Assembly (NCBI GenBank): GCA_964036045.1
Contig: OZ038388.1
Span: 32,937,672 to 33,001,671, forward strand
Direction of reading: 5' to 3'
DNA length: 64,000 nt
Source of the DNA: Eutreptiella sp. 'Long Island Sound 2002'
Lineage: Eukaryota; Euglenozoa; Euglenophyceae; Eutreptiales; Eutreptiaceae
The notes under the pieces were generated by a model. The model made no database searches and was not told the origin of the DNA. It saw only the letters and a list, made by a program, of their open reading frames with translations. Within the stretch, counting starts at the first letter, position 1. The number at the start of each line of letters is the position of its first letter. Shown one piece after another: positions 1 to 64,000 of this stretch. Made by a program: the position numbers and the translations under genes.

Positions 1-2
1 CA

Positions 3-578
3 AACCGCAGCGCTGAAACAGGTGGACCCTGTTTTCTTCCGCAATTTGAATATCCAAGGCATGTTTCTTCTTCACAGCACAACGTGTATGACAGGCCGCC
101 GCCACAAACACAACACCCTCCGCAGCACTACGCCTACGAGTTCGATTGCCCAAGGCACGATTTTTATCAGCAGCACAACGCGTATGACAACCTGCCGCAA
201 CAAGCGCAAGCTTTACCGCAGCACAACGCCTACAATCTCCCGCCGCAACCAGCGCAGCCCGAAGTGAACTTCGTGAACGACTCCTGGCAGGAATATTCAC
301 AACAAGACCCCGAGGATCCCACGCGGCGGCACACCATACATCAGGGCGATGGCTCTTGGGAACCCTACGGCGCCCAGTTCACCTACGACAGGCCAACTTT
401 GACCTCGCAAGATTCTCTTAATCAAGATGAGGCGCTTTCCCCGTGTGGAACCGTCACACAGGTTTGCGGCAGTTTGCTCAACACTCCGTGTGCCAGCTTA
501 ATATCACACGACGAACCACAATATGCCCAATACCCGGTTGAGTCTACGCTTGGTTACTTCTCGGTGCTCACAGACTAG
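3..578 (+). CDS. Gln/Tyr-rich hypothetical ORF, 5' end outside window
   Basis: The frame is open from the left edge to a TAG at 576-578, so the start lies outside the window; the first internal ATG is at 84. The product is low in complexity, with repeats built around QHNAYD and QHNVYD and many Gln, Pro and Tyr residues in its first half, followed by an acidic, Ser/Thr-rich half. I see no catalytic motif, signal peptide or membrane segment and do not recognise a family. The next ORF begins 15 nt downstream in another frame, so the two may be exons of one gene or a frameshifted pair. A disordered or scaffold-like protein is possible, but no function can be assigned. Confidence 0.35.
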   Translation, partial: NRSAETGGPCFLPQFEYPRHVSSSQHNVYDRPPPQTQHPPQHYAYEFDCPRHDFYQQHNAYDNLPQQAQALPQHNAYNLPPQPAQPEVNFVNDSWQEYSQQDPEDPTRRHTIHQGDGSWEPYGAQFTYDRPTLTSQDSLNQDEALSPCGTVTQVCGSLLNTPCASLISHDEPQYAQYPVESTLGYFSVLTD

Positions 579-592
579 AACGATCCCGTTGA

Positions 593-1630
593 TGGCACCG
601 AGGCGCATTGAACGAAGACGACACTACGACCGAAGAATCCACAGAGCCCGCTGTTGACATCGCTGAGATCTCTGAGGAGGTTGCAGAAGATGTCATGTTG
701 AAGATGGCAACCGCACGGTCTAAAATTGTTGGAGAAGAAATCGTGGAACGCACCGCCCTTGGGTTGTTGCAGGTGTTGGTAGACGAAACGGAAGCCCGTC
801 ATGCACTACTCTCGAAAGAACTCTTCCGTTCCCACCAAGTACTGTCCCAGTTCACACAAAGACTGGAGGCAGTGTGCCGCAAGCAACTGCGGCAGTCGTT
901 GCAGCACGGAGCCCAGCTGCACAAAGAGCTAGCGGACGAACCGCTGATGCGCAGGCAATTGGAAAATGAATGCACACAGGAGCGCAAAAAGCGCATACGC
1001 CCAAACACTCCAATGTCGTACAAGAACGGCGTATACGCATGGCTAACGAAGCAGATCTCGAAGGGTCAAAAGGGTGATGAATGGTTGAAGTATTGTGGCA
1101 AGCACGTGGACCCTTTTTGCCACTCCGAGAACAGCCTCCTTGCTTTTCTTCGCCACCAAGGAACCGTCAGAGATGCCGCCGTGTTCCACCACTTACGCGC
1201 ACCTCCATGGGAAAACGTGGCGCCACAAACCACGCCTTCGCCTGCGCCAGATGTGCCCACCCACAAAGACATCCTACAAGCCATTGTACAGAGTGAGTCG
1301 GCCCTGATTGTGGATCCTGTGGGCTCATCGCAGACATCCGCATCGCCCCCAGTTCGCCCGTCTTCAGCGCTCTCACTTGTTGGCCCGGAAGGCGACGATG
1401 TCCACACCCTCCTGAAGGAAGCTCAAGAATCCTTCGTGGACTTGTGGCAGACAACCTTCCCTGATAAGGAGTTAGCTACCCACTGGGTAGAGCACTGGGT
1501 AGCTTTTGCTGACTTACTGCAACTGCACATCCTGCATTATATAACATCCTGTATTGAGGTAGAAGGGGTCACACTGCAGCAGTCCCTCTTCACTTCCTCA
1601 CTTCCTTTTATGGAGTCTGACCTCTGTTAA
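593..1630 (+). CDS. Hypothetical protein with a predicted coiled-coil segment
   Basis: The frame is open from 593 and ends with TAA at 1628-1630. The first ATG (VMLKMA) is at 692, and about 30 plausible acidic codons precede it, so the true start is either that ATG or an exon boundary. The N-terminal third is charged and heptad-like (RLEAVCRKQL, HKELADEPLMRRQL), suggesting a coiled coil. The middle contains a Trp/Cys/His-rich stretch (WLKYCGKHVDPFCH) and then a Pro-rich linker. The C-terminus is helical and Trp-rich. No family is recognised. It follows the Gln-rich ORF closely and could be its continuation through a short intron. Confidence 0.45.
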   Translation, partial: WHRGALNEDDTTTEESTEPAVDIAEISEEVAEDVMLKMATARSKIVGEEIVERTALGLLQVLVDETEARHALLSKELFRSHQVLSQFTQRLEAVCRKQLRQSLQHGAQLHKELADEPLMRRQLENECTQERKKRIRPNTPMSYKNGVYAWLTKQISKGQKGDEWLKYCGKHVDPFCHSENSLLAFLRHQGTVRDAAVFHHLRAPPWENVAPQTTPSPAPDVPTHKDILQAIVQSESALIVDPVGSSQTSASPPVRPSSALSLVGPEGDDVHTLLKEAQESFVDLWQTTFPDKELATHWVEHWVAFADLLQLHILHYITSCIEVEGVTLQQSLFTSSLPFMESDLC

Positions 1631-2890
1631 TGCAGTGACACCGCCGTAGGCCCAGACACATAGAGTTCACGAGTAATGGCCACACAATACATGCACGGGA
1701 CACATACAGCCACAACAAACGAACAGTCACAGGACGCACACATACACACACACACAACATGCATGCGAACACGCCCACCCAGAGCTCAAAGTGCATTGCT
1801 CACGTACGTCTATGACAACAGGCCACCTGCGGAAAGGTGTACAGTGCCATCCTTTTCACAGTCCAGACTGCAATCTCTACAGGGCAGTGAGCCCCAACAC
1901 TTCTTCCAGCAACTGTGCATGGCCAGTGCTACTGAATTCGATCTCAGCGCCTTCAGTTGCCCTGATCCTGATGCGTTGCTATCCTGAAGTACCTGTGTTT
2001 TCCCCTAGGGGCTAAACGATGGCACTGGTTTTATGCGACCATTACCCTGGCATTTGTTTTCTTTGTTTCAGTCACTCAGTTCATTATGCTCACAGCCATT
2101 CAACCATTGAATTCACTGCATCAACCACCAACCTTTTCAGCTAACTGCAGATGATGTTTTGGGGTTTTTTGTTTCCAAAAGCAACTCTGTGGCTACATTT
2201 TTCTCCTGATGTAGATTCACATCAAAACTGTGCATACGCACAGTACCAGCTGGTTACGCAAGTTTGTTCTCCAGATAAATTAGCATAAGGTATTTAGTCA
2301 CACTCACAGCACGCTGCTGCCCAACACGGCGCAGGGGAGTGACAGGGGCCAACAGACAGTAGTCTGTCGATCGCTGTACAGACTTCAGACCCAGGCTCAG
2401 GTGGTATATGGTCTCTGTACATACTGAAAACCCGGGAGGACAGGAACTCAATGATTTGCCACACATAGCCACAGCAACCCGCAGGTGGGCCTAAAAACCC
2501 ATATGAGGGAAGTTGAGGCCATGCGTAGTCGCATTGATCCACTGACACCCCCCAAACCTTCAGATTGTAGCATAGAGCAGACCCACAAGAACCCTGAAGA
2601 TGTTTACATGTGTTAAAATAGATGTTGTAGCAAAATGCAACACAGGCTTATTGTCAGGAAATTGACAGTGATGTACTGCTAGCCTCTTAACAATAATATG
2701 GCCCCGCAAATGAAAAGGAATAGATAGGTCAGGTGCGCTGTCAGCAACCTGACAGTGTGGGCACAGCCAAAGACACCACCGCATTTGATCTTGACAGTAC
2801 CTACGTGGAACAAATAGTTGCTGTGAGGTTCTTGACAGTGATCTACTTTCAGGTTCATGACAACATCTAGCACAAGATGAAAAATTCATA
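1631..2890. other. Intergenic stretch, no supported gene
   Basis: Only short ORFs without recognisable motifs occur on either strand. A CA-rich patch lies near 1735-1760. I see no transposon termini, RNA gene or long repeat here. Confidence 0.4.
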
Positions 2891-2902
2891 GTTCTTAGTA
2901 CG

Positions 2903-3476
2903 ATGCTGAAGTCAAGATTCTCCACCCATTCCGTGACCGACAAAGCATTGCACCGTGCTATGACTCTGTCGAACAAGGAACATCGCAAGTATGCAAGGTA
3001 TTTGCGAGACTTCTTTCGGCAGTACGTATGTATATGGGAGAATGGCATGGCAATTACTTAAGACGCCGTAGCAGATGGGCCCTGTTTGCCATTTGTGAAC
3101 ATGTGCCTCTAACTGCTTGTGGGACGCACTACACGCTACTCTCTGAAAAAGTTGCAACGGGACTTGAAGAATGGTGGAAGGAGATGGCCATATGTTTGAA
3201 AAGCAACCGTTCAACATATGGAGAGCCGTGCACACACGTGCTGCACTGAAAACTGGCCACCCGCTTGAAACAGAACAGCATGGTGCACGTAAGAAAGAGC
3301 GCATATTGCGGCATGAGGGACTGCAAACTGCACGGGAGAAACCACTGTCTGAGAGAGCTTCTGAGACTGCTGCAGCTAATGGGGATCATTGTGACAATAA
3401 GCCAATCTGTGTGGCAATAGAAATTTCTCAAAGCAAAGGAAAGTACCGGATCCCTTGGGAGAAGATGCGGTCATAG
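2903..3476 (+). pseudogene. Decayed or spliced coding fragments, unknown family
   Basis: Three consecutive plus-strand segments look like coding sequence but lie in three frames: 2903-3061 (charged and helical, including NKEHRKYARYL), 3028-3249 (including EEWWKEMAI) and 3171-3476 (charged, including REKPLSERASE, ending at a TAG). Ordinary composition and the lack of stops inside each segment suggest a gene broken by small indels, or exons whose introns I cannot place. No family is recognised. The next ORF, at 3455, overlaps the last segment. Confidence 0.25.
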
Positions 3477-4105
3477 CTTGTGCTGCTTTGGCTGTGCTAC
3501 CCACTCTAGCACAACTGGTGCATCAAGTACTTCAAAACATCACGGATGGCACTGCGAACAACACCGACATGCGAAAACATTTTGTCTTGCGGCGACCCCG
3601 GGCGACACCTCCAAAGGGGAAACCAATGCTGCTGACATCCCACCGGACCTCCTCCGATAAACAACTGGTACACACTGTCAGGACATTGTGTGAGATACAA
3701 GCCCACACGCGGCATGATTTACCCCTTTGCTGTGGCATAAAAGTGCCGGTGCAGTTGCTTAGGTTTTTGTATAGTGTGACATATGCAACGTACAACATGC
3801 AACAACATCACGTTATTCTCAGTGTCGCGCAACTTGTTCCGAAAAAAATCTTCAGAGGATCCCTAAGCGATCTGGTGGTTGACCTTATGAAAGTCTTTGC
3901 AGTACTCCATCAAGTGGTACATCTCATCAGCCGAGCAGGGCTAAACTACTTGATCAAGCCTATCCGACAAGCCGCACTCTTCATAAGCCCTCTCTATTTC
4001 GTCCCACTTGGCCATCTCATATTGATAAACAACTTTCGCAGCTCAAGGGCTAGTCCGCAGATCCTGCTGTACGTTTCCAATGCTCGCTGGACGCACCGTC
4101 CTTGA
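3455..4105 (+). CDS. Hypothetical 216-codon ORF
   Basis: This is an ATG-initiated ORF rich in Leu, Val and His, ending with TGA at 4103-4105. The C-terminal half has hydrophobic runs (FISPLYFVPLGHLILI) that could be membrane-associated or buried helices. It overlaps the end of the preceding fragment in another frame and has no recognised motif. It may belong to the same decayed locus as 2903-3476, or be a chance ORF. Confidence 0.2.
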   Translation: MGEDAVIACAALAVLPTLAQLVHQVLQNITDGTANNTDMRKHFVLRRPRATPPKGKPMLLTSHRTSSDKQLVHTVRTLCEIQAHTRHDLPLCCGIKVPVQLLRFLYSVTYATYNMQQHHVILSVAQLVPKKIFRGSLSDLVVDLMKVFAVLHQVVHLISRAGLNYLIKPIRQAALFISPLYFVPLGHLILINNFRSSRASPQILLYVSNARWTHRP

Positions 4106-4456
4106 TGACAATGAATCCATACATGTACTCCCCATAAGCTGATGATGTACGTTTTGTAGGGCAGTGACCGGCTGCACGGCAGGAACAAGCAGATCACGAA
4201 CAGTCGCTCATTTGTTTAAGCATTAAAATCTATTTATATGGGTAAAATACCGTGATATGCAACACAATAATTCTGAACGTTAATCTACAATAAGCATCAC
4301 TTTTCGTGCAGGGAAATTCCTTCATTTTTGCACGCACGCGACGCATCGTAAGCTACAGGACTCGCGATCGAGCCTGGGCATGTGTGCCCATTACAATGTG
4401 TATTTGTTCAGCATGGGTGAAGTCTTCTCTGCCTGCAAGCCATGTTCCATGTTCAT

Positions 4457-4488
4457 ATAGTAAGTAAGTACATAGGTAAGTAAGCAAG

Positions 4489-4525
<37 letters not shown>
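4457..4525. repeat. TTAC/GTAA tetranucleotide microsatellite
   Basis: Several GTAA units on the left face about nine TTAC units on the right (roughly 4490-4525), so the tract can fold back on itself. Confidence 0.85.
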
Positions 4526-4751
4526 CGGTACCTACGCAGACCCTCGACCAGCGACCCACATCAGCTCATCTGAGTCTTACATTCTCCTTGGAACACTGAG
4601 CCATTTTGCACCAAGCAGAATCAGATACGTGCCCAGGAGCCCACCAACACTTGTCTCGGGAGTGGGTAACCTTCTTTTCTTTGTATGGTAACTTGCATGT
4701 GTACATACAAACAGTGGAAGCGGATTTGCTCAGGACTCCTGAGTCACCACT

Positions 4752-4913
4752 GTTGATGTGAGAGATATATGGCAAATGTGGAGCAATGTTGCTCATGCCA
4801 ATGGTGAATATATATATCCGTGTGATGTTGGCAAGGCCAACATAGACAGAGAGGAATGTTGATGTGAGAGATATCTGGCAAATGTGGAGCAATGTTGCTC
4901 ATGCCAATGGTGA
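4752..4913 (+). repeat. Pair of about 56-bp direct repeats
   Basis: A block starting GTTGATGTGAGAGATAT and ending CATGCCAATGGTGA occurs at 4752-4807 and again at 4858-4913 with one or two differences, separated by 50 bp of unrelated sequence. This is a local duplication with no coding capacity. Confidence 0.85.
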
Positions 4914-5249
4914 GTGGAAGGCATGCATAGAAATGGATGCATATATGGGAATGGAATGGCAATACATACATGACATGGCAATATCATACAAGCATGCACA
5001 TGATATGATATATGGTAGATGGACAGGCCCCTAGTGGAGCACATGTGCACTCCTATAGGTGGCAACTATTGCCAGGCATGCATGGTTAATTCCTACCCAA
5101 GTCAACCGACACATCAAGATGTATAAAAAGATCAAATCATGGTGCATGTGGTGTGAGGTCGATTCATTTGTTGCTACGTCATTTTTTCCATATTATTATA
5201 ACTATGCAGCCCTTTGTTGATGATTCTGGACCTATTTCAATTTCGTAAA

Positions 5250-5874
<625 letters not shown>

Positions 5875-7062
5875 CTACACCCCTCTCCCCTTAAATCTAG
5901 CTAACAAGCAACAAGCAAGCAAGCAACAAGCAACAAGCACTTCTCCTGACCGTTTTGGCCATTGCACCGCCTCATCGCTCCGGGCTCTACTCTACTGTAG
6001 CCATCTTGGAGCCCAGGTGGTGCCCTTGCCAAATCCAAGTTTATAGCCAAAAACGCAGCGTCGGCGGGCCGGGGCGGGGGTGCCAAGTCGGGAGGTGCCC
6101 TCCCAAATTCGCGCAGTTTTGGGCCAAAAACAGCCATTTTTCGCCCAAAACAGCCCCAAAACCCAGTTAAAACGGCCAAACGAAGCGAAACGGTGGCTAC
6201 ACTACACGTGCGGCTTGACTTCACCGTGTCAAAGAGCTCTCTAGTGCCCTTCAATTCCACGATATGTCCGAGAAACGGCCCAAAAAGGCGCCAAAAAGCC
6301 CCAAAATCCGCGCCATGTGCACCAACAGCCCGAAACCAAGAACAGGCCGTATCTTGGGCGACGTGGCTCAAATCCGAATTCCGAGGGCACCTAGTCCACC
6401 CGCAAACCCCCACTTTTTGTTGTTTCCAAGCCGCAGAAACGCCCAACGAGCCACCTAGACCCCCGTACCAGTGGTCACTTGGTGGGGCCACAGGGCAGCT
6501 CAGCCTGCGCACGGCGGGGGCCAACGGTGGGTCCACCAGGGTCCGCTGGGCGAAAAAAATCGTTTTTCCCAAAGTTGTTCCTAGACCACTTGGGATGCTC
6601 AAACAAGTGTTTCTAGGCCGTTTTGAGCCCCTGGTGGCGCGTTTTGGGCCATGGAAAATCCCAAAATGCCTTGAAAATGGGCTGTTTTGGGACCAAAAAT
6701 GCGTCAAAAATGGGTCAAAAACGCGTTTTCCCAAAAGTGATCCTGGACCATATGGGATGCTCAAACAAGTGTTTTTAGCCCATTTTCAGCCCGTGGTGAC
6801 ACGTTTTGGCCCACGGAAATTCCCAAAATGCCTTGAAAAGGGGCTGGTTCAACACCAAAAATGGGTCAAAACTGGGTGAAAAACGCAATTTTCTGAAAGT
6901 GATCATGGGCCATTTGGGAGGCTCAGAAAAGTGTTTTTAGCCTGTTTTCAGCCCAAGATCGGGCGTTGTGGCCCATGGAGAATCCCAAAATGCCTTGAAA
7001 ATTGGCCACTATGGGACAAAAACAAGTGAAATTTTGTGTCCCTTTTGGTACCGAGGGATGAG
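5875..7062 (+). mobile_element. Giant element copy 0: isolated 5' module
   Basis: The block starts with the terminal sequence CTACACCCCTCTCC and is homologous along its length to 19870-20895, to 59091-60230 and, inverted, to 57891-59077. It contains a tract of AACAAGC-type repeats, then a GC-rich part, then roughly 160-bp degenerate tandem units sharing CCCAAAATGCCTTGAAAA. In the other copies, the final GAGGGATGAG is followed by TCATCCTTGC and the leader array; here it is followed by retrotransposon sequence, so the rest of this copy is missing. ORFs within it are not recognised and are probably incidental. Confidence 0.85.
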
Positions 7063-7065
7063 GCG

Positions 7066-9162
7066 GCCTGCCCTGACCTCCCTCGCGAGCCCGTCTCAGT
7101 CCAGCCGTGGACTGTCTCCCTGCATCTCCCCACGGTGGCGGCTCGTCTTGCGACCACGGACCCGGAGGTCTCGCTGCTGGGAGACCGAGAGGGGCCAGGG
7201 CTTCGCCTGAGTCAGGGGCTGGAAGTTCGCACCGCCCGCCTCCCCAGCCCTGTGGACGGGGACATCCTGGGGGGACTTCAGTTCACGCGGGCTGGCGGGG
7301 CTGACGTGTGGACCGCTGTCCATCGCCAGCTCCCAGACACGTGGCCCCAGGTGTACCGGCCCCCTGGTCACGAGCGTCTTGTGGGAGTGGAATGGCGCGT
7401 GTGGGCCGCCAACGGCCCGTGCCCACCGGTGGTGGTCCTGCCCAGGAGGACCAACCACCCCAGCTGGGAGACCGTGGCGGTCTTGTGGGGATGGGTGGCG
7501 GTCCGTGGGGCCGATGGCCACGTCTTCACTGCCCCAAGGGGCACGGTGATCGAGACCGACGGGGGGACGGCGTTGCAGCTCACGGCGGAGCCCCTGACCA
7601 CGCATGCTGTAGTGGCCGTCCTCCAGTGGGGTGCCAACAAGCCGCAGCCCTGGCGCGATCAGGTCGCAGTGGCTGTCTGGCGGGACCTGCCGGTCCTTAG
7701 GGCCGCCGTCTGGTCAGGAGGGGCGGGGCGGCACCTCCCGGGCGCACTCCCCTGGCTGCGGGGCTGCGGAGACGCCTCTCCCCCGCCAGCTGAGTTGCCG
7801 GGCGCCCTGGAGCGAGTGTACTCCGAGCCCAGGCACCAATTCCTGGTGGCCGCGGACCATGGGGTGGAGCTCAGCGACGACGTGGTCACGCTGGCAGCCG
7901 ACGTGGTGCAGTGCCTGGCCCCCCACGCCATGATGCTCCCGAGGGAGGGGTGGGAAGGCCAGCGGCACGACCAAACCCCGGCTGCCCTCCTCATTGCGAG
8001 GTACGTCGAGCTGGGGGGCTCAGAGGCGGTGTACCTCGACCGGTTGGAGACGCCGGACATGCGGCACTGGACGGCCCACCGTCTCGTGGCCCCTGACACG
8101 CGGTTGGCAGTGGACCCGCTGGGCCGGCCTGTGGTGTCGGGGGCCCCGCCCCAATGGCCGCACACGTGGGACATGGCGGTCCGGACGATGCGCATGGCAC
8201 CCAGGGGCCAGAGGGCGGGATGGCCGGGTGCGGAGCATCTGCTGGCGGAGGCCCGGGCGGCACAGGTGCAGCAGCCGGCCGGCAACACCAAGGACTGTGG
8301 CGTGTGCGCCCTCATGTCCGCCGTCGGTACCCTCCTCAGGGTGCCGAGGCCGGGCAACCTCCTGTCCGCGCTGGACAGGCGGTGGGTGGCGGCGGTGGTC
8401 CTCAACAGGGACATGGGGCCCATCGCGCGTCTGCCGTCCCTGGGGGAGCTGCCTGCGGCGGTGTTGGAGGCCCTGCCGGCGCCCCGCGCGCCCTTGGACC
8501 TGGCAAACGTCCCGCACAACGTGGGGCTGCCCGGGGCGCGCATGCAACATGCCCTACTGTGTATGGCAGCGGCGTCGGACGGGGGGATGTCCATGCTGGC
8601 GACAGTGTCCCTGCAGCACGTGCAGGACGCGATGCAGCAGCAGCGGATGCATGCCCCCCAGCCGTGGGAAGAGAGCGCCAAGCGGTGGCTGAGGGTGGAG
8701 AGCGTGTCCCCCACCCATACGGTGGGCATGGCGGATATGGGGCGGCTGGTGGTGTTGGAGGGAGCGGAGTATTGGGCCTGTGTTCGGGTGGAAACGGGGG
8801 GACTGGAGTGGGTCGTAGTCACCACGTGCCGGCTCAGGAGGCAGCAGTCCAGGGGCCCGGCCTGCTACCGGGTGCTCCAGGAGTGCCTCAGTGGGCTGGG
8901 GCCGGTGCGCAGGGCGCACAGGTGCACGGCCGAGGACATCCCGCCAGCGCCGGCGGTCTTCGTGGAGGTCACGCGGCCGCCAGTGGTCCAGGGGCAGGAC
9001 GTCTGGCCCGTAGTCCCGAGCAACATGTGGCAGGCTGAGCATGCAGCTGGCATATGCAGGGCGCTGCAGGGTCACGCGGCGGCCCTCCCCAGGGCCCCGG
9101 CGGCGCAGTCTTCCAGCAACAGGCCGGCAGCCTCGCTTGCACTGCTGCATAGCGCGTCGTAG
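7066..9162 (+). CDS. Retrotransposon polyprotein segment 1: C48/Ulp1-like cysteine protease
   Basis: Numbering residues from the upstream GTG at 7036, the pattern HW at 344-345, AVDPLG with Asp360, Gln412/413 and NTKDCGVCAL with Cys421 matches the His-Asp-Gln-Cys order of Ulp1/SENP (C48) peptidases. The protease would presumably process the polyprotein or remove host SUMO-like modifiers; that role is inference. The rest of the segment is Val/Trp/Pro-rich and unrecognised. The frame has no ATG near its start, and its first ten or so codons come from the preceding 5' module, so the real N-terminus is lost. It ends at TAG 9160-9162, after which the same frame continues. Confidence 0.65.
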   Translation, partial: ACPDLPREPVSVQPWTVSLHLPTVAARLATTDPEVSLLGDREGPGLRLSQGLEVRTARLPSPVDGDILGGLQFTRAGGADVWTAVHRQLPDTWPQVYRPPGHERLVGVEWRVWAANGPCPPVVVLPRRTNHPSWETVAVLWGWVAVRGADGHVFTAPRGTVIETDGGTALQLTAEPLTTHAVVAVLQWGANKPQPWRDQVAVAVWRDLPVLRAAVWSGGAGRHLPGALPWLRGCGDASPPPAELPGALERVYSEPRHQFLVAADHGVELSDDVVTLAADVVQCLAPHAMMLPREGWEGQRHDQTPAALLIARYVELGGSEAVYLDRLETPDMRHWTAHRLVAPDTRLAVDPLGRPVVSGAPPQWPHTWDMAVRTMRMAPRGQRAGWPGAEHLLAEARAAQVQQPAGNTKDCGVCALMSAVGTLLRVPRPGNLLSALDRRWVAAVVLNRDMGPIARLPSLGELPAAVLEALPAPRAPLDLANVPHNVGLPGARMQHALLCMAAASDGGMSMLATVSLQHVQDAMQQQRMHAPQPWEESAKRWLRVESVSPTHTVGMADMGRLVVLEGAEYWACVRVETGGLEWVVVTTCRLRRQQSRGPACYRVLQECLSGLGPVRRAHRCTAEDIPPAPAVFVEVTRPPVVQGQDVWPVVPSNMWQAEHAAGICRALQGHAAALPRAPAAQSSSNRPAASLALLHSAS

Positions 9163-10290
9163 GCGTGGTACTGGGTTGTGGCGGCGTTGGAGCCCCACTC
9201 CTCGGCGCTGCGCCTGTACGATCGCGGGCAGGGCACGGTGCTCACGGTCCGCCCCGCCGACCTGGAGGCCCTGCACCTTAGTACACTGAGTGGCGACGGG
9301 GGCGACGCGCTGTACCTCCAGGGGACCGTGGCAGGCGCGGCCGCGACACGCTTCCGCCGGCAGAGCGGAGGAGATGCCCTCCGCCTGGTTATGGCGGAGA
9401 ACATGGGGCCGTGGCTCCGGGCGTTCTCCACTTCCAGGTGGAGGGTCGAGGGCGACCGGGAGAAGTTCGCCGACGCGTGGCGCCGCTGGGTGGATGAGCA
9501 GTTTCCCGTGGGGGGAATGCTGCACCTGCCGCAACCACCAAGCGTGCCACCAGTGCGGCCTGCGGCGCCCCCGGCCGCGGCGGCGAAGCAGGCCCCGAAA
9601 GCGGCGCCCCAGCCGCCGCCCAAGAGGAGCCCCCCGCCTCAGTATGGCGCCTATGTCAACATTCGGTACGTGCTGCGGCACTTCGGCGGTGACTTGGCCA
9701 CGGATCAGCGTGGGACAAAGACGATCAACGTCTGCCCCTGGTCTCGGCTGGATGGGGCTGGTCACTGCACATGGAAAGCTGGCACGCACTGCCGGCCTAC
9801 CCACCTCCACCCCAAGGACCTGCTAGACCACATCCAGCGGGACCATGTGACTGATCCGGCACAACGGGACCAGGCGCTGGCCATGCTGGCTGGCGTTATG
9901 CCGGGGGGCCAGGCGGGGCCTTTCGCGTCGGCCCAGGCGGGGTCCAGAGCGCTCACGCTGCCCACGGGTGCCCGCCCTGCGGCGGGGCGCGGGGCGTCGC
10001 CGTCGGCAGCACGGTCTCGGGCGATTGGGTCTGCAGCGCGGCGTGGGGCAGTGACTTCTACGGGGAGTACGGCGGCAAGTACGTCCGGCGGGCAGGCTGA
10101 GGGGGAGCCCGCCGCATCTGCCGGGTCTCAGCAGGCGACGACATCCTCGGGCGGAGGCCCACGGGGTCAGGGGCCACCTCGCCAGCCACCCGCGCCGGAT
10201 GCAGGTGGTCCCCCAGAGCCTGCTGGTGGCCCCTCTCCGTCCAGTGATCCGGATCCGGCGGGGGGCCCCGATCCACACGTGCAGCCATGA
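9163..10290 (+). CDS. Retrotransposon polyprotein segment 2: zinc-finger and Pro-rich region
   Basis: This is in the same frame as the upstream segment, immediately after its TAG. A Cys/His cluster spans about 9730-9850: CPWSRLDGAGHC, then THCRPTHLH, then LLDHIQRDH. It resembles a nucleic-acid-binding finger of the C2H2/CCHH type, as in gag-like ORF1 regions. A Pro/Ala-rich linker precedes it, and a long Ala/Gly/Ser/Pro-rich disordered tail follows. The segment ends with TGA at 10288-10290; the endonuclease begins ten codons later in the same frame. Its role is inferred to be RNA or nucleoprotein binding. Confidence 0.55.
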   Translation, partial: AWYWVVAALEPHSSALRLYDRGQGTVLTVRPADLEALHLSTLSGDGGDALYLQGTVAGAAATRFRRQSGGDALRLVMAENMGPWLRAFSTSRWRVEGDREKFADAWRRWVDEQFPVGGMLHLPQPPSVPPVRPAAPPAAAAKQAPKAAPQPPPKRSPPPQYGAYVNIRYVLRHFGGDLATDQRGTKTINVCPWSRLDGAGHCTWKAGTHCRPTHLHPKDLLDHIQRDHVTDPAQRDQALAMLAGVMPGGQAGPFASAQAGSRALTLPTGARPAAGRGASPSAARSRAIGSAARRGAVTSTGSTAASTSGGQAEGEPAASAGSQQATTSSGGGPRGQGPPRQPPAPDAGGPPEPAGGPSPSSDPDPAGGPDPHVQP

Positions 10291-11118
10291 AGGGGCCCCG
10301 CCTCCGACACCAGAGCGGCGGTGTCCTGGAACGTCCAGGGCTCGATGCGGGGGGACGGTGTACCAGTGACCCCAGGTATGCTCGACGGTGAAGCGGTGGC
10401 GGCGGGTATCATGAAGGCCGAGGGTGCCATCCTGGGCCTATTCCAGGAGACTGGCCTGCGGGACCCTCAAGGTGTGGTGCACTCCGAGAACCAGTGGCGT
10501 CACCATGGGTACCATACATACCCAGGGGTGGATGCCCAGGCGGCGTCGGCGGCGGCGGTGCGCGGCGGGCTCTTGATTGCCCTTCGGGCGGACGTGTTCG
10601 CCGCGGAGGAGGTTCGAGACATCGTGGACATCGTGCCGGGCAAGGCCATGGCCCTGGATGTGGTGACCGCAGGTGGCACCCTCACGGTCATCAACGTCCA
10701 CGGCCCGGGTAGCGGCGGCGACTCCTGGGCGTCTAAGGCGTCCTTCTGGGCTGACGTGGCCATGTACGCGGCGGCCAAGAGCGCGGGTGGCACCAGGGCC
10801 GTGCTCCTCGGAGGGGACTTCAACGTGTGGCTGGAGTCCCCGTGGCACCCTACCACGAGGAGGTTCCAAGCCCTGTGGGAACAGTGTGGCTTCCGCAGGG
10901 CAGGCCCGGAACGGGAGGAGGACAGGAGGCCCACGAGGGCGGGGCACCGACTGGACTCCTTCCTTCTGAACTCGCCTCTGGTCCCGTGGGCGGCGCGTGA
11001 GCGCCCTCACTTGGCGCCGGGGCGGTCTCCAGCGTCGCTGGGGTCGGATCATGGCCCTGTGGTCCTGGACATCCCGCTAGCGGTGGCTGGCAAAGAGAGG
11101 GTCACCAGGATGGCCTAG
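10291..11118 (+). CDS. Retrotransposon polyprotein segment 3: apurinic-like endonuclease (APE)
   Basis: Exonuclease-endonuclease-phosphatase fold. Counting from the GTG at 10321: SWNVQGS (Asn4), FQETGL (Glu43), VINVHGPG, GGDFNVW (Asp166 and Asn168), LDSF (Asp212) and GSDHGPVVLD (Asp243 and His244). These are the expected metal-binding and catalytic positions. The enzyme nicks target DNA to prime reverse transcription. Length is normal for the domain. It continues the same frame from upstream and stops at TAG 11116-11118 before the RT segment. I am sure of the domain; activity is doubtful because the polyprotein is interrupted. Confidence 0.9.
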   Translation, partial: RGPASDTRAAVSWNVQGSMRGDGVPVTPGMLDGEAVAAGIMKAEGAILGLFQETGLRDPQGVVHSENQWRHHGYHTYPGVDAQAASAAAVRGGLLIALRADVFAAEEVRDIVDIVPGKAMALDVVTAGGTLTVINVHGPGSGGDSWASKASFWADVAMYAAAKSAGGTRAVLLGGDFNVWLESPWHPTTRRFQALWEQCGFRRAGPEREEDRRPTRAGHRLDSFLLNSPLVPWAARERPHLAPGRSPASLGSDHGPVVLDIPLAVAGKERVTRMA

Positions 11119-12816
11119 TCGCACGCCCAGGGCAGGCTGCACGCCATACGCCCGGACCCCCCGGGGGTTCGTGAGGCGGTGGCGGCAGTACTGCAGAAGG
11201 CCTGCGGGGATCAGCGGCTACAGGCGTGGCTCTCATCGGACCAGGACACTGCCACCATGGGCACGTCGGAGGTGCAAGCGGTCTTTGACCTGCTCTACGC
11301 CTTCCGTGATGACGTGTCCAGGGTCACGGGAGTGCGCATGCCTTCCGGCGTGGACCCGCAGTACCCACACGGGCAGGCGGAAACGGAGGCGTCGCTGGAC
11401 CAGGTCCTCTCGGATCAGCAGGCCCTGGCCTGGCGTGCCCATCAGCTGTGGCAACGGGACGCGGCGGCGGCCGGACTCCACTCCCAGGAAGGGACTGCCC
11501 TGCTACAGCACCTCCGGCGAGTGGACCCCGACCTGTCCCCCGCCTCGGTTGAGGACCTGCGTGCCGCATTGGACCAACAGCTCCGCCAGCTGGAGACACG
11601 CGTGGAGGAGCTGCGGGATGTCCTCAGGAGCAACAGGCGCCGGTCCATCAAGGACTACTGGCGGGGCAGGGTACCGGACCTGCAGCTCCGATGGACGGCG
11701 ATACGGGGGGCCATCAACGTGGTGAACTATGCCCCGTCAGGCCTATGGTCCGTACGCGTCCGCGAGTCGGAGAAGGTGCTCTTGGAGGCCTCGGACGTCA
11801 TTGGCGAGGTCCAGAGGTATTGGGAGGCGCTGTACGCCAAGCGGCCAGTGAACCTGCCGGCCTTCGAGCGGCTGGTCCGGGCCCACATTCCCAAAGGGGT
11901 GCCGGAGGAGTGGAGGTCGGTACAGGACTACACCATGCAGGACCTTAAAGACGCCGTGAGGCAGGCCGTGGCGGACGACAAAGCTCCGGGGTCCAACCGG
12001 GTCACGGCAGCCCTCATAGCAGAGCTGCCTGAACCGGTGCAGGGGCTCCTGGTGCATGCGTACAGGGCAATCCTGCGGGGTGCGGATGTCCCGGAGTCCT
12101 GGCACGAGGCCATTATCTGGCTGATGCCCAAGGGCACAGCCACGGGCAACCTGGACGAGTACAGGCCGATAGCGCTGGGGCAGCAAGACATGCGAATGCT
12201 CATGACCCCCCTCATGCGGAGGTTCACAGCTGTTCTGGCACGCAAGGGACTGGCCGCGGACTGGCAGTTCGGAGCCATGCCGGGCTCCACGGCGGCTGCC
12301 CCGGTGTTCCTGGCCCAGCGCAGGCTGCAGCGTGGGATGGAGGAAAACCACGTCCTGGCCTTCGATGTGTCGAAAGCTTTTGACACAGCGCCGCACGGAG
12401 CACTGGCGCTCCTTCTGCGCCACATGGGTGTCCCGGAGGAGCTCATCAGGCTCTTCCACACCCTCAGCTGCGGGTCCCTGGTGCGCATCGTCACTGCGCA
12501 TGGCCCGACGCCGAGCATACGGCTCCACAGGGGCCTGCGGCAGGGCAGTGCGGAGAGCGCTGTGCTCTACCTCCTCCTATTGGAGCCTCTCCTGCGGAGC
12601 CTTGCCTGTAAGGCGCGGGGAGATGCTCGCCACACGGTGCCACCCCTGGTACAGGCGTACTGTGATGACCTCCTGCTGATAGCGCACTCCCTGCCGCAAT
12701 TCCTGGAGTATGCGGCGATGATAGCGCGGTATCTCACGGACATGGGCATGTCCCTCAACGTGAGCAAATGCGCCTATGCCAGTACTGCCGCATCCACTCG
12801 ATTATGGTATACCTGA
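11119..12816 (+). CDS. Retrotransposon polyprotein segment 4: reverse transcriptase
   Basis: Non-LTR reverse transcriptase. Counting from the ATG at 11179, a helical linker leads into KAPGSNRVTAALIAELP (region 1), NLDEYRPIALG (region 2), FDVSKAFDTAPH with Asp396 (motif A), GLRQGSAESAVLYLLLLEP (motif B), and YCDD at 494-497 (motif C, with Cys where most non-LTR elements have Ala). The frame ends with TGA at 12814-12816, but RT thumb-like sequence continues in another frame from about 12770, so a small indel lies between. It makes cDNA at the nicked target. Confidence 0.92.
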   Translation, partial: SHAQGRLHAIRPDPPGVREAVAAVLQKACGDQRLQAWLSSDQDTATMGTSEVQAVFDLLYAFRDDVSRVTGVRMPSGVDPQYPHGQAETEASLDQVLSDQQALAWRAHQLWQRDAAAAGLHSQEGTALLQHLRRVDPDLSPASVEDLRAALDQQLRQLETRVEELRDVLRSNRRRSIKDYWRGRVPDLQLRWTAIRGAINVVNYAPSGLWSVRVRESEKVLLEASDVIGEVQRYWEALYAKRPVNLPAFERLVRAHIPKGVPEEWRSVQDYTMQDLKDAVRQAVADDKAPGSNRVTAALIAELPEPVQGLLVHAYRAILRGADVPESWHEAIIWLMPKGTATGNLDEYRPIALGQQDMRMLMTPLMRRFTAVLARKGLAADWQFGAMPGSTAAAPVFLAQRRLQRGMEENHVLAFDVSKAFDTAPHGALALLLRHMGVPEELIRLFHTLSCGSLVRIVTAHGPTPSIRLHRGLRQGSAESAVLYLLLLEPLLRSLACKARGDARHTVPPLVQAYCDDLLLIAHSLPQFLEYAAMIARYLTDMGMSLNVSKCAYASTAASTRLWYT

Positions 12817-15800
12817 ACCCGGGGGACACAGCGGCCCCATGGGTATGCTTACGTGCCAAGGGCACGGTACCATACTTGGGCCTGCGTCTCGATCCCAGGG
12901 GGATGGCGACCATGAAGGAGAAACATGTACTCCGGTGTGAAGCCCTGCTGGGCTGGTGCAAGAACACGCTGGGGCCGGCGTCGGTGCCTCATGAGGTGAT
13001 GGCGGCCGTGGTTGGTGGCATCGTGCGGTACGCGGCGCCCTACCTGTCCGACACGGCGGAGGCGGTGGTCAAGCTGAATACTGCCATCGAGGCTGCGGCC
13101 CTGCAGTTCGAGAAGCTGCCCAAGGACCTGTCCAACGTGGCGGTGCGGTCAGGTCATGGGCTACGGTTGGCAGATGTCCAGGTTATATGCCGCGACTCCG
13201 TCGTGGCGACCGTGGCTCAGCTCACCCACCACAGGTCGATGACGGTCCGTGATGAGCTGCGGGCCATGCTCCGAGACATGCACGTGCAGTACGGAGTGTG
13301 CGGGCAGTTCATAGTGCCCTCTGCGTCATTCGCCACACACGCTGGCAATACGTGGGTGGACAGGGTGCTCAGGGCGATGGGGACGTTGCGCGTGGGGCTT
13401 CTCATGCCATCGTCGGTGTACTCGTGTGTACACGCCCATCTGCCGCAAGTGCAGTGGGCGGGGCGGAAGTGGGTATCCCAATCCTACGCCTTCAAGGGTA
13501 GGGACATCTGCATTCTCTCGGGGCCCCGCACAGATGCGGCAGTGCAGTCCCTGACTGATCCCGCAAATGACCTCCTGCATGCGCGGCTCCCCTGCCCTGC
13601 GCCTGGGCACTGGGCGGTCCAGCTACAGGAGTGCCACGAGGACCACCTGCACCTTCCGCACGCGGGAGTAGGACCCCACCAGCTGGACCACGTGTGGCTC
13701 ACGGGGCTTCGCGACGTCTTCCGGCCGCAGCTGCCCGGTCCGTTGACTCACCGGCTCATTCACCCAGTGCGCCGAAAGAAGGCCAGCAAACGCAATAGAC
13801 AGTCCGCTGCGGGGGACGTGTATGTGGTGGGCGGATACAGGGAGGAAGGATGGGACCCGGCCAACCCGGGGCTGTCCATGCCGTTCGTCCCGCTGGCCGC
13901 CCTCCTGTTTCTGCTGGGGGACGTCTTTGAGGGCTACCAGCGGCAAGACGATCCGGCGTCCGTCCCCCTACTCACTCCTCACGCCGGGGGCGGCATAAGC
14001 CCGCCACCACTGTGGGTTGTGCACGGACAGCCAGCGTTTTCCAGGGCGTGCGCGGCGGTGCACAAGTGCAGCGAATGGGCAATTGTTCTTCTGCTACCGG
14101 CAGGCCCAATCCCGGATCCGGATGAGCACTCGGTCCCGGAAGTGGTCCGAATGTCCAACGTGCCGCATGATCCGCATGTCGCCGTCACGTCGTTGCGTGG
14201 TGGTGGCGCAGTGGAGCAGGGGTCTGTCGTGGTATACCAGCCTTCCTGCTCCGCAACGGTTTGGGGGGCGGAATACACCACCGCCCTGGACGCCATCAAA
14301 TCAGTCTGCGGATGTGACCTGGCCTGGAGACCACATGCGGTGTATCGGCCGAGGGTGGTCCTGTCCCCGGAGCTCACGGCCTCCAGCGCGGCGTCTCTGG
14401 GAAAGGTGGTGCAGAGCCCCGACTCCGACGTGGCGTGGCTAGAGCCCCACCGGCACTGCTGGGTGCCGGTGGCGACTAAAGTCACATCGTCTGACGCGTC
14501 GCCCCAGGGAGATGACACCACAAATGTGGCGGTGGCCAGCCACGGAATCCCCACGTGGACGGGTGCCATCTACGGCACGGTCCCGGAGGCAGAGATCATT
14601 GGCGCGGCGGCGTACTTGTTGCACACGCCCCCGTCAGCGTGCACGGTACACGTGGTGGATGCGTCCGTCATAGGAGCGCATCTCCGCAGGGCGCAGGAGG
14701 CCCTGTACCGTGGCATCAAGGGGCCGACGTCACATCTGGTCAATCAACATGCACTGAGCTGGATAGTGGAGGGGCTGCGGCGGCTGCCGGGCCGAGTTGG
14801 GGGGCCGCACCACTGGGTGGTGAGGCAGAGCTCGCACTTAGCGGCGGTCCCGCTTGAGGCACCGGACTCTGCCGCGGCCCGTGCGATGGCCCCGCCAGTC
14901 CATCTTGTCCTGCCGAAGGAGCACGCCATCCTCTTGGTACCGGGGGATAATGGTGAGCTCGAGCCGCGTGTACCATCCATGCAAGCCCTTCAGCAGGTCC
15001 GGGAGATAGAGTGGCGTTCGCTAGCGGCACGCACCAGGGCGCACACGCCACTGGCTGGCGCCTGCGAGGCGATGCCCCTGGGAGCTGTGCACCACGGCCC
15101 AACGCACAGGAATATGCTGCGGGCACGTGACGGTCGCTTGTCCACCATGCAGGTCATGCGACGGTGGAGACAGAAGCTCACGCGTGTGGCAATACCAGCC
15201 CACCCCTGTATCTTCTGTGGGGGGCCGGAGGAGGACATCGGCCACATGCGCCTACTGTGTGCGCGGGACGAGGAGGTGGCTGGGCTCCTGTGCAGGCGTG
15301 TGGAGGAGTTCACGGCGGAGCTACCCCTAACGGACAGGGCGGTGGAGTTCGTGGCGTGGAGGGAGCACGGCTGCAGGTGGGCAGAATCCCTGATGGCAGG
15401 TGTCATACCCGGGGACCTGAAGCGGCTGTTCGCTGCGGTGCGAGCGGCGTCGTCCCGGGGCCCTGCCAAGGCCAGACTCTTTGTGGAGGACATGGTCCAG
15501 ATTGGGGAAGATGTGTATGCCCGCAGGAACCATCGGCTCACCCAGATCATGCAGCTGCCGATGCAAGATCGAAGGAGGGCGGTATACGCGTTCCTGCGCG
15601 GTGACACACCCTTCTGCCCGCCGGCAGGGAGGATCCTGCAGCGTCCGCCGTGGAACCCGTTTGCCGGCCTCCCCGGCGACCTGCGGGCAACCTTTCTGAG
15701 GGCACCGCTGCACGCACTACTGGTGTCGCGGTCGTGCATCGAGCGTGAGGAGGCCCTGTCCTTGTTCCCTCACTGGATGGCGGCGGTGGCGCAGGCCTTC

Positions 15801-16994
15801 GACCGGTGGATCGGTTCCTGGGTGGCGCGAGACATCACGGCATTCAGGGAGTGGTCCCGCGTGGTGTCGGCGCAGTCCTGGGCCCAGGTGCGGGGTACCA
15901 AGGTGAGAAACCCTGACGGCCAGGGTGATCCCTGGCTCCAGGTGTACGCCAACCATCCAGCTGTGGGGAACGTCATGGGCTGGCCTCGCGAGGTGCTGCC
16001 AGTCCTTCAGCAACCTCTGTGCGGTCTCCCAGTCCTGGCGTTGGCTGTCGTGCTTGACGTGGGTACGTTGTGGCTATGTGACCGGCAGCTGCGACGAGCC
16101 GTACCGGCGGTCACGGAGCAGCGGTCCATGGCAGTGTTAGTGGGCTCCGAGCAGCTGGCGCGGGTACAGGGCGACGACGCGCAAGGCCAAGTCACGGAGG
16201 CCATGTTCTCTCTGCCAGAGGGGGACGACCACGTGGCTGCCGATGCCCGTCACACCCTTGACACCCTGGGTCTCAGGGCGGTCATTGAGGCTCGGGCGGG
16301 AGGGCAACGCTTGGTTCTGGCTTCCACCAGGGGCCCGGAGCAGGACGGGGTTGTTGTCATCGGGGAGGTCTTGCGGGACTACGGTTGGGAGCTCCTGGCG
16401 CATGGCACGCGCGGCCCCAAGGTGGCGCGGTGGCCCCGGCTGCTTGAGAGCCTGCCGGAGATGCCCGACGGACGACCGATACTCCGCCCGGTGTCCACGT
16501 GGGAGGAGGCGAGGCGCAGCCTCCTCAGTAGTGCCACAGCACGCACGCTGACAGGGGCTTTGCTCGGGCTCCAGGACGCGTGCTGCGATGTATGGCAGGA
16601 CCTGTGGTCGCAGTGCTGTGATGGTAGCTGCGTTCCATCGCGGTCTGTGCTTCCGCAGCGATGCCACGGGTGCGGGGAGACAGTGTCCGTTTGGGTTCAT
16701 CAGTGTGCCTCCGCCCCGCTGTGCGGGACATGTCAGGAGCATGCCGACAGGGGGTGGCCTAAGGCGAGGTGGGCACTGCGGCACTCTGGACGGATGTCCT
16801 CAAGTGCCTGGACGACTATCCAGGGTGGCCTGAAGAGCGTCCGAGTGGAAGGGGTACGGTGCCCTGGAGCGCCGTCTGCGGCCCTGCCCCTGATGCTGTG
16901 GTGGGCGGCTCTGGAGGGCGACTCAGGGATACTCTGGTTGTGGCATCACGGAGGAAATGGTGACGGCGTGGTGGGTGCCGGGGGTGCAGGTTGA
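12768..16994 (+). CDS. Retrotransposon polyprotein segment 5: RT thumb, RNase H, CCHC knuckle, Cys cluster
   Basis: A 1,408-codon ORF whose first dozen codons overlap the RT in another frame. YLGLRLDPRG near its start is the usual continuation after the RT palm. An RNase H-like domain follows at about residues 565-700: SDASPQ, EAEIIGAAAYL and VHVVDASVIG supply the Asp-Glu-Asp series. A CCHC knuckle lies at 814-831 (Cys814, Cys817, His826, Cys831), as in the C-terminal part of many non-LTR elements. I do not see a restriction-like endonuclease motif clearly enough to call one. A second cluster starts at Cys1299 (CHGCG) and continues with QCASAPLCGTC. The ORF ends at TGA 16992-16994, where the frame shifts into the OTU-like sequence. 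Confidence 0.8.
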   Translation: MRLCQYCRIHSIMVYLNPGDTAAPWVCLRAKGTVPYLGLRLDPRGMATMKEKHVLRCEALLGWCKNTLGPASVPHEVMAAVVGGIVRYAAPYLSDTAEAVVKLNTAIEAAALQFEKLPKDLSNVAVRSGHGLRLADVQVICRDSVVATVAQLTHHRSMTVRDELRAMLRDMHVQYGVCGQFIVPSASFATHAGNTWVDRVLRAMGTLRVGLLMPSSVYSCVHAHLPQVQWAGRKWVSQSYAFKGRDICILSGPRTDAAVQSLTDPANDLLHARLPCPAPGHWAVQLQECHEDHLHLPHAGVGPHQLDHVWLTGLRDVFRPQLPGPLTHRLIHPVRRKKASKRNRQSAAGDVYVVGGYREEGWDPANPGLSMPFVPLAALLFLLGDVFEGYQRQDDPASVPLLTPHAGGGISPPPLWVVHGQPAFSRACAAVHKCSEWAIVLLLPAGPIPDPDEHSVPEVVRMSNVPHDPHVAVTSLRGGGAVEQGSVVVYQPSCSATVWGAEYTTALDAIKSVCGCDLAWRPHAVYRPRVVLSPELTASSAASLGKVVQSPDSDVAWLEPHRHCWVPVATKVTSSDASPQGDDTTNVAVASHGIPTWTGAIYGTVPEAEIIGAAAYLLHTPPSACTVHVVDASVIGAHLRRAQEALYRGIKGPTSHLVNQHALSWIVEGLRRLPGRVGGPHHWVVRQSSHLAAVPLEAPDSAAARAMAPPVHLVLPKEHAILLVPGDNGELEPRVPSMQALQQVREIEWRSLAARTRAHTPLAGACEAMPLGAVHHGPTHRNMLRARDGRLSTMQVMRRWRQKLTRVAIPAHPCIFCGGPEEDIGHMRLLCARDEEVAGLLCRRVEEFTAELPLTDRAVEFVAWREHGCRWAESLMAGVIPGDLKRLFAAVRAASSRGPAKARLFVEDMVQIGEDVYARRNHRLTQIMQLPMQDRRRAVYAFLRGDTPFCPPAGRILQRPPWNPFAGLPGDLRATFLRAPLHALLVSRSCIEREEALSLFPHWMAAVAQAFDRWIGSWVARDITAFREWSRVVSAQSWAQVRGTKVRNPDGQGDPWLQVYANHPAVGNVMGWPREVLPVLQQPLCGLPVLALAVVLDVGTLWLCDRQLRRAVPAVTEQRSMAVLVGSEQLARVQGDDAQGQVTEAMFSLPEGDDHVAADARHTLDTLGLRAVIEARAGGQRLVLASTRGPEQDGVVVIGEVLRDYGWELLAHGTRGPKVARWPRLLESLPEMPDGRPILRPVSTWEEARRSLLSSATARTLTGALLGLQDACCDVWQDLWSQCCDGSCVPSRSVLPQRCHGCGETVSVWVHQCASAPLCGTCQEHADRGWPKARWALRHSGRMSSSAWTTIQGGLKSVRVEGVRCPGAPSAALPLMLWWAALEGDSGILWLWHHGGNGDGVVGAGGAG

Positions 16995-17233
16995 TGGGGA
17001 TGGGAATTGTGGGTGCACCAGCTACCATCCCTACGCTGGACGCAGCGGAGGGAGTGGCGCCTGAGAAGCAGTGCCTACGCGGCCTGATTGTGCGGTACTG
17101 GCAGGCGGCGTATGACGGCCAACGCGATGTGACAGGTCGTGCCGGCCTGATGGTGAGCCGTACTGCCCCCGTGCATGAGGGTCGGACAGGGATGCTTCAC
17201 CCGCCTGCCCCGGGTCGCCGCATACAACAGTGA
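16942..17233 (+). pseudogene. OTU-like cysteine protease remnant, end of retrotransposon polyprotein
   Basis: In a different frame from the preceding ORF, the sequence VQVDGDGNCGCTSYHPYAG (16984-17040) carries the GDGNC signature of OTU-family cysteine proteases. After another frame change near 17040-17070 the text reads LRGLIVRYWQAAYDG, compatible with the following OTU helix, and stops at 17233. No His-containing C-terminal OTU motif is seen, so the domain is truncated or unreadable. OTU-type protease domains are known in Dualen-like retrotransposons and in Helentrons. Confidence 0.6.
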
Positions 17234-19249
17234 GGTGTCATGGGTCGTTCCGACCAGGGTAATAAGGCCCAAACCCCTGTAGGGTATTCCCATGGCACCG
17301 GGGTCTCTACTGGCGGCCCGGCTACGGCAGTCTTGGGAGTGGTTGCTCGGGATACACCGGGGATGCACGGAGTTGTTTGGGGGTTACAGCGCTGCGGCGC
17401 CCCCTGGGAGTGTTACACGGGGTTGCGGGGTCAGCCTGCAGGCCCCAGGAGCGGCGACGGGGCGAAGATGTGTGCGTGGAAGGTTATGACGGTGGGGTCA
17501 TCAGGGGGACAGTATGGCGGGCGTCGTGGAGACGGCATGGCAGCCTGGAGGGAGCGCTCACAGGGGGCACGTGGAGTTCCAGGTGGCGGAGTACTGGAGT
17601 CTTGGGGGTCAACGCGGCGGTACTGGGATCCGTACGGCGGGGGTACGCGGCGGTACTGGGGAGCCGTACAGTGGGGGAGCAGCGGGGAAGTTCCAGATGA
17701 CGGTGTACTGACATCGTGGGGGTGTAAGCGGCGGTACAGGGGACCGTATGGTGGGGGTATGCGGCGGTACAGGAGTCCGTACGGTGGGGGAACGCGGCGG
17801 TACTGGGGAACCGTACAGTGGGGGAGCACGGGGATGCATGGCGGTACTGGGGTGTCCCCCTGACCCCTCTAACAACTCAGGGGGAGCGCGGGGGCATCCC
17901 CTGGCCCCGTTAACAAACTAGAGGGACCGTGCCTGCGGGCATGTACATAGTCTAACCTCTGACCATGGCCTTGTGGTTGCAGTGGTGAGTGTCGTGGCGG
18001 CTAGCAGGTGGCGTCAGCGTGGCAACAGCGGTACTGCGCGGCGTCGTAGTGAAGAGTATGCAGTCGCCTCACCACTGTAACAGCTTACCCCTGGGGGGCG
18101 CCAGTCCGGTCGGCTAGAGGCGAGGAGGGCAGGGGAGCGGCATGCTGAGTGGTCCGGGGGGTGACGCGCGGGCCAATGCTATAAGTAGGCTCGCCACGTC
18201 GTCGGTGGGGGCCGAACCTGCGGCCTGGCCGCTGCTGTGGCGGAAGAGGCGCAACCACGGAAGCTGGCCAAACAGTGCAGGTAAGGGTCAAGGGTAGGCG
18301 CCAGGGCATTGTATGTGGGCCAGATGAGGTGCACCTGGTAACCACGGCCCGGGGCGAGCCTCTGGTGGGTACCCCTACAGGGGGTCGATAACCAAGCTAC
18401 GGCACCCACCAGCCCGAATCCCAGCCAGCGATATTCACGGGTTGCGCCACTCCCGTCGCAAAGCGGCCGGCGTCCCCCCCTGTAGACCCTCAAGGTATAT
18501 TATATGTGGGCAAGTGAATGCCTCGATGCAGACTGGCGCTGGCCCCTGACATGGGATGCCAGCATGGTATATATCTGGGGTGTGGGGGCAGCACGGGGCC
18601 ACGGGGACGTGGAGTTGGTAACGTGTTTCTGTACTATACTGGGGGCCTGGTGCGGTGGGCAGATGGCGTACAATGTGGAGACATGGGGGCGATGAAAGCT
18701 GAGGGCCAGGCTAGGCTGGAGCCTCCCAGAAATCCTGGCTGTGCACATACAGGCTAGTGCGTGCTGGCAGAGGGATACGTGGAGTCAGGGGTGGTGGGCA
18801 GTTTCGAGGACGCGGACGACAATGGATTACGTGGGGTCTTGGGTGTTGGGTGTCTCCACAGTGGCGGGGCAACGTGAACGATGGAGGGTCAGCTCTCGCT
18901 TCGCCGCATGCGTGCTGCTTTGTTCCTTGGTTGCTGCTTTGCGACGGACAGAGGTGCCCTTGCTTTCTGCTTGTTGCGATGCTGCTGCGCTGCTTTGCCT
19001 TGCCCCCTTACCCCCGGCGAACAAACGGGCCAGCGTCCGTCGCCGTTGCTAATGCTACCGCTTTGCAGTTGCCACTGCCCCCAAAGCCTGGTTGCCCGGT
19101 ATCCCCGGTCCTCTGGGTCCTCCGTCATGCTGTGGGCCACCTCAGGCAGCCCTGGGACCCGCGGGATCGAGCGAGGCAGGAACCACCTGTCGGCGCGAGA
19201 TGCCCGGTAACTCCAGTAGACGGCATGATAAGTGGTTATGACTATGACT

Positions 19250-19255
<6 letters not shown>
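17234..19255 (+). other. Retrotransposon 3' non-coding region
   Basis: This stretch has no supported gene. Its last 1.84 kb (17417-19255) is repeated almost identically at 32190-34030, which defines the 3' part of the retrotransposon. It contains a minisatellite (17610-17830) and ends in about three TGACTA units followed by (TA)n. Confidence 0.8.
17610..17830 (+). repeat. 33-bp GC-rich minisatellite in the retrotransposon 3' region
   Basis: Five or six degenerate units share GCGGCGGTACTGGGG, then CCGTAC, then a G-run ending GGGGG. The same array occurs in the second copy at about 32380-32603. Confidence 0.8.
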
Positions 19256-19866
<611 letters not shown>

Positions 19867-19869
19867 GTA

Positions 19870-20895
19870 CTACACCCCTCTCCCCTTAAATCTAGCTAAC
19901 AAGCAACAAGCAAGCAAGCAACAAGCAACAAGCACTTCTCCTGACTGTTTTGGCCATTGCACCGCCTCATCGCTCCGGGCTCTACTCTACTGTAGCCATC
20001 TTGGAGCCCAGGTGGTGCCCTTGCCAAATCCAAGTTTATAGCCAAAAACGCAGCGTCGGCGGGCCGGGGCGGGGGTGCCAAGTCGGGAGGTGCCCTCCCA
20101 AATTCGCGCAGTTTTGGGCCAAAAACAGCCATTTTTCGCCCAAAACAGCCCCAAAACCCAGTTAAAACGGCCAAACGAAGCGAAACGGTGGCTACACTAC
20201 ACGTGCGGCTTGACTTCACCGTGTCAAAGAGCTCTCTAGTGCCCTTCAATTCCACGATATGTCCGAGAAACGGCCCAAAAAGGCGCCAAAAAGCCCCAAA
20301 ATCCGCGCCATGTGCACCAACAGCCCGAAACCAAGAACAGGCCGCATCTTGGGCGACGTGGCTCAAATCCGAATTCCGAGGGCACCTAGTCCACCCGCAA
20401 ACCCCCACTTTTTGTTGTTTCCAAGCCGCAGAAACGCCCAACGAGCCACCTAGACCCCCGTACCAGTGGTCACTTGGTGGGGCCACAGGGCAGCCCAGCC
20501 TGCGCACGGCGGGGGCCAACGGTGGGTCCACCAGGGTCCGCTGGGCGAAAAAAATCGTTTTTCCCAAAGTTGTTCCTAGACCACTTGGGATGCTCAAACA
20601 AGTGTTTCTAGGCCGTTTTGAGCCCCTGGTGGCGCGTTTTGGGCCATGGAAAATCCCAAAATGCCTTGAAAATGGGCTAGTTCAACACCAAAAATGGGTC
20701 AAAACTGGGTGAAAAACGCAATTTTCTGAAAGTGATCATGGGCCATTTGGGAGGCTCAGAAAAGTGTTTTTAGCCTGTTTTCAGCCCAAGATCGGGCGTT
20801 GTGGCCCATGGAGAATCCCAAAATGCCTTGAAAATTGGCCACTATGGGACAAAAACAAGTGAAATTTTGTGTCCCTTTTGGTACCGAGGGATGAG
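19870..20895 (+). repeat. Giant element 5' module, copy 1
   Basis: Homologous to 5875-7062 but about 160 bp shorter because one of the internal tandem units is missing (after about 20680). No recognised gene; ORFs on both strands differ in extent between copies. Confidence 0.85.
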
Positions 20896-20939
20896 TCATC
20901 CTTGCTGTGTTTTGCCGTTTGTGTGCTTCGTTCATTGTG

Positions 20940-21520
20940 CCCTTTGCTCTTAGTGATTGGACCTGGAGTACAGGTGTACTCTTAACGGAGTTACCTTCAC
21001 ATTCACGCCATGTCTAATCATGGAAGCAGGACTTGCAAAAATAGTGTGGAGTGTTTGGTACAAGAGGGACGAGTAGTTTTTTGTCTTTTTTTGCCGTTTG
21101 TGTGCGTTATTCTTCCGTGCCCTTTGCTCTTAGTGAGTGGACTTGAAGTACAGGTGTACTCTTAACGGAGTTACCTTCACATTCACGCCATGTATAAGAG
21201 GGACGAGTAGTTCCTTGTCGTGTTTTGCCGTTTGTGTGCTTTGTTCTTTCGTGCCTTTTGCTCTTAGTGATTGGACTTGGAGTACAGGTGTACTCTTAAC
21301 GGAGTTACCTTCACATTCACGCCATGTCTACTAATGGGAGCAAGAGTTGGTACAAGAGGGACGAGTAGTTCTTTGCCGTGTTTTGCCGTTTGTGTGCCTT
21401 GTTCTTCTCTGCCCGTTGCTCTTAGTGTTTGGACTTGGAGTACAGGTGTACTCTTAACGGAGTTACCTTCACATTCACGCCATGTCTAATCAAGAGGCAA
21501 GAGTTGCAACAATAGGCTGG
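20940..21520 (+). promoter_or_regulatory. Leader-repeat array upstream of Rep (four units)
   Basis: Four tandem units of about 145-180 bp each contain GGACTTGGAGTACA (or a near variant), the 23-bp imperfect palindrome (at 20973-20995, 21153-21175, 21297-21319 and 21445-21467), exactly 14 nt, and then an ATG. The mini-ORFs after these ATGs begin MSN or a variant, echoing the Rep N-terminus (MSNRWEHE), so the array looks like tandem duplications of the Rep promoter-plus-start region. Whether they are promoters, decoy starts or transposase-binding sites cannot be decided from sequence. Confidence 0.7.
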
Positions 21521-21833
21521 AGTGTTTGGTACAAGAGGGACGAGTAGTTCCCTGCTGTGTTTTGCCGTTTGTGTGCTTTGTTGTTCCACGGGTACCAGAA
21601 GGTGAGGTTTTGTTTGGGCTCGGGTACTAGTGGGTAGGAATGGGGCTCATTCTTTGGGAGGATAAGTAAGGCCCTCCAACGCAAAACAAGATACTGCCAT
21701 CCGGTTGGGTTTGAGGCTTTACAAGTATAGGCATCACCAACATTATCAATGATGCTTCTACCCCCCAAGTAGTCACTTTGTTTATTCCCAACTAATGTTT
21801 TTTCTTGCTCTCGGCAGTTGGATTTGGAGTATA

Positions 21834-21856
21834 GGTGTACTCTTAACGGAGTTACC
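21834..21856 (+). promoter_or_regulatory. 23-bp palindromic motif upstream of Rep ATG
   Basis: The motif is GGTGTACTC, then TTAAC, then GGAGTTACC; its arms pair imperfectly (ACTC with GAGT, GGT with ACC). It ends 14 nt before the Rep ATG at 21871. The same motif stands 12-14 nt before the ATG of three other gene types in these elements, which argues for a shared transcription or translation signal. Confidence 0.7.
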
Positions 21857-21870
21857 TTTTATTTCGCACC

Positions 21871-24800
21871 ATGTCAAATCGCTGGGAGCACGAGTTGCAA
21901 CAATGCTTGGACAGGGACATTGACTTCCCGGTGGCCGAGTTCATCAAGCTGCATAGCGAAGTCCCCCCGCGTACCATCCGTCGGCGACATGAGCAGTTGC
22001 GCGCCACGCTGATGAAGCGATTGGAAAAGCGCGCCGCACCTGGTATCCAAGCATCGACGGTGGCAAGTTTGAACACTCCTGAGTCCCAAGCAGCCAAGGG
22101 GTCTTGTGGAGGCAAGAGGAACACCGCGGAGTTCCAAGCCGACAAGGGCAAAAACAACACCGCGGAGTCGCAAGCGGCCAAGGGTTCGTCAGGAGGCAAG
22201 AAAAACACCTCGGAGTCCCAAGCCATCAAGGGCAAAAAGAACACCGCGGAGTCCCAAGCGGCAAAGGGTTCAGCTGGAGGCAAGAAGAACACCGTGGAGT
22301 CCCAAGCGGCCAAGGGGTCTTGTGGAGGCAAGAAGAACACCTCGGAGTCCCAATCGGACAAGGGTTCGTCAGAAGGCAAGAAAAACACCGCGGAGTCCCA
22401 AGCCATCAAGGGCAAAAAGAACACCGCGGAGTCCCAAGCGGCCAAGGGTTCCTTCGGAGGCATAAACAACACGCCAGAATCGCAACGGAATAAGGGCATC
22501 GTTGGTGGACACGGCAATACGCCAGAGAAGCAGCACATCAAGGCATCGGGGCGTCGTCATTGCGGGGTCGTTCGTACAGTGTCTCGGGAGTTGTTCAGTG
22601 TTAATGCATCATCGCCGTCCAACATTTCTTTGAAGTCAGTTCGAGAGTATTGGCTTGATGGTTTGGACACTTTGTACTCACCACTTTTTGATGCACTTTG
22701 CTATCGGTGTGGTCAACTCCTTTGGGGCCCAATAGGTGGGGGACACAAGTTTACGGTTCCACGCAATACTGACGAGATACGTACACAGACTTTATTTGGC
22801 GTGCCACCCACCGATTTGGTTACAAGTGGGATATTTGCATTCCGCAACGAGATGTTCGCCAATTACTTGAAGTACAAAAATGCACCGTTTCCAGTTCCCC
22901 CGCGATCTCCTGCACGTAGCACAAGTCGCTTTGTGGTGTATGACACTCCTTTTTGGCACTCCGCTACACGTATGTATGCTTGCCACGTTTGTAGCAAGTA
23001 TTCCGCGAAGTATGACCCCATCAACTATGGCTACACTTTGGATGGGGACATCCATTACAATATCCCCTCAAAAATTGCGGACCTCACCGAGTACCAGAAG
23101 CGACAAATTGCACTTGGGGCCCTCTACTCAAATACGCTGAAGCACGTGGATCTTCGTCACAAGCAATGGCACCATGCAATTGGTACCGTTGGTGTCGGCC
23201 GCAAGCCAAGCCAACACTACAATGCACTGTATGGTTTCATGACAATGAACGAGAATATTTTGCGCGATTACCAAAAGCCCAAGGACAGCGAGCAAAGCAA
23301 CCGTCAAATGAACCAAGCGTTGTTGCTGCTAAAAAAAATTCACCCTTTTTATTCTCGATTCTTGGCGCACTATGAGACGTTGTACCGATACTTGGAGAAT
23401 GCGGCCACCACCATGGGCACATTGACACAGCGTTCGTATGAAGACAAGTACGGGAAACGCTTGGAATACCATTTACAAGATGAGTACGTTGCTTGGGCTG
23501 TGGAGTGTGATGCCCCACGGAACATCGTTCCGGATTTTGCTCCTCACTCGGACAAAGTGGGCTTCCTCCATCGGACACCCTTCCGGGGAGCGGGTGGGAA
23601 CGTGACCACGGCCGCTCAATCGTTGGCCAATGACACTTATTGGCATTTTAACGACCCCAAGTTGCAACCGTGTGTATGGCCCGATTTGTATCCTGGCGGC
23701 GTTGGTGGATATACCGTAGGTTGCGGCATTGGATGTGCTGCCTACTACCGTAGTTGTTATCTTGCCTTTGATAGCCGATGGCGTCGGGACTGGTGGTGGT
23801 CCTTTTTCCAAGTGAGCAAAGAGATGAAAAACCAATTGATTTGGAATCAACAAAATTTCAATGCTCAACGTGCGGATCGGGCAGAGGACATTACTGCAGC
23901 ACATTTGAGAAGTGCGAGGAGTTCCACGGGTCCAAAACCGGCGCCAAAAAAATCTACCTCACAATCACCACAGTCGTCCTCGGAGTGTCCGCAAGGAAGT
24001 CAATGCACCCAGCCGAGTCAATCTTCACAATCCGCAACCCAAAGCACACAACACCCTCTATGTAGTTCCCAATATGCAGCAACGTCAACAACACCGCCAT
24101 CAACTCCGGCTACCAGTCAAGGCAAAAAGCCGCGTGCATGCTACCAAGACGGTGTAAATTCTATGAACCACAATCTCGAGCGCGAGGGGACTGATAAAGG
24201 TACGGCCGAGCTCAACCCGTATTATCGGTATGGAACTTATGTACCTTCAAAATTGGTTGGAACCCGTTCTTATTGGGCCTCGCGACATTTAGATCTTACA
24301 GCCATGAGTCGTGAACTTGGCAAAGCGGACCTTTTCATTACGTTGACCATGAATGACAACTGGGCCGATTTGCAAGCTGCTGTGCAAAAAGGGTGCCGTG
24401 CAGGAGCTGTGTGGCCTGGAGAATACCCCAGAAACACAGGGCCAAACAAGCCAATCCAAGATGGCCACGATATGGAGGCTTGTGTGGCGTTTCACAAGCG
24501 GGTGGAGATATTCAAGCGAGAGTTCTTGGCTATTGGCAAAAATGGTCCATTTGGAAAGGTGCGGGATTATTGGTTTCGATTTGAATATCAAGAGCGAGGC
24601 CGGGTGCATTTGCATGGCGTGGTATGGTGTGAAGCCAGCAGCATTCCGGACGATGTGGTTTGCGCAACAATGCCCCGTGAAAGTGACGGCTTTGATCCAA
24701 AGTTCACAGCATACCTACGGGATCTGTACAAGGAGTGCAACATGGTGCATCAATGCTACCCCGACAAGTGTTTCAATATTGGTCGTGGGCGTGTATGCAC

Positions 24801-27800
24801 CAAGTGCAAGTCAGGTTATCCCTTTAGTGTGCCGCAGGAGAGAGAAGAATTGGATGACAGTGGAGTCCGCTTGCTTTATCGCAGATATGAAGCCGAAGAT
24901 GCATGTGTTGTTCCACACAATCGCCGTTTGTTGGTTCGACTCCAGTGCCACAATAATGTGCAGCGGATAACATCTTTGGGTTGGGAATTATATCTCGCCA
25001 AATATCTCACAAAGCCAGCAAAGTCATTGACGGTGCCCATCACCATCTCGCCCGATGCAAGCGATGTGGAGCGTTTGCTCAAGTTGCGTTCATTGGGACG
25101 CATGGAGAACGGCATGATGCTCTTAGGAATCCATCAATGTCGAGGTAGCCGAGAGGTGGTATGGATTCCTACAGATCCATGGCCTAAACTAGGACGGCTC
25201 AAGCGTCGAAAGCATCTCCCAAAAGAAGATACGTCCACAGACGTTTGGTATTTGGATCGCTATGACCACTACTTGGAACGCCCCATTGCTGCCATACCCA
25301 TCAAGTACCCCGACTACTATCGCTATTATCGCCGAACACAATGTGAGCCCGGAGACTCCACAGCTATAGCAAGCAATCCAGCAGAGGACTTTGCATATGA
25401 TTCTCCTTCTAGCGATTCCGATGATGCAGTGAGCGGAGATCGTTTTCAAGCCAATGTACGCCCCGATGAGGGCAATAAACCATATTGGTGGCCATCACCA
25501 CCAGAAACGTTGGAGAAGACATTCAGGGACGAGGTGGGAAAAAAGTGGATTCTGCGAAGGCGAACTGCGATCCCAAGGTGGAACTTTTACCTCCCGTATG
25601 GAGAAGATGCCGAATGGTATTTCTTGCAAAAGATATTATTGTCACAGCCGTTCACAAAAGCAGACCACGAGCGGAAATTCCTTTCATCCAACAATGTCAC
25701 TATAACATACATGGAGGAGTGTATTCATCGAGGATTGCTTCGTGGTTATGAGGAAGAGGCACGAGAAACTTTAAACAATGCCCAAGCACGTGGCTATTCC
25801 GTTGAGCGTTTGCGACTTCTTGCACAAGTTCTTATTGCCGAAGAGATCATAGACTCCACCTTCCTCAATACCTACATGTCCGACTTAGATGAGCTTGAAA
25901 AGCACCGGTTTGGAGAAGATGAACCAGCAATGGCTGAGGAAGCTGAACTGGATCCCCAATTGGCGGAGGAGTTAAGGGCATTCATGGATGCTGACGACAC
26001 GCGTGCAGCAGAGGCACTTGTGAATGCTTTGAACGAAGGGCAACGCCGGGTATTTGACATTTTTATTGCACATTTTCAACGGCAGCCTCTTGAGAATGGT
26101 CCGGATATTTCCCTGCATTGCCGCACATCAAGTGGAAGTAGTGTTGCGCAATTGTGTGCTGTTCTCACAGGGGTTGCGGGAACCGGCAAGTCTTATGTCG
26201 TTCGCTTGCTGATTGCCAAGTTAAGAGCGCTTGGTTTCAGCATCCTAGTTTGTGGTTCTAGTGGGGTAGCCGCCCTAAATGTTGGAGGACGCACAATCCA
26301 CAGCCTGTTCTCATTATCTTTGGACTTTGAGTGGCAAATAAAGGAAGGCACAACCTTGTGGTGGATGATTCGAACTGCTGATATGATTATTGTCGATGAG
26401 TTCTCCCTCTTATCCAACAAGCTCCTTCACACGGTCCATGATGTGCTACACAAGGTACGCCGCGACAAGCGCAATCCTTTTGGTGGCATTACAGTGCTCC
26501 TCGTAGGTGATCCATTGCAACTACCCGCTGTTGATTTGGATATCTTTGACAGTGCACTCTTTCGAAACCATTTTGTTCCTTTTGTGCTGACGGACGTAAT
26601 GCGCCAAGACGATGCACATTTCATTAACTTGCTTAATCGTGTGCGGATTGGAGAGGAGAGTGACGAGGACCACTTAATTCTGCAGCAACGCATAGCGCTT
26701 AATTCCGATGTGTCACTACAAGACTTGGAGGATGCCCCCATGTTGGTTGGCCGTAGAAATGCTATGAACCGATGGAATGAACATTTCATGGCTCAATTGG
26801 GGTCAAGCATTGTTACGTTCGATGCTAGCTACGTTGATATGGGTGGTGCCCCTACCAATCAAGCAATGTGCGACTACATCAATTCTCGCAATCGTCGTGT
26901 GCTACCTAAGCAAGTGTCTGTCGCAACGGGCATGAGGGCACGGCTTATTCGCAATGTGTCCATCGAAAATCGACTCGTTAACTCGACACTTGTTGTGATC
27001 AAAAGATGGTCGAATGATGTCATTGTGGTAAGCCCGGTGGGGCACGCAAGGGAGTACCCCATCTGCCGTTTCCAGCAAATTATTCCGGTGTACGGCCCGT
27101 CCGTGCAAGTCAAAATAATCCAATTCCCTATGCTTCCCGGATACTCATGTACCGTGCACGGTACGCAGGGCTGCTCTTACGACCGCGTATGGGTGGACAT
27201 GGCAGCCTTCTTTGCCGCAGCACACGCATATGTTGCTTTATCACGCGCTCGTTCACTTCAAGGCCTATTCATCCTCAATTACCGTCGTGACGCTTTCCTT
27301 GTTGATCCGTATTACGTGCAATTATGGGATTGGTTCGTGGCCACAAACGTGTTGTCTCCCAAACCACCAAGCCAAATCCCTCCTTATCCACGAAGAACAT
27401 TTACAACATCACTCATAATTGGAATTATGTGTGTCCATCGTGCTTGGAGTGTCGTAAGTCAACTCCCACAGCGGTTGGATGCTCGGATATTGAAGGTCAA
27501 CATGCTCCACATTATCCAATATGTGTCATTTCCATACTGGTCGTATATTGAGAGACAATTGCGTGGAGACAAGCTGTCTTTGGACATTGATGATCTAAAC
27601 GAGGATGGAACGGAGCAAATCCGCAAACAAGGACGACCGGTTGGTACTACACGGCAACTTCCACAAGGCTTCGAACTATTGGACGCGTGTAATAACCCAC
27701 GAGTGTTTGCGGCCCAAGACTTGGCTCAAATGTTGGTTGTGCAATTGCGGACATTGTGTGCTGCACATAAGCTATCAACCTCTGGAACCAAAGCCCAGTT

Positions 27801-28320
27801 TCAAGAACGCATCCTACAAAAGCAAAACCACATTCAACCTCCATCACCTACACCATCGCCTACACATTCACATGGGCCTGTACGACTGGTGCCGTCATCC
27901 ATCGATGATTTCCCCCATTTGCAGCCACGACTTAATTACTTTGGAGAGGATTTTTGGCCACAAGAAAGAAGCGATACCACGGAGAACAATGTGCACATAT
28001 TGGAGAGTGCATGGTTGTCTTGCGCAGCAGTGCAATGCTTACTAGAGGTCTTGTTGCCACAGGGCAATTCCTCCGTTAAGCCGGTCGTCCAAGATGTGAC
28101 ATTGGCAGTAATAATGCAACATCCTCCGACGTTGCGGGTTGTGTATACTCCGGGAGATGCCCTACCCGTACTACTCACCTCGCAGCACTCCACTGTTGGA
28201 GTTCACTACGTGTTGGTCACGGACATTTCCATTGTAGACAAGACCTTGGTCGTCCACGATCCTAAAGATAACGCATCTACCTGTGGCGCATGGTTCCGGG
28301 CAATTATGAGTAAAATGTGA
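21871..28320 (+). CDS. Helitron Rep/PIF1-type helicase fusion with NUMOD3-like repeats, SAP and half of a C48-like protease
   Basis: A 2,149-codon ORF starts at ATG 21871, chosen for the conserved motif 14 nt upstream. Residues about 67-222 hold eleven NTxESQ/KG repeats resembling NUMOD3 DNA-binding motifs. Zinc-binding pairs lie at Cys277/Cys280 and Cys371/Cys374. The Helitron Rep HUH motif is His913-Leu-His915, and the candidate catalytic tyrosines are Tyr1041 and Tyr1045 (YLAKY). The helicase has Walker A GVAGTGKS (1434-1441) and Walker B VDE (Asp1509/Glu1510), as in PIF1. A SAP motif lies at about 1948-1983. The end carries HYVLV (His2112) and VVHDPK (Asp2130), the first half of a C48-like protease. 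Rep would nick and transfer single strands and the helicase would unwind. Copies 2 and 3 are broken; this one is open to an in-frame TGA. Confidence 0.92.
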   Translation: MSNRWEHELQQCLDRDIDFPVAEFIKLHSEVPPRTIRRRHEQLRATLMKRLEKRAAPGIQASTVASLNTPESQAAKGSCGGKRNTAEFQADKGKNNTAESQAAKGSSGGKKNTSESQAIKGKKNTAESQAAKGSAGGKKNTVESQAAKGSCGGKKNTSESQSDKGSSEGKKNTAESQAIKGKKNTAESQAAKGSFGGINNTPESQRNKGIVGGHGNTPEKQHIKASGRRHCGVVRTVSRELFSVNASSPSNISLKSVREYWLDGLDTLYSPLFDALCYRCGQLLWGPIGGGHKFTVPRNTDEIRTQTLFGVPPTDLVTSGIFAFRNEMFANYLKYKNAPFPVPPRSPARSTSRFVVYDTPFWHSATRMYACHVCSKYSAKYDPINYGYTLDGDIHYNIPSKIADLTEYQKRQIALGALYSNTLKHVDLRHKQWHHAIGTVGVGRKPSQHYNALYGFMTMNENILRDYQKPKDSEQSNRQMNQALLLLKKIHPFYSRFLAHYETLYRYLENAATTMGTLTQRSYEDKYGKRLEYHLQDEYVAWAVECDAPRNIVPDFAPHSDKVGFLHRTPFRGAGGNVTTAAQSLANDTYWHFNDPKLQPCVWPDLYPGGVGGYTVGCGIGCAAYYRSCYLAFDSRWRRDWWWSFFQVSKEMKNQLIWNQQNFNAQRADRAEDITAAHLRSARSSTGPKPAPKKSTSQSPQSSSECPQGSQCTQPSQSSQSATQSTQHPLCSSQYAATSTTPPSTPATSQGKKPRACYQDGVNSMNHNLEREGTDKGTAELNPYYRYGTYVPSKLVGTRSYWASRHLDLTAMSRELGKADLFITLTMNDNWADLQAAVQKGCRAGAVWPGEYPRNTGPNKPIQDGHDMEACVAFHKRVEIFKREFLAIGKNGPFGKVRDYWFRFEYQERGRVHLHGVVWCEASSIPDDVVCATMPRESDGFDPKFTAYLRDLYKECNMVHQCYPDKCFNIGRGRVCTKCKSGYPFSVPQEREELDDSGVRLLYRRYEAEDACVVPHNRRLLVRLQCHNNVQRITSLGWELYLAKYLTKPAKSLTVPITISPDASDVERLLKLRSLGRMENGMMLLGIHQCRGSREVVWIPTDPWPKLGRLKRRKHLPKEDTSTDVWYLDRYDHYLERPIAAIPIKYPDYYRYYRRTQCEPGDSTAIASNPAEDFAYDSPSSDSDDAVSGDRFQANVRPDEGNKPYWWPSPPETLEKTFRDEVGKKWILRRRTAIPRWNFYLPYGEDAEWYFLQKILLSQPFTKADHERKFLSSNNVTITYMEECIHRGLLRGYEEEARETLNNAQARGYSVERLRLLAQVLIAEEIIDSTFLNTYMSDLDELEKHRFGEDEPAMAEEAELDPQLAEELRAFMDADDTRAAEALVNALNEGQRRVFDIFIAHFQRQPLENGPDISLHCRTSSGSSVAQLCAVLTGVAGTGKSYVVRLLIAKLRALGFSILVCGSSGVAALNVGGRTIHSLFSLSLDFEWQIKEGTTLWWMIRTADMIIVDEFSLLSNKLLHTVHDVLHKVRRDKRNPFGGITVLLVGDPLQLPAVDLDIFDSALFRNHFVPFVLTDVMRQDDAHFINLLNRVRIGEESDEDHLILQQRIALNSDVSLQDLEDAPMLVGRRNAMNRWNEHFMAQLGSSIVTFDASYVDMGGAPTNQAMCDYINSRNRRVLPKQVSVATGMRARLIRNVSIENRLVNSTLVVIKRWSNDVIVVSPVGHAREYPICRFQQIIPVYGPSVQVKIIQFPMLPGYSCTVHGTQGCSYDRVWVDMAAFFAAAHAYVALSRARSLQGLFILNYRRDAFLVDPYYVQLWDWFVATNVLSPKPPSQIPPYPRRTFTTSLIIGIMCVHRAWSVVSQLPQRLDARILKVNMLHIIQYVSFPYWSYIERQLRGDKLSLDIDDLNEDGTEQIRKQGRPVGTTRQLPQGFELLDACNNPRVFAAQDLAQMLVVQLRTLCAAHKLSTSGTKAQFQERILQKQNHIQPPSPTPSPTHSHGPVRLVPSSIDDFPHLQPRLNYFGEDFWPQERSDTTENNVHILESAWLSCAAVQCLLEVLLPQGNSSVKPVVQDVTLAVIMQHPPTLRVVYTPGDALPVLLTSQHSTVGVHYVLVTDISIVDKTLVVHDPKDNASTCGAWFRAIMSKM

Positions 28321-29333
28321 TGGTCTTTTACACGGCATCATTATGGAACTCAACCTGATTCCGATACATGTGGCTTCCGTGTCGTCATGCTCGCCATGCA
28401 ATGGTGTCACACCAATCAACTCACCGGGCAACTCCCACGGTGGTTCTTGACGTATTGTGCAAGCGTTCTCCAGCTTTTTGCCGACGATACGAGCAGCTTG
28501 CGTTCTACGGTGAATACGTTTCAAGATTGGGCATATGAAGATGCCTTGAGAGAGTATGATGAACCAGTGGACTCGGCAATGACGGAGGGTGGGCCGCTTC
28601 CTACCGTCACCAGCAGCGACATGGAAGCTGCAATTCGCAACCCCCTATCCAATTCAGCGAGTGGTCCGTCTTCGACGTCCAAAGCGCCACAGCCTCCGCA
28701 TCCGTCAACCCGTAGGAAGAGTGGGACAGGTAAAGGGACTACGGGGGCAAACCCACAAACCACACCGGCACAGACCACTCCTACAAGAAAAATTCCAAAG
28801 TCAAAAAAGACAAATATGCCTCCACGTACCCGAACTTGCGAGCCACCACCCTACCAATCGCACCGTCAACCACATCCCAAGAGTGGACTCGAGGCCGACC
28901 AAAGGTCTTGCAAACATTCCTCAAAGAAGCGGTCATCCAACTCCGGGTCCGGGGCAAGGTCCAAGAAGAGTCGACCAGAGGACCACGAACAGTCAAATAC
29001 TAGACACATGAGATCCACTTCGAGCCGTCCTTCCAAATCAACAAGCCAAGAGCCGCCAACAGCAAAACAACGGCAAGAAAAGCTCCGGTAAATCATGCTA
29101 CACTATCCGAGAACGAGATCAAAAAGTGGTTAATCCTTATCAGGGACGAAAATTTAAGTCGACGAAAACGCCGCGAGCATGCTTTGCACTTCTTGGGAGC
29201 CGCAGATAGTACCTTGGTAACATTACAGTACCGCACTCTCAGTCTCCAACTGCATCCCGACAAAAACCCGTCGGACGCACTAGCAAAGCAACGATTCCAA
29301 GTTCTTGGGTGTGCAAGAGACATGTTCCGTTAG
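28321..29333 (+). pseudogene. Rep gene continuation after TGA: C48-like catalytic Cys, disordered linker, J-domain
   Basis: The same frame continues directly after the TGA at 28318-28320 and soon gives TQPDSDTCGF, supplying Gln2161 and Cys2167 of the C48-like protease whose His and Asp lie before the stop. A long Ser/Thr/Pro/Lys-rich linker follows. Copy 1 then loses an A in a short A-run near 29080, giving a premature TAA at 29089-29091. The shifted frame encodes a J-domain-like end (YRTLSLQLHPDKNP, HPD motif) that stops at TAG 29331-29333. In copy 2 (44287-45300) linker and J-domain are in one frame. J-domains recruit Hsp70; the use here is unknown. Confidence 0.75.
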
Positions 29334-29595
29334 CTAACCAGTTGCCATACATGAGGAATCGTCTTTACATTATTTCTTCCAAACTCGCTAATGCTCCTTG
29401 TATGGCGCCCACCAACACGGAAAACTTCTTTTGCATGTATTACACATTTATTTCATTCTTGCGTGCAATTGCGTGTCCTCTAAAATTGTAATTTTAATTA
29501 GCATTCAAGAGGTACGATTAACAGACCTGCAATCAATTCCGCCACATTGCAAATTTAACAAACCTACATACAATTAGTGCACGACGTAGGTTGCA
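29334..29595 (+). other. Spacer after Rep gene
   Basis: AT-rich spacer with no supported gene, conserved in inverted orientation at about 44028-44286 in copy 2. Confidence 0.5.
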
Positions 29596-30413
29596 CGTGT
29601 ACTCTTAGCGGAGTTACCTGCACTTATTAGTATACAACGCAGGATGCAGGTGTACTCTTAACGGAGTTACCTTCTCTTAGTTACAACAGAAGTACGAGTC
29701 AAGGTGTCCATTTCACGGAGTTCCCTTCATTTACAAGCAACAAGCGTACAAAGCACTCATCCACGTTGTGCGCGCACCTTCGATTGTTGCAAACGGTTTG
29801 TTAGAATCCTCTCACACAAAGGGTGATGCATCTTCTAAAACATACGGAAAACATTTTGGTAGCAAAGCGGGTGTACTCTTAACGGAGTTACCTTCAATTA
29901 TTTTCATCCATTTGCCAATCCATAAGAGCAGGGTACAATTAGTGCACGACATACAATGCAGGTGTAGTCTTAACGGAGTTACCTTCACTTATCATCAAAC
30001 GACGCAAGATGCAGGTGTACTCTTAACGGAGTTACCTTCTCTTATTTGCAAGAAAAGTACAAGTCAAGGTGTACTCCGCACGGAGTTACCTTCATTTACT
30101 TGCAACAACCGTCAAAGCAGTCATCCACGTTGTGCGCGCGCCTTCTATTGTTGCGAACGGTTTGTTACAATACCCTCAAACAAAGGGTGATCCATTTTCT
30201 AAAAAAAACGGTGAACATTTCGGTAGCAAAGTGGGTGTACTCTAAACGGCGTTACCTCTCCTTATTTTCGTCTATTTCCAACCATCTCATTTGCCAATCC
30301 ATACAAGCAGGGTACAATTAGTGCAAGACGTAGGATGCAGGTGTACTCTTAACGGAGTTACCTTCACTTATTAGTACACGACGTACAATGCACGTGTACT
30401 CTTAACGGAGCTA
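29596..30413 (+). promoter_or_regulatory. Second array of the 23-bp motif, about ten copies
   Basis: Exact or one-to-four-mismatch copies occur near 29596, 29649, 29702, 29870, 29961, 30014, 30069, 30235, 30336 and 30391, all in the same orientation. Spacers share words such as TACAATTAGTGCACGAC and longer duplicated blocks. No ORF here is convincing. The array lies between the Rep gene and the GRF gene. Confidence 0.75.
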
Positions 30414-30634
30414 CCTTCACTTAGCACTCGTTTCCATCACTTACGTTTATGTTTGACATTGCGTGCCTTGCATCATGAGTACTCCAGCAATACTCGGATG
30501 GAAGCCGCCCTAAAATTTTGTCCGTGGTGTTCAAATGACAAAAAGGGACAGGGTTGCCATTCATGCACCACTACTCCGAGGCTATGTTCTAGTACGACTA
30601 TCTAAATCTCACACATCGCCATCCCCTCTTTCTA

Positions 30635-30657
30635 GGTGTATTCTTAACGGAATTACC
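30635..30657 (+). promoter_or_regulatory. 23-bp motif upstream of the GRF gene
   Basis: A variant of the motif with two A/T substitutions (GGTGTATTC, TTAAC, GGAATTACC), ending 12 nt before the ATG at 30670. Confidence 0.65.
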
Positions 30658-30669
30658 TGCACTTCAATA

Positions 30670-31490
30670 ATGGACAATGCGCCCACCTGCCCTGTGTGCC
30701 AAGCCGAGCTCATCCCAAAGGTTAGCGGCTCAGCGACCCAAATTTTGACCGAGCTTTCCTGGCATGCCCAAATGACAAGCCGGACAACCGTCATCAAGGG
30801 GCTTTCAAGTGGACGGAGCCGCCAAAACATGTCCCACATGACTGGCCGTCATGTTTGTGCGGAGTACCGGCGCAAATCAAAAAATGGGGCACAACTTACT
30901 CATTCAATTGCTGGGATGAGTCCCCTTCGGGATGTAAGTTCTCACGCGGCGCAACCAGAGTTCCGGACCTCCAGCATCGTGATTGTGTTGCATGCGGTTG
31001 GGTGTACACGCCAGAAAGCACAACTGAATGTCTGCCCGTATCATCTCCATCAGCATCGACATCTCCCATGGATTCAACACCACCGCGCAAAATTCCACGG
31101 CCAAATCCCGCAACACCAACTCAAAGTTATATCCGCCCCCAAGACTTGAAACACAAGGCCGCCATACAAATTACAATGTACGAAACCGAGGATTCGTACA
31201 TCATACTCGCTCGACACGGAGTCACAGGTACGGCGGATGCCAATGCCGTTACATTGAACTTCGAGAGTCCGAGGGGTATACCCCCCAAAGCTATCGTCCG
31301 GGTGAACGAATTGCAATTGGCACATGAATTGCCAACACCGGGGACAACCAATGAGGGCACGGAGCCTCACACTTATCACCGCACCATTCAATTTCCAAGA
31401 GCAGTTCATCCCAAGCCGACTAAGGAAAGCAAAGCATCTTATATTGTACTTACGTTCAAGAAGGAAAGCGGCAAGCTTGTGTCCTTTTAA
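30670..31490 (+). pseudogene. GRF-type zinc-finger protein (frameshifted, copy 1)
   Basis: It starts MDNAPTCPVC at the ATG 12 nt after the motif. The frame breaks after SGSAT because of a one-base deletion relative to copy 2 and resumes in the frame that includes 30855-31490. Read across both copies, it has two GRF-like zinc fingers: CPVC with RAFLACPND and FKW, then CLCGVPA with FKCW and GCKF. A further CVACGW and a C-terminal domain ending KKESGKLVSF follow. GRF fingers bind single-stranded DNA in topoisomerase III, NEIL3 and APE2, so a role protecting or guiding single-strand intermediates of the Rep reaction is attractive but inferred. Intact length would be about 273 residues. Confidence 0.7.
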
Positions 31491-31935
31491 TGTTCTTCCT
31501 TGATGCAATTGAATGCCTAGTTCAATACATGTGTGCGACATGTCGTGCCACACTATATTATTCGTGCCCTGCCGCCGCAATTGTGCAGTCGAATATGCAT
31601 TTCTTCCATACTTGAATGATCCAAGAGCCTCCAACTTCATCAGATGATGATGCGTGTAGCGCTTCTCAATAGGCGAACATCAACATTCACGTGCTTCGTC
31701 CCTTTGCACATTTCACACAACAGTTCGGCTGCATGAGAAGTTCCGTTGCAACTAGTTGTATCTTTTGCCACGCACATTGTGGTTCCATGCACTTACATGA
31801 ATGATTTGCAAATGAAAGGGTGAAATTGGATTTGCTATGATTTTACCACAACTAAGAGCCAAAGGGTTCCATCTTCCGATTAATTAGAATCCGCAACAAT
31901 GATCCGCAACAACAGCTCGAATATTTCAATTAACA
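31491..31935 (+). other. Region after the GRF gene
   Basis: No supported ORF. It is conserved in inverted orientation in copy 2 (about 41675-42119), so it belongs to the element. Confidence 0.5.
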
Positions 31936-31967
31936 CACCACATCCATCCGCGAGAGTGGATGTGGTG
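31936..31967 (+). terminator. 11-bp-stem hairpin followed by CTAG, Helitron-3'-end-like
   Basis: CACCACATCCA (31936-31946) pairs with TGGATGTGGTG (31957-31967) over a 10-nt loop. CTAG occurs 17 and 25 nt after the stem (31985-31988, 31993-31996). Helitrons characteristically end with a subterminal hairpin and CTRR. It is conserved in copy 2 at 41642-41673, but in both copies it lies internal to the outer inverted termini. It may be a terminator or an ancestral Helitron end. Confidence 0.55.
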
Positions 31968-32002
31968 GGCGAAGCAGGGACTCGCTAGAGGGCTAGTAGC
32001 TT

Positions 32003-32074
32003 CCCTTCACCTTGTGCTCAACTCCCACATAATAAACCCGCGTGTCTTTTAGGAGAGGGGTGTAGATTAGAGGA

Positions 32075-32077
<3 letters not shown>
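32003..32077 (+). repeat. 3' terminal region of giant-element copy 1
   Basis: Homologous, inverted, to 34102-34175 of copy 2. It contains GGAGAGGGGTGTAG (32052-32065), the exact inverse complement of the 5' terminus, then ATTAGAGGAT, shared with copy 2 and leading into TA repeats. Confidence 0.75.
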
Positions 32078-32141
<64 letters not shown>

Positions 32142-32189
32142 TATATATATATTAGATTAGAGGATATACATATATATATATATATATAA
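32078..32189. repeat. (TA)n microsatellite split by retrotransposon copy 2
   Basis: Two TA tracts separated by a repeat of ATTAGATTAGAGGATATACA. The retrotransposon fragment begins where the second tract ends. Confidence 0.9.
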
Positions 32190-34029
32190 ACGGGGTTGCG
32201 GGGTCAGCCTGCAGGCCCCAGGAGCGGCGACGGGGCGAAGATGTGTGCGTGGAAGGTTATGACGGTGGGATCATCAGGGGGACAGTATGGCGGGCGTCGT
32301 GGAGACGGCATGGCAGCCTGGAGGGAGCGCTCACAGGGGGCACGTGGAGTTCCAGGTGGCGGAGTACTGGAGTCTTGGGGGTCAACGCGGCGGTACTGGG
32401 ATCCGTACGGCGGGGGTACGCGGCGGTACTGGGGAGCCGTGCAGTGGGGGAGCAGCGGGGAAGTTCCAGATGACGGTGTACTGACATCGTGGGGGTGTAC
32501 GCGGCGGTACAGGGGACCGTATGGTGGGGGTATGCGGCGGTACAGGAGTCCGTACGGTGGGGGAACGCGGCGGTACTGGGGAACCGTACAGTGGGGGAGC
32601 ACGGGGAAGCATGGCGGTACTGGGGTGTCCCCCTGACCCCTCTAACAACTCAGGGGGAGCGCGGGGGCATCCCCTGGCCCCGTTAACAAACTAGAGGGAC
32701 CGTGCCTGCGGGCATGTACATAGTCTAACCTCTGACCTTGGCCTTGTGGTTGCAGTGGTGAGTGTCGTGGCGGCTAGCAGGTGGCGTCGGCATGGCAACG
32801 GCGGTACTGCGCGGCGTCGTAGTGAAGAGTATGCAGTCGCCTCACCACTGTAACAGCTTGCCCCTGGGGGGCACCAGTCCGGTCGGCTAGAGGCGAGGAG
32901 GGCAGGGGAGCGGCGTGCTGAGTGGTCCGGGGGGTGACGCGCGGGCCAATGCTATAAGTAGGCTCGCCACGTCGTCGGTGGGGGCCGAACCTGCGGCCTG
33001 GCCGCTGCTGTAGCGGAAGAGGCGCAACCACGGAAGCTGGCCAAACAGTGCAGGTAAGGGTCAAGGGTAGGCGCCAGGGCATTGTATGTGGGCCAGATGA
33101 GGTGCACCTGGTAACCACGGCCCGGGGCGAGCCTCTGGTGGGTACCCCTACAGGGGGTCGATAACCAAGCTACGGCACCCACCAGCCCGAATCCCAGCCA
33201 GCGATATTCACGGGTTGCGCCACTCCCGTCGCAAAGCGGCCGGCGTCCCCCCCTGTAGACCCTCAAGATATATTATATGTGGGCAAGTGAATGCCTCGAT
33301 GCAGACTGGGCGCTGGCCCCTGACATGGGATGCCAGCATGGTATATATCTGGGGTGTGGGGGCAGCACGGGGCCACAGGGACGTGGAGTTGGTAACGTGT
33401 TTCTGTACTATACTAGGGGGCTGGTGCGGTGGGAAGATGGCGTACAATGTGGAGACATGGGGGCGATGACAGCTGAGGGCCAGGCTAGGCTGGAGCCTCC
33501 CAGAAATCCTGGCTGTGCACATACAGGCTAGTGCGTGCTGGCAGAGGGATACGTGGAGTCAGGGGTGGTGGGCAGTTTCGAGGACGCGGAAGACAATGGA
33601 TTACGTGGGGTCATGAGTGTTGGGTGTCTCCACAGTGGCGGGGCAACGTGAACGATGGAGGGTCAGCTCTCGCTTCGCCGCATGCGTGCTGCTTTGTTCC
33701 TTGGTTGCTGCATTGCAACGGACAGAGGTGCCCTTGCTTTCTGCTTGTTGCGATGCTGCTGCGCTGCTTTGCCTTGCCCCCTTACCCCCGGCGAACAAAC
33801 GGGCCAGCGTCCGTCGCCGTTGCTAATGCTAACGCTTTGCAGTTGCCACTGCCCCCAAAGCCTGGTTGCCCGGTATCCCCGGTCCTCTGGGTCCTCCGTC
33901 ATGCTGTGGGCCACCTCAGGCAGCCCTGGGACCCACGGGATCGAGCGAGGCAGGAACCACCTGTCGGCGCGAGATGCCCGGTAACTCCAGTAGACGGCAT
34001 GATAAGTGGTTTTGACTATGACTATGACT

Positions 34030-34030
<1 letters not shown>
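32190..34030 (+). mobile_element. 5'-truncated second copy of the Dualen-like retrotransposon (3' 1.84 kb)
   Basis: Collinear with 17417-19255 and almost identical; it contains only the 3' non-coding region with its minisatellite and TGACTA tail. It is flanked by (TA)n on both sides. 5' truncation is the usual outcome of target-primed reverse transcription. Short ORFs here have no recognised content. Confidence 0.9.
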
Positions 34031-34071
<41 letters not shown>

Positions 34072-34113
34072 GGGGAGAGGGGTGTAGTAATATATATATA
34101 TATATCCTCTAAT
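34026..34113. repeat. (TA)n with a stranded 14-bp giant-element terminus
   Basis: TA tracts surround GGAGAGGGGTGTAG at 34074-34087, preceded by TTAAG, as in the inverted 5' end of the giant element. Copy 2's own 3' terminus starts 26 bp further on. This is either the remains of another copy or a terminus left by rearrangement. Confidence 0.8.
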
Positions 34114-34180
34114 CTACACCCCTCTCCTAGAAGACACGCGGGTTCTTTATGTGGGAGTTGTGCACAAGGTGGTGGGGAAG
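34114..34180 (-). repeat. 3' terminal region of giant-element copy 2
   Basis: Homologous to 32003-32065 in copy 1. CTACACCCCTCTCC at 34114-34127 is the 3' terminus on the minus strand; TA repeats follow outside it. Confidence 0.75.
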
Positions 34181-34528
34181 GCTAATGGGAATTCATATCC
34201 GCTCAGAAAGGGCCCGTTGGTACGTATGTCCATCAAACCGCAATCTACCGTAACCGCGTGGCAGTGTTGGAGGAACGAAGCACAGTTGGCAGAACACGTG
34301 AAGGAATTACTTGCGAGTCTCGTGGTAATCATTGCAAGAAACAGTTGTAACCCTTGCTCCCAAGGTTCAGACATGGCATGAAGGTGATGGTAATTCCGTT
34401 AGCAGTACACCAGTACATTGGGAACTCCCACGGCTGGCAACGTGAACTGGTTGGAACACTTGGCTACTAGAAAAGTTTGGAATTGAAGGGAACTGGCTTT
34501 AAATTGCATAGAATTGCCGACGAAGGAC
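34181..34528. other. Spacer between element terminus and F-box/LRR-like gene
   Basis: No supported gene or repeat seen; present only in copy 2. Confidence 0.4.
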
Positions 34529-35773
34529 CTAGTCGTCGTCGCTGTACAAATGGGGTGAATCGAATGCATCACATGAAATTGTTGTATGCACGTCAACGGC
34601 AAAGTGGTCTACTAGCACTTGCAATGCACAAACCCCCGCCATATCAATATAATAATTGTAGAGAAGATTTAGCAAAAGCAGTGCGGATGTGTTGCTTTGT
34701 TGCAACACTTGCGGATTCCATTTGTTAACCAAGGTGTTGACGAGGTGAATCACACTATGGTCAACAAGACCAATGTCTTGGAAATTCAGTTGAATGGAAC
34801 ACAAAGTGGTTGCAAGTTCTCGGATGTAAAAGGGTTTGGCCAATTCATTTTGGGTCCCCCACTTCTGATTTGCACAGACGTTCAAATAGAAACTTTGCAG
34901 CTTTTTATATTGTCCCATCAGACGAAATAAAGAGGCCACCCCAAGTGGACCTATATTGTTGTAACCTAGGTCCAGATGCATGTGGGTAAGTGTTTGCGCG
35001 TTGCACAATTCATTTGCCAACGCGCATGCACCACTATTAGTGATGGAACCAGAGGAGAGATCGAGGTGGAGTAAATTAAGCATATGCATGCCCTTACAGA
35101 AAACGTCTTTGAAGAGGCGATTAGATGTGTTATCGTCCATAAAAGTTACCAACCCGTCTTCATTCTTTGCGGTGCGCAAACTCAGAGCCAAAGTGGTGAG
35201 AGGAGTGCAATTTAATAGGTTCTCTGCCATGACCGAGGCGCACAAGGACGGCATGTAGCAGGATAAATTAAGGGTGTGCAGTGTACGTGATGAGGAGCGC
35301 AATGTTGTGTTAATTGCCCGTATTGCAGTGCTTGCATATGGTCCGGATATATTGCTCCACAACATTAGATCGCACAAACCGACGAAGAAACCGGAGGTGA
35401 GGTTGTCAATATATTCCTTTGCCGCAATGAGTGAGGCGAACTTATTGTCGTTGAAGTGAGCCATGAGGTGATGCACATTAATCATACGTTTGCAATCCTT
35501 CGTCACCCATTTCCATGCGTCGGTGTTCATGATGCGCGAACCATGGAGCATTATCCACATGCTTTTGCACGACTTGCTGAGTGAGGTTATTTGCTGTGCG
35601 TACTCTGCGATTAGCATAATGAGATCCTTCGGGAAATCTCGCAATGATGTTGGCGTCGTGACCATGCCAATTTTGATATTGCGTTTCATTTGACGATTTT
35701 GTGTGTTCTTGACGCAGGGCATACATTGTGGGTGATAGTTGCTTGGCTCGCCGTAGGTTGAAGTATTGTCCAT
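34529..35773 (-). CDS. F-box-like / leucine-rich-repeat protein
   Basis: A 414-residue ORF starting MDNTSTYGEP at ATG 35773; this start is chosen because the 23-bp motif ends 13 nt upstream, although the frame is open further. Residues about 35-60 (FPKDLIMLIAEYA) resemble an F-box helix. The central part shows RNase-inhibitor-type leucine-rich repeats: LHTLNLSC, LTTLALSL, LLHLDLSSG with NSGACALANEL, and MHLDLGYNNIGPLGVASL. F-box/LRR proteins usually select ubiquitination substrates; here one could counteract a host factor, but that is inference. It is the last gene before the 3' terminus and is absent from copy 1. The LRR call is firm, the F-box call weak. Confidence 0.65.
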   Translation of the reverse strand: MDNTSTYGEPSNYHPQCMPCVKNTQNRQMKRNIKIGMVTTPTSLRDFPKDLIMLIAEYAQQITSLSKSCKSMWIMLHGSRIMNTDAWKWVTKDCKRMINVHHLMAHFNDNKFASLIAAKEYIDNLTSGFFVGLCDLMLWSNISGPYASTAIRAINTTLRSSSRTLHTLNLSCYMPSLCASVMAENLLNCTPLTTLALSLRTAKNEDGLVTFMDDNTSNRLFKDVFCKGMHMLNLLHLDLSSGSITNSGACALANELCNAQTLTHMHLDLGYNNIGPLGVASLFRLMGQYKKLQSFYLNVCANQKWGTQNELAKPFYIRELATTLCSIQLNFQDIGLVDHSVIHLVNTLVNKWNPQVLQQSNTSALLLLNLLYNYYIDMAGVCALQVLVDHFAVDVHTTISCDAFDSPHLYSDDD

Positions 35774-35786
35774 ATTTTGTAGTGAC

Positions 35787-35809
35787 GGTAATTCCGTTAA
35801 GAATACACC
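35787..35809 (-). promoter_or_regulatory. 23-bp motif upstream of the F-box/LRR-like gene
   Basis: On the minus strand GGTGTATTC, TTAAC, GGAATTACC, 13 nt before the ATG at 35773. It has the same two substitutions as the GRF-gene copy in copy 1. Confidence 0.65.
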
Positions 35810-35992
35810 TAGGAAGACGAATGAATGCGAAATGCAATGGAGTGAAGGCGTTGATGACTTCACGCCCTAATTTGAGCATCCTGGGACTGAAAATTCCGTT
35901 AAGAATACACCTAGCAAGACGAATGAATGCGAAATGCAATGGAGTGAAGGCGTTGATGACTTCACGCCCTAATTTGAGCATCCTGGGACTGA
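35792..35992 (-). repeat. Tandem duplication of about 100 bp containing the motif
   Basis: A block with ATTCCGTTAAGAATACACCT and a segment ending AGCATCCTGGGACTGA occurs twice head to tail with one or two differences. The second motif copy starts near 35890. Confidence 0.85.
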
Positions 35993-36905
35993 TGAAAGGA
36001 AGTTGTTGCCCGAAATTCCTGTTGTGGCTGGAAAATGGGCTTGGCTGACGCGTATGGATGGTGCAATAGGCCGTGAAACAATTTGGTCAATGGACCCTTT
36101 GTAAAACTTGGAGTGTACCGCATGGAAACGGTGGCTAGGGTGTTGGTTTGACGTGACGTGCAGGACACTTCACTTGCATGTGAAATTGGTATGTCCACTT
36201 GGATCGCATCATGGAGGTTATAGTGACGGATTTGTACGCCTACCCTTTATGATTCTTTTGGGAATTTGGTGGAATGGTGCATAGTACCATTGTTTGTGGA
36301 ATCATGTCGCATCATGGCAATGAAAGCGGCGTCGATGACTAATTGTGGCGAAAGCTTTGGGCTTGATGGGTGGAAAAGCATCGTACTTGTGTATTGGGTA
36401 ATGGTGCAAAGTTTTTTTGGTGCGGGGCATTGATTATATAGTGATGAATCAAACAATTGATCACCCCTGGACGGATTGTTTATTTGAACAAATTGTCATG
36501 TATGATGGAAGTCAAGATTGCTTGCAAGTTAGGAGGGGTGTGCTGGTCATTATCACGCTCGAATGTGTGAGGTCATTTTGAAGGGAAGATAACATTGATA
36601 AGAGTGCACTTGCTCCCGGAAGCTTACTGCAGCATACTATGGCACATATATGTGAGTGAGTTAGTGATGGAATTTGGCAATGATGTCGCCAAAGGATTGG
36701 TTTGATTGAATTGATGGTTGCTATGCCGGTCAAGGGACACCATTGTTGCGAAATGTAGAAAACAATCTTGCAAAGGCCACTGAGTAGCACGCAAGCGAAA
36801 AGAGGCACCGCACGGCGGCATGCAAAAATTCTCTGACTGTGTCATGCATTGACTCAGTGTTGATGGGTCGTGCAACCCGAACCATAATGTGCTCCATATG
36901 ATTTG
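35993..36905 (-). other. Degenerate region between the two cargo genes
   Basis: Several minus-strand ORFs of 60-100 codons occur without a recognised domain. One segment at about 36780-36905 reads coding-like (GYMTNH, then VRVARPINTESMHDTVREF) in a frame that continues past the stop of the upstream helicase's duplicated C-terminus. It may be remnant C-terminal sequence of the helicase or of another lost gene. Confidence 0.3.
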
Positions 36906-36910
36906 TCATG

Positions 36911-37720
36911 TAGCCGACAATATATGTTGTGGTTGGTTCACTGTGACCACCAAAGCGAGGACAACAACACCATCGTGCATGCCATGGACGCTTAGTTCCA
37001 CGAGCGAATAGACAAACTATAACGACCCATCAACGGGACGGAATGAGTGCATGCAGCATCAAAAGCATATAATGCAGCGTGTTTCAGTGGGTACTTTGAA
37101 TTTCCCCGGCGTAGGTAGCTAGGAGGTCCAAAGTGCCACAGAAAAGTCCTATTGCGTTGGAAACAATCGAAATCGATGTGAGGCTTTGCACGTGCAGTTG
37201 TGTCATTGAAAACATTGCGAAAAAAGGCATTACCTGACTGCAGGTGAAGTTGTGTAAAGAGCTTCGCCATTGAGGGGTTATTTGCACAATACGGCCACCA
37301 GCGCATGTAGCCGACAATAATATGTTCCTTGTTGGTTCACTGTGACCACCAAAGCGAGGACAACAACACCATCGTGCATGCCATGGACGCTTAGTTCCAC
37401 GAGCGAATAGACAAACTATAACGACCCATCAACGGGACGGAATGAGTGCATGCAGCATCAAAAGCATACAATGCAGCGTGTTCCAGTTGGTACTTCGAAT
37501 TTCCCCAGCGTAGGTAGCTAGGAGGTCCAAAGTGCCATAGGAAAGTCCTATTGCGTTGGAAACAATCAGAATCGATGTGAGGCCTTGCACTTGCAGTTGT
37601 GTCATTGAAAACATTGCGAAAAATGGCATTACCTGATTGCAGGTGAAGTTGTGTAAAGAGCTTCGCAATTTGAGGGGTTGTTTGCACACTACGGCCACCA
37701 CCGGGGAAGCCTCGATGATC
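36911..37720 (-). repeat. Tandem duplication of the helicase C-terminal segment (about 395 bp)
   Basis: Blocks at about 36911-37305 and 37306-37715 are homologous and in the same orientation. Both encode AKLFTQLHLQSGNA, FLWHFGPPSYLR and PLMGRYSLSIRSWN. The upstream one forms the present C-terminus of the helicase; the downstream one is a detached repeat. Confidence 0.85.
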
Positions 37721-40408
37721 CTTATCATCGTTCATTTGCCATTTGGTAAAGGGAAGAAATTCCCTTGCCATCTTGAAAAATTGTAAAGGACATCCCACGG
37801 CAATCTTTGTTGGCTCAAAGTATGTTACATCTGCGGCCACGTCTGTAATGAAGGTGTGAATGAGGTCGGCCTGCACTTGTGGGGCATTGTAGCCTGTGAT
37901 TTGGCTTGTGAGTGATGGTGTTGAAAGCACATGGCACCAAGTGCAAATGGTGGAAGAGATGTTGGAGCCATGGGTGTGGGTGGTTTGATCACATGTACCA
38001 TGCTGCGGAAGCAACCCGTATAAATGAGTGAGGAGGTTATGGTGGAATGCGGAACGGCATTTGGTGAAGAAATTGTGGTAGAGAGCTTGGACCAACTGTA
38101 CCGTAAGTGTGTAACGCTTATTTTGACGGGGAAGAGTCTTGCGGAAGTTTCGTGGGATCTCGCGCAGAATCTCCCTCTCCCAGTCATATAGTTGGCGACA
38201 TTCTACATTGTGAAAGACTGCAGCATCCATGCTATCAATAAGGGACTGGTATTGTGGAACATCGGGTACAGGAAAGGCCAATATATTGGTAAACAACCAG
38301 CTACAGTCGGGCAGAAGGATGCGTCCGAATTTCACCGTGAAGTATGAATTGAAATGATTGTGAAGGGATTCTCGAATGGACGACATGATGGTGTCATGAT
38401 AGAGGGTTCCGTGCATACAGCAATCGTTCATGGGAGACCATTGACAAACAACCCAATCGTTGGACAAAATGGAACATGCGTTGTCCACGAATTTGGGCAA
38501 GGCCGCAAGTGTGTGTACGCGGGTGGTGGGCAATGAAGCGTTTTGTTGCATTGCCTCCAAGGCCTCAAATAGTGGGCGAATCTGTTGATGCGCTTTCCAT
38601 TTCGCGATCTCACCAATAATGATCAATGCTTGACGCGCGCGCGAACAGGCGACATACTGTCGTGTGGTTTCGGTAAAGAAACCTGGATGAATGGAAGCCA
38701 AGGTTAGTATGACGACATCCGCTTGACTTCCCTGGAACCTACCTAAAGTGTCAATGGCGGACACGGACTCATGGGAAGAAAATAGCGCTTTGTTCAAGCG
38801 ATTTTGCTCGTAGTGATTGCTAATGATAGCAACACTGCCTTTTGGCCAATTGTTCTGTGCGTAATGCAAGACGTCATTCACGTGGCGAGCTGCAATACTC
38901 GAAAACGCGGAAGTGGCAACACGAGGTTGGAATGCGGAACAGGTAAGATTGAAAAGTTCATCGACTGGGACGAATGCAGCATTGGCTGATGTGTCGATAA
39001 GTTTGATGCATGATTTGTTTGGCAGTGTGTAAGAGGGCTCTTGTCCTCCTCCCGAACCGACCATAAGTCCGCAAAAAAATGTATTGATGAAATCCGTCAA
39101 GCGCTTGTTCATCCTATGCTGCTCTATGATGCATGCATGTGGAACCAAACCTGCTGCACACATATGCAAGATGCTTATTTTGCTGTCATCGATGAGGCGT
39201 GACATGTCCTCTGTTGTTAATTCAAGCTCATTTGCGTAATGCTTTTCAAGGTTTGTGTGGGGATGTAACTGATTTGAATCACCAATGAAGGTGATGTTTT
39301 TTGCACATGCTCTGAGCGCTATGCCCATAGGGATATTGGTGCGTCCGGCTTCATCAACAATGTGGTGGTGAAAATCGCCCTGTAGAGAGGGTGACAAGGC
39401 AAGGGCGTTAGTTGCGAATACGAAGGTTGCGTTGTGCAACACTTTCTTCACTGTCAATTGGTATCTTACGGCGAGTGCATGGGCACAGTACAGTTCATTT
39501 GCTCTTCTGGAATCTCGTTGAATCTTGGAGTACAATCGAACGATTGCTGGACCGGTGAGACCGCTGGTTGTCGCCCAGGCATCGCACAAATTGTCCACCA
39601 AAGTGTTCGTAGGACCTGTGACCAACACGCGTTGCGCTGCAAGGAAACGCGCTTGCATGATGGCCAAGGAAACATGGGATTTACCGCAACCGGCGGGCCC
39701 CATTATGGCAGTCACCTGCAACACATAGGGAATGAGTAGGAGATTGAGAATGTCATGGAATTCGGGGACGCCTTGATTATTTAACCGGGTATAGTAATGG
39801 TTGTAATACGCGAAACGAACAGGAATTGATATGCTCGAGAGCATTGTTGGGGAGCATATGAGGAGTTGTGATGCCCACACCTTTGAACGCATGGCGGTCT
39901 GTAGGGCGAAACATTGGGACGGTTCCAATTTGAGATCTGCTGCAACGGCTTGGATGGTGTCTTCGGATATGGGGTTGAGTAGCTTGTTATTGCTTCCTGA
40001 CGCCAACACTTGCAATGTATGCTCAGGCTGAGGTGAAAATTCTAGCGCACCTTTGACCCACTCGGCAGGCATCATGTCCGGGACGTATTCCAAACTGTAT
40101 AACCCCGTTGGGATGCCCCACACGTTGTCCACCGTCACATGTGCAACATCGTCAGATGTTGTTGTGATCTTTCCTTCGTAAGGCACTTGGCCTTGGCAAT
40201 GTGGTTCTGGATGTAGACGGATGTGGTCATCTTCGGCGAATTCGAAGCGGCCCCATGTCGTGATCCATGTTGACGAACCTTTGAACTCGCTCGTGAAGGT
40301 CAATTCTTGCTTTGCTGTGTTTTCCTTGGCCATAATAAGCGTAGCCGTCATTGCTGCTTCTTGTAGTGACCGAACCTTGGCCAATGTGAACGAATTTGCA
40401 GGATGCAT
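37391..40408 (-). CDS. UPF1-like superfamily 1 helicase
   Basis: A 1,005-residue ORF starting MHPANSFTL at ATG 40408, 14 nt after the 23-bp motif. Walker A is GPAGCGKS (237-244), Walker B HIVDEAGR (Asp352/Glu353), then FIGDSNQL (motif III), EQHRMNKRL (motif IV), DTLGRFQGSQADVVILTLA (motif V) and VACSRARQALIIIG (motif VI). This series is typical of UPF1/SF1B helicases, unlike the PIF1 type in the Rep protein. About 230 residues precede the helicase, and a C-terminal region of about 300 residues is unrecognised. Such enzymes translocate on RNA or single-stranded DNA; a role in strand displacement or transcript control of the element is inference. Present only in copy 2 within this window. Confidence 0.88.
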   Translation of the reverse strand: MHPANSFTLAKVRSLQEAAMTATLIMAKENTAKQELTFTSEFKGSSTWITTWGRFEFAEDDHIRLHPEPHCQGQVPYEGKITTTSDDVAHVTVDNVWGIPTGLYSLEYVPDMMPAEWVKGALEFSPQPEHTLQVLASGSNNKLLNPISEDTIQAVAADLKLEPSQCFALQTAMRSKVWASQLLICSPTMLSSISIPVRFAYYNHYYTRLNNQGVPEFHDILNLLLIPYVLQVTAIMGPAGCGKSHVSLAIMQARFLAAQRVLVTGPTNTLVDNLCDAWATTSGLTGPAIVRLYSKIQRDSRRANELYCAHALAVRYQLTVKKVLHNATFVFATNALALSPSLQGDFHHHIVDEAGRTNIPMGIALRACAKNITFIGDSNQLHPHTNLEKHYANELELTTEDMSRLIDDSKISILHMCAAGLVPHACIIEQHRMNKRLTDFINTFFCGLMVGSGGGQEPSYTLPNKSCIKLIDTSANAAFVPVDELFNLTCSAFQPRVATSAFSSIAARHVNDVLHYAQNNWPKGSVAIISNHYEQNRLNKALFSSHESVSAIDTLGRFQGSQADVVILTLASIHPGFFTETTRQYVACSRARQALIIIGEIAKWKAHQQIRPLFEALEAMQQNASLPTTRVHTLAALPKFVDNACSILSNDWVVCQWSPMNDCCMHGTLYHDTIMSSIRESLHNHFNSYFTVKFGRILLPDCSWLFTNILAFPVPDVPQYQSLIDSMDAAVFHNVECRQLYDWEREILREIPRNFRKTLPRQNKRYTLTVQLVQALYHNFFTKCRSAFHHNLLTHLYGLLPQHGTCDQTTHTHGSNISSTICTWCHVLSTPSLTSQITGYNAPQVQADLIHTFITDVAADVTYFEPTKIAVGCPLQFFKMAREFLPFTKWQMNDDKDHRGFPGGGRSVQTTPQIAKLFTQLHLQSGNAIFRNVFNDTTASARPHIDSDCFQRNRTFLWHFGPPSYLRWGNSKYQLEHAALYAFDAACTHSVPLMGRYSLSIRSWN

Positions 40409-40422
40409 TTTGTAATAGAGAA

Positions 40423-40445
40423 GGTAACTCCGTTAAGAGTACACC
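40423..40445 (-). promoter_or_regulatory. 23-bp motif upstream of the UPF1-like gene
   Basis: An exact motif copy on the minus strand, 14 nt before the ATG at 40408. Confidence 0.7.
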
Positions 40446-41364
40446 TGTGCGCGGCAAATGATATGAACATTTGACACGCTAATTCTGATGTGGTGGAATT
40501 CATGTGTGAAATGTCTCATCGTATTTTTATAGCAATTGGACAATGCAAGTGAACGTTGACTCTACATACAACATCATGCGGCGAAGTTGCAGGCTTTCGG
40601 AAGTAGCAAATGATTCCAGTTTTTGCTTTAGATAATGGAGGAAGTGTCGTTGAATCATCAGTGAATCATGCCCCCTGTGCAAGCAAAAAAAAATGCGGGT
40701 GGCAAGTGATACGAGTGTTTGCTTCATTAAATGGAACGTCTTCCTTGTTGTTGAAGGTAACCCCGTTAAGGGTACACCTTGACGGGTGCCATGGAAGTCG
40801 AGCATGAATGAAGTGAGGGAAAAGATGGAAGCACAACGTGGTTCATGAGGAACGGTTTGAAATGACATGGAAAGTTATTGAAGTTAACTCCGTTAAGAGT
40901 ACACCTGCTGTCATAACGCAATGTTCACTTTACGATTTGGAAAATGGATTACCAATTTTTTGAGTGATTGTGTTTGTATATCTTTTTTCTTTGCCATGGA
41001 TGGTCTGAAATGATATTGAAAATAAGTGAAGGTAACCCCGTTACGAGTACAACTGCTTTGTAAACGAGATGTTACTGTAAGTTTTCTCGAGGCACGCGCA
41101 CAACGTTGTGTACGACTGTTTGTATGTACTTTTTTTGCAAGGTAGTCAAGTAAACATTAGTTATTATCCAAACAGCAATGGCAACAAATTTTGGTGTTTC
41201 TTCCGTAGCGAGCGGACTCATCCTGTTGCCAACGCCGCATGGACAATAACTCCTATACAACGAGTCTCACCGGGCCCTCGTTGTGGGTAATGGCCCCCTC
41301 CATGCGCCCATGGAGGAATTTTCTGTTGTCACTTGCGAACAAGGCCACTGACAAACAGAGCGCA
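40446..41364. other. Spacer with scattered motif copies
   Basis: No supported gene. Further motif copies on the minus strand lie near 40758, 40883 and 41032 with zero to four differences; the last has an altered centre. Confidence 0.5.
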
Positions 41365-41444
41365 GGGCCCCGAAACGACGTACCCAGCGCTCTGTGTGCG
41401 GGCCCACTGACCAACAGAGCGCTGGGCTCGTCGTTTCGGAGCCC
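41365..41444. repeat. Large stem-loop, 31-nt arms
   Basis: The arm at 41365-41395 (GGGCCCCGAAACGACG...) pairs with 41414-41444 (...CGTCGTTTCGGAGCCC) with about three mismatches and an 18-nt loop. The flanks also contain short direct repeats (CCACTGACAAACAGAGCG and a near copy), so an inversion-duplication is likely. Confidence 0.8.
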
Positions 41445-41641
41445 AGTGTGAAGAAAAGCCGGCCCTCTGAAGTAGAGGGGGAGGCGGCCGGCGTTCCTCC
41501 TTTCGTGCGTTCACCGAAACCCTGTCGACATATTTCGACGGCCGTTGTGGCGATGGCCCGCGGAAGGCAATTCTCCGCTACGAGATAGGTCCACTTATGA
41601 CACTGTGAAGCTACTAGCCCTCTAGCGGGTGCCTGCTTCGC

Positions 41642-41673
41642 CCACCACATCCACTCTCGTGGATGGATGTGGT
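41642..41673 (-). terminator. Hairpin plus CTAG, copy 2
   Basis: Inverted counterpart of 31936-31967, with compensating sequence in the loop only. Identity between copies 1 and 2 ends about 30 bp beyond it (near 41609), where copy 1 has its deletion junction. Confidence 0.55.
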
Positions 41674-42119
41674 GTGTTAATTGAAATATTCGAGCTGTTG
41701 TTGCGGATCGGTGTTGCGGATTCTAATTAATTGGAATATGGAACCCTTTAGCTCTTAACTGTGGTAAAATCATAGCAAATCCAATTTCACCCTTTCATTT
41801 GCAAATCATTCATGTAAGTGCATGGAACCACAATGTGCGTGGCAAAAGATACAACTAGCTGCAACGGAACCTCTCATGCGGCCGAACTGTTGTGTGAAAT
41901 GTGCAAAGGGACGAAGCACGTGAATGTTGATGTTCCCCTATTGAGAAGCGCTACACGCATCATCATCTGATGAAGTTGGAGGCTCTTGGACCATTGAAGT
42001 ATGGCAGAAATGCATATTTGACTGCACAATTGCGGCGGCAGTGCACGAATAATATAGTGTGGCACGACATGTCGCACACATGTATTGAATTAGGGATTCA
42101 ATTGCATCAAGGAAGCACA

Positions 42120-42941
42120 TTAGAAGGACACAAGCTTGCCGCTTTCCTTCTTGAATGTAAGTACAATATAAGTTGCTTTGCTTTCCTTAGTCGGCTTAGG
42201 ATGAACTGCTTTTGGAAATTGAATGGTGCGGTGATAACTGTGAGGCTCAGTGCCCTCATTGGTTGTCCCCGGTGTTGGCAATTCATGTGCCAATTGCAAT
42301 TCGTTCACGTGGACGATAGCTTTGGGGGGTATACCCCTTGGACTCTCGAAGTTCAATGTAACGGCATTGGCATCCGCTGTACCTGTGACTCCGTGTCAAG
42401 CGAGTATGATGTACGAATCCTCGGTTTCGTACATTGTAATTGGTATGGCGGCCTTGTGTTTCAAGTCTTGAGGGCGGATATAACTTTGAGTTAGTGTTGC
42501 GGGATTTGGCCGTGGAATTTTGCGCGGTGGTGTTGAATCCATGGGAGATGTCGATGCTGATGGAGATGATACGGGCACACATTCAGTTGTGCTTTCTGGC
42601 GTGTACACCCAACCGCATGCAACACAATCACGATGCAGAAGGTCGGGAACTGTGGTTGCGCCGCGTGAGAACTTACATCCCGAAGGGGACTCATCCCAGC
42701 ACTTGAAGGAGTAAGTTGTGCCCCATTTTTTGATCTGCGCCGGCACTCCGCACAAACATGACGGCCAGTCATGTGGGACATGTTTTGGCGGCTCCGTCCA
42801 CTTGAAAGCCCCTTGATGACGGTTGTCCGGCTTGTCATTTGGGCATGCCAGGAAAGCTCGGTCAAAATTTGGAGTCGCTGAGCCGCTAACCTTAGGGATG
42901 AGCTCGGCTTGGCACACAGGGCAGGTGGGCGCATTGTCCAT
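42120..42941 (-). pseudogene. GRF-type zinc-finger protein, copy 2 (one nonsense codon)
   Basis: From ATG 42941 the frame gives MDNAPTCPVC, the first GRF-like finger (PNFDRAFLACPND, then FKW), the second (CLCGVPA, then FKCWDE and GCKF), CVACGW, a Ser/Pro linker and YETEDSYIILA. It then meets a TGA (CGA in copy 1) near 42396, after which the same frame continues to TAG at 42120-42122. Apart from that codon the 273-residue frame is intact. Copy 1 is broken at a different place, so the protein was under coding constraint before both copies decayed. Confidence 0.7.
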
Positions 42942-42953
42942 TATTGAAGTGCA

Positions 42954-42976
42954 GGTAATTCCATTAAGAATACACC
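42954..42976 (-). promoter_or_regulatory. 23-bp motif upstream of GRF gene, copy 2
   Basis: Variant with three substitutions, ending 12 nt before the ATG at 42941, the same spacing as in copy 1. Confidence 0.6.
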
Positions 42977-43204
42977 TAGAAAGAGGGGACGGCAATGTGT
43001 GAGATTTAGATAGTCGTACTAGAACACAGCCTCGGAGTAGTGGTGCATGAATGGCAACCCTGTCCCTTTTTGTCATTTGCACACCACGAAAAAAATTCTA
43101 GGGCGGCTTCCATCCGAGTCATGATGCATCATGATGCAAGGCACGCAAGTTTGAAACATAAACGTAAGTGATGGAAACGAGTGCTCTTGCTGCAAGTAAG
43201 TGAA

Positions 43205-44024
43205 GGTAGCTCCGTTAAGAGTACACGTGCATGGTACGTCGTGTACTTATAAGTGAAGGTAACTCCGTTAAGAGTACACCTGCATCCTACCTCTTGCACT
43301 AATTGTACCCTGCTTGTATGGATTGGCAAATGAGATGGTTGGAAATAGGCGAAAATAAGGGGAGGTAACCCCGTTTAGAGTACACCTACTTTGCTACTGA
43401 AATGTTCACCGTTTTTTTTAGAAAATGGATCTCCCTTTGTTTGAGGGTATTGTAACAAACCGTTATCAACAATAGAAGGCGCGCGCACAATGTGGATGAC
43501 TGCTTTGACGGTTATTGCAAGTAAATGAAGGTAACTCCGTGCAGAGTACACCTTGAATTGTACTTTTGTTGCAAATAAGAGAAGGTAACTCCGTTAAGAG
43601 TACCCCTGCATCTTACGTCGTTTGATGATAAGTGAAGGTAACTCCGTTAAGAGTACACCTGCATTGTATGTCGTGCACTAATTGTACCCTGCTTTTATGG
43701 AGTGGCAAATGGATGAAAATAATTGAAGGTAACTCCGTTAAGAGTACACCCGCTTTGCTACCAAAATGTTTTCCGTATGTTTTAGAAGATGCATCACCCT
43801 TTGTGTGAGAGGATTCTAACAAACCGTTTGCAACAATTGAAGGTGCGCGCACAACGTGGATGAGTGCTTTGTACGCTTGCTGCTTGTAAATGAAGGGAAC
43901 TCCGTGAAAAGGACACCTTGACTCGTAGTTCTGTTGCAACTAAGAGAAGGTAACCCCGTTAAGAGTACACCTGCATCCTGCGTTGTGTACTAATAAGTGA
44001 AGGTAACTCCGCTAAGAGTACACC
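43205..44024 (-). promoter_or_regulatory. Motif array, copy 2
   Basis: Inverted counterpart of 29596-30413 with about ten motif copies in the same order; first at 43205-43227, last at 44002-44024. Confidence 0.75.
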
Positions 44025-44286
44025 TGCAACCTACGTCGTGCACTAATTGTACGTAGGTTTGTCATATTTGCAATGTAGCGGAATTGATTGCAAGTCTGTT
44101 AATCGTACCTTTTGAATGCTAATTAAAATTACAATTTTAGAGGACACGCAATTGCACGCAAGAATGAAACAAATGTGTAATACATGCAAAAGAAGTTTTC
44201 CGTGTCGGTGGGCGCCATACAAGGAGCATTAGCGAGTTTGGAAGAAATAATATAAAGACAATGCCTCATGTATGGCAACTTGTTAG

Positions 44287-45300
44287 CTAACGAAACATGT
44301 CTCTTGCACACCCAAGAACTTGGAATCGTTGCTTTGCTAGTGCGTCCGACGGGTTTTTGTCGGGATGCAGTTGGAGACTGAGAGTGCGGTACTGTAATGT
44401 TACCAGGGTACTATCTGCGGCTCCCAAGAAGTGCAAAGCATGCTCGCGGCGTTTTCGTCGACTTAAATTTTCGTCCGTGATAAGGATTAACCACTTCTTG
44501 ATCTCGTTCTCGGATAGTGTAGCATGGTTTACCGGAGCTTTTTCTTGCCGTTGTTTTGCTGTTGGCGGCTCTTGGCTTGTTGATTCGGAAGGACGGCTCG
44601 AAGTGGATCTCTTGCGTCTAGTATTTGACTGCTCGTGGTCCTCTGGTCGACTCTTCTTGGACCTTGGCCCGGACTCGGAGTTGGATGACCGCTTCTTTGA
44701 GGAATGTTTGCGAGAACTTTGGTCGGCCTCGTGTCCACTCTTGGGATGTGGTTGACGGTGCGATTGGTAGGGTGGTGGCTCACAAGTTCGGGTACGTGGA
44801 GGCATATTTGTCTTTTTTGACTTTGGAATTTTTCTTGTAGGAGTGGTCTGTGCCGGTGTGGTTTGTGGGTTTGCCCCCGTAGTCCCTTTACTTGTCCCAC
44901 TCTTCCTACGGGTTGACGGATGCGGAGGCTGCGCCGCTTTGGACGTTGAAGACGGACCACTTGCTGAATTGGATTGAGGGTTGCGAATTGCAGCTTCCAT
45001 GTCGCTGTTGGTGACGGTAGGAAGCGGCCCACCCTCCGTCATTGCCCAATCCACTGGTTCATCATACTCTCTCAAAGCATCTTCATATGCCCAATCTTGA
45101 AACGTATTCACCGTAGAACGCAAGCTGCTCGTATCGTCGGCAAATAGCTGGAGAACGCTTGCACAATACGTCAAGAACCACCGTGGCAGTTGCCCGGTGA
45201 GTCGATTGGTCTGACACCATTGCATGGCGAGCATGACGACACGGAAGCCACATGTATCGGAATCAGGTTGAGTTCCATAATGATGCCATGTAAAAGACCA
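44287..45300 (-). CDS. Rep gene continuation after TGA, copy 2: C48-like Cys half, linker, J-domain
   Basis: In frame with the Rep ORF after TGA 45301-45303. It opens with WSFT and TQPDSDTCGF (the Gln and Cys of the C48-like protease), runs through a Ser/Thr/Pro/Lys-rich linker of about 190 residues, and ends in a J-domain (HFLGAADST, YRTLSLQLHPDKNP, AKQRFQVLG) with a stop at 44287-44289. The first ATG is at 45234, downstream of the catalytic Cys codon, so independent initiation there would not make a complete protease. This copy shows the linker and J-domain joined, which copy 1 has lost through a one-base deletion. Confidence 0.7.
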   Translation of the reverse strand, partial: WSFTWHHYGTQPDSDTCGFRVVMLAMQWCQTNRLTGQLPRWFLTYCASVLQLFADDTSSLRSTVNTFQDWAYEDALREYDEPVDWAMTEGGPLPTVTNSDMEAAIRNPQSNSASGPSSTSKAAQPPHPSTRRKSGTSKGTTGANPQTTPAQTTPTRKIPKSKKTNMPPRTRTCEPPPYQSHRQPHPKSGHEADQSSRKHSSKKRSSNSESGPRSKKSRPEDHEQSNTRRKRSTSSRPSESTSQEPPTAKQRQEKAPVNHATLSENEIKKWLILITDENLSRRKRREHALHFLGAADSTLVTLQYRTLSLQLHPDKNPSDALAKQRFQVLGCARDMFR

Positions 45301-48300
45301 TCACATTTTACTCATAATTGCCCGGAACCATGCGCCACAGGTAGATGCGTTATCTTTAGGATCGTGGACGACCAAGGTATTGTCTACAATGGAAATGTCC
45401 GTGACCAACACGTAGTGAACTCCAACAGTGGAGTGCTGCGAGGTGAGTAGTACGGGTAGGGCATCTCCCAGAGTATACACAACCCGCAACGTCGGAGGAT
45501 GTTGCATTATTACTGCCAATGTCACATCTTGGATGACCGGCTTAACGGAGGAATTGCCCTGGGGCAACAAGACCTCTAGTAAGCATTGCACTGCTGCGCA
45601 AGACAACCATGCGCTCTCCAATAAGTGCACATTGTTCTCCGTGGTATCGCTTGTTTCTTGTGGCCAAAAATCCTCTCCAAAGTAATTAAGTCGTGGCTGC
45701 AAATGGGGGAAATCATTGATGGATGACGGCACCAGTCGTACAGGTCCTTGTGAATGTGTAGGCGCTGGTGTAGATGATGGAGGTTGAATGTGGTTTTGCT
45801 TTTGTAAAATGCGTTCTTGAAACTGGGCTTTGGTTCCAGAAGTTGATAGCTTATGTGCAGCACACAATGTCCGCAATTGCACAACCGACATTTGAGCCAA
45901 GTCTTGGGCCGCAAACACTCGTGGGTTATTACACGCGTCCAATAGTTCGAAGCCTTGTGGAAGTTGCCGTGTAGTACCAACCGGTCGTCCTTGTTTGCGG
46001 ATTTGCTCCGTTCCATCCTCGTTTAGATCATCAATGTCCAAAGACAGCTTGTCTCCGGGCAATTGTCTCTCAATATACGACCAGTATGGAAATGACACAT
46101 ATTGGATAATGTGGAGCATGTTGACCTTCAATATCCGAGCATCTAACCGCCGTGGGAGTTGACTTACGACACTCCAAGCACAATGGACACACATAATTCC
46201 AATTATGAGTGATGTTGTAAATGTTCTTCGTGGATAACGAGGGATTAGGCTGGGTGGTTTGGGAGACAACACGTTTGTGGCCACGAACCAATCCCATAAT
46301 TGCACGTAATACGGATCAACAAGGAAAGCGTCACGACGGTAATTGAGGATGAATAGGCCTTGAAGTGAACGTGCGCGTGATAAAGCAACATATGCGTGTG
46401 CTGCGGCAAAGAAAGCTGGCATGTCCACCCTTACGCGGTCGTAAGAGCAGCCCTGCGTACCGTGCACGGTACATGAGTATCCGGGAAGCATAGGGAATTG
46501 GATTATTTTGACTTGCACGGACGGGCCGTACACCGGAATTATTTGCTGGAAACGGCAGATGGGGTACTCCCTTGCGTGCCCCACCGGGCTTACCACAACG
46601 ACATCATTCGACCATCTTTTGATCACAACAAGTGTCGAGTTAACGAGTCGATTTTCGATGGACACATTGCGAATAAGCCGTGCCCTCATGCCCGCTGCGA
46701 CACACACTTGCTGAGGCAGCACACGACGATTGCGAGAATTGATATAGTCGCACAGTGCTTGATTGGTAGGGGCACCACCCATATCAACGTAGCTAGCATC
46801 GAACGTAACAATGCTTGACCCCAATTGAGCCATTAAATGTTCATTCCATCGGTTCATAGCATTTCTACGGCCAACCAACATGGGGGCATCCTCCAAGTCT
46901 TGTAGTGATACATCGGAATTTAGCGCTATGCGTTGCTGCAGAATTAAGTGGTCCTCGTCACTCTCCTCTCCAATCCGCACACGATTAAGCAAGTTAATGA
47001 AATGTGCATCGTCTTGGCGCATTACGTCCGTCAGCACAAACGGAACAAAATGGTTTCGAAAGAGTGCACTGTCAAAGATATCCAAATCAACAGCGGGTAG
47101 TTGCAATGGATCACCTACGAGGAGCACTGTAATGCCACCAAAAGGATTGCGCTTGTCGCGGCGTACCTTGTGTAGCACATCATGGACCGTGTGAAGGAGC
47201 TTGTTGGATAAGAGGGAGAACTCATCGACAATAATCATATCGGCAGTTCGAATCATCCACCACAAGGTTGTGCCTTCCTTTATTTGCCACTCCAAGTCCA
47301 AAGATAATGAGAACAGGCTGTGGATTGTGCGTCCTCCAACATTTAGGGCGGCTACCCCACTAGAACCACAAACTAGGATGCTGAAACCAAGCGCTCTTAA
47401 CTTGGCAATTAGCAAGCGAACGACAAAAGACTTGCCGGTTCCCGCAACCCCTGTGAGAACAGCACACAATTGCGCAACACTACTTCCACTTGATGTGCGG
47501 CAATGCGGGGAAATATCCGGACCATTCTCAAGAGGTTGCCGTTGAAAATGTGCAATAAAAATATCAAATACCCGGCGTTGCCCTTGGTTCAAAGCATTCA
47601 CAAGTGCCTCTGCTGCACGCTTGTCGTCAGCATCCATGAATGCCCTTAACTCCTCCGCCAATTGGGGATCCAGTTCAGCTTCCTCGGCCATTGCTGGCTC
47701 ATCTTCTCCAAACCGGTGCTTTTCAAGCTCATCTAAATCGGAAATGTAGGTATTGAGGAAGGTGGAGTCTATGATCTCTTCGGCCATAAGAAGTTGTGCA
47801 AGAAGTCGCAAACGCTCAACGGAATAGCCACGTGCTTGGGCATTGTTTAAAGTTTCTCTTGCCTCTTCCTCATAACCACGAAACAATCCTCGATGAATAC
47901 ACTCCTCCATGTATGTTTTAGTGACATTGTTGGATGAAAGGAATTTACGCTCGTGGTCTGCTTTTGTGAACGGCTGTGACAATAATATCTTTTGCAAGAA
48001 ATACAATTCGGCATCCTCTCCATACGGGAGGTAAAAGTTCCACCTTGGGATCGCAGTTCGCCTTCGCAGGATCCACTTTTTTCCCACCTCGTCCGTGAAT
48101 GTCTTCTCCAACTTTTCTGGTGGTGATGGCCACCAATATGGTTTATTGCCCTCATCGGGGCGTACGTTGGCTTGAAAACGATCTCCGCTCACTGCATCAT
48201 CGGAATCGCTAGAAGGAGAATCATATGCAAAGTCCTCTGCTGGATTGCTTGCTATAGCTGTGGAGTCTCCGGGTTCACGTTGTGTTCGGCGATAATAGCG

Positions 48301-51300
48301 ATAGTAGTCGGGGTACTTGATGGGTATGGCAGCAATGGGGCGTTCCAAATAGTGGTCATAGCGATCCAAATACCAAACGTCTGTGGACGTATCTTCGTCT
48401 GGGAGATGCTTTCGACGCTTGAGCCGTCCTAGTTTAGGCCATGGATCTGTAGGAATCCATACCACCTCTCGGCTACCTCGACATTGATGGATTCCTAAGA
48501 GCATCATGCCGTTCTCCATGCGTCCCAATGAACGCAACTTGAGCAAACGCTCCACATCGCTTGCATCGGGCGAGATGGTGATGGGCACGGTCAATGACTT
48601 TGCTGGCTTTGTGAGATATTTGGCGAGATATAATTCCCAACCCAAAGATGTTATCCGTTGCACATTATTGTGGCACTGGAGTCGAACCAACAAACGGCGA
48701 TTGTGTGGAACAACACATGCATCTTCGGCTTCATATCTGCGATAAAGCAAGCGGACTCCACTGTCATCCAATTCTTCTCTCTCCTGCGGCACACTAAAGG
48801 GATAACCTGACTTGCACTTGGTGCATACACGCCCACGACCAATATTGAAACATTTGTCGGGGTAGCATTGATGCACCATGTTGCACTCCTTGTACAGATC
48901 CCGTAGGTATGCTGTGAACTTTGGATCAAAGCCGTCACTTTCACGGGGCATTGTTGCGCAAACCACATCGTCCGGAATGCTGTTGGCTTCACACCATACC
49001 ACGCCATGCAAATGCAGCCGGCCTCGCTCTGGATATTCAAATCGAAACCAATAATCCCGCACCTTTCCAAATGGACCATTTTTGCCAATAGCCAAGAACT
49101 CTCGCTTGAATATCTCCATCCGCTTGTGAAACGCCACACAAGCCTCCATATCGTGGCCATCTTGGATTGGCTTGTTTGGCCCTGTGTTTCTGGGGTATTC
49201 TCCAGGCCACACAGCTCCTGCACGGCACCCTTTTTGCACAGCAGCTTGCAAATCGGCCCAGTTGTCATTCATGGTCAACGTGATGAAAAGGTCCGCTTTG
49301 CCCAGTTCACGACTCATGGCTGTAAGATCTAAATGTCGCGAGGCCCAATAAGAACGGGTTCCAACCAATTTTGAAGGTACATAAGTTCCATACCGATAAT
49401 ACGGGTTGAGCTCGGCCGTACCTTTATCGGTCCCCTCGCGCTCGAGATTGTGGTTCATAGAATTTACACCGTCTTGGTAGCATGCACGCGGCCTTTTGCC
49501 TTGACTGGTAGCCGGAGTTGATGGCGATGTTGTTGACGTTGCTGCATATTGGGAACTAGATGGAGGGTGTTGGGTGCTTTGGGTTGCGGATTGTGAAGAT
49601 TGACTCGGCTGGGTGCATTGACTTCCTTGCGGATACTCCGAGGACGACTGTGGTGATTGTGAGGTATATTTTTTGGCGCCGGTTTTGGACCCGTTGAACT
49701 CCTTGCACTTCTCAAATGTGCTGCAGTAATGTCCTCTGCCCGATCCGCACGTTGAGCCTTGGAATTTTGTTGATTCCAAATCTATTGGTTTTTCATCTCT
49801 TTGCTCACTTGGAAAAAGGACCACCACCGGTCCCGACGCCATCGGTTATCAAAGGCAAGATAACGACTACGGTAGTAGGCAGCACATCCAATGCCGCAAC
49901 CTACGTTATATCCACCAACGCCGCCAGGATACAAATCGGGCCATACACACGGTTCCAACTTGGGGTCGTTAAAATGCAAATAAGTGTCATTGGCCAACGA
50001 TTGAGCGGCCGTGGTCACGTTCCCGACCGCTCCCCGGAAGGGTGTCCGATGGAGGAAGCCCACTTTGTCCGAGTGAGGAGCAAAATCCGGAATGATGTTC
50101 CGAGGGGCATCACACTCCACAGCCCAAGCAACGTACTCATCTTGTAAATGTCATTCCAAGCGTTTCCCGTACTTGTCTTCATACGAACGCTGTGTCAATG
50201 TGCCCATGGTGGTGGCCGCATTCTCCAAGTATCGGTACAACGTCTCATAGTGCGCCAAGAATCGAGAATAAAAAGGGTGAATTTTTTTGAGCAGCAACAA
50301 CGCTTGGTTCATTTGACGGTTGCTTTGCTTGCTGTCCTTGGGCTTTTGGTAATCGCGCAAAATATCCTCTTTCATTGTCATGAAACCATAAAGTGCATTG
50401 TAGTGTTGGCTTGGCTTGCGGCCGACACCAACGGTACCAATTGCATGGTGCAATTGCTTGTGACGAAGATCCACGTGCTTCAGCGTATTTGAGTAGAGGG
50501 CCCCAAGTGCAATTTGTCGCTTCTGGTACTCGGTGAGGTCCGCAATTTTTGAGGGGATATTGTAATGGATGTCCCCATCCAAAGTGTAGCCATAGTTGAT
50601 GGGGTCATACTTCGCGGAATACTTGCTACAAACGTGGCAAGCATACATACGTGTAGCGGAGTGCCAAACAGGAGTGTCATACACCACAAAGCGACTTGTG
50701 CTACGTGCAGGAGATCGCGGGGGAACTGGAAACGGTGCATTTTTGTACTTCAAGTAATTGGCGAACATCTCGTTGCGGAATGCAAATATCCCACTTGTAA
50801 CAAAATCGGTGGGTGGCACGCAAAACGAAGTCTGTGTACGTATCTCGTCAGTATTGCGTGGAACCGTAAACTTGTGTCCCCCACCTATTGGGCCCCAAAG
50901 GAGTTGACCACACCGGTAGCAAAGTGCATCAAAAAGTGGTGAGTACAAAGTGTCCAAACCATCAAGCCAATACTCTCGAACTGACTTCAAAGAAATGTTG
51001 GACGGCGATGATGCATTAGCACTGAACAACTCCCGAGACACTGTACGAACAACCCTGCAATGACGACGCCCCGATGCCTTGATGTGCTGCTTCTCTGGCG
51101 TATTGCCGTGTCCACCAACGATGCCCTTTTTCCGTTGCGATTCTGGCGTGTTGTTTATGCCTCCGAAGGAACCCTTGGCCGCTTGGGACTCCGCGGTGTT
51201 CTTTTTGCCCTTGATGGCTTGGGACTCCGCGGTGTTTTTCTTGCCCTTGTCGGCTTGGGACTCCGTGGTGTTCTTCTTGCCTCCAGCTGAACCCTTTGCC

Positions 51301-51754
51301 GCTTGGGACTCCGCGGTGTTCTTTTTGCCCTTGATGGCTTGGGACTCCGCGGTGTTTTTCTTGCCCTTGTCGGCTTGGGACTCCGAGGTGTTCTTCTTGC
51401 CTCCAGCTGAACCCTTGGCCGCTTGGGACTCCGCGGTGTTCTTTTTGCCCTTGATGGCTTGGGACTCCGCGGTGTTTTTCTTGCCCTTGTCGGCTTGGGA
51501 CTCCGAGGTGTTCTTCTTGCCTCCACAAGACCCATTGGCCGCTTTCGACTCCGCGGTGTTGTTTTCTCCCTTGTCGGCTTGGGACTCCGCGGTGTTCCTC
51601 CTGCCTCCACAAGACCCCTTGGCTGCTTGGGACTCAGGAGTGTTCAAACCTGCCACCGTCGATGCTTGGATTTCAAGTGCGGCGCGCTTTTGCAATCGCT
51701 TCATCAGCGTGCCGCGCAACTGCGCATGTCGCCGACAGATGGTAGGCGGGGGGA
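45301..51754 (-). pseudogene. Helitron Rep/helicase gene, copy 2 main part (broken)
   Basis: Homologous to codons about 40-2149 of copy 1. Open parts are 50154-51754 (14 NTxESQ-type repeats), 49785-50150 and about 49676 down to 45304 (Rep HUH, PIF1-like helicase, SAP, first half of the C48-like protease). Lesions are TGA at 50151-50153 (TAC in copy 1), TAG at 49782-49784 (TTG in copy 1) and a one-base loss in the A-run near 49676. The first 30-odd codons lie across the DIRS insertion at 56729-56819, where the second codon is also TGA instead of TCA. The copy cannot make full-length protein without recoding. Confidence 0.85.
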
Positions 51755-52140
51755 CTCGGATTTACCCGAATAGGTGAGGAGGAAAGAAGAGATGGCGAAG
51801 CAATAGCACTACACAAGACACATATATGGGCCAACTCCTTAAAACCGGTTTGTTTTCTCTGTTTTCTGCTCTTTTGGTGCCCTTTGCTACCTTTCATTGA
51901 AACGGGCACCCTCAATATATACACAAAAATGGTATTATACATGAAAAATGAATTTTTGACCTCAAATACCCCCCATGGGGTTTGAACCCACACTCTACCA
52001 ACCTTAGAGTTGTGTTTTTCCTCTAAGCTACGACCTGTCGTCGACGATCTCAGAGAAAACCATAGTATAATAAAAAATTTGGAAAATCAGTACTCCTTAC
52101 ATGCTCCAACCACTATTAACCTCCCATGCTCTTAAAACCG
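51755..52140 (-). repeat. DIRS left inverted terminal repeat (element 3' side)
   Basis: From about 51800 to 52140 it is the inverse complement of 56388-56717, nearly identical. Its outermost ~50 bp are unique to this side and are matched, inverted, by the internal complementary region. Confidence 0.9.
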
Positions 52141-52210
52141 TGGCAACCGACGACCCAAGTGTCAACTGCTTTTCACGGTGAGCGAAGAACTTAAGGGAGG
52201 GACAGGGTGG

Positions 52211-52320
52211 GCATATATGTGTCTTGTGTAGTGCTATTGCTTCGCCATCTCTTCTTTCCTCCTCACCTATTCAGGTAAATCCGAGCTGGCTCAGCTAGCA
52301 CTACACAATCCCCATGTATG
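52211..52320. repeat. DIRS internal complementary region
   Basis: The first ~65 bp are the inverse complement of the left outer end (from about 51755), and the next ~45 bp that of the right outer end (to 56728), joined at about 52282. This is the template thought to join the ends into a circle in DIRS replication. Confidence 0.9.
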
Positions 52321-52372
52321 GGCAACAGAACGGAAGAACTGAGCTCCCGTGAACTGAACCCTTATATAAGAA

Positions 52373-53550
52373 TTAATTAATCGCCAGGCGCGAAGCGCGC
52401 GCCACTTCTCCAGTCGCCAGATCAGGAGGGACCAGAACTTGCGTGATGCGCAACAGAGCTCTGGTCCTGTCGTAAAACTTCCTGAATGTATCGTAACAGG
52501 ACCAATCACCCAATGCTGCCACCACATGCGGATCCACGCCAAGATAGATTAGTGCAGTTGCTGCTGCTCCTCGTGTAGAATGCGCGGAAAACGAATCCGT
52601 CTCCAGTTCCCCCAATTCCAGTAGGTGTTTCCTTAACCAGCGAGTAGTGAGACCGTTGATGGTATCAGACGATAAAGGCTTCCGTGGCTTTCGTAGGGAC
52701 ACAAAAATCACAGAACCCTCGTAATCACCAGTAGCCTCCAAATAACGCGCTAAGCAGCGCTGCGGATCAATTGACGGTGGCGTAACATTGTGAATAGGAT
52801 AACGTGCATAGTATCTCCTCCCTTTGCGCTTAGCAGAAATGAACCAAGGCTGAGCAGCGCGTTGGATATCCCTACGTGATCGCGCCAGATCAACGCCTCG
52901 GAACAAGGCAAAGAATCTCAAGGACAAAATGGCTTGCAAGCGCAGCTGAGCTTCCGTCTCCACAGGTTGCTGATGCATGACTTGTATAAGACGCCGTACA
53001 TCATAGAAACGATGATAATGAGGAACACTGACGAACCAGTCACGTTTCAAGTTGCGTAGCATACCCTCGAAACGTAGTTGCGAAAAGCACGGGAATAAAC
53101 ACACTGCTGAATACGCCATACGCCCAGCACTTAAAGAATGCGTGCGTGAAAACTTTAAAAGTTGCACCGCCACCGTCATCAGTGGGATTTGACCAAAGCG
53201 CTCCACCTTTAACAGTGGAGCAAGCGCCGCGTCTTGTAACAAGAACGTACCAAACATGTGCCACGCAGAATTGTAACGTTTCAAGGTGTCCTTCCCGATT
53301 TCATTGATGATAAGCGTCGCCTCTTCGTTGGTAGCTCCTCGCAATTGATAGTATTCACGCAAACATACGCCAAGGTCAACACGAAACGTGGTTGTGTCTC
53401 TGTGCCGTCTGGCATTTGCAACCGGAACTCCGACGTGTTCATTGCGAACTTCACGTGTTTCATCAATAGGTTCCACCAAACTTCGCGCGGCCTGTACGGC
53501 AGAGCCATGAGAACCTTCACCCCTGGTGACTCCAACACTTTGTTGACCAA
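52373..53550 (-). CDS. DIRS tyrosine recombinase (integrase)
   Basis: The frame is open from 54571 to TAA 52373-52375, but the upstream part only shadows the RT gene; the recognisable protein starts near 53400-53550. Numbered from 54571, the catalytic set is Arg558 (FFALFRGVDL), His664-Arg667 (HSTRGAAATAL), Trp in LGDWS, and Tyr700 (FRKFYDR), i.e. R-H-R-W-Y of the tyrosine recombinase family. It integrates the circular DNA intermediate. Its start overlaps the end of the RT ORF, so expression by frameshift, reinitiation or a separate transcript is likely. Confidence 0.92.
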
Positions 53551-55314
53551 CTGAGGTATGTGCTTGAACGGCGGGAAGACCCACCCCGGTGAAAGTAAAG
53601 TTAGATTCTGGGAGAAGACATCGATGGCGTAAGCCCCCGGCTGAGGACACGGACTGACGAACTTGCTGCACACCGCATTGGAACTCCTTGACATCCAATC
53701 GATTTCCGGCTGAATCCAACTTTTGAACTCCTCCAGGATCCAAGTCAACACGTCCGACGGGAAGGTAGCCTCCGACGGTGTCCAACGAAGCCGAGACCAA
53801 ATGTCCGCCGGATTCACCGAGGTGTGCACGTAAAACGGTTGAATCTCGATGCGATTGGCTTGTGTAAAATTCCACAGTTGGAGAATCAATGCGTTGAACC
53901 GCGGCTTGCGACCTCCCCACTTGCGGAGATACCAGTAAAGGACCATTGAGTCGGTGAAAAATCGCAGCGTGGTGTCCCTCAGCGCATACGCTTGAATCGT
54001 CAGTAGGGCTCCCCTGAACTCTTTGACGTTTATGTGTTCCTCTCGATTCAGGAACCAACCGAACGCTGCTTGGGCATTCCCTTGAAGGACTCCGCCCCAC
54101 GCCAGATCCGACGCGTCCGAGTACATGTCCCTGACGTGACCCATGGAAACTACGAAGGTGCGTCCCTTCCACTGGTGTAACTCGTCCGCCAGATCCATCA
54201 ACTGACGTGACACGCGCTCCGGGAGCGCCACGTCTGCCTCCCAGCCAGCCTGGACTGCCACCGCCACGTGCACCGCCAGGGCGTCGCTGAGGAGTCGGAT
54301 ATGGGGCATGGCGAACAGCAGGGAACGGATTCTTCCAAGAACGGAGGCGCATCGCCTCACTGATGGTGTGTGACTGTGTGCCAGTCTGTTCACGTCCCGA
54401 AAAATTGCTTGCAGGCGCTTTGGAGGTACCGCGACGAATCCTTCCCTGAAGTTCAGCATAAAACCAAGCATTATAATTTCTTGAGACGGCTCCAAACATG
54501 ATTTTGGGACATTGACCAATATACCCAACCGATGCAAAAGTTGTACCAAAAAACGTGTGTGTTCCAGACATTCACGGTAAGTATTGCCAATGATGAGCCA
54601 ATCGTCCAAGTAGACCCAAACGAGTGCTCCGCGTTCGCGCACGGCATTTAAAATTGGTTGCATGAGGCGTTGCCATTCCCGTGGTGCAACGTTTAATCCA
54701 AACGGCAACACGCACCACCTGTAAAATTCACCGTCGACGTAGACCCCCAAATAAGGTCGATCCCGCGGATGGATACCCATGTGAAAATAAGCACTTTTCA
54801 GGTCTATTTTGCAAGCATACTGACCGGGTCTCAAGAACGGTAAAATGCCCCACAGAGTGACCAAACGAAAATAGGTGGTCTGTACAAACTGGTTCACGTT
54901 CTTCAAATTGGTGATAGGTCGACGGCCTCCCTCAGGATGTGCCTCGTCTGACGCTTTGTCCACTGCGAACATACTTGCACAACACTTAATGTCTTTGCGC
55001 TCGACGCGTTCCATGCAACCCTGTTGCACTGCATCCAACACGTGTTTTACCAATTCAGGGTCGGTTACCTCTGCGTGGGAAGAACGAGGACGGAAGTCGT
55101 CGGTTGGCCGATCCGGATCAAAACCGTCAACCCAATCAAGCTGCAGCCCATTGCGAATCACTGACGCCGCGTATGTGTCCTTCAACGTTTCCCATTCATG
55201 CAATTGTGCACGACAGCGCAAATAGAGTGGCATGTGGGGATGGATCGGCGGTGGCACGCACACGGCTGGTGCCAATAAATCCTCTACAGTCAAGCTACTG
55301 CTGTGGTCGTTCAT
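53281..55314 (-). CDS. DIRS reverse transcriptase / RNase H
   Basis: A 677-residue ORF from ATG 55314, overlapping the gag-like ORF end by 20 nt. RT blocks include DLKSAYFHMGIHP (motif A), VLPFGLNVAPREW (motif B) and VYLDDWLI with Tyr235-Leu-Asp237-Asp238 (motif C). RNase H follows with MYSDASDLAWGG, HINVKEFRGALL and RFFTDSMV as the D-E-D series. The C-terminal ~130 residues are an extension after the RNase H. All are typical of the DIRS1/PAT clade. It copies the element RNA. Confidence 0.95.
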   Translation of the reverse strand: MNDHSSSLTVEDLLAPAVCVPPPIHPHMPLYLRCRAQLHEWETLKDTYAASVIRNGLQLDWVDGFDPDRPTDDFRPRSSHAEVTDPELVKHVLDAVQQGCMERVERKDIKCCASMFAVDKASDEAHPEGGRRPITNLKNVNQFVQTTYFRLVTLWGILPFLRPGQYACKIDLKSAYFHMGIHPRDRPYLGVYVDGEFYRWCVLPFGLNVAPREWQRLMQPILNAVRERGALVWVYLDDWLIIGNTYRECLEHTRFLVQLLHRLGILVNVPKSCLEPSQEIIMLGFMLNFREGFVAVPPKRLQAIFRDVNRLAHSHTPSVRRCASVLGRIRSLLFAMPHIRLLSDALAVHVAVAVQAGWEADVALPERVSRQLMDLADELHQWKGRTFVVSMGHVRDMYSDASDLAWGGVLQGNAQAAFGWFLNREEHINVKEFRGALLTIQAYALRDTTLRFFTDSMVLYWYLRKWGGRKPRFNALILQLWNFTQANRIEIQPFYVHTSVNPADIWSRLRWTPSEATFPSDVLTWILEEFKSWIQPEIDWMSRSSNAVCSKFVSPCPQPGAYAIDVFSQNLTLLSPGWVFPPFKHIPQLVNKVLESPGVKVLMALPYRPREVWWNLLMKHVKFAMNTSEFRLQMPDGTETQPRFVLTLAYVCVNTINCEELPTKRRRLSSMKSGRTP

Positions 55315-56281
55315 CTAACCTGTCGTTACGTGGCACAAATCTTTGGGTGAAACCCTTACCTTTGCCTTTGCCTCCTTTGCCAGATCTCCGTGGATCAAAA
55401 CGACCTCGTGTTGAAAACGAACGGAAAGAACTACGATGCGAGTAAGGGGAGAAACGCGTGCCTCTCAGGTCTTTTTGTAATTTGTTGCGCGACTGAAGTA
55501 GTGACATGTCATCCTTCGAGAGTAACTCTGGTGCAATCGCAGGTTGTTCAAACCGTTTATCTACTGCCACTCGCCGGGTGCTTTGGATGCTGTAGTCCAA
55601 CGCACCCAACATTGCAAACAAATGTTCACATAGTACCAATGAAACAGGTGCTTCCGGAGCTACCGTTGTGTCATCTTCGCGTGTTAAGACTACTCCCAGG
55701 ACTCGCATGGCGTCTTTTACCTGTTGTTCCCAACGACGCTTCTCTGCGTCCGCTGGATGTTTGTGCGTTGGCGCGTTATTAACAGCTGCCCTATGGAACT
55801 CGTCGAACACTGGAAGGTGCTTCAACATCTTTTTTCTGCGATACTCGTCTTGCAAAACCTTTCGCTCTTCCAGGAGTGCAGACAAGCGTGAAGGAAGCGA
55901 CAGAACCTCATCGCGCCACACGAACGTGGACTCCTTGTCCGACGCGGGGCCAGCGTGGTCCTTGGGACCGCTCAAAGTTTCGCATGCCAAGAAGACGTCT
56001 TCGCGATGCGACGACGTGCCTGTTCTGCCAATGTCGTCGCCCTTTAAGGTGAGTAAGGCATCACGAACCAAGGCCATCGTGTCTTTGACAGTGGCCAGTG
56101 TTTTCTTTCCTGTAAGTTTGGAATACAGTGACGCTGCCTGCCAAGGACTGAGACCACTCATTGCGCCTTCTTTTGCCAACTGTGCTGCATGTTCCAACGA
56201 CTCAGAACTCAGGTTCCACGCCGAATCCGGCAACTTCAGCACGAACTCGTGAAAATCCAGTGTCTCATTTTCTTCTGTCAT
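55295..56281 (-). CDS. DIRS gag-like protein
   Basis: A 328-residue ORF from ATG 56281 (MTEENETLDF) to TAG. The N-terminal half is helical and acidic; the C-terminus is basic and Gly/Arg/Lys-rich (RGRFDPRRSGKGGKGKGKG), suiting RNA binding. The position as first gene before RT supports a gag-like role. No zinc knuckle is seen. Confidence 0.75.
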   Translation of the reverse strand: MTEENETLDFHEFVLKLPDSAWNLSSESLEHAAQLAKEGAMSGLSPWQAASLYSKLTGKKTLATVKDTMALVRDALLTLKGDDIGRTGTSSHREDVFLACETLSGPKDHAGPASDKESTFVWRDEVLSLPSRLSALLEERKVLQDEYRRKKMLKHLPVFDEFHRAAVNNAPTHKHPADAEKRRWEQQVKDAMRVLGVVLTREDDTTVAPEAPVSLVLCEHLFAMLGALDYSIQSTRRVAVDKRFEQPAIAPELLSKDDMSLLQSRNKLQKDLRGTRFSPYSHRSSFRSFSTRGRFDPRRSGKGGKGKGKGFTQRFVPRNDRLDERPQQ

Positions 56282-56387
56282 TTTGTTACAATGTATATCC
56301 TTAAAACATTTTGGATTGCATCAGAAATCAAAGCTCTGGGTACAGCAAATCACTAGTTGAACAACTCAGTGAGCGCGTGACCGGTTT

Positions 56388-56728
56388 TAAGAGCATGGGA
56401 GGTTAATAGTGGTTGGAGCATGTAAGGAGTACTGATTTTCCAAATTTTTTATTATACTATGGTTTTCTCTGAGATCGTCGACGACAGGTCGTAGCTTAGA
56501 GGAAAAACACAACTCTAAGGTTGGTAGAGTGTGGGTTCAAACCCCATGGGGGGTATTTGAGGTCAAAAATTCATTTTTCATGTATAATACCATTTTTGTG
56601 TATATATTGAGGGTGCCCGTTTCAATGAAAGGTAGCAAAGGGCACCAAAAGAGCAGAAAACAGAGAAAACAAACCGGTTTTAAGGAGTTGGCCCATATAT
56701 GGGGATTGTGTAGTGCTAGCTGAGCCAG
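56388..56728 (-). repeat. DIRS right inverted terminal repeat (element 5' side)
   Basis: Partner of the left ITR. On the plus strand it contains an A-box-like TAGCTTAGAGG (56492-56502) and a B-box-like GGTTCAAACCC (56534-56544), 31 nt apart, the layout of an internal RNA polymerase III promoter. A possible T-arm is GTGGG, TTCAAAC, CCCAT, but no acceptor stem can be formed, so it is not called as a tRNA gene. Confidence 0.85.
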
Positions 56729-56819
56729 CTTTGCTATGCAGCTTGATGAACTCGGCCACCGGGAAGTCAATGTCCGTGTCCAAGCATTGTTGCAACTCGT
56801 GCTCCCAGCGATTTCACAT
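56729..56819 (-). pseudogene. Rep gene copy 2, first codons, separated by the DIRS element
   Basis: The minus strand from 56819 encodes the Rep N-terminus (WEHELQQCLD, then FPVAEFIKLHS) and ends at the DIRS junction. The initiator ATG is followed at once by TGA, whereas copies 1 and 3 have TCA. The motif at 56834-56856 is 14 nt upstream. Confidence 0.85.
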
Positions 56820-56833
56820 GGTGCGAAATAAAA

Positions 56834-57820
56834 GGTAACTCCGTTAAGAGTAGACCTATACTCCAAATCCGACTGCTGAGAGCAAGAAAAAACATTAGTT
56901 GGGAAAAAACAAAGTGACTACTTTGGGGATAGAAGCATCATTGATAATGTTGGTGACGCCTATACTTGTACAGCCTCAAACCCAACCGGATGGCAGTATC
57001 TTGTTTTGCGTTGGTGGGCCTTACTTATCCTCCCAAAGAATGAGCCCCATTCCTACCCACTAGTACCCCAGCCCAAACGGAACCTCACCTTTTGGTACCC
57101 GTGGAACAACAAAGCACACAAACGGCGAAACACAGCAGGGAACTACTCGTCCCTCTTGTACCAAACACTCCAGCCTATTGTTGCAACTCTTGCTCCCATG
57201 ATTAGACATGACGTGAATGTGAAGGTAACTCCGTTAAGAGTACACCTGTACTCCAAGTCCAAACACTAAGAGCAACGGGCAGAGAAGAACAAAGCACTCA
57301 AACGGCAAAACACGGCAAAGAACTACTCGTCCCTCTTGTACCAACTCTTGCTCCCATGATTAGACATGGCGTGAATGTGAAGGTAACTCCGTTAAGAGTA
57401 CACCTGTACTCCAAGTCCAATCACTAAGAGCAAAAGGCACAAAAGAACAAAGCACACCAACGGCAAAACACGACAAGGAACTACTCGTCCCTCTTATACT
57501 TGGCGTGAATGTGAAGGTAACTCCGTTAAGAGTACACCTGTACTCCAAGTCCACTCACTAAGAGCAAAGGACACAAACGGCAAAACACGGCAAAGAACTA
57601 CTCGTCCCTCTTGTACCAACTCTTGCTCCCATGATTAGACATGGCGTGAATGTGAAGGTAACTCCGTTAAGAGTACACCTGTACTCCAAGTCCAATCACT
57701 AAGAGCAAAAGGCACGAAAGAACAAAGCACACAAACGGCAAAACACGACAAGGAACTACTCGTCCCTCTTATACTTGGCGTGAATGTGAAGGTAACTCCG
57801 TTAAGAGTACACCTGTACTC
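56834..57820 (-). promoter_or_regulatory. Leader-repeat array, copy 2
   Basis: Minus-strand motif copies at 56834-56856 (one mismatch), 57223-57245, 57382-57404, 57516-57538, 57657-57679 and 57791-57813. Units of 134-160 bp match those upstream of Rep in copies 1 and 3; there is one more unit here than in copy 1. Confidence 0.75.
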
Positions 57821-57890
57821 CAAGTCCAATCACTAAGAGCAAAGGGCACAATGAACGAAGCACACAAACGGCAAAACACAGCAAGGATGA

Positions 57891-59077
57891 CTCATCCCTC
57901 GGTACCAAAAGGGACACAAAATTTCACTTGTTTTTGTCCCATAGTGGCCCATTTTCAAGGCATTTTCAGATTCTCTATGGGCCACAACGCCCGATCTTGA
58001 GCTCAAAACAGGCTAAAAACACTTTTTTGAGCCTCCCAAATGGCCCATGATCACTTTCAGAAAATTGCGTTTGTCACCCAGTTTTGACCCATTTTTGGTG
58101 TTGAACCAGCCTCTTTTCAAGGCATTTTGGGATTTTCCGTGGGCCAAAACGCGGCACCACGGGCTCAAAATGGGTCCAAACCACTTGTTTGAGCATCCTG
58201 AATGGTCCAGGATCACTTTTGGGAAAACGCGTTTTTCACCCATTTTTGACCCATTTTTGGTCCCAAAACGGCCCATTTTCAAGGCATTTTGGGATTTTCC
58301 GTGGCCCATAACGCATCACCACGGGCTCAAAACGGCCTAAAAACACTTCTGTGAACATCACAAGTGGTCTAGGAACAACTTTGGAAAAAATGATTTTTTT
58401 CGCCCCGGGGACCCTGGTGGACCCACCGTTGGCCCCCACCGTGCGCGGGCCGGGCTGCCCTCCGGCTCCACCAAGTGACCACTGGTACGGGGGTCTAGGT
58501 GGCTCGTTGGGCGATTCTGAGGGTTGGAAACCACCAAAAGTGGGGGGTTGCGGGTGGACTAGGTGCCCTCGGAATTCGGATTTGAGCCACGGAACCCAAG
58601 ATACGCCCTGTGCTTGGTTGCGGGGTGGTGGTGCGCGTTGCGCAGGTTTTTGGGGCTTTTTGGCGCCTTTTTGGGCTATTTCTCGGACATATCGTGGAAT
58701 TGAAGGGCACTAGAGAGCTCCCTGACACGCCGAAGTCAAGCCGCACGTGCAGTGTACTCACCGTATCCCTTCGTTAAGGCGTTTCGCCCAGGTTTTGGGG
58801 CTGTTTTGGGCGGAAAATGGCTGTTTTTGGCCCAAAACTGCGCCGATCTGGGAGGGCACCTCCCGACTTGGCGCCCCCGCCCTGGGCCGCCACCGGTGAG
58901 TTTTTGGCTCAAAACTCGGATTTGGCAGGGCCACCACCTGGGCTCCAAGATGGCTAGCGTAGAGTAGAGCCCGGAGCGATGAGGCGGAGCAATGGCCGAA
59001 ACGGTGAGGAGAAGTGCTTGTTGCTTGTTGTTGCTTGTTGTTGCTTGTTAGCTAGATTTAAGGGGAGAGGGGTGTAG
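57891..59077 (-). repeat. Giant element 5' module, copy 2
   Basis: Inverted homologue of 5875-7062 with all tandem units present, ending outside with GGAGAGGGGTGTAG (59064-59077) and a short TAA repeat. Confidence 0.85.
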
Positions 59078-59090
59078 TAATAATAATAAT

Positions 59091-60230
59091 AACAACAACA
59101 AGCAACAAGCAACAAGCACTTCTCCTCACTGTTTTGGCCATTGCTCCGCCTCATCGCTCCGGGCTCTACTCTACTCTAGCCATCTTGGAGCTCAGGTGGT
59201 GCCCTTGCCAAATCCGAGTTTTGAGCTGAAAACTCACCGCTGGCGGCCCGGGGCGGGGGCGCCAAGTTGGGAGGTGCCCTCCCAAATCTGCGCAGGTTTG
59301 GGCCAAAAACAGCCATTTTTCGCCCAAAACAGCCTCAAAACCCGGGCGAAACGCCCAAACGAAGGGATACGGTGCGTACACTGCACGTGCGGCTTGACCT
59401 CACTGTGTCAAAGAGCTTTCTAGTGCCCTTCAACTCCACGATATGTCCGAAAACGTCCCAAAAAGGCGCCAAAAAGCCCCAAAATCTGCGCAATGTGCAC
59501 CAACAGCCCTAAACCAAGAAGAGGCCGTATCTTGGGCTACGTGGCTCAAAATCCAATTCCGAGGGCACCTAGTCCACCCGCAACCCCCCGATTTTTGTGG
59601 TTTCCAACCCTCAGAATCGCCCAACGAGCCATCCAGACCCCCGTACCAGTGGTCACTTGGTGGAGCCGGAGGCCCGCACACGGTGGGGGCCAACGGTGGG
59701 TCCACCAGGGTCCGCGGTGCGAAAAAAATCATTTTTTCCAAAGTTGTTCCTAGACCACTTGTGATGTTCACAGAAGTGTTTTTAGGCCGTTTTGAGCCCG
59801 TGGTGATGCGTTATGGGCCACGGAAAATCCCAAAATGCCTTGAAAATGGGCCATTTTGGGACCAAAAATGGGTCAAAAATGGGTGAAAAACGCGTTTTCC
59901 CAAAAGTGATCCTGGATCATTCGGGATGCTCAAACAAGTGGTTGGGACCCATTTTGAGCCCGTCGTGCCGCGTGTTGGCCCACGGAAAATCCCAAAATGC
60001 CTTGAAAAGAGGCTGGTTCAACACCAAAAATGGGTCAAAACTGGGTGAAAACCGCAATTTTCTGAAAGTGATCATGGGCCATTTGGGAGGCTCAGAAAAG
60101 TGTTTTTAGCCTGTTTTGAGCCCAAGATCGGCGTTGTGGCCCATGGAGAATCCCAAAATGCCTTGAAAATGGGCCACTATGGGACAAAAACAAGTGATAT
60201 TTTCTGTCCCTTTTGGTACCGAGGGATGAG
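59091..60230 (+). repeat. Giant element 5' module, copy 3
   Basis: Homologous to the other three modules; with 57891-59077 it forms an inverted repeat with arms of about 1.14 kb and almost no spacer. Confidence 0.85.
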
Positions 60231-60289
60231 TCATCCTTGCTGTGTTTTGCCCTTTGTGTGCTTCGTTCATTGTGCCCTTTGCTCTTGGT

Positions 60290-60860
60290 GATTGGACTTG
60301 GAGTACAGGTGTACTCTTAACGGAGTTACCTTCAGACTCACGCCATGTCTATTCATGGGAGCAGGACTTGCAAAAATAGTGTGGAGTGTTTGGTACAAGA
60401 GGGACGAGTAGTTCCTTGTCTTTTTTTGCCGTTTGTGTGCGTTATTCTTCCGTGTCCTTTGCTCTTAGTGAGTGGACTTGGAGTACAGGTGTACTCTTAA
60501 CGGAGTTACCTTCACATTCACGCCAAGTATAAGAGGGAAGAGTAGTTCCTTGTCGTTTTTTACCGTCTGTGTGCTTCGTTCTTTCGTGCCTTTTGCTCTT
60601 GGTGATTGGACTTGGAGTACAGGTGTACTCTTAACGGAGTTACCTTCACATTCACGCCATGTCTAATCATGGGAGCAAGAGTTGGTACCAGAGGGACGAG
60701 TAGTTCTTTGCCGTGTTTTGCCGTTTGTGTGCTTTGTTCTTCTCTGCCCGTTGCTCTTAGTGTTTCGACTTGGAGTACAGGTGTACTCTTAACGGAGTTA
60801 CCTTCACATTCACGCCATGTCTAATCAAGACGCAAGAGTTGCAACAATAGGCTGGAGTGT
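60290..60860 (+). promoter_or_regulatory. Leader-repeat array, copy 3
   Basis: Exact motif copies at 60308-60330, 60488-60510, 60622-60644 and 60780-60802, most followed after 14 nt by ATG (the second has AAG instead). Same layout as 20940-21520. Confidence 0.75.
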
Positions 60861-61168
60861 TTGGTACAAGAGGGACGAGTAGTTCCCTGCTGTGTCCTGC
60901 CATTTGTGTGCTTTGTTGTTCCACGGGTACCAAAAGGTGAGGTTCCGTTTGGGCTGGGGTACTAGTGGGTAGGAATGGGGCTCATTCTTTGGGAGGATAA
61001 GTAAGGCCCACCAACGCAAAACAAGATACTGCCATCCGGTTGGGTTTGAGGCTGTACAAGTATAGGCGTCACCAACATTATCAATGATGCTTCTACCCCC
61101 CAAGTAGTCACTTTGTTTTTTCCCAACTAATGTTTTTTCTTGCTCTCAGCAGTCGGATTTGGAGTATA

Positions 61169-61191
61169 GGTGTACTCTTAACGGAGTTACC
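61169..61191 (+). promoter_or_regulatory. 23-bp motif upstream of Rep, copy 3
   Basis: An exact copy, 14 nt before the ATG at 61206. Confidence 0.7.
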
Positions 61192-61205
61192 TTTTATTTC
61201 GCACC

Positions 61206-64000
61206 ATGTCAAATCGCTGGGAGCACGAGTTGCAACAATGCTTGGACACGGACATTGACTTCCCGGTGGCCGAGTTCATCAAGCTGCATAGCGAAGTCCC
61301 CCCGCGTACCATCCGTCGGCGACATGCGCAGCTGCGCGCCACGCTGATGAAGCGAATGCAAAAGCACGCCGCAGTTGGGATCCAAGCATCAACGGTGGCA
61401 AGTTTGAACACTCCTGAGTCCCAAGCAGCCAAGGGGTCTTATGGAGGCAAGAGGAACACCGCGGAGTCCCAAGCCAACAAGGGCAAAAACAACACCGCGG
61501 AGTCGCAAGCGGCCAAGGGTTCGTCAGGAGGCAAGAAAAACACCTCGGAGTCCCAAGCCATCAAGGGGAAAAAGAACACCGCAGAGTCACAAGCGGCCAA
61601 GGGGTCTTGTGGAGGCAAGAAGAACACCTCCGAGTCCCAAGCCGACAAGGGCAAGAAAAACACCGCGGAGTCCCAAGCCATCAAGGGCAAAAAGAACACC
61701 GCGGAGTCCCAAGCGGCAAAGATTTCAGCTGGAGGCAAGAAGAACACCGCGGAGTCGCAAGCGGCCAAGGGGTTATGTGGAGGCAAGAAGAACACCTCAG
61801 AGTCCCAAGCCGACAAGGGCAAGAAAAACACCGCGGAGTCCCAAGCGGCCAAGGGTTCCTTCGGAGGCATAAACAACACGCCAGAATCGCAACGGAATAA
61901 GGGCATCGTTGGTGGACACGGCAATACGCCAGAGAAGCAGCACATCAAGGCATCGGGGCGTCGTCATTGCGGGGTCGTTGGTACAGTGTCTCGGGAGTTG
62001 TTCCGTGTTAATGCATCATCGGCGTCCAACATTTCTTTGAAGTCGGTTCGAGAGTATTGGCTTGATGGTTTGGACACTTTGTACTCACCACTTTTTGATG
62101 CACTTTGCTACCGGTGTGGACAACTCCTTTGGGGCCCAATAGGTGGGGGACACAAGTTTACGGTTCCACGCAATACTGACGAGATACGTACACAGACTTC
62201 GTTTTGCGTGCCACCCACCGATCTGGTTACAAGTGGGATATTTGCATTCCGCAACGAGATGTTCGCCAATTACTTGAAGTACAAAAATGCACCGTTTCCA
62301 GTTCCCCCGCGATCTCCTGCACGTAGCACAAGTCGCTTTGTGTTGTATGACAATCCTGTTTGGCACTCCGCTACACGTATGTATGCTTGCCACGTTTGTA
62401 GCAAGTATTCCGCGAAGTATGACCCCATCAACTATGGCTACACTTTGGATGGGGACATCCATTACAATATCCCCTCAAAAATTGCGGACCTCATCGAGTA
62501 CCAGAAGCGACAAATTGCACTTGGGGCCCTCTACTCAAATACGCTGAAGCACGTGGATCTTCGTCACAAGCAATGGCACCATGCAATTGGTACCGTTGGT
62601 GTCGGCCGCAAGCCAAGCCAACACTACAATGCACTTTATGGTTTCATGACAATGAAAAAGGATATTTTGCGCGATTACAAAAAGCCCAGGGACAGCGAGC
62701 AAACCAACCGTCAAATGAACCAAGCGTTGTTGCTGCTCAAAAAAATTCACCCTTTTTATTCTCGATTCTTGGCGCACTATGAGACATTGTACCGATACTT
62801 GGAGAATGCGGCCACCACCATGGGCGCATTGACACAGCGTTCGTATGAAGACAAGTACGGGAAACGCTTGGAATACCATTTACAAGATGAGTACGTTGCT
62901 TGGGCTGTGCAGTGTGATGCCCCACGGAACATCATTCCGGATTTTGCTCCTCACTCGGACAAAGTGGGCTTCCTCCATCGGAGCCCTTCCGAGGAGCGGG
63001 TGGGAACGTTATCACGGCCGCTCAATCGTTGGCCAATGACACTTATTTGCATTTTAACGACCCCAAGTTGGAACCGTGTGTATGGCCCGATTTGTATCCT
63101 GGCGGCGTTGGTGGATATAACGTAGGTTGCGGCATTGGATGTGCTGCCTACTACCGTAGTCGTTATCTTGCCTTTGATAACCGATGGCGTCGGGACCGGT
63201 GGTGGTCCTTTTTCCAAGTAAGCAAAGAGATGAAAAACCAATTGATTTGGAATCAACAAAATTTCAAGGCTCAACGTGCGAATCGGGCAGAGGACATTAC
63301 TGCAGCACATTTGAGAAGTGCAAGGAGTTCAACGGGTCCAAAACCAGCGCCAAAGAAATCTACCTCACAATCACCACAGTCGTCCTCGGAGTGTCCGCAA
63401 GGAAGTCAATGCACCCAGTCGAGTCAATCTTCACAATCCGCAACCCAAAGCACCCAACACCCTCCATCTAGTTCCCAATATGCAGCAATGTCAACAACAC
63501 CACCATCAACTCCGGCTACCAGTCAAGGCAAAAAGCCGTGTGCATGCTACCAAGACGGTGTAAAATCTATGAACCACAACCTCGAGCGCGAGGGGACTGA
63601 TAAAGGTACGGCCGAGCTCAACCCGTATTATCGGTATGGAACTTATGTACCTTCAAAATTGGTTGGAACCCGTTCTTATTGGGCCTCGCGACATTTAGAT
63701 CTTACAGCCATGAGTCGTGAACTTGGCAAAGCCGACCTTTTCATCACGTTGACCATGAATGACAACTGGGCCGATTTGCAAGCTGCTGTGCAAAAAGGGT
63801 GCCGTGCAGGAGCTGTGTGGCCTGGAGAATACCCCAGAAACACAGGGCCAAACAAGCCAATCCAAGATGGCCACGATATGGAGGCTTGTGTGGCGTTTCA
63901 CAAGCGGGTGGAGATATTCAAGCGAGAGTTCTTGGCTATTGGCAAAAATGGTCCATTTGGAAAGGTGCGGGATTATTGGTTTCGATATGAATATCCAGAG
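61206..64000 (+). pseudogene. Helitron Rep gene, copy 3 (5' part, frameshifted)
   Basis: From ATG 61206 the frame matches copy 1, with 13 NTxESQ-type repeats (about 61400-61930) and both Cys pairs. A one-base loss near 62985 shifts it, giving a stop at 63123-63125. The original sequence continues in the shifted frame to the window edge, which falls just before the HUH motif. The helicase and later domains are outside the window. Confidence 0.85.

Follow-up and report, generated by a model that had tools for sequence, protein, structure and literature searches.

A 23-bp imperfect palindrome ahead of the start codons of four genes in a Helitron2-like transposon family of Eutreptiella: a possible cis-acting expression signal

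The window, a 64,000-nt stretch of DNA of Eutreptiella sp., contains two elements, E1 and E2, and the Rep array of a third, E3 (Table 1). These elements, which carry the motif described below, belong to a Helitron2-like transposon family inserted in (AT)n. In a 2149-aa open reading frame, the Pfam profiles Helitron_like_N (E 8.8e-25) and PIF1 (E 3.4e-27) were both recognized, which identifies a RepHel protein at the profile level. E1 is apparently internally deleted. Its Rep gene has an in-frame stop at 28318, after which the frame continues; this stop is present in E1 and E2 and absent from the other four of the six copies that cover the place, and recoding at the stop codon was rejected on this ground. 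The Rep gene of E2 also has a stop directly after its ATG and is interrupted by an inserted DIRS-like retroelement, which has an RT ORF (53281-55314) and a tyrosine recombinase ORF (52373-54571). Because several downstream genes are broken (both GRF copies and E2 Rep), the window alone gives no sign of active genes; copies elsewhere in the genome have open GRF and F-box frames. The GRF and LRR profile matches were weak, and a PDB search with the GRF protein returned a single match that is not credible (E 0.47). Scans of the window against Rfam (at the gathering score) and for tRNAs gave no matches.

Table 1. Elements, genes and motif copies in the window
Feature	Position (strand)	Remarks
Element E1	19867..32073 (+)	Rep and GRF only; 14-bp asymmetric terminal inverted repeat at ends, in (AT)n
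E1 Rep array, five copies	20973..21856 (+)	At 20973, 21153, 21287, 21445, 21834; ATG at 21871
Rep-proximal motif	21834 (+)	14 nt to ATG, 0 mismatches
E1 Rep-helicase gene	21871..29091 (+)	Helitron_like_N, PIF1 helicase, SAP
E1 GRF array	29596..30657 (+)	Ten copies at up to 3 mismatches and one at 5; last at 30635
GRF-proximal motif	30635 (+)	12 nt to ATG, 2 mismatches
E1 GRF zinc-ribbon gene	30670..31490 (+)	Frameshifted; open copy in locus L038
Element E2	34106..59080 (-)	Rep, GRF, UPF1-like and F-box/LRR-like genes
E2 right-end motif copy	34389..34411 (-)	34411(-); followed by sequence resembling Rep leader and start
E2 F-box/LRR-like gene	34532..35773 (-)	414 aa; weak LRR_6 match only; F-box label putative
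E2 F-box/LRR-like motifs	35787..35911 (-)	35809, and partial duplicate at 35911 (4 mismatches)
F-box/LRR-like-proximal motif	35809 (-)	13 nt to ATG, 2 mismatches
E2 UPF1/DNA2-like SF1 helicase gene	37391..40408 (-)	1005 aa
E2 UPF1-like array, four copies	40423..41053 (-)	At 41053, 40905, 40778, 40445
UPF1-like-proximal motif	40445 (-)	14 nt to ATG, 0 mismatches
E2 GRF gene	42120..42941 (-)	Contains stop
E2 GRF array	42954..44024 (-)	Ten copies at up to 3 mismatches and one at 4; last at 42976
GRF-proximal motif	42976 (-)	12 nt to ATG, 3 mismatches
E2 Rep array, six copies	56834..57813 (-)	At 57813, 57679, 57538, 57404, 57246, 56856
Rep-proximal motif	56856 (-)	14 nt to ATG, 1 mismatch
E3 Rep array, five copies	60308..61191 (+)	Last copy 14 nt before ATG at 61206
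Rep-proximal motif	61169 (+)	14 nt to ATG, 0 mismatches

An asymmetric terminal inverted repeat (ATIR), CTACACCCCTCTCC, is separated by about 3 nt from the left end of the element, and its complement by 8 nt from the right end. In the window and genomic loci L031-L073 together, 16 left and 21 right ends with this repeat were found. Insertions are mostly in (AT)n, where any target-site duplication would be hidden. One left and one right end were folded with RNA parameters, and no hairpin was seen on the left ATIR or downstream of the 3' ATIR. The family resembles Helitron2/Helentron in its Rep-PIF1 protein, in its asymmetric terminal inverted repeats and in having short relatives that share its terminal repeat (PMC3627910, PMC5148889). 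It differs in having three further genes and a common leader, in inserting in (AT)n, and in the place of the 3' ATIR, which in Helitron2 is given as about 20-30 nt from the end (PMC3627910). The palindrome is absent, at up to 6 mismatches, from all five short elements (1.0-1.4 kb) bounded by this ATIR, and the motif is therefore probably not needed for mobility. Most of these five differ from E2 in subterminal sequence, and they may belong to sister families.

The 23-bp imperfect palindrome occurs 42 times in the window at up to 3 mismatches (46 times at up to 7) and never in 100 shuffles. The original prediction had placed it 12-14 nt before the ATG at seven sites. All seven are present, and none arose in 100 shuffles, but the count was incomplete, as it missed the arrays. 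The seven ATG-proximal copies are a minority, and most of the others form same-orientation arrays 5' of the genes, with 5-6 copies for Rep, 10 for GRF, 4 for the UPF1-like gene and 1-2 for the F-box/LRR-like gene. Array copies that lack a start codon reach as far as 1.1 kb upstream; in the E1 Rep array, the upstream copies are repeats of the leader plus start codon.

In the host genome (2.28 Gb), 3,192 copies were found at up to 2 mismatches and none of a control; the copies examined, a part of the 3,192, all lie in the Helitron2-like family, judging by ends, genes or arrays. Genome-wide, motif and ATG are 9-16 nt apart at 1,151 places (control, 0), many of which are Rep-array copies and hence not independent. 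Among 100 of these places that were listed, the spacing was 14 nt in 84, 13 nt in 6, 12 nt in 8 and 9 nt in 2, with none at 10, 11, 15 or 16 nt. A gene-anchored count, which covers GRF starts only and in which positions 10-23 of the motif were matched by hand, placed this 3' part exactly 12 nt before the start at 87 of 90 GRF starts genome-wide; of the three exceptions, two have the appearance of breakpoints and the third is a decayed copy. Where other GRF-type leaders were covered in full, the whole 23-mer was found with at most 1 mismatch to the GRF form (16/16). All 24 gene starts in the loci examined carried the motif, at 14 nt for Rep (10 starts), 12 nt for GRF (8), 14 nt for UPF1 (3) and 13 nt for F-box (3), in a sample whose loci were partly motif-selected and from which matches starting after residue 8 or near a locus end were excluded. 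Not one of 196 copies in the loci examined touches masked coding sequence, and 156 of 157 point at the next gene. As to whether the motif is equally common away from reading frames, these data give half an answer, as most copies sit in upstream arrays rather than adjacent to an ATG and the copies examined are a part of the genomic total.

Over 214 instances, conservation is 87-100% inside the motif versus 29-84% outside, except for a TTC directly after it and one T at +30. T5 is invariant in all 214, and G4 in 213. When E2 was compared with a diverged copy (L036), the 15 motif places were 84.6% identical, versus 85.5% for other noncoding sequence and 77.4% for the flanks of 60 nt on either side; the motif value becomes about 92% if two copies at a misaligned deletion are excluded.

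The four genes had been described as having no similarity to one another, a description that fails at the leader. GRF and F-box have common sequence 3' of the motif, and both start ATGGACAAT; in one diverged GRF copy, the leader resembles that of F-box and the gap measures 13 nt. The sequence downstream of the right-end motif copy of E2 likewise resembles the Rep leader. The arrays consist of tandemly repeated units, about 53 and 370 bp long, and those of UPF1 and GRF align at about 69-80%. From these likenesses, the F-box/LRR-like gene appears to have gained its start signal by copying a GRF-type leader, this being the direction we infer, and the fixed spacing was probably in part inherited through duplicated leader cassettes. 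Common descent, both among the leaders and between the arrays of UPF1 and GRF, explains part of the spacing and orientation, so that there are few independent placements.

We tentatively propose, at a little under even chances, that the 23-bp motif is a cis-acting gene-expression signal of the family, borne by the leader, boosted by arrays and read by a trans factor. A common expression signal had been predicted, and it is supported by the retained GRF spacing, the conservation bounded by the motif edges, the avoidance of coding sequence and the gene-following orientation, though the fixed spacing on which the prediction also leaned probably comes partly from duplicated cassettes. One copy before each start codon would be a core promoter or start-proximal recognition site. 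Extra copies, multiplied by tandem duplication into same-orientation upstream arrays, would raise occupancy by one putative sequence-specific trans factor, element- or host-encoded, which would switch on, or keep open, all genes of the element; the GRF protein is a candidate binder. The signal would move as a leader cassette made up of motif, spacer, ATG and first codons, and the F-box/LRR-like gene would have taken its start from a GRF-type leader in this way. Judged from sequence, action at the DNA level with VANDAL-like arrays is more likely than an RNA hairpin, because array copies lie far upstream without a start codon. Against this proposal stands the E2-L036 comparison over all 15 places, in which the motif is no more conserved than other noncoding sequence. 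Against a DNA dyad, the two arms of the palindrome are out of register by one base (bulge at position 5), and the G.T pair 4-20 hardly ever changes; a bulged RNA or single-stranded DNA hairpin fits these two features better.

Once transcribed, the motif could fold in the 5' leader into an RNA hairpin in which one U is bulged (GGUG-U-ACUC / loop UUAACG / GAGU-UACC). A protein would recognize this hairpin and control translation, export or stability of all element mRNAs, a reading we consider unlikely. The same fold is found in all four leaders, the sense strand folds at -7.3 kcal/mol versus -4.1 for the complement, and the near-total invariance of T5 and G4 suits it as well. Six inner-stem double changes that keep pairing occur in 67 unique variants versus 1.75 for column shuffles (a value of 6 is reached in 5 of 2000; the inner pairs were chosen after an earlier look at covariation), yet they seem to stem from about two events that were passed on to many copies, and related copies inflate the covariation signal of the helix. 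Over all nine pairs there is no clear excess (529 of 603 paired cells versus a shuffle mean of 525.7, P 0.107), and pairing is kept in only 41 of 115 deviating cells, although on average the variants fold at a slightly lower energy than shuffles do (P 0.035). Changes in GRF leaders are commoner in positions 10-14 (8) than in 15-23 (4), but tolerance in a loop would equally suit a DNA spacer. The far-upstream array copies would demand a very long, hairpin-studded 5' UTR, and no Rfam family matches the window. It is also unlikely that the motif is a portable bulged-hairpin leader cassette (with spacer, start codon and first codons) copied before captured genes to bring new cargo into a single self-regulated, operon-like regulon, in which one factor encoded by the element would recognize the hairpin in its RNA or DNA form.

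Splicing offers an improbable account, in which the first G of the motif would follow a 3' splice acceptor, cis or spliced-leader, and the motif would guide acceptor choice or begin mature 5' UTRs. Each of the window's four gene leaders has YA before the motif, making YAG at its first base, and a pyrimidine-rich stretch ending in CTAG occurs in the GRF and F-box leaders, with CTAG kept in 15 of 16 further GRF-type leaders; the tracts are weaker in the Rep and UPF1 leaders, however, and some array copies lack the AG. That the motif has no present function, its leader having been duplicated with the ATG and its arrays spread by unequal exchange and homogenization within the element, seems quite improbable. 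The likeness of the GRF/F-box and Rep/right-end leaders, the alignable tandem arrays and the E2-L036 identity would all follow from it, but 214 instances have stayed alike while their flanks dropped, and the motif is retained at nearly all GRF starts. A binding or hairpin site for Rep in rolling-circle replication or transposition, comparable to iterons or to the bulged hairpins of IS200/IS605, would fit a strand-constant, hairpin-capable motif with many copies, one of them near the right end, in an element whose Rep has a Helitron_like_N domain; we hold it very improbable, as the copies adjoin start codons rather than termini, and the motif is missing from all five short elements that carry this ATIR, though these may be sister families.

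For the preferred DNA-level signal, the closest comparison is VANDAL21, a Mutator-like element. In Arabidopsis, same-orientation motif arrays in its noncoding regions are bound by its own protein, VANC21, in an anti-silencing system (PMC5735166), and the original prediction that no equivalent has been described was thus too strong. As in the present family, the VANDAL21 motif has many noncoding copies in one orientation, also upstream of a gene, is multiplied as tandem repeats and is enriched in its own family (PMC5735166, PMC10398659). It differs in being a 9-bp motif, YAGTATTAY, for which a fixed distance to the start codon is not mentioned in the parts of these papers drawn on; VANC21 binds it, whereas the motif-binding protein here is putative. 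Among the titles and abstract openings surveyed in part of the literature, no start-proximal motif regulon was found for a Helitron, and none is named in the portions consulted of PMC6431247 and PMC4683698. The family shares with VANDAL/VANC the same-orientation noncoding arrays within one element family and may work like VANDAL, but membership is ruled out by its Helitron Rep-helicase. En/Spm (CACTA) elements have subterminal TnpA-binding repeats in both orientations, bound by an element protein; they too repeat a short motif inside a transposon, but the motif here is start-codon proximal and in one orientation. Large DNA viruses have promoter motifs at a near-constant distance before the start codons of unrelated genes, and a likeness to them had been suggested. 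One motif at a near-constant distance does precede unrelated genes here, but no viral relative was found in IMG/VR at a sensitivity that detects close relatives only: there were no exact motif matches, no UPF1 or Rep match, and two GRF pattern matches unconfirmed by tblastn. Pfam scans revealed no virus hallmark, the virus-named matches being general helicase models, e.g., Viral_helicase1.

To our knowledge, how captured Helitron cargo comes to be expressed has been little explained. Helitrons are known for the capture of gene pieces (PMC6431247). Unrelated genes with one start-proximal signal, together with the apparent takeover of a leader, would provide a testable route from capture to expression, and self-regulating motif arrays, known from VANDAL, would extend to rolling-circle transposons.

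A 23-bp imperfect palindrome, GGTGTACTCTTAACGGAGTTACC, has 42 copies in the window at up to three mismatches and none in 100 shuffles; 46 copies are found in a looser scan at up to seven mismatches. All seven sites originally predicted close to an ATG are correct: the proximal copy lies 14 nt before Rep (three elements), 12 nt before the zinc-ribbon gene GRF (two), 14 nt before the UPF1-like gene and 13 nt before the F-box/LRR-like gene. The remaining copies form upstream arrays in the same orientation, with 4 or 5 additional copies before each Rep, 9 before each GRF (10 counting a weaker one), 3 before the UPF1-like gene and a second, partial copy before the F-box gene; a single copy lies close to the right end of E2. 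Rep array copies are repeats of the leader that in most cases include the start codon; GRF array copies have no ATG at 12-14 nt.

The carriers are three related Helitron2-like elements, E1 to E3 (table). Their ends, mostly within (AT)n, bear a 14-bp inverted repeat in asymmetric placement (TTA-CTACACCCCTCTCC left, GGAGAGGGGTGTAG-ATTAGAGG right), and the main protein combines Helitron_like_N, PIF1 and SAP domains with a DnaJ-like C-terminal part. Rep-type domains and asymmetric inverted repeats are given as marks of Helitron2 in PMC3627910 and PMC5148889; the present element agrees in both, but no terminal hairpin was seen when a left and a right end, one of each, were folded. E1 lacks the UPF1-like and F-box genes and seems to have undergone internal deletion. 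An in-frame stop common to E1 and E2 lies in a Rep region judged by eye to be similar to a C48-type protease, and is absent from 4/6 copies covering that place. The nearest solved relative of the UPF1-like protein by sequence is DNA2 helicase (E about 1e-6); this protein has probably been under selection, since identities between E2 and its diverged copy L036 are 0.906, 0.909 and 0.840 at the three codon positions.

Features in and around the carrier elements (window positions unless a locus is named)
Feature	Position	Strand	Remarks
E1	19867-32073	+	Helitron2-like
E2	34106-59080	-	Helitron2-like
E3	from about 59090	+	left end approximate; continues beyond window
DIRS-like element splitting E2 Rep	52373-55314	-	reverse transcriptase and tyrosine recombinase ORFs overlap
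Rep-leader/start-like sequence, element right end	34411	-	also in loci L031, L037, L039, L041, L045, L049
In-frame stop, E1	28318
In-frame stop, E2	45301
Motif copy with seven mismatches	36610
Helitron left-end copy	5873-7055		ahead of LINE-like retrotransposon
GC-rich LINE-like retrotransposon	7060-19250		Exo_endo_phos, RVT_1; bounds by eye
LINE-like tail, 5'-truncated copy	32188-34020		adjoins (AT)n; bounds by eye
GRF gene and motif array in tandem, L038 and L039	G000 C1 46.548-46.558 Mb		four GRF starts, period about 2,385 bp
Four short non-autonomous elements, L050	1395-6630		same terminal repeat; almost head to tail, within (AT)n

Across the 2.28-Gb genome, 1735 + 1457 copies were counted at up to two mismatches; the reversed pattern had 0. 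The motif is followed by ATG at 9-16 nt in 621 + 530 places (control, 0), a count anchored on the motif and including many Rep-array copies related by descent; among 100 matches listed, the gap was 14 nt in 84, 13 nt in 6, 12 nt in 8 and 9 nt in 2. A fairer test is anchored on the gene. With up to two mismatches, 90 places match the first 22 bases of GRF, and in 87 of them the motif's 3' part (positions 10-23) stands exactly 12 nt upstream, as compared by hand with three mismatches allowed over this part and the gene start together and with agreeing strand totals. Two of the three misses look like breakpoints cutting the leader (L054, L055), and the other is a decayed leader (L056). The whole 23-mer, within one mismatch of the GRF form, was found at 12 nt in 16 of 17 further places picked mainly for mismatches or divergence, the sole exception being a chance match (L073). 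The motif lies at 14, 12, 14 or 13 nt in 24/24 gene starts found by protein similarity, in loci partly picked for containing it; in one UPF1 start the ATG is no longer present.

The window and L001-L050 hold 233 instances at up to six mismatches, not counting any at 45 nt or less from a locus end. At up to four mismatches (214 instances), conservation is 87-100% within the motif and 29-84% outside, except for the TTC that follows directly (90-94%) and a T at +30 (0.91). None of 196 copies (up to three mismatches) touches the 62 kb masked by element-protein similarity in 264 kb (window and L031-L050); 156 of the 157 with a masked gene within 3 kb downstream share its strand, one is opposite, and 39 have no such gene. 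Identity between E2 and L036 is 84.6% over 15 motif places, 77.4% in the ±60-nt flanks, 85.5% in other noncoding sequence and 88.8% in coding sequence. A misaligned deletion affects two motif places (30% and 43%), and the other 13 range over 83-100% (mean about 92%); the evidence of constraint from this pair is therefore no more than mild.

The leaders may partly behave as cassettes. Those of GRF and F-box are alike from the motif through the first codons (ATGGACAAT), aligning downstream of it better than 1000/1000 shuffles; over the 40 nt upstream there is no alignment. In L051, a diverged GRF copy, a 13-nt gap is combined with an F-box-like leader. P stays above 0.05 downstream of the motif in all eight other leader pairs. 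The UPF1 and GRF arrays are alignable at about 69-80%. These similarities suggest that the motif owes its spacing and orientation in part to common descent, and that independent placements are few. The right-end copy can likewise be aligned to the Rep leader and start, which would fit a past duplication of the element's 5' end into this position.

Eight elements had both ends. Five of them, 1.0-1.4 kb and too short for the genes, contain no motif, and the motif is thus probably dispensable in cis for mobility; the others carry 11 (a 3.0-kb form), 16 (E1) and 24 (E2) copies. Most of the short elements have subterminal sequence unlike E2, and one shares its subterminal type with the motif-bearing elements of L040 and L050.

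The motif might act as an RNA hairpin. Its sense RNA folds as a bulged hairpin of -7.3 kcal/mol (complement, -4.1), predicted in context for all four leaders, and pairing survives the changes C7-G18 to U-A and U8-A17 to C-G. Among 67 unique variants, the inner stem has 6 pairing-preserving double changes against 1.75 in shuffles (P 0.0025), with related copies and with pairs chosen only after an earlier look at pairing; over all nine pairs, P is 0.036 for doubles and 0.107 for paired cells, and pairing is retained in only 41/115 deviating cells. Positions 10-23 are changed in 12 of 93 GRF-type leaders listed (one chance match dropped), and 8 of these 12 have it in positions 10-14, as might be expected of a hairpin loop or of a spacer. 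However, arrays without start codons reach up to 1.1 kb upstream, and we therefore lean towards a role at the DNA level. The GRF and F-box leaders also contain a pyrimidine-rich stretch that ends in CTAG, which makes a splice acceptor immediately before the motif another possibility.

The original prediction had likened this arrangement to large DNA viruses, and no viral relative was confirmed in IMG/VR by searches suited to close relatives only. For VANDAL21, PMC5735166 and PMC10398659 describe noncoding motif arrays of one orientation that are bound by VANC21 and expand as tandem repeats. The element studied here does not belong to the VANDAL transposons. Its same-orientation arrays in noncoding regions have their closest described counterpart in that behaviour.
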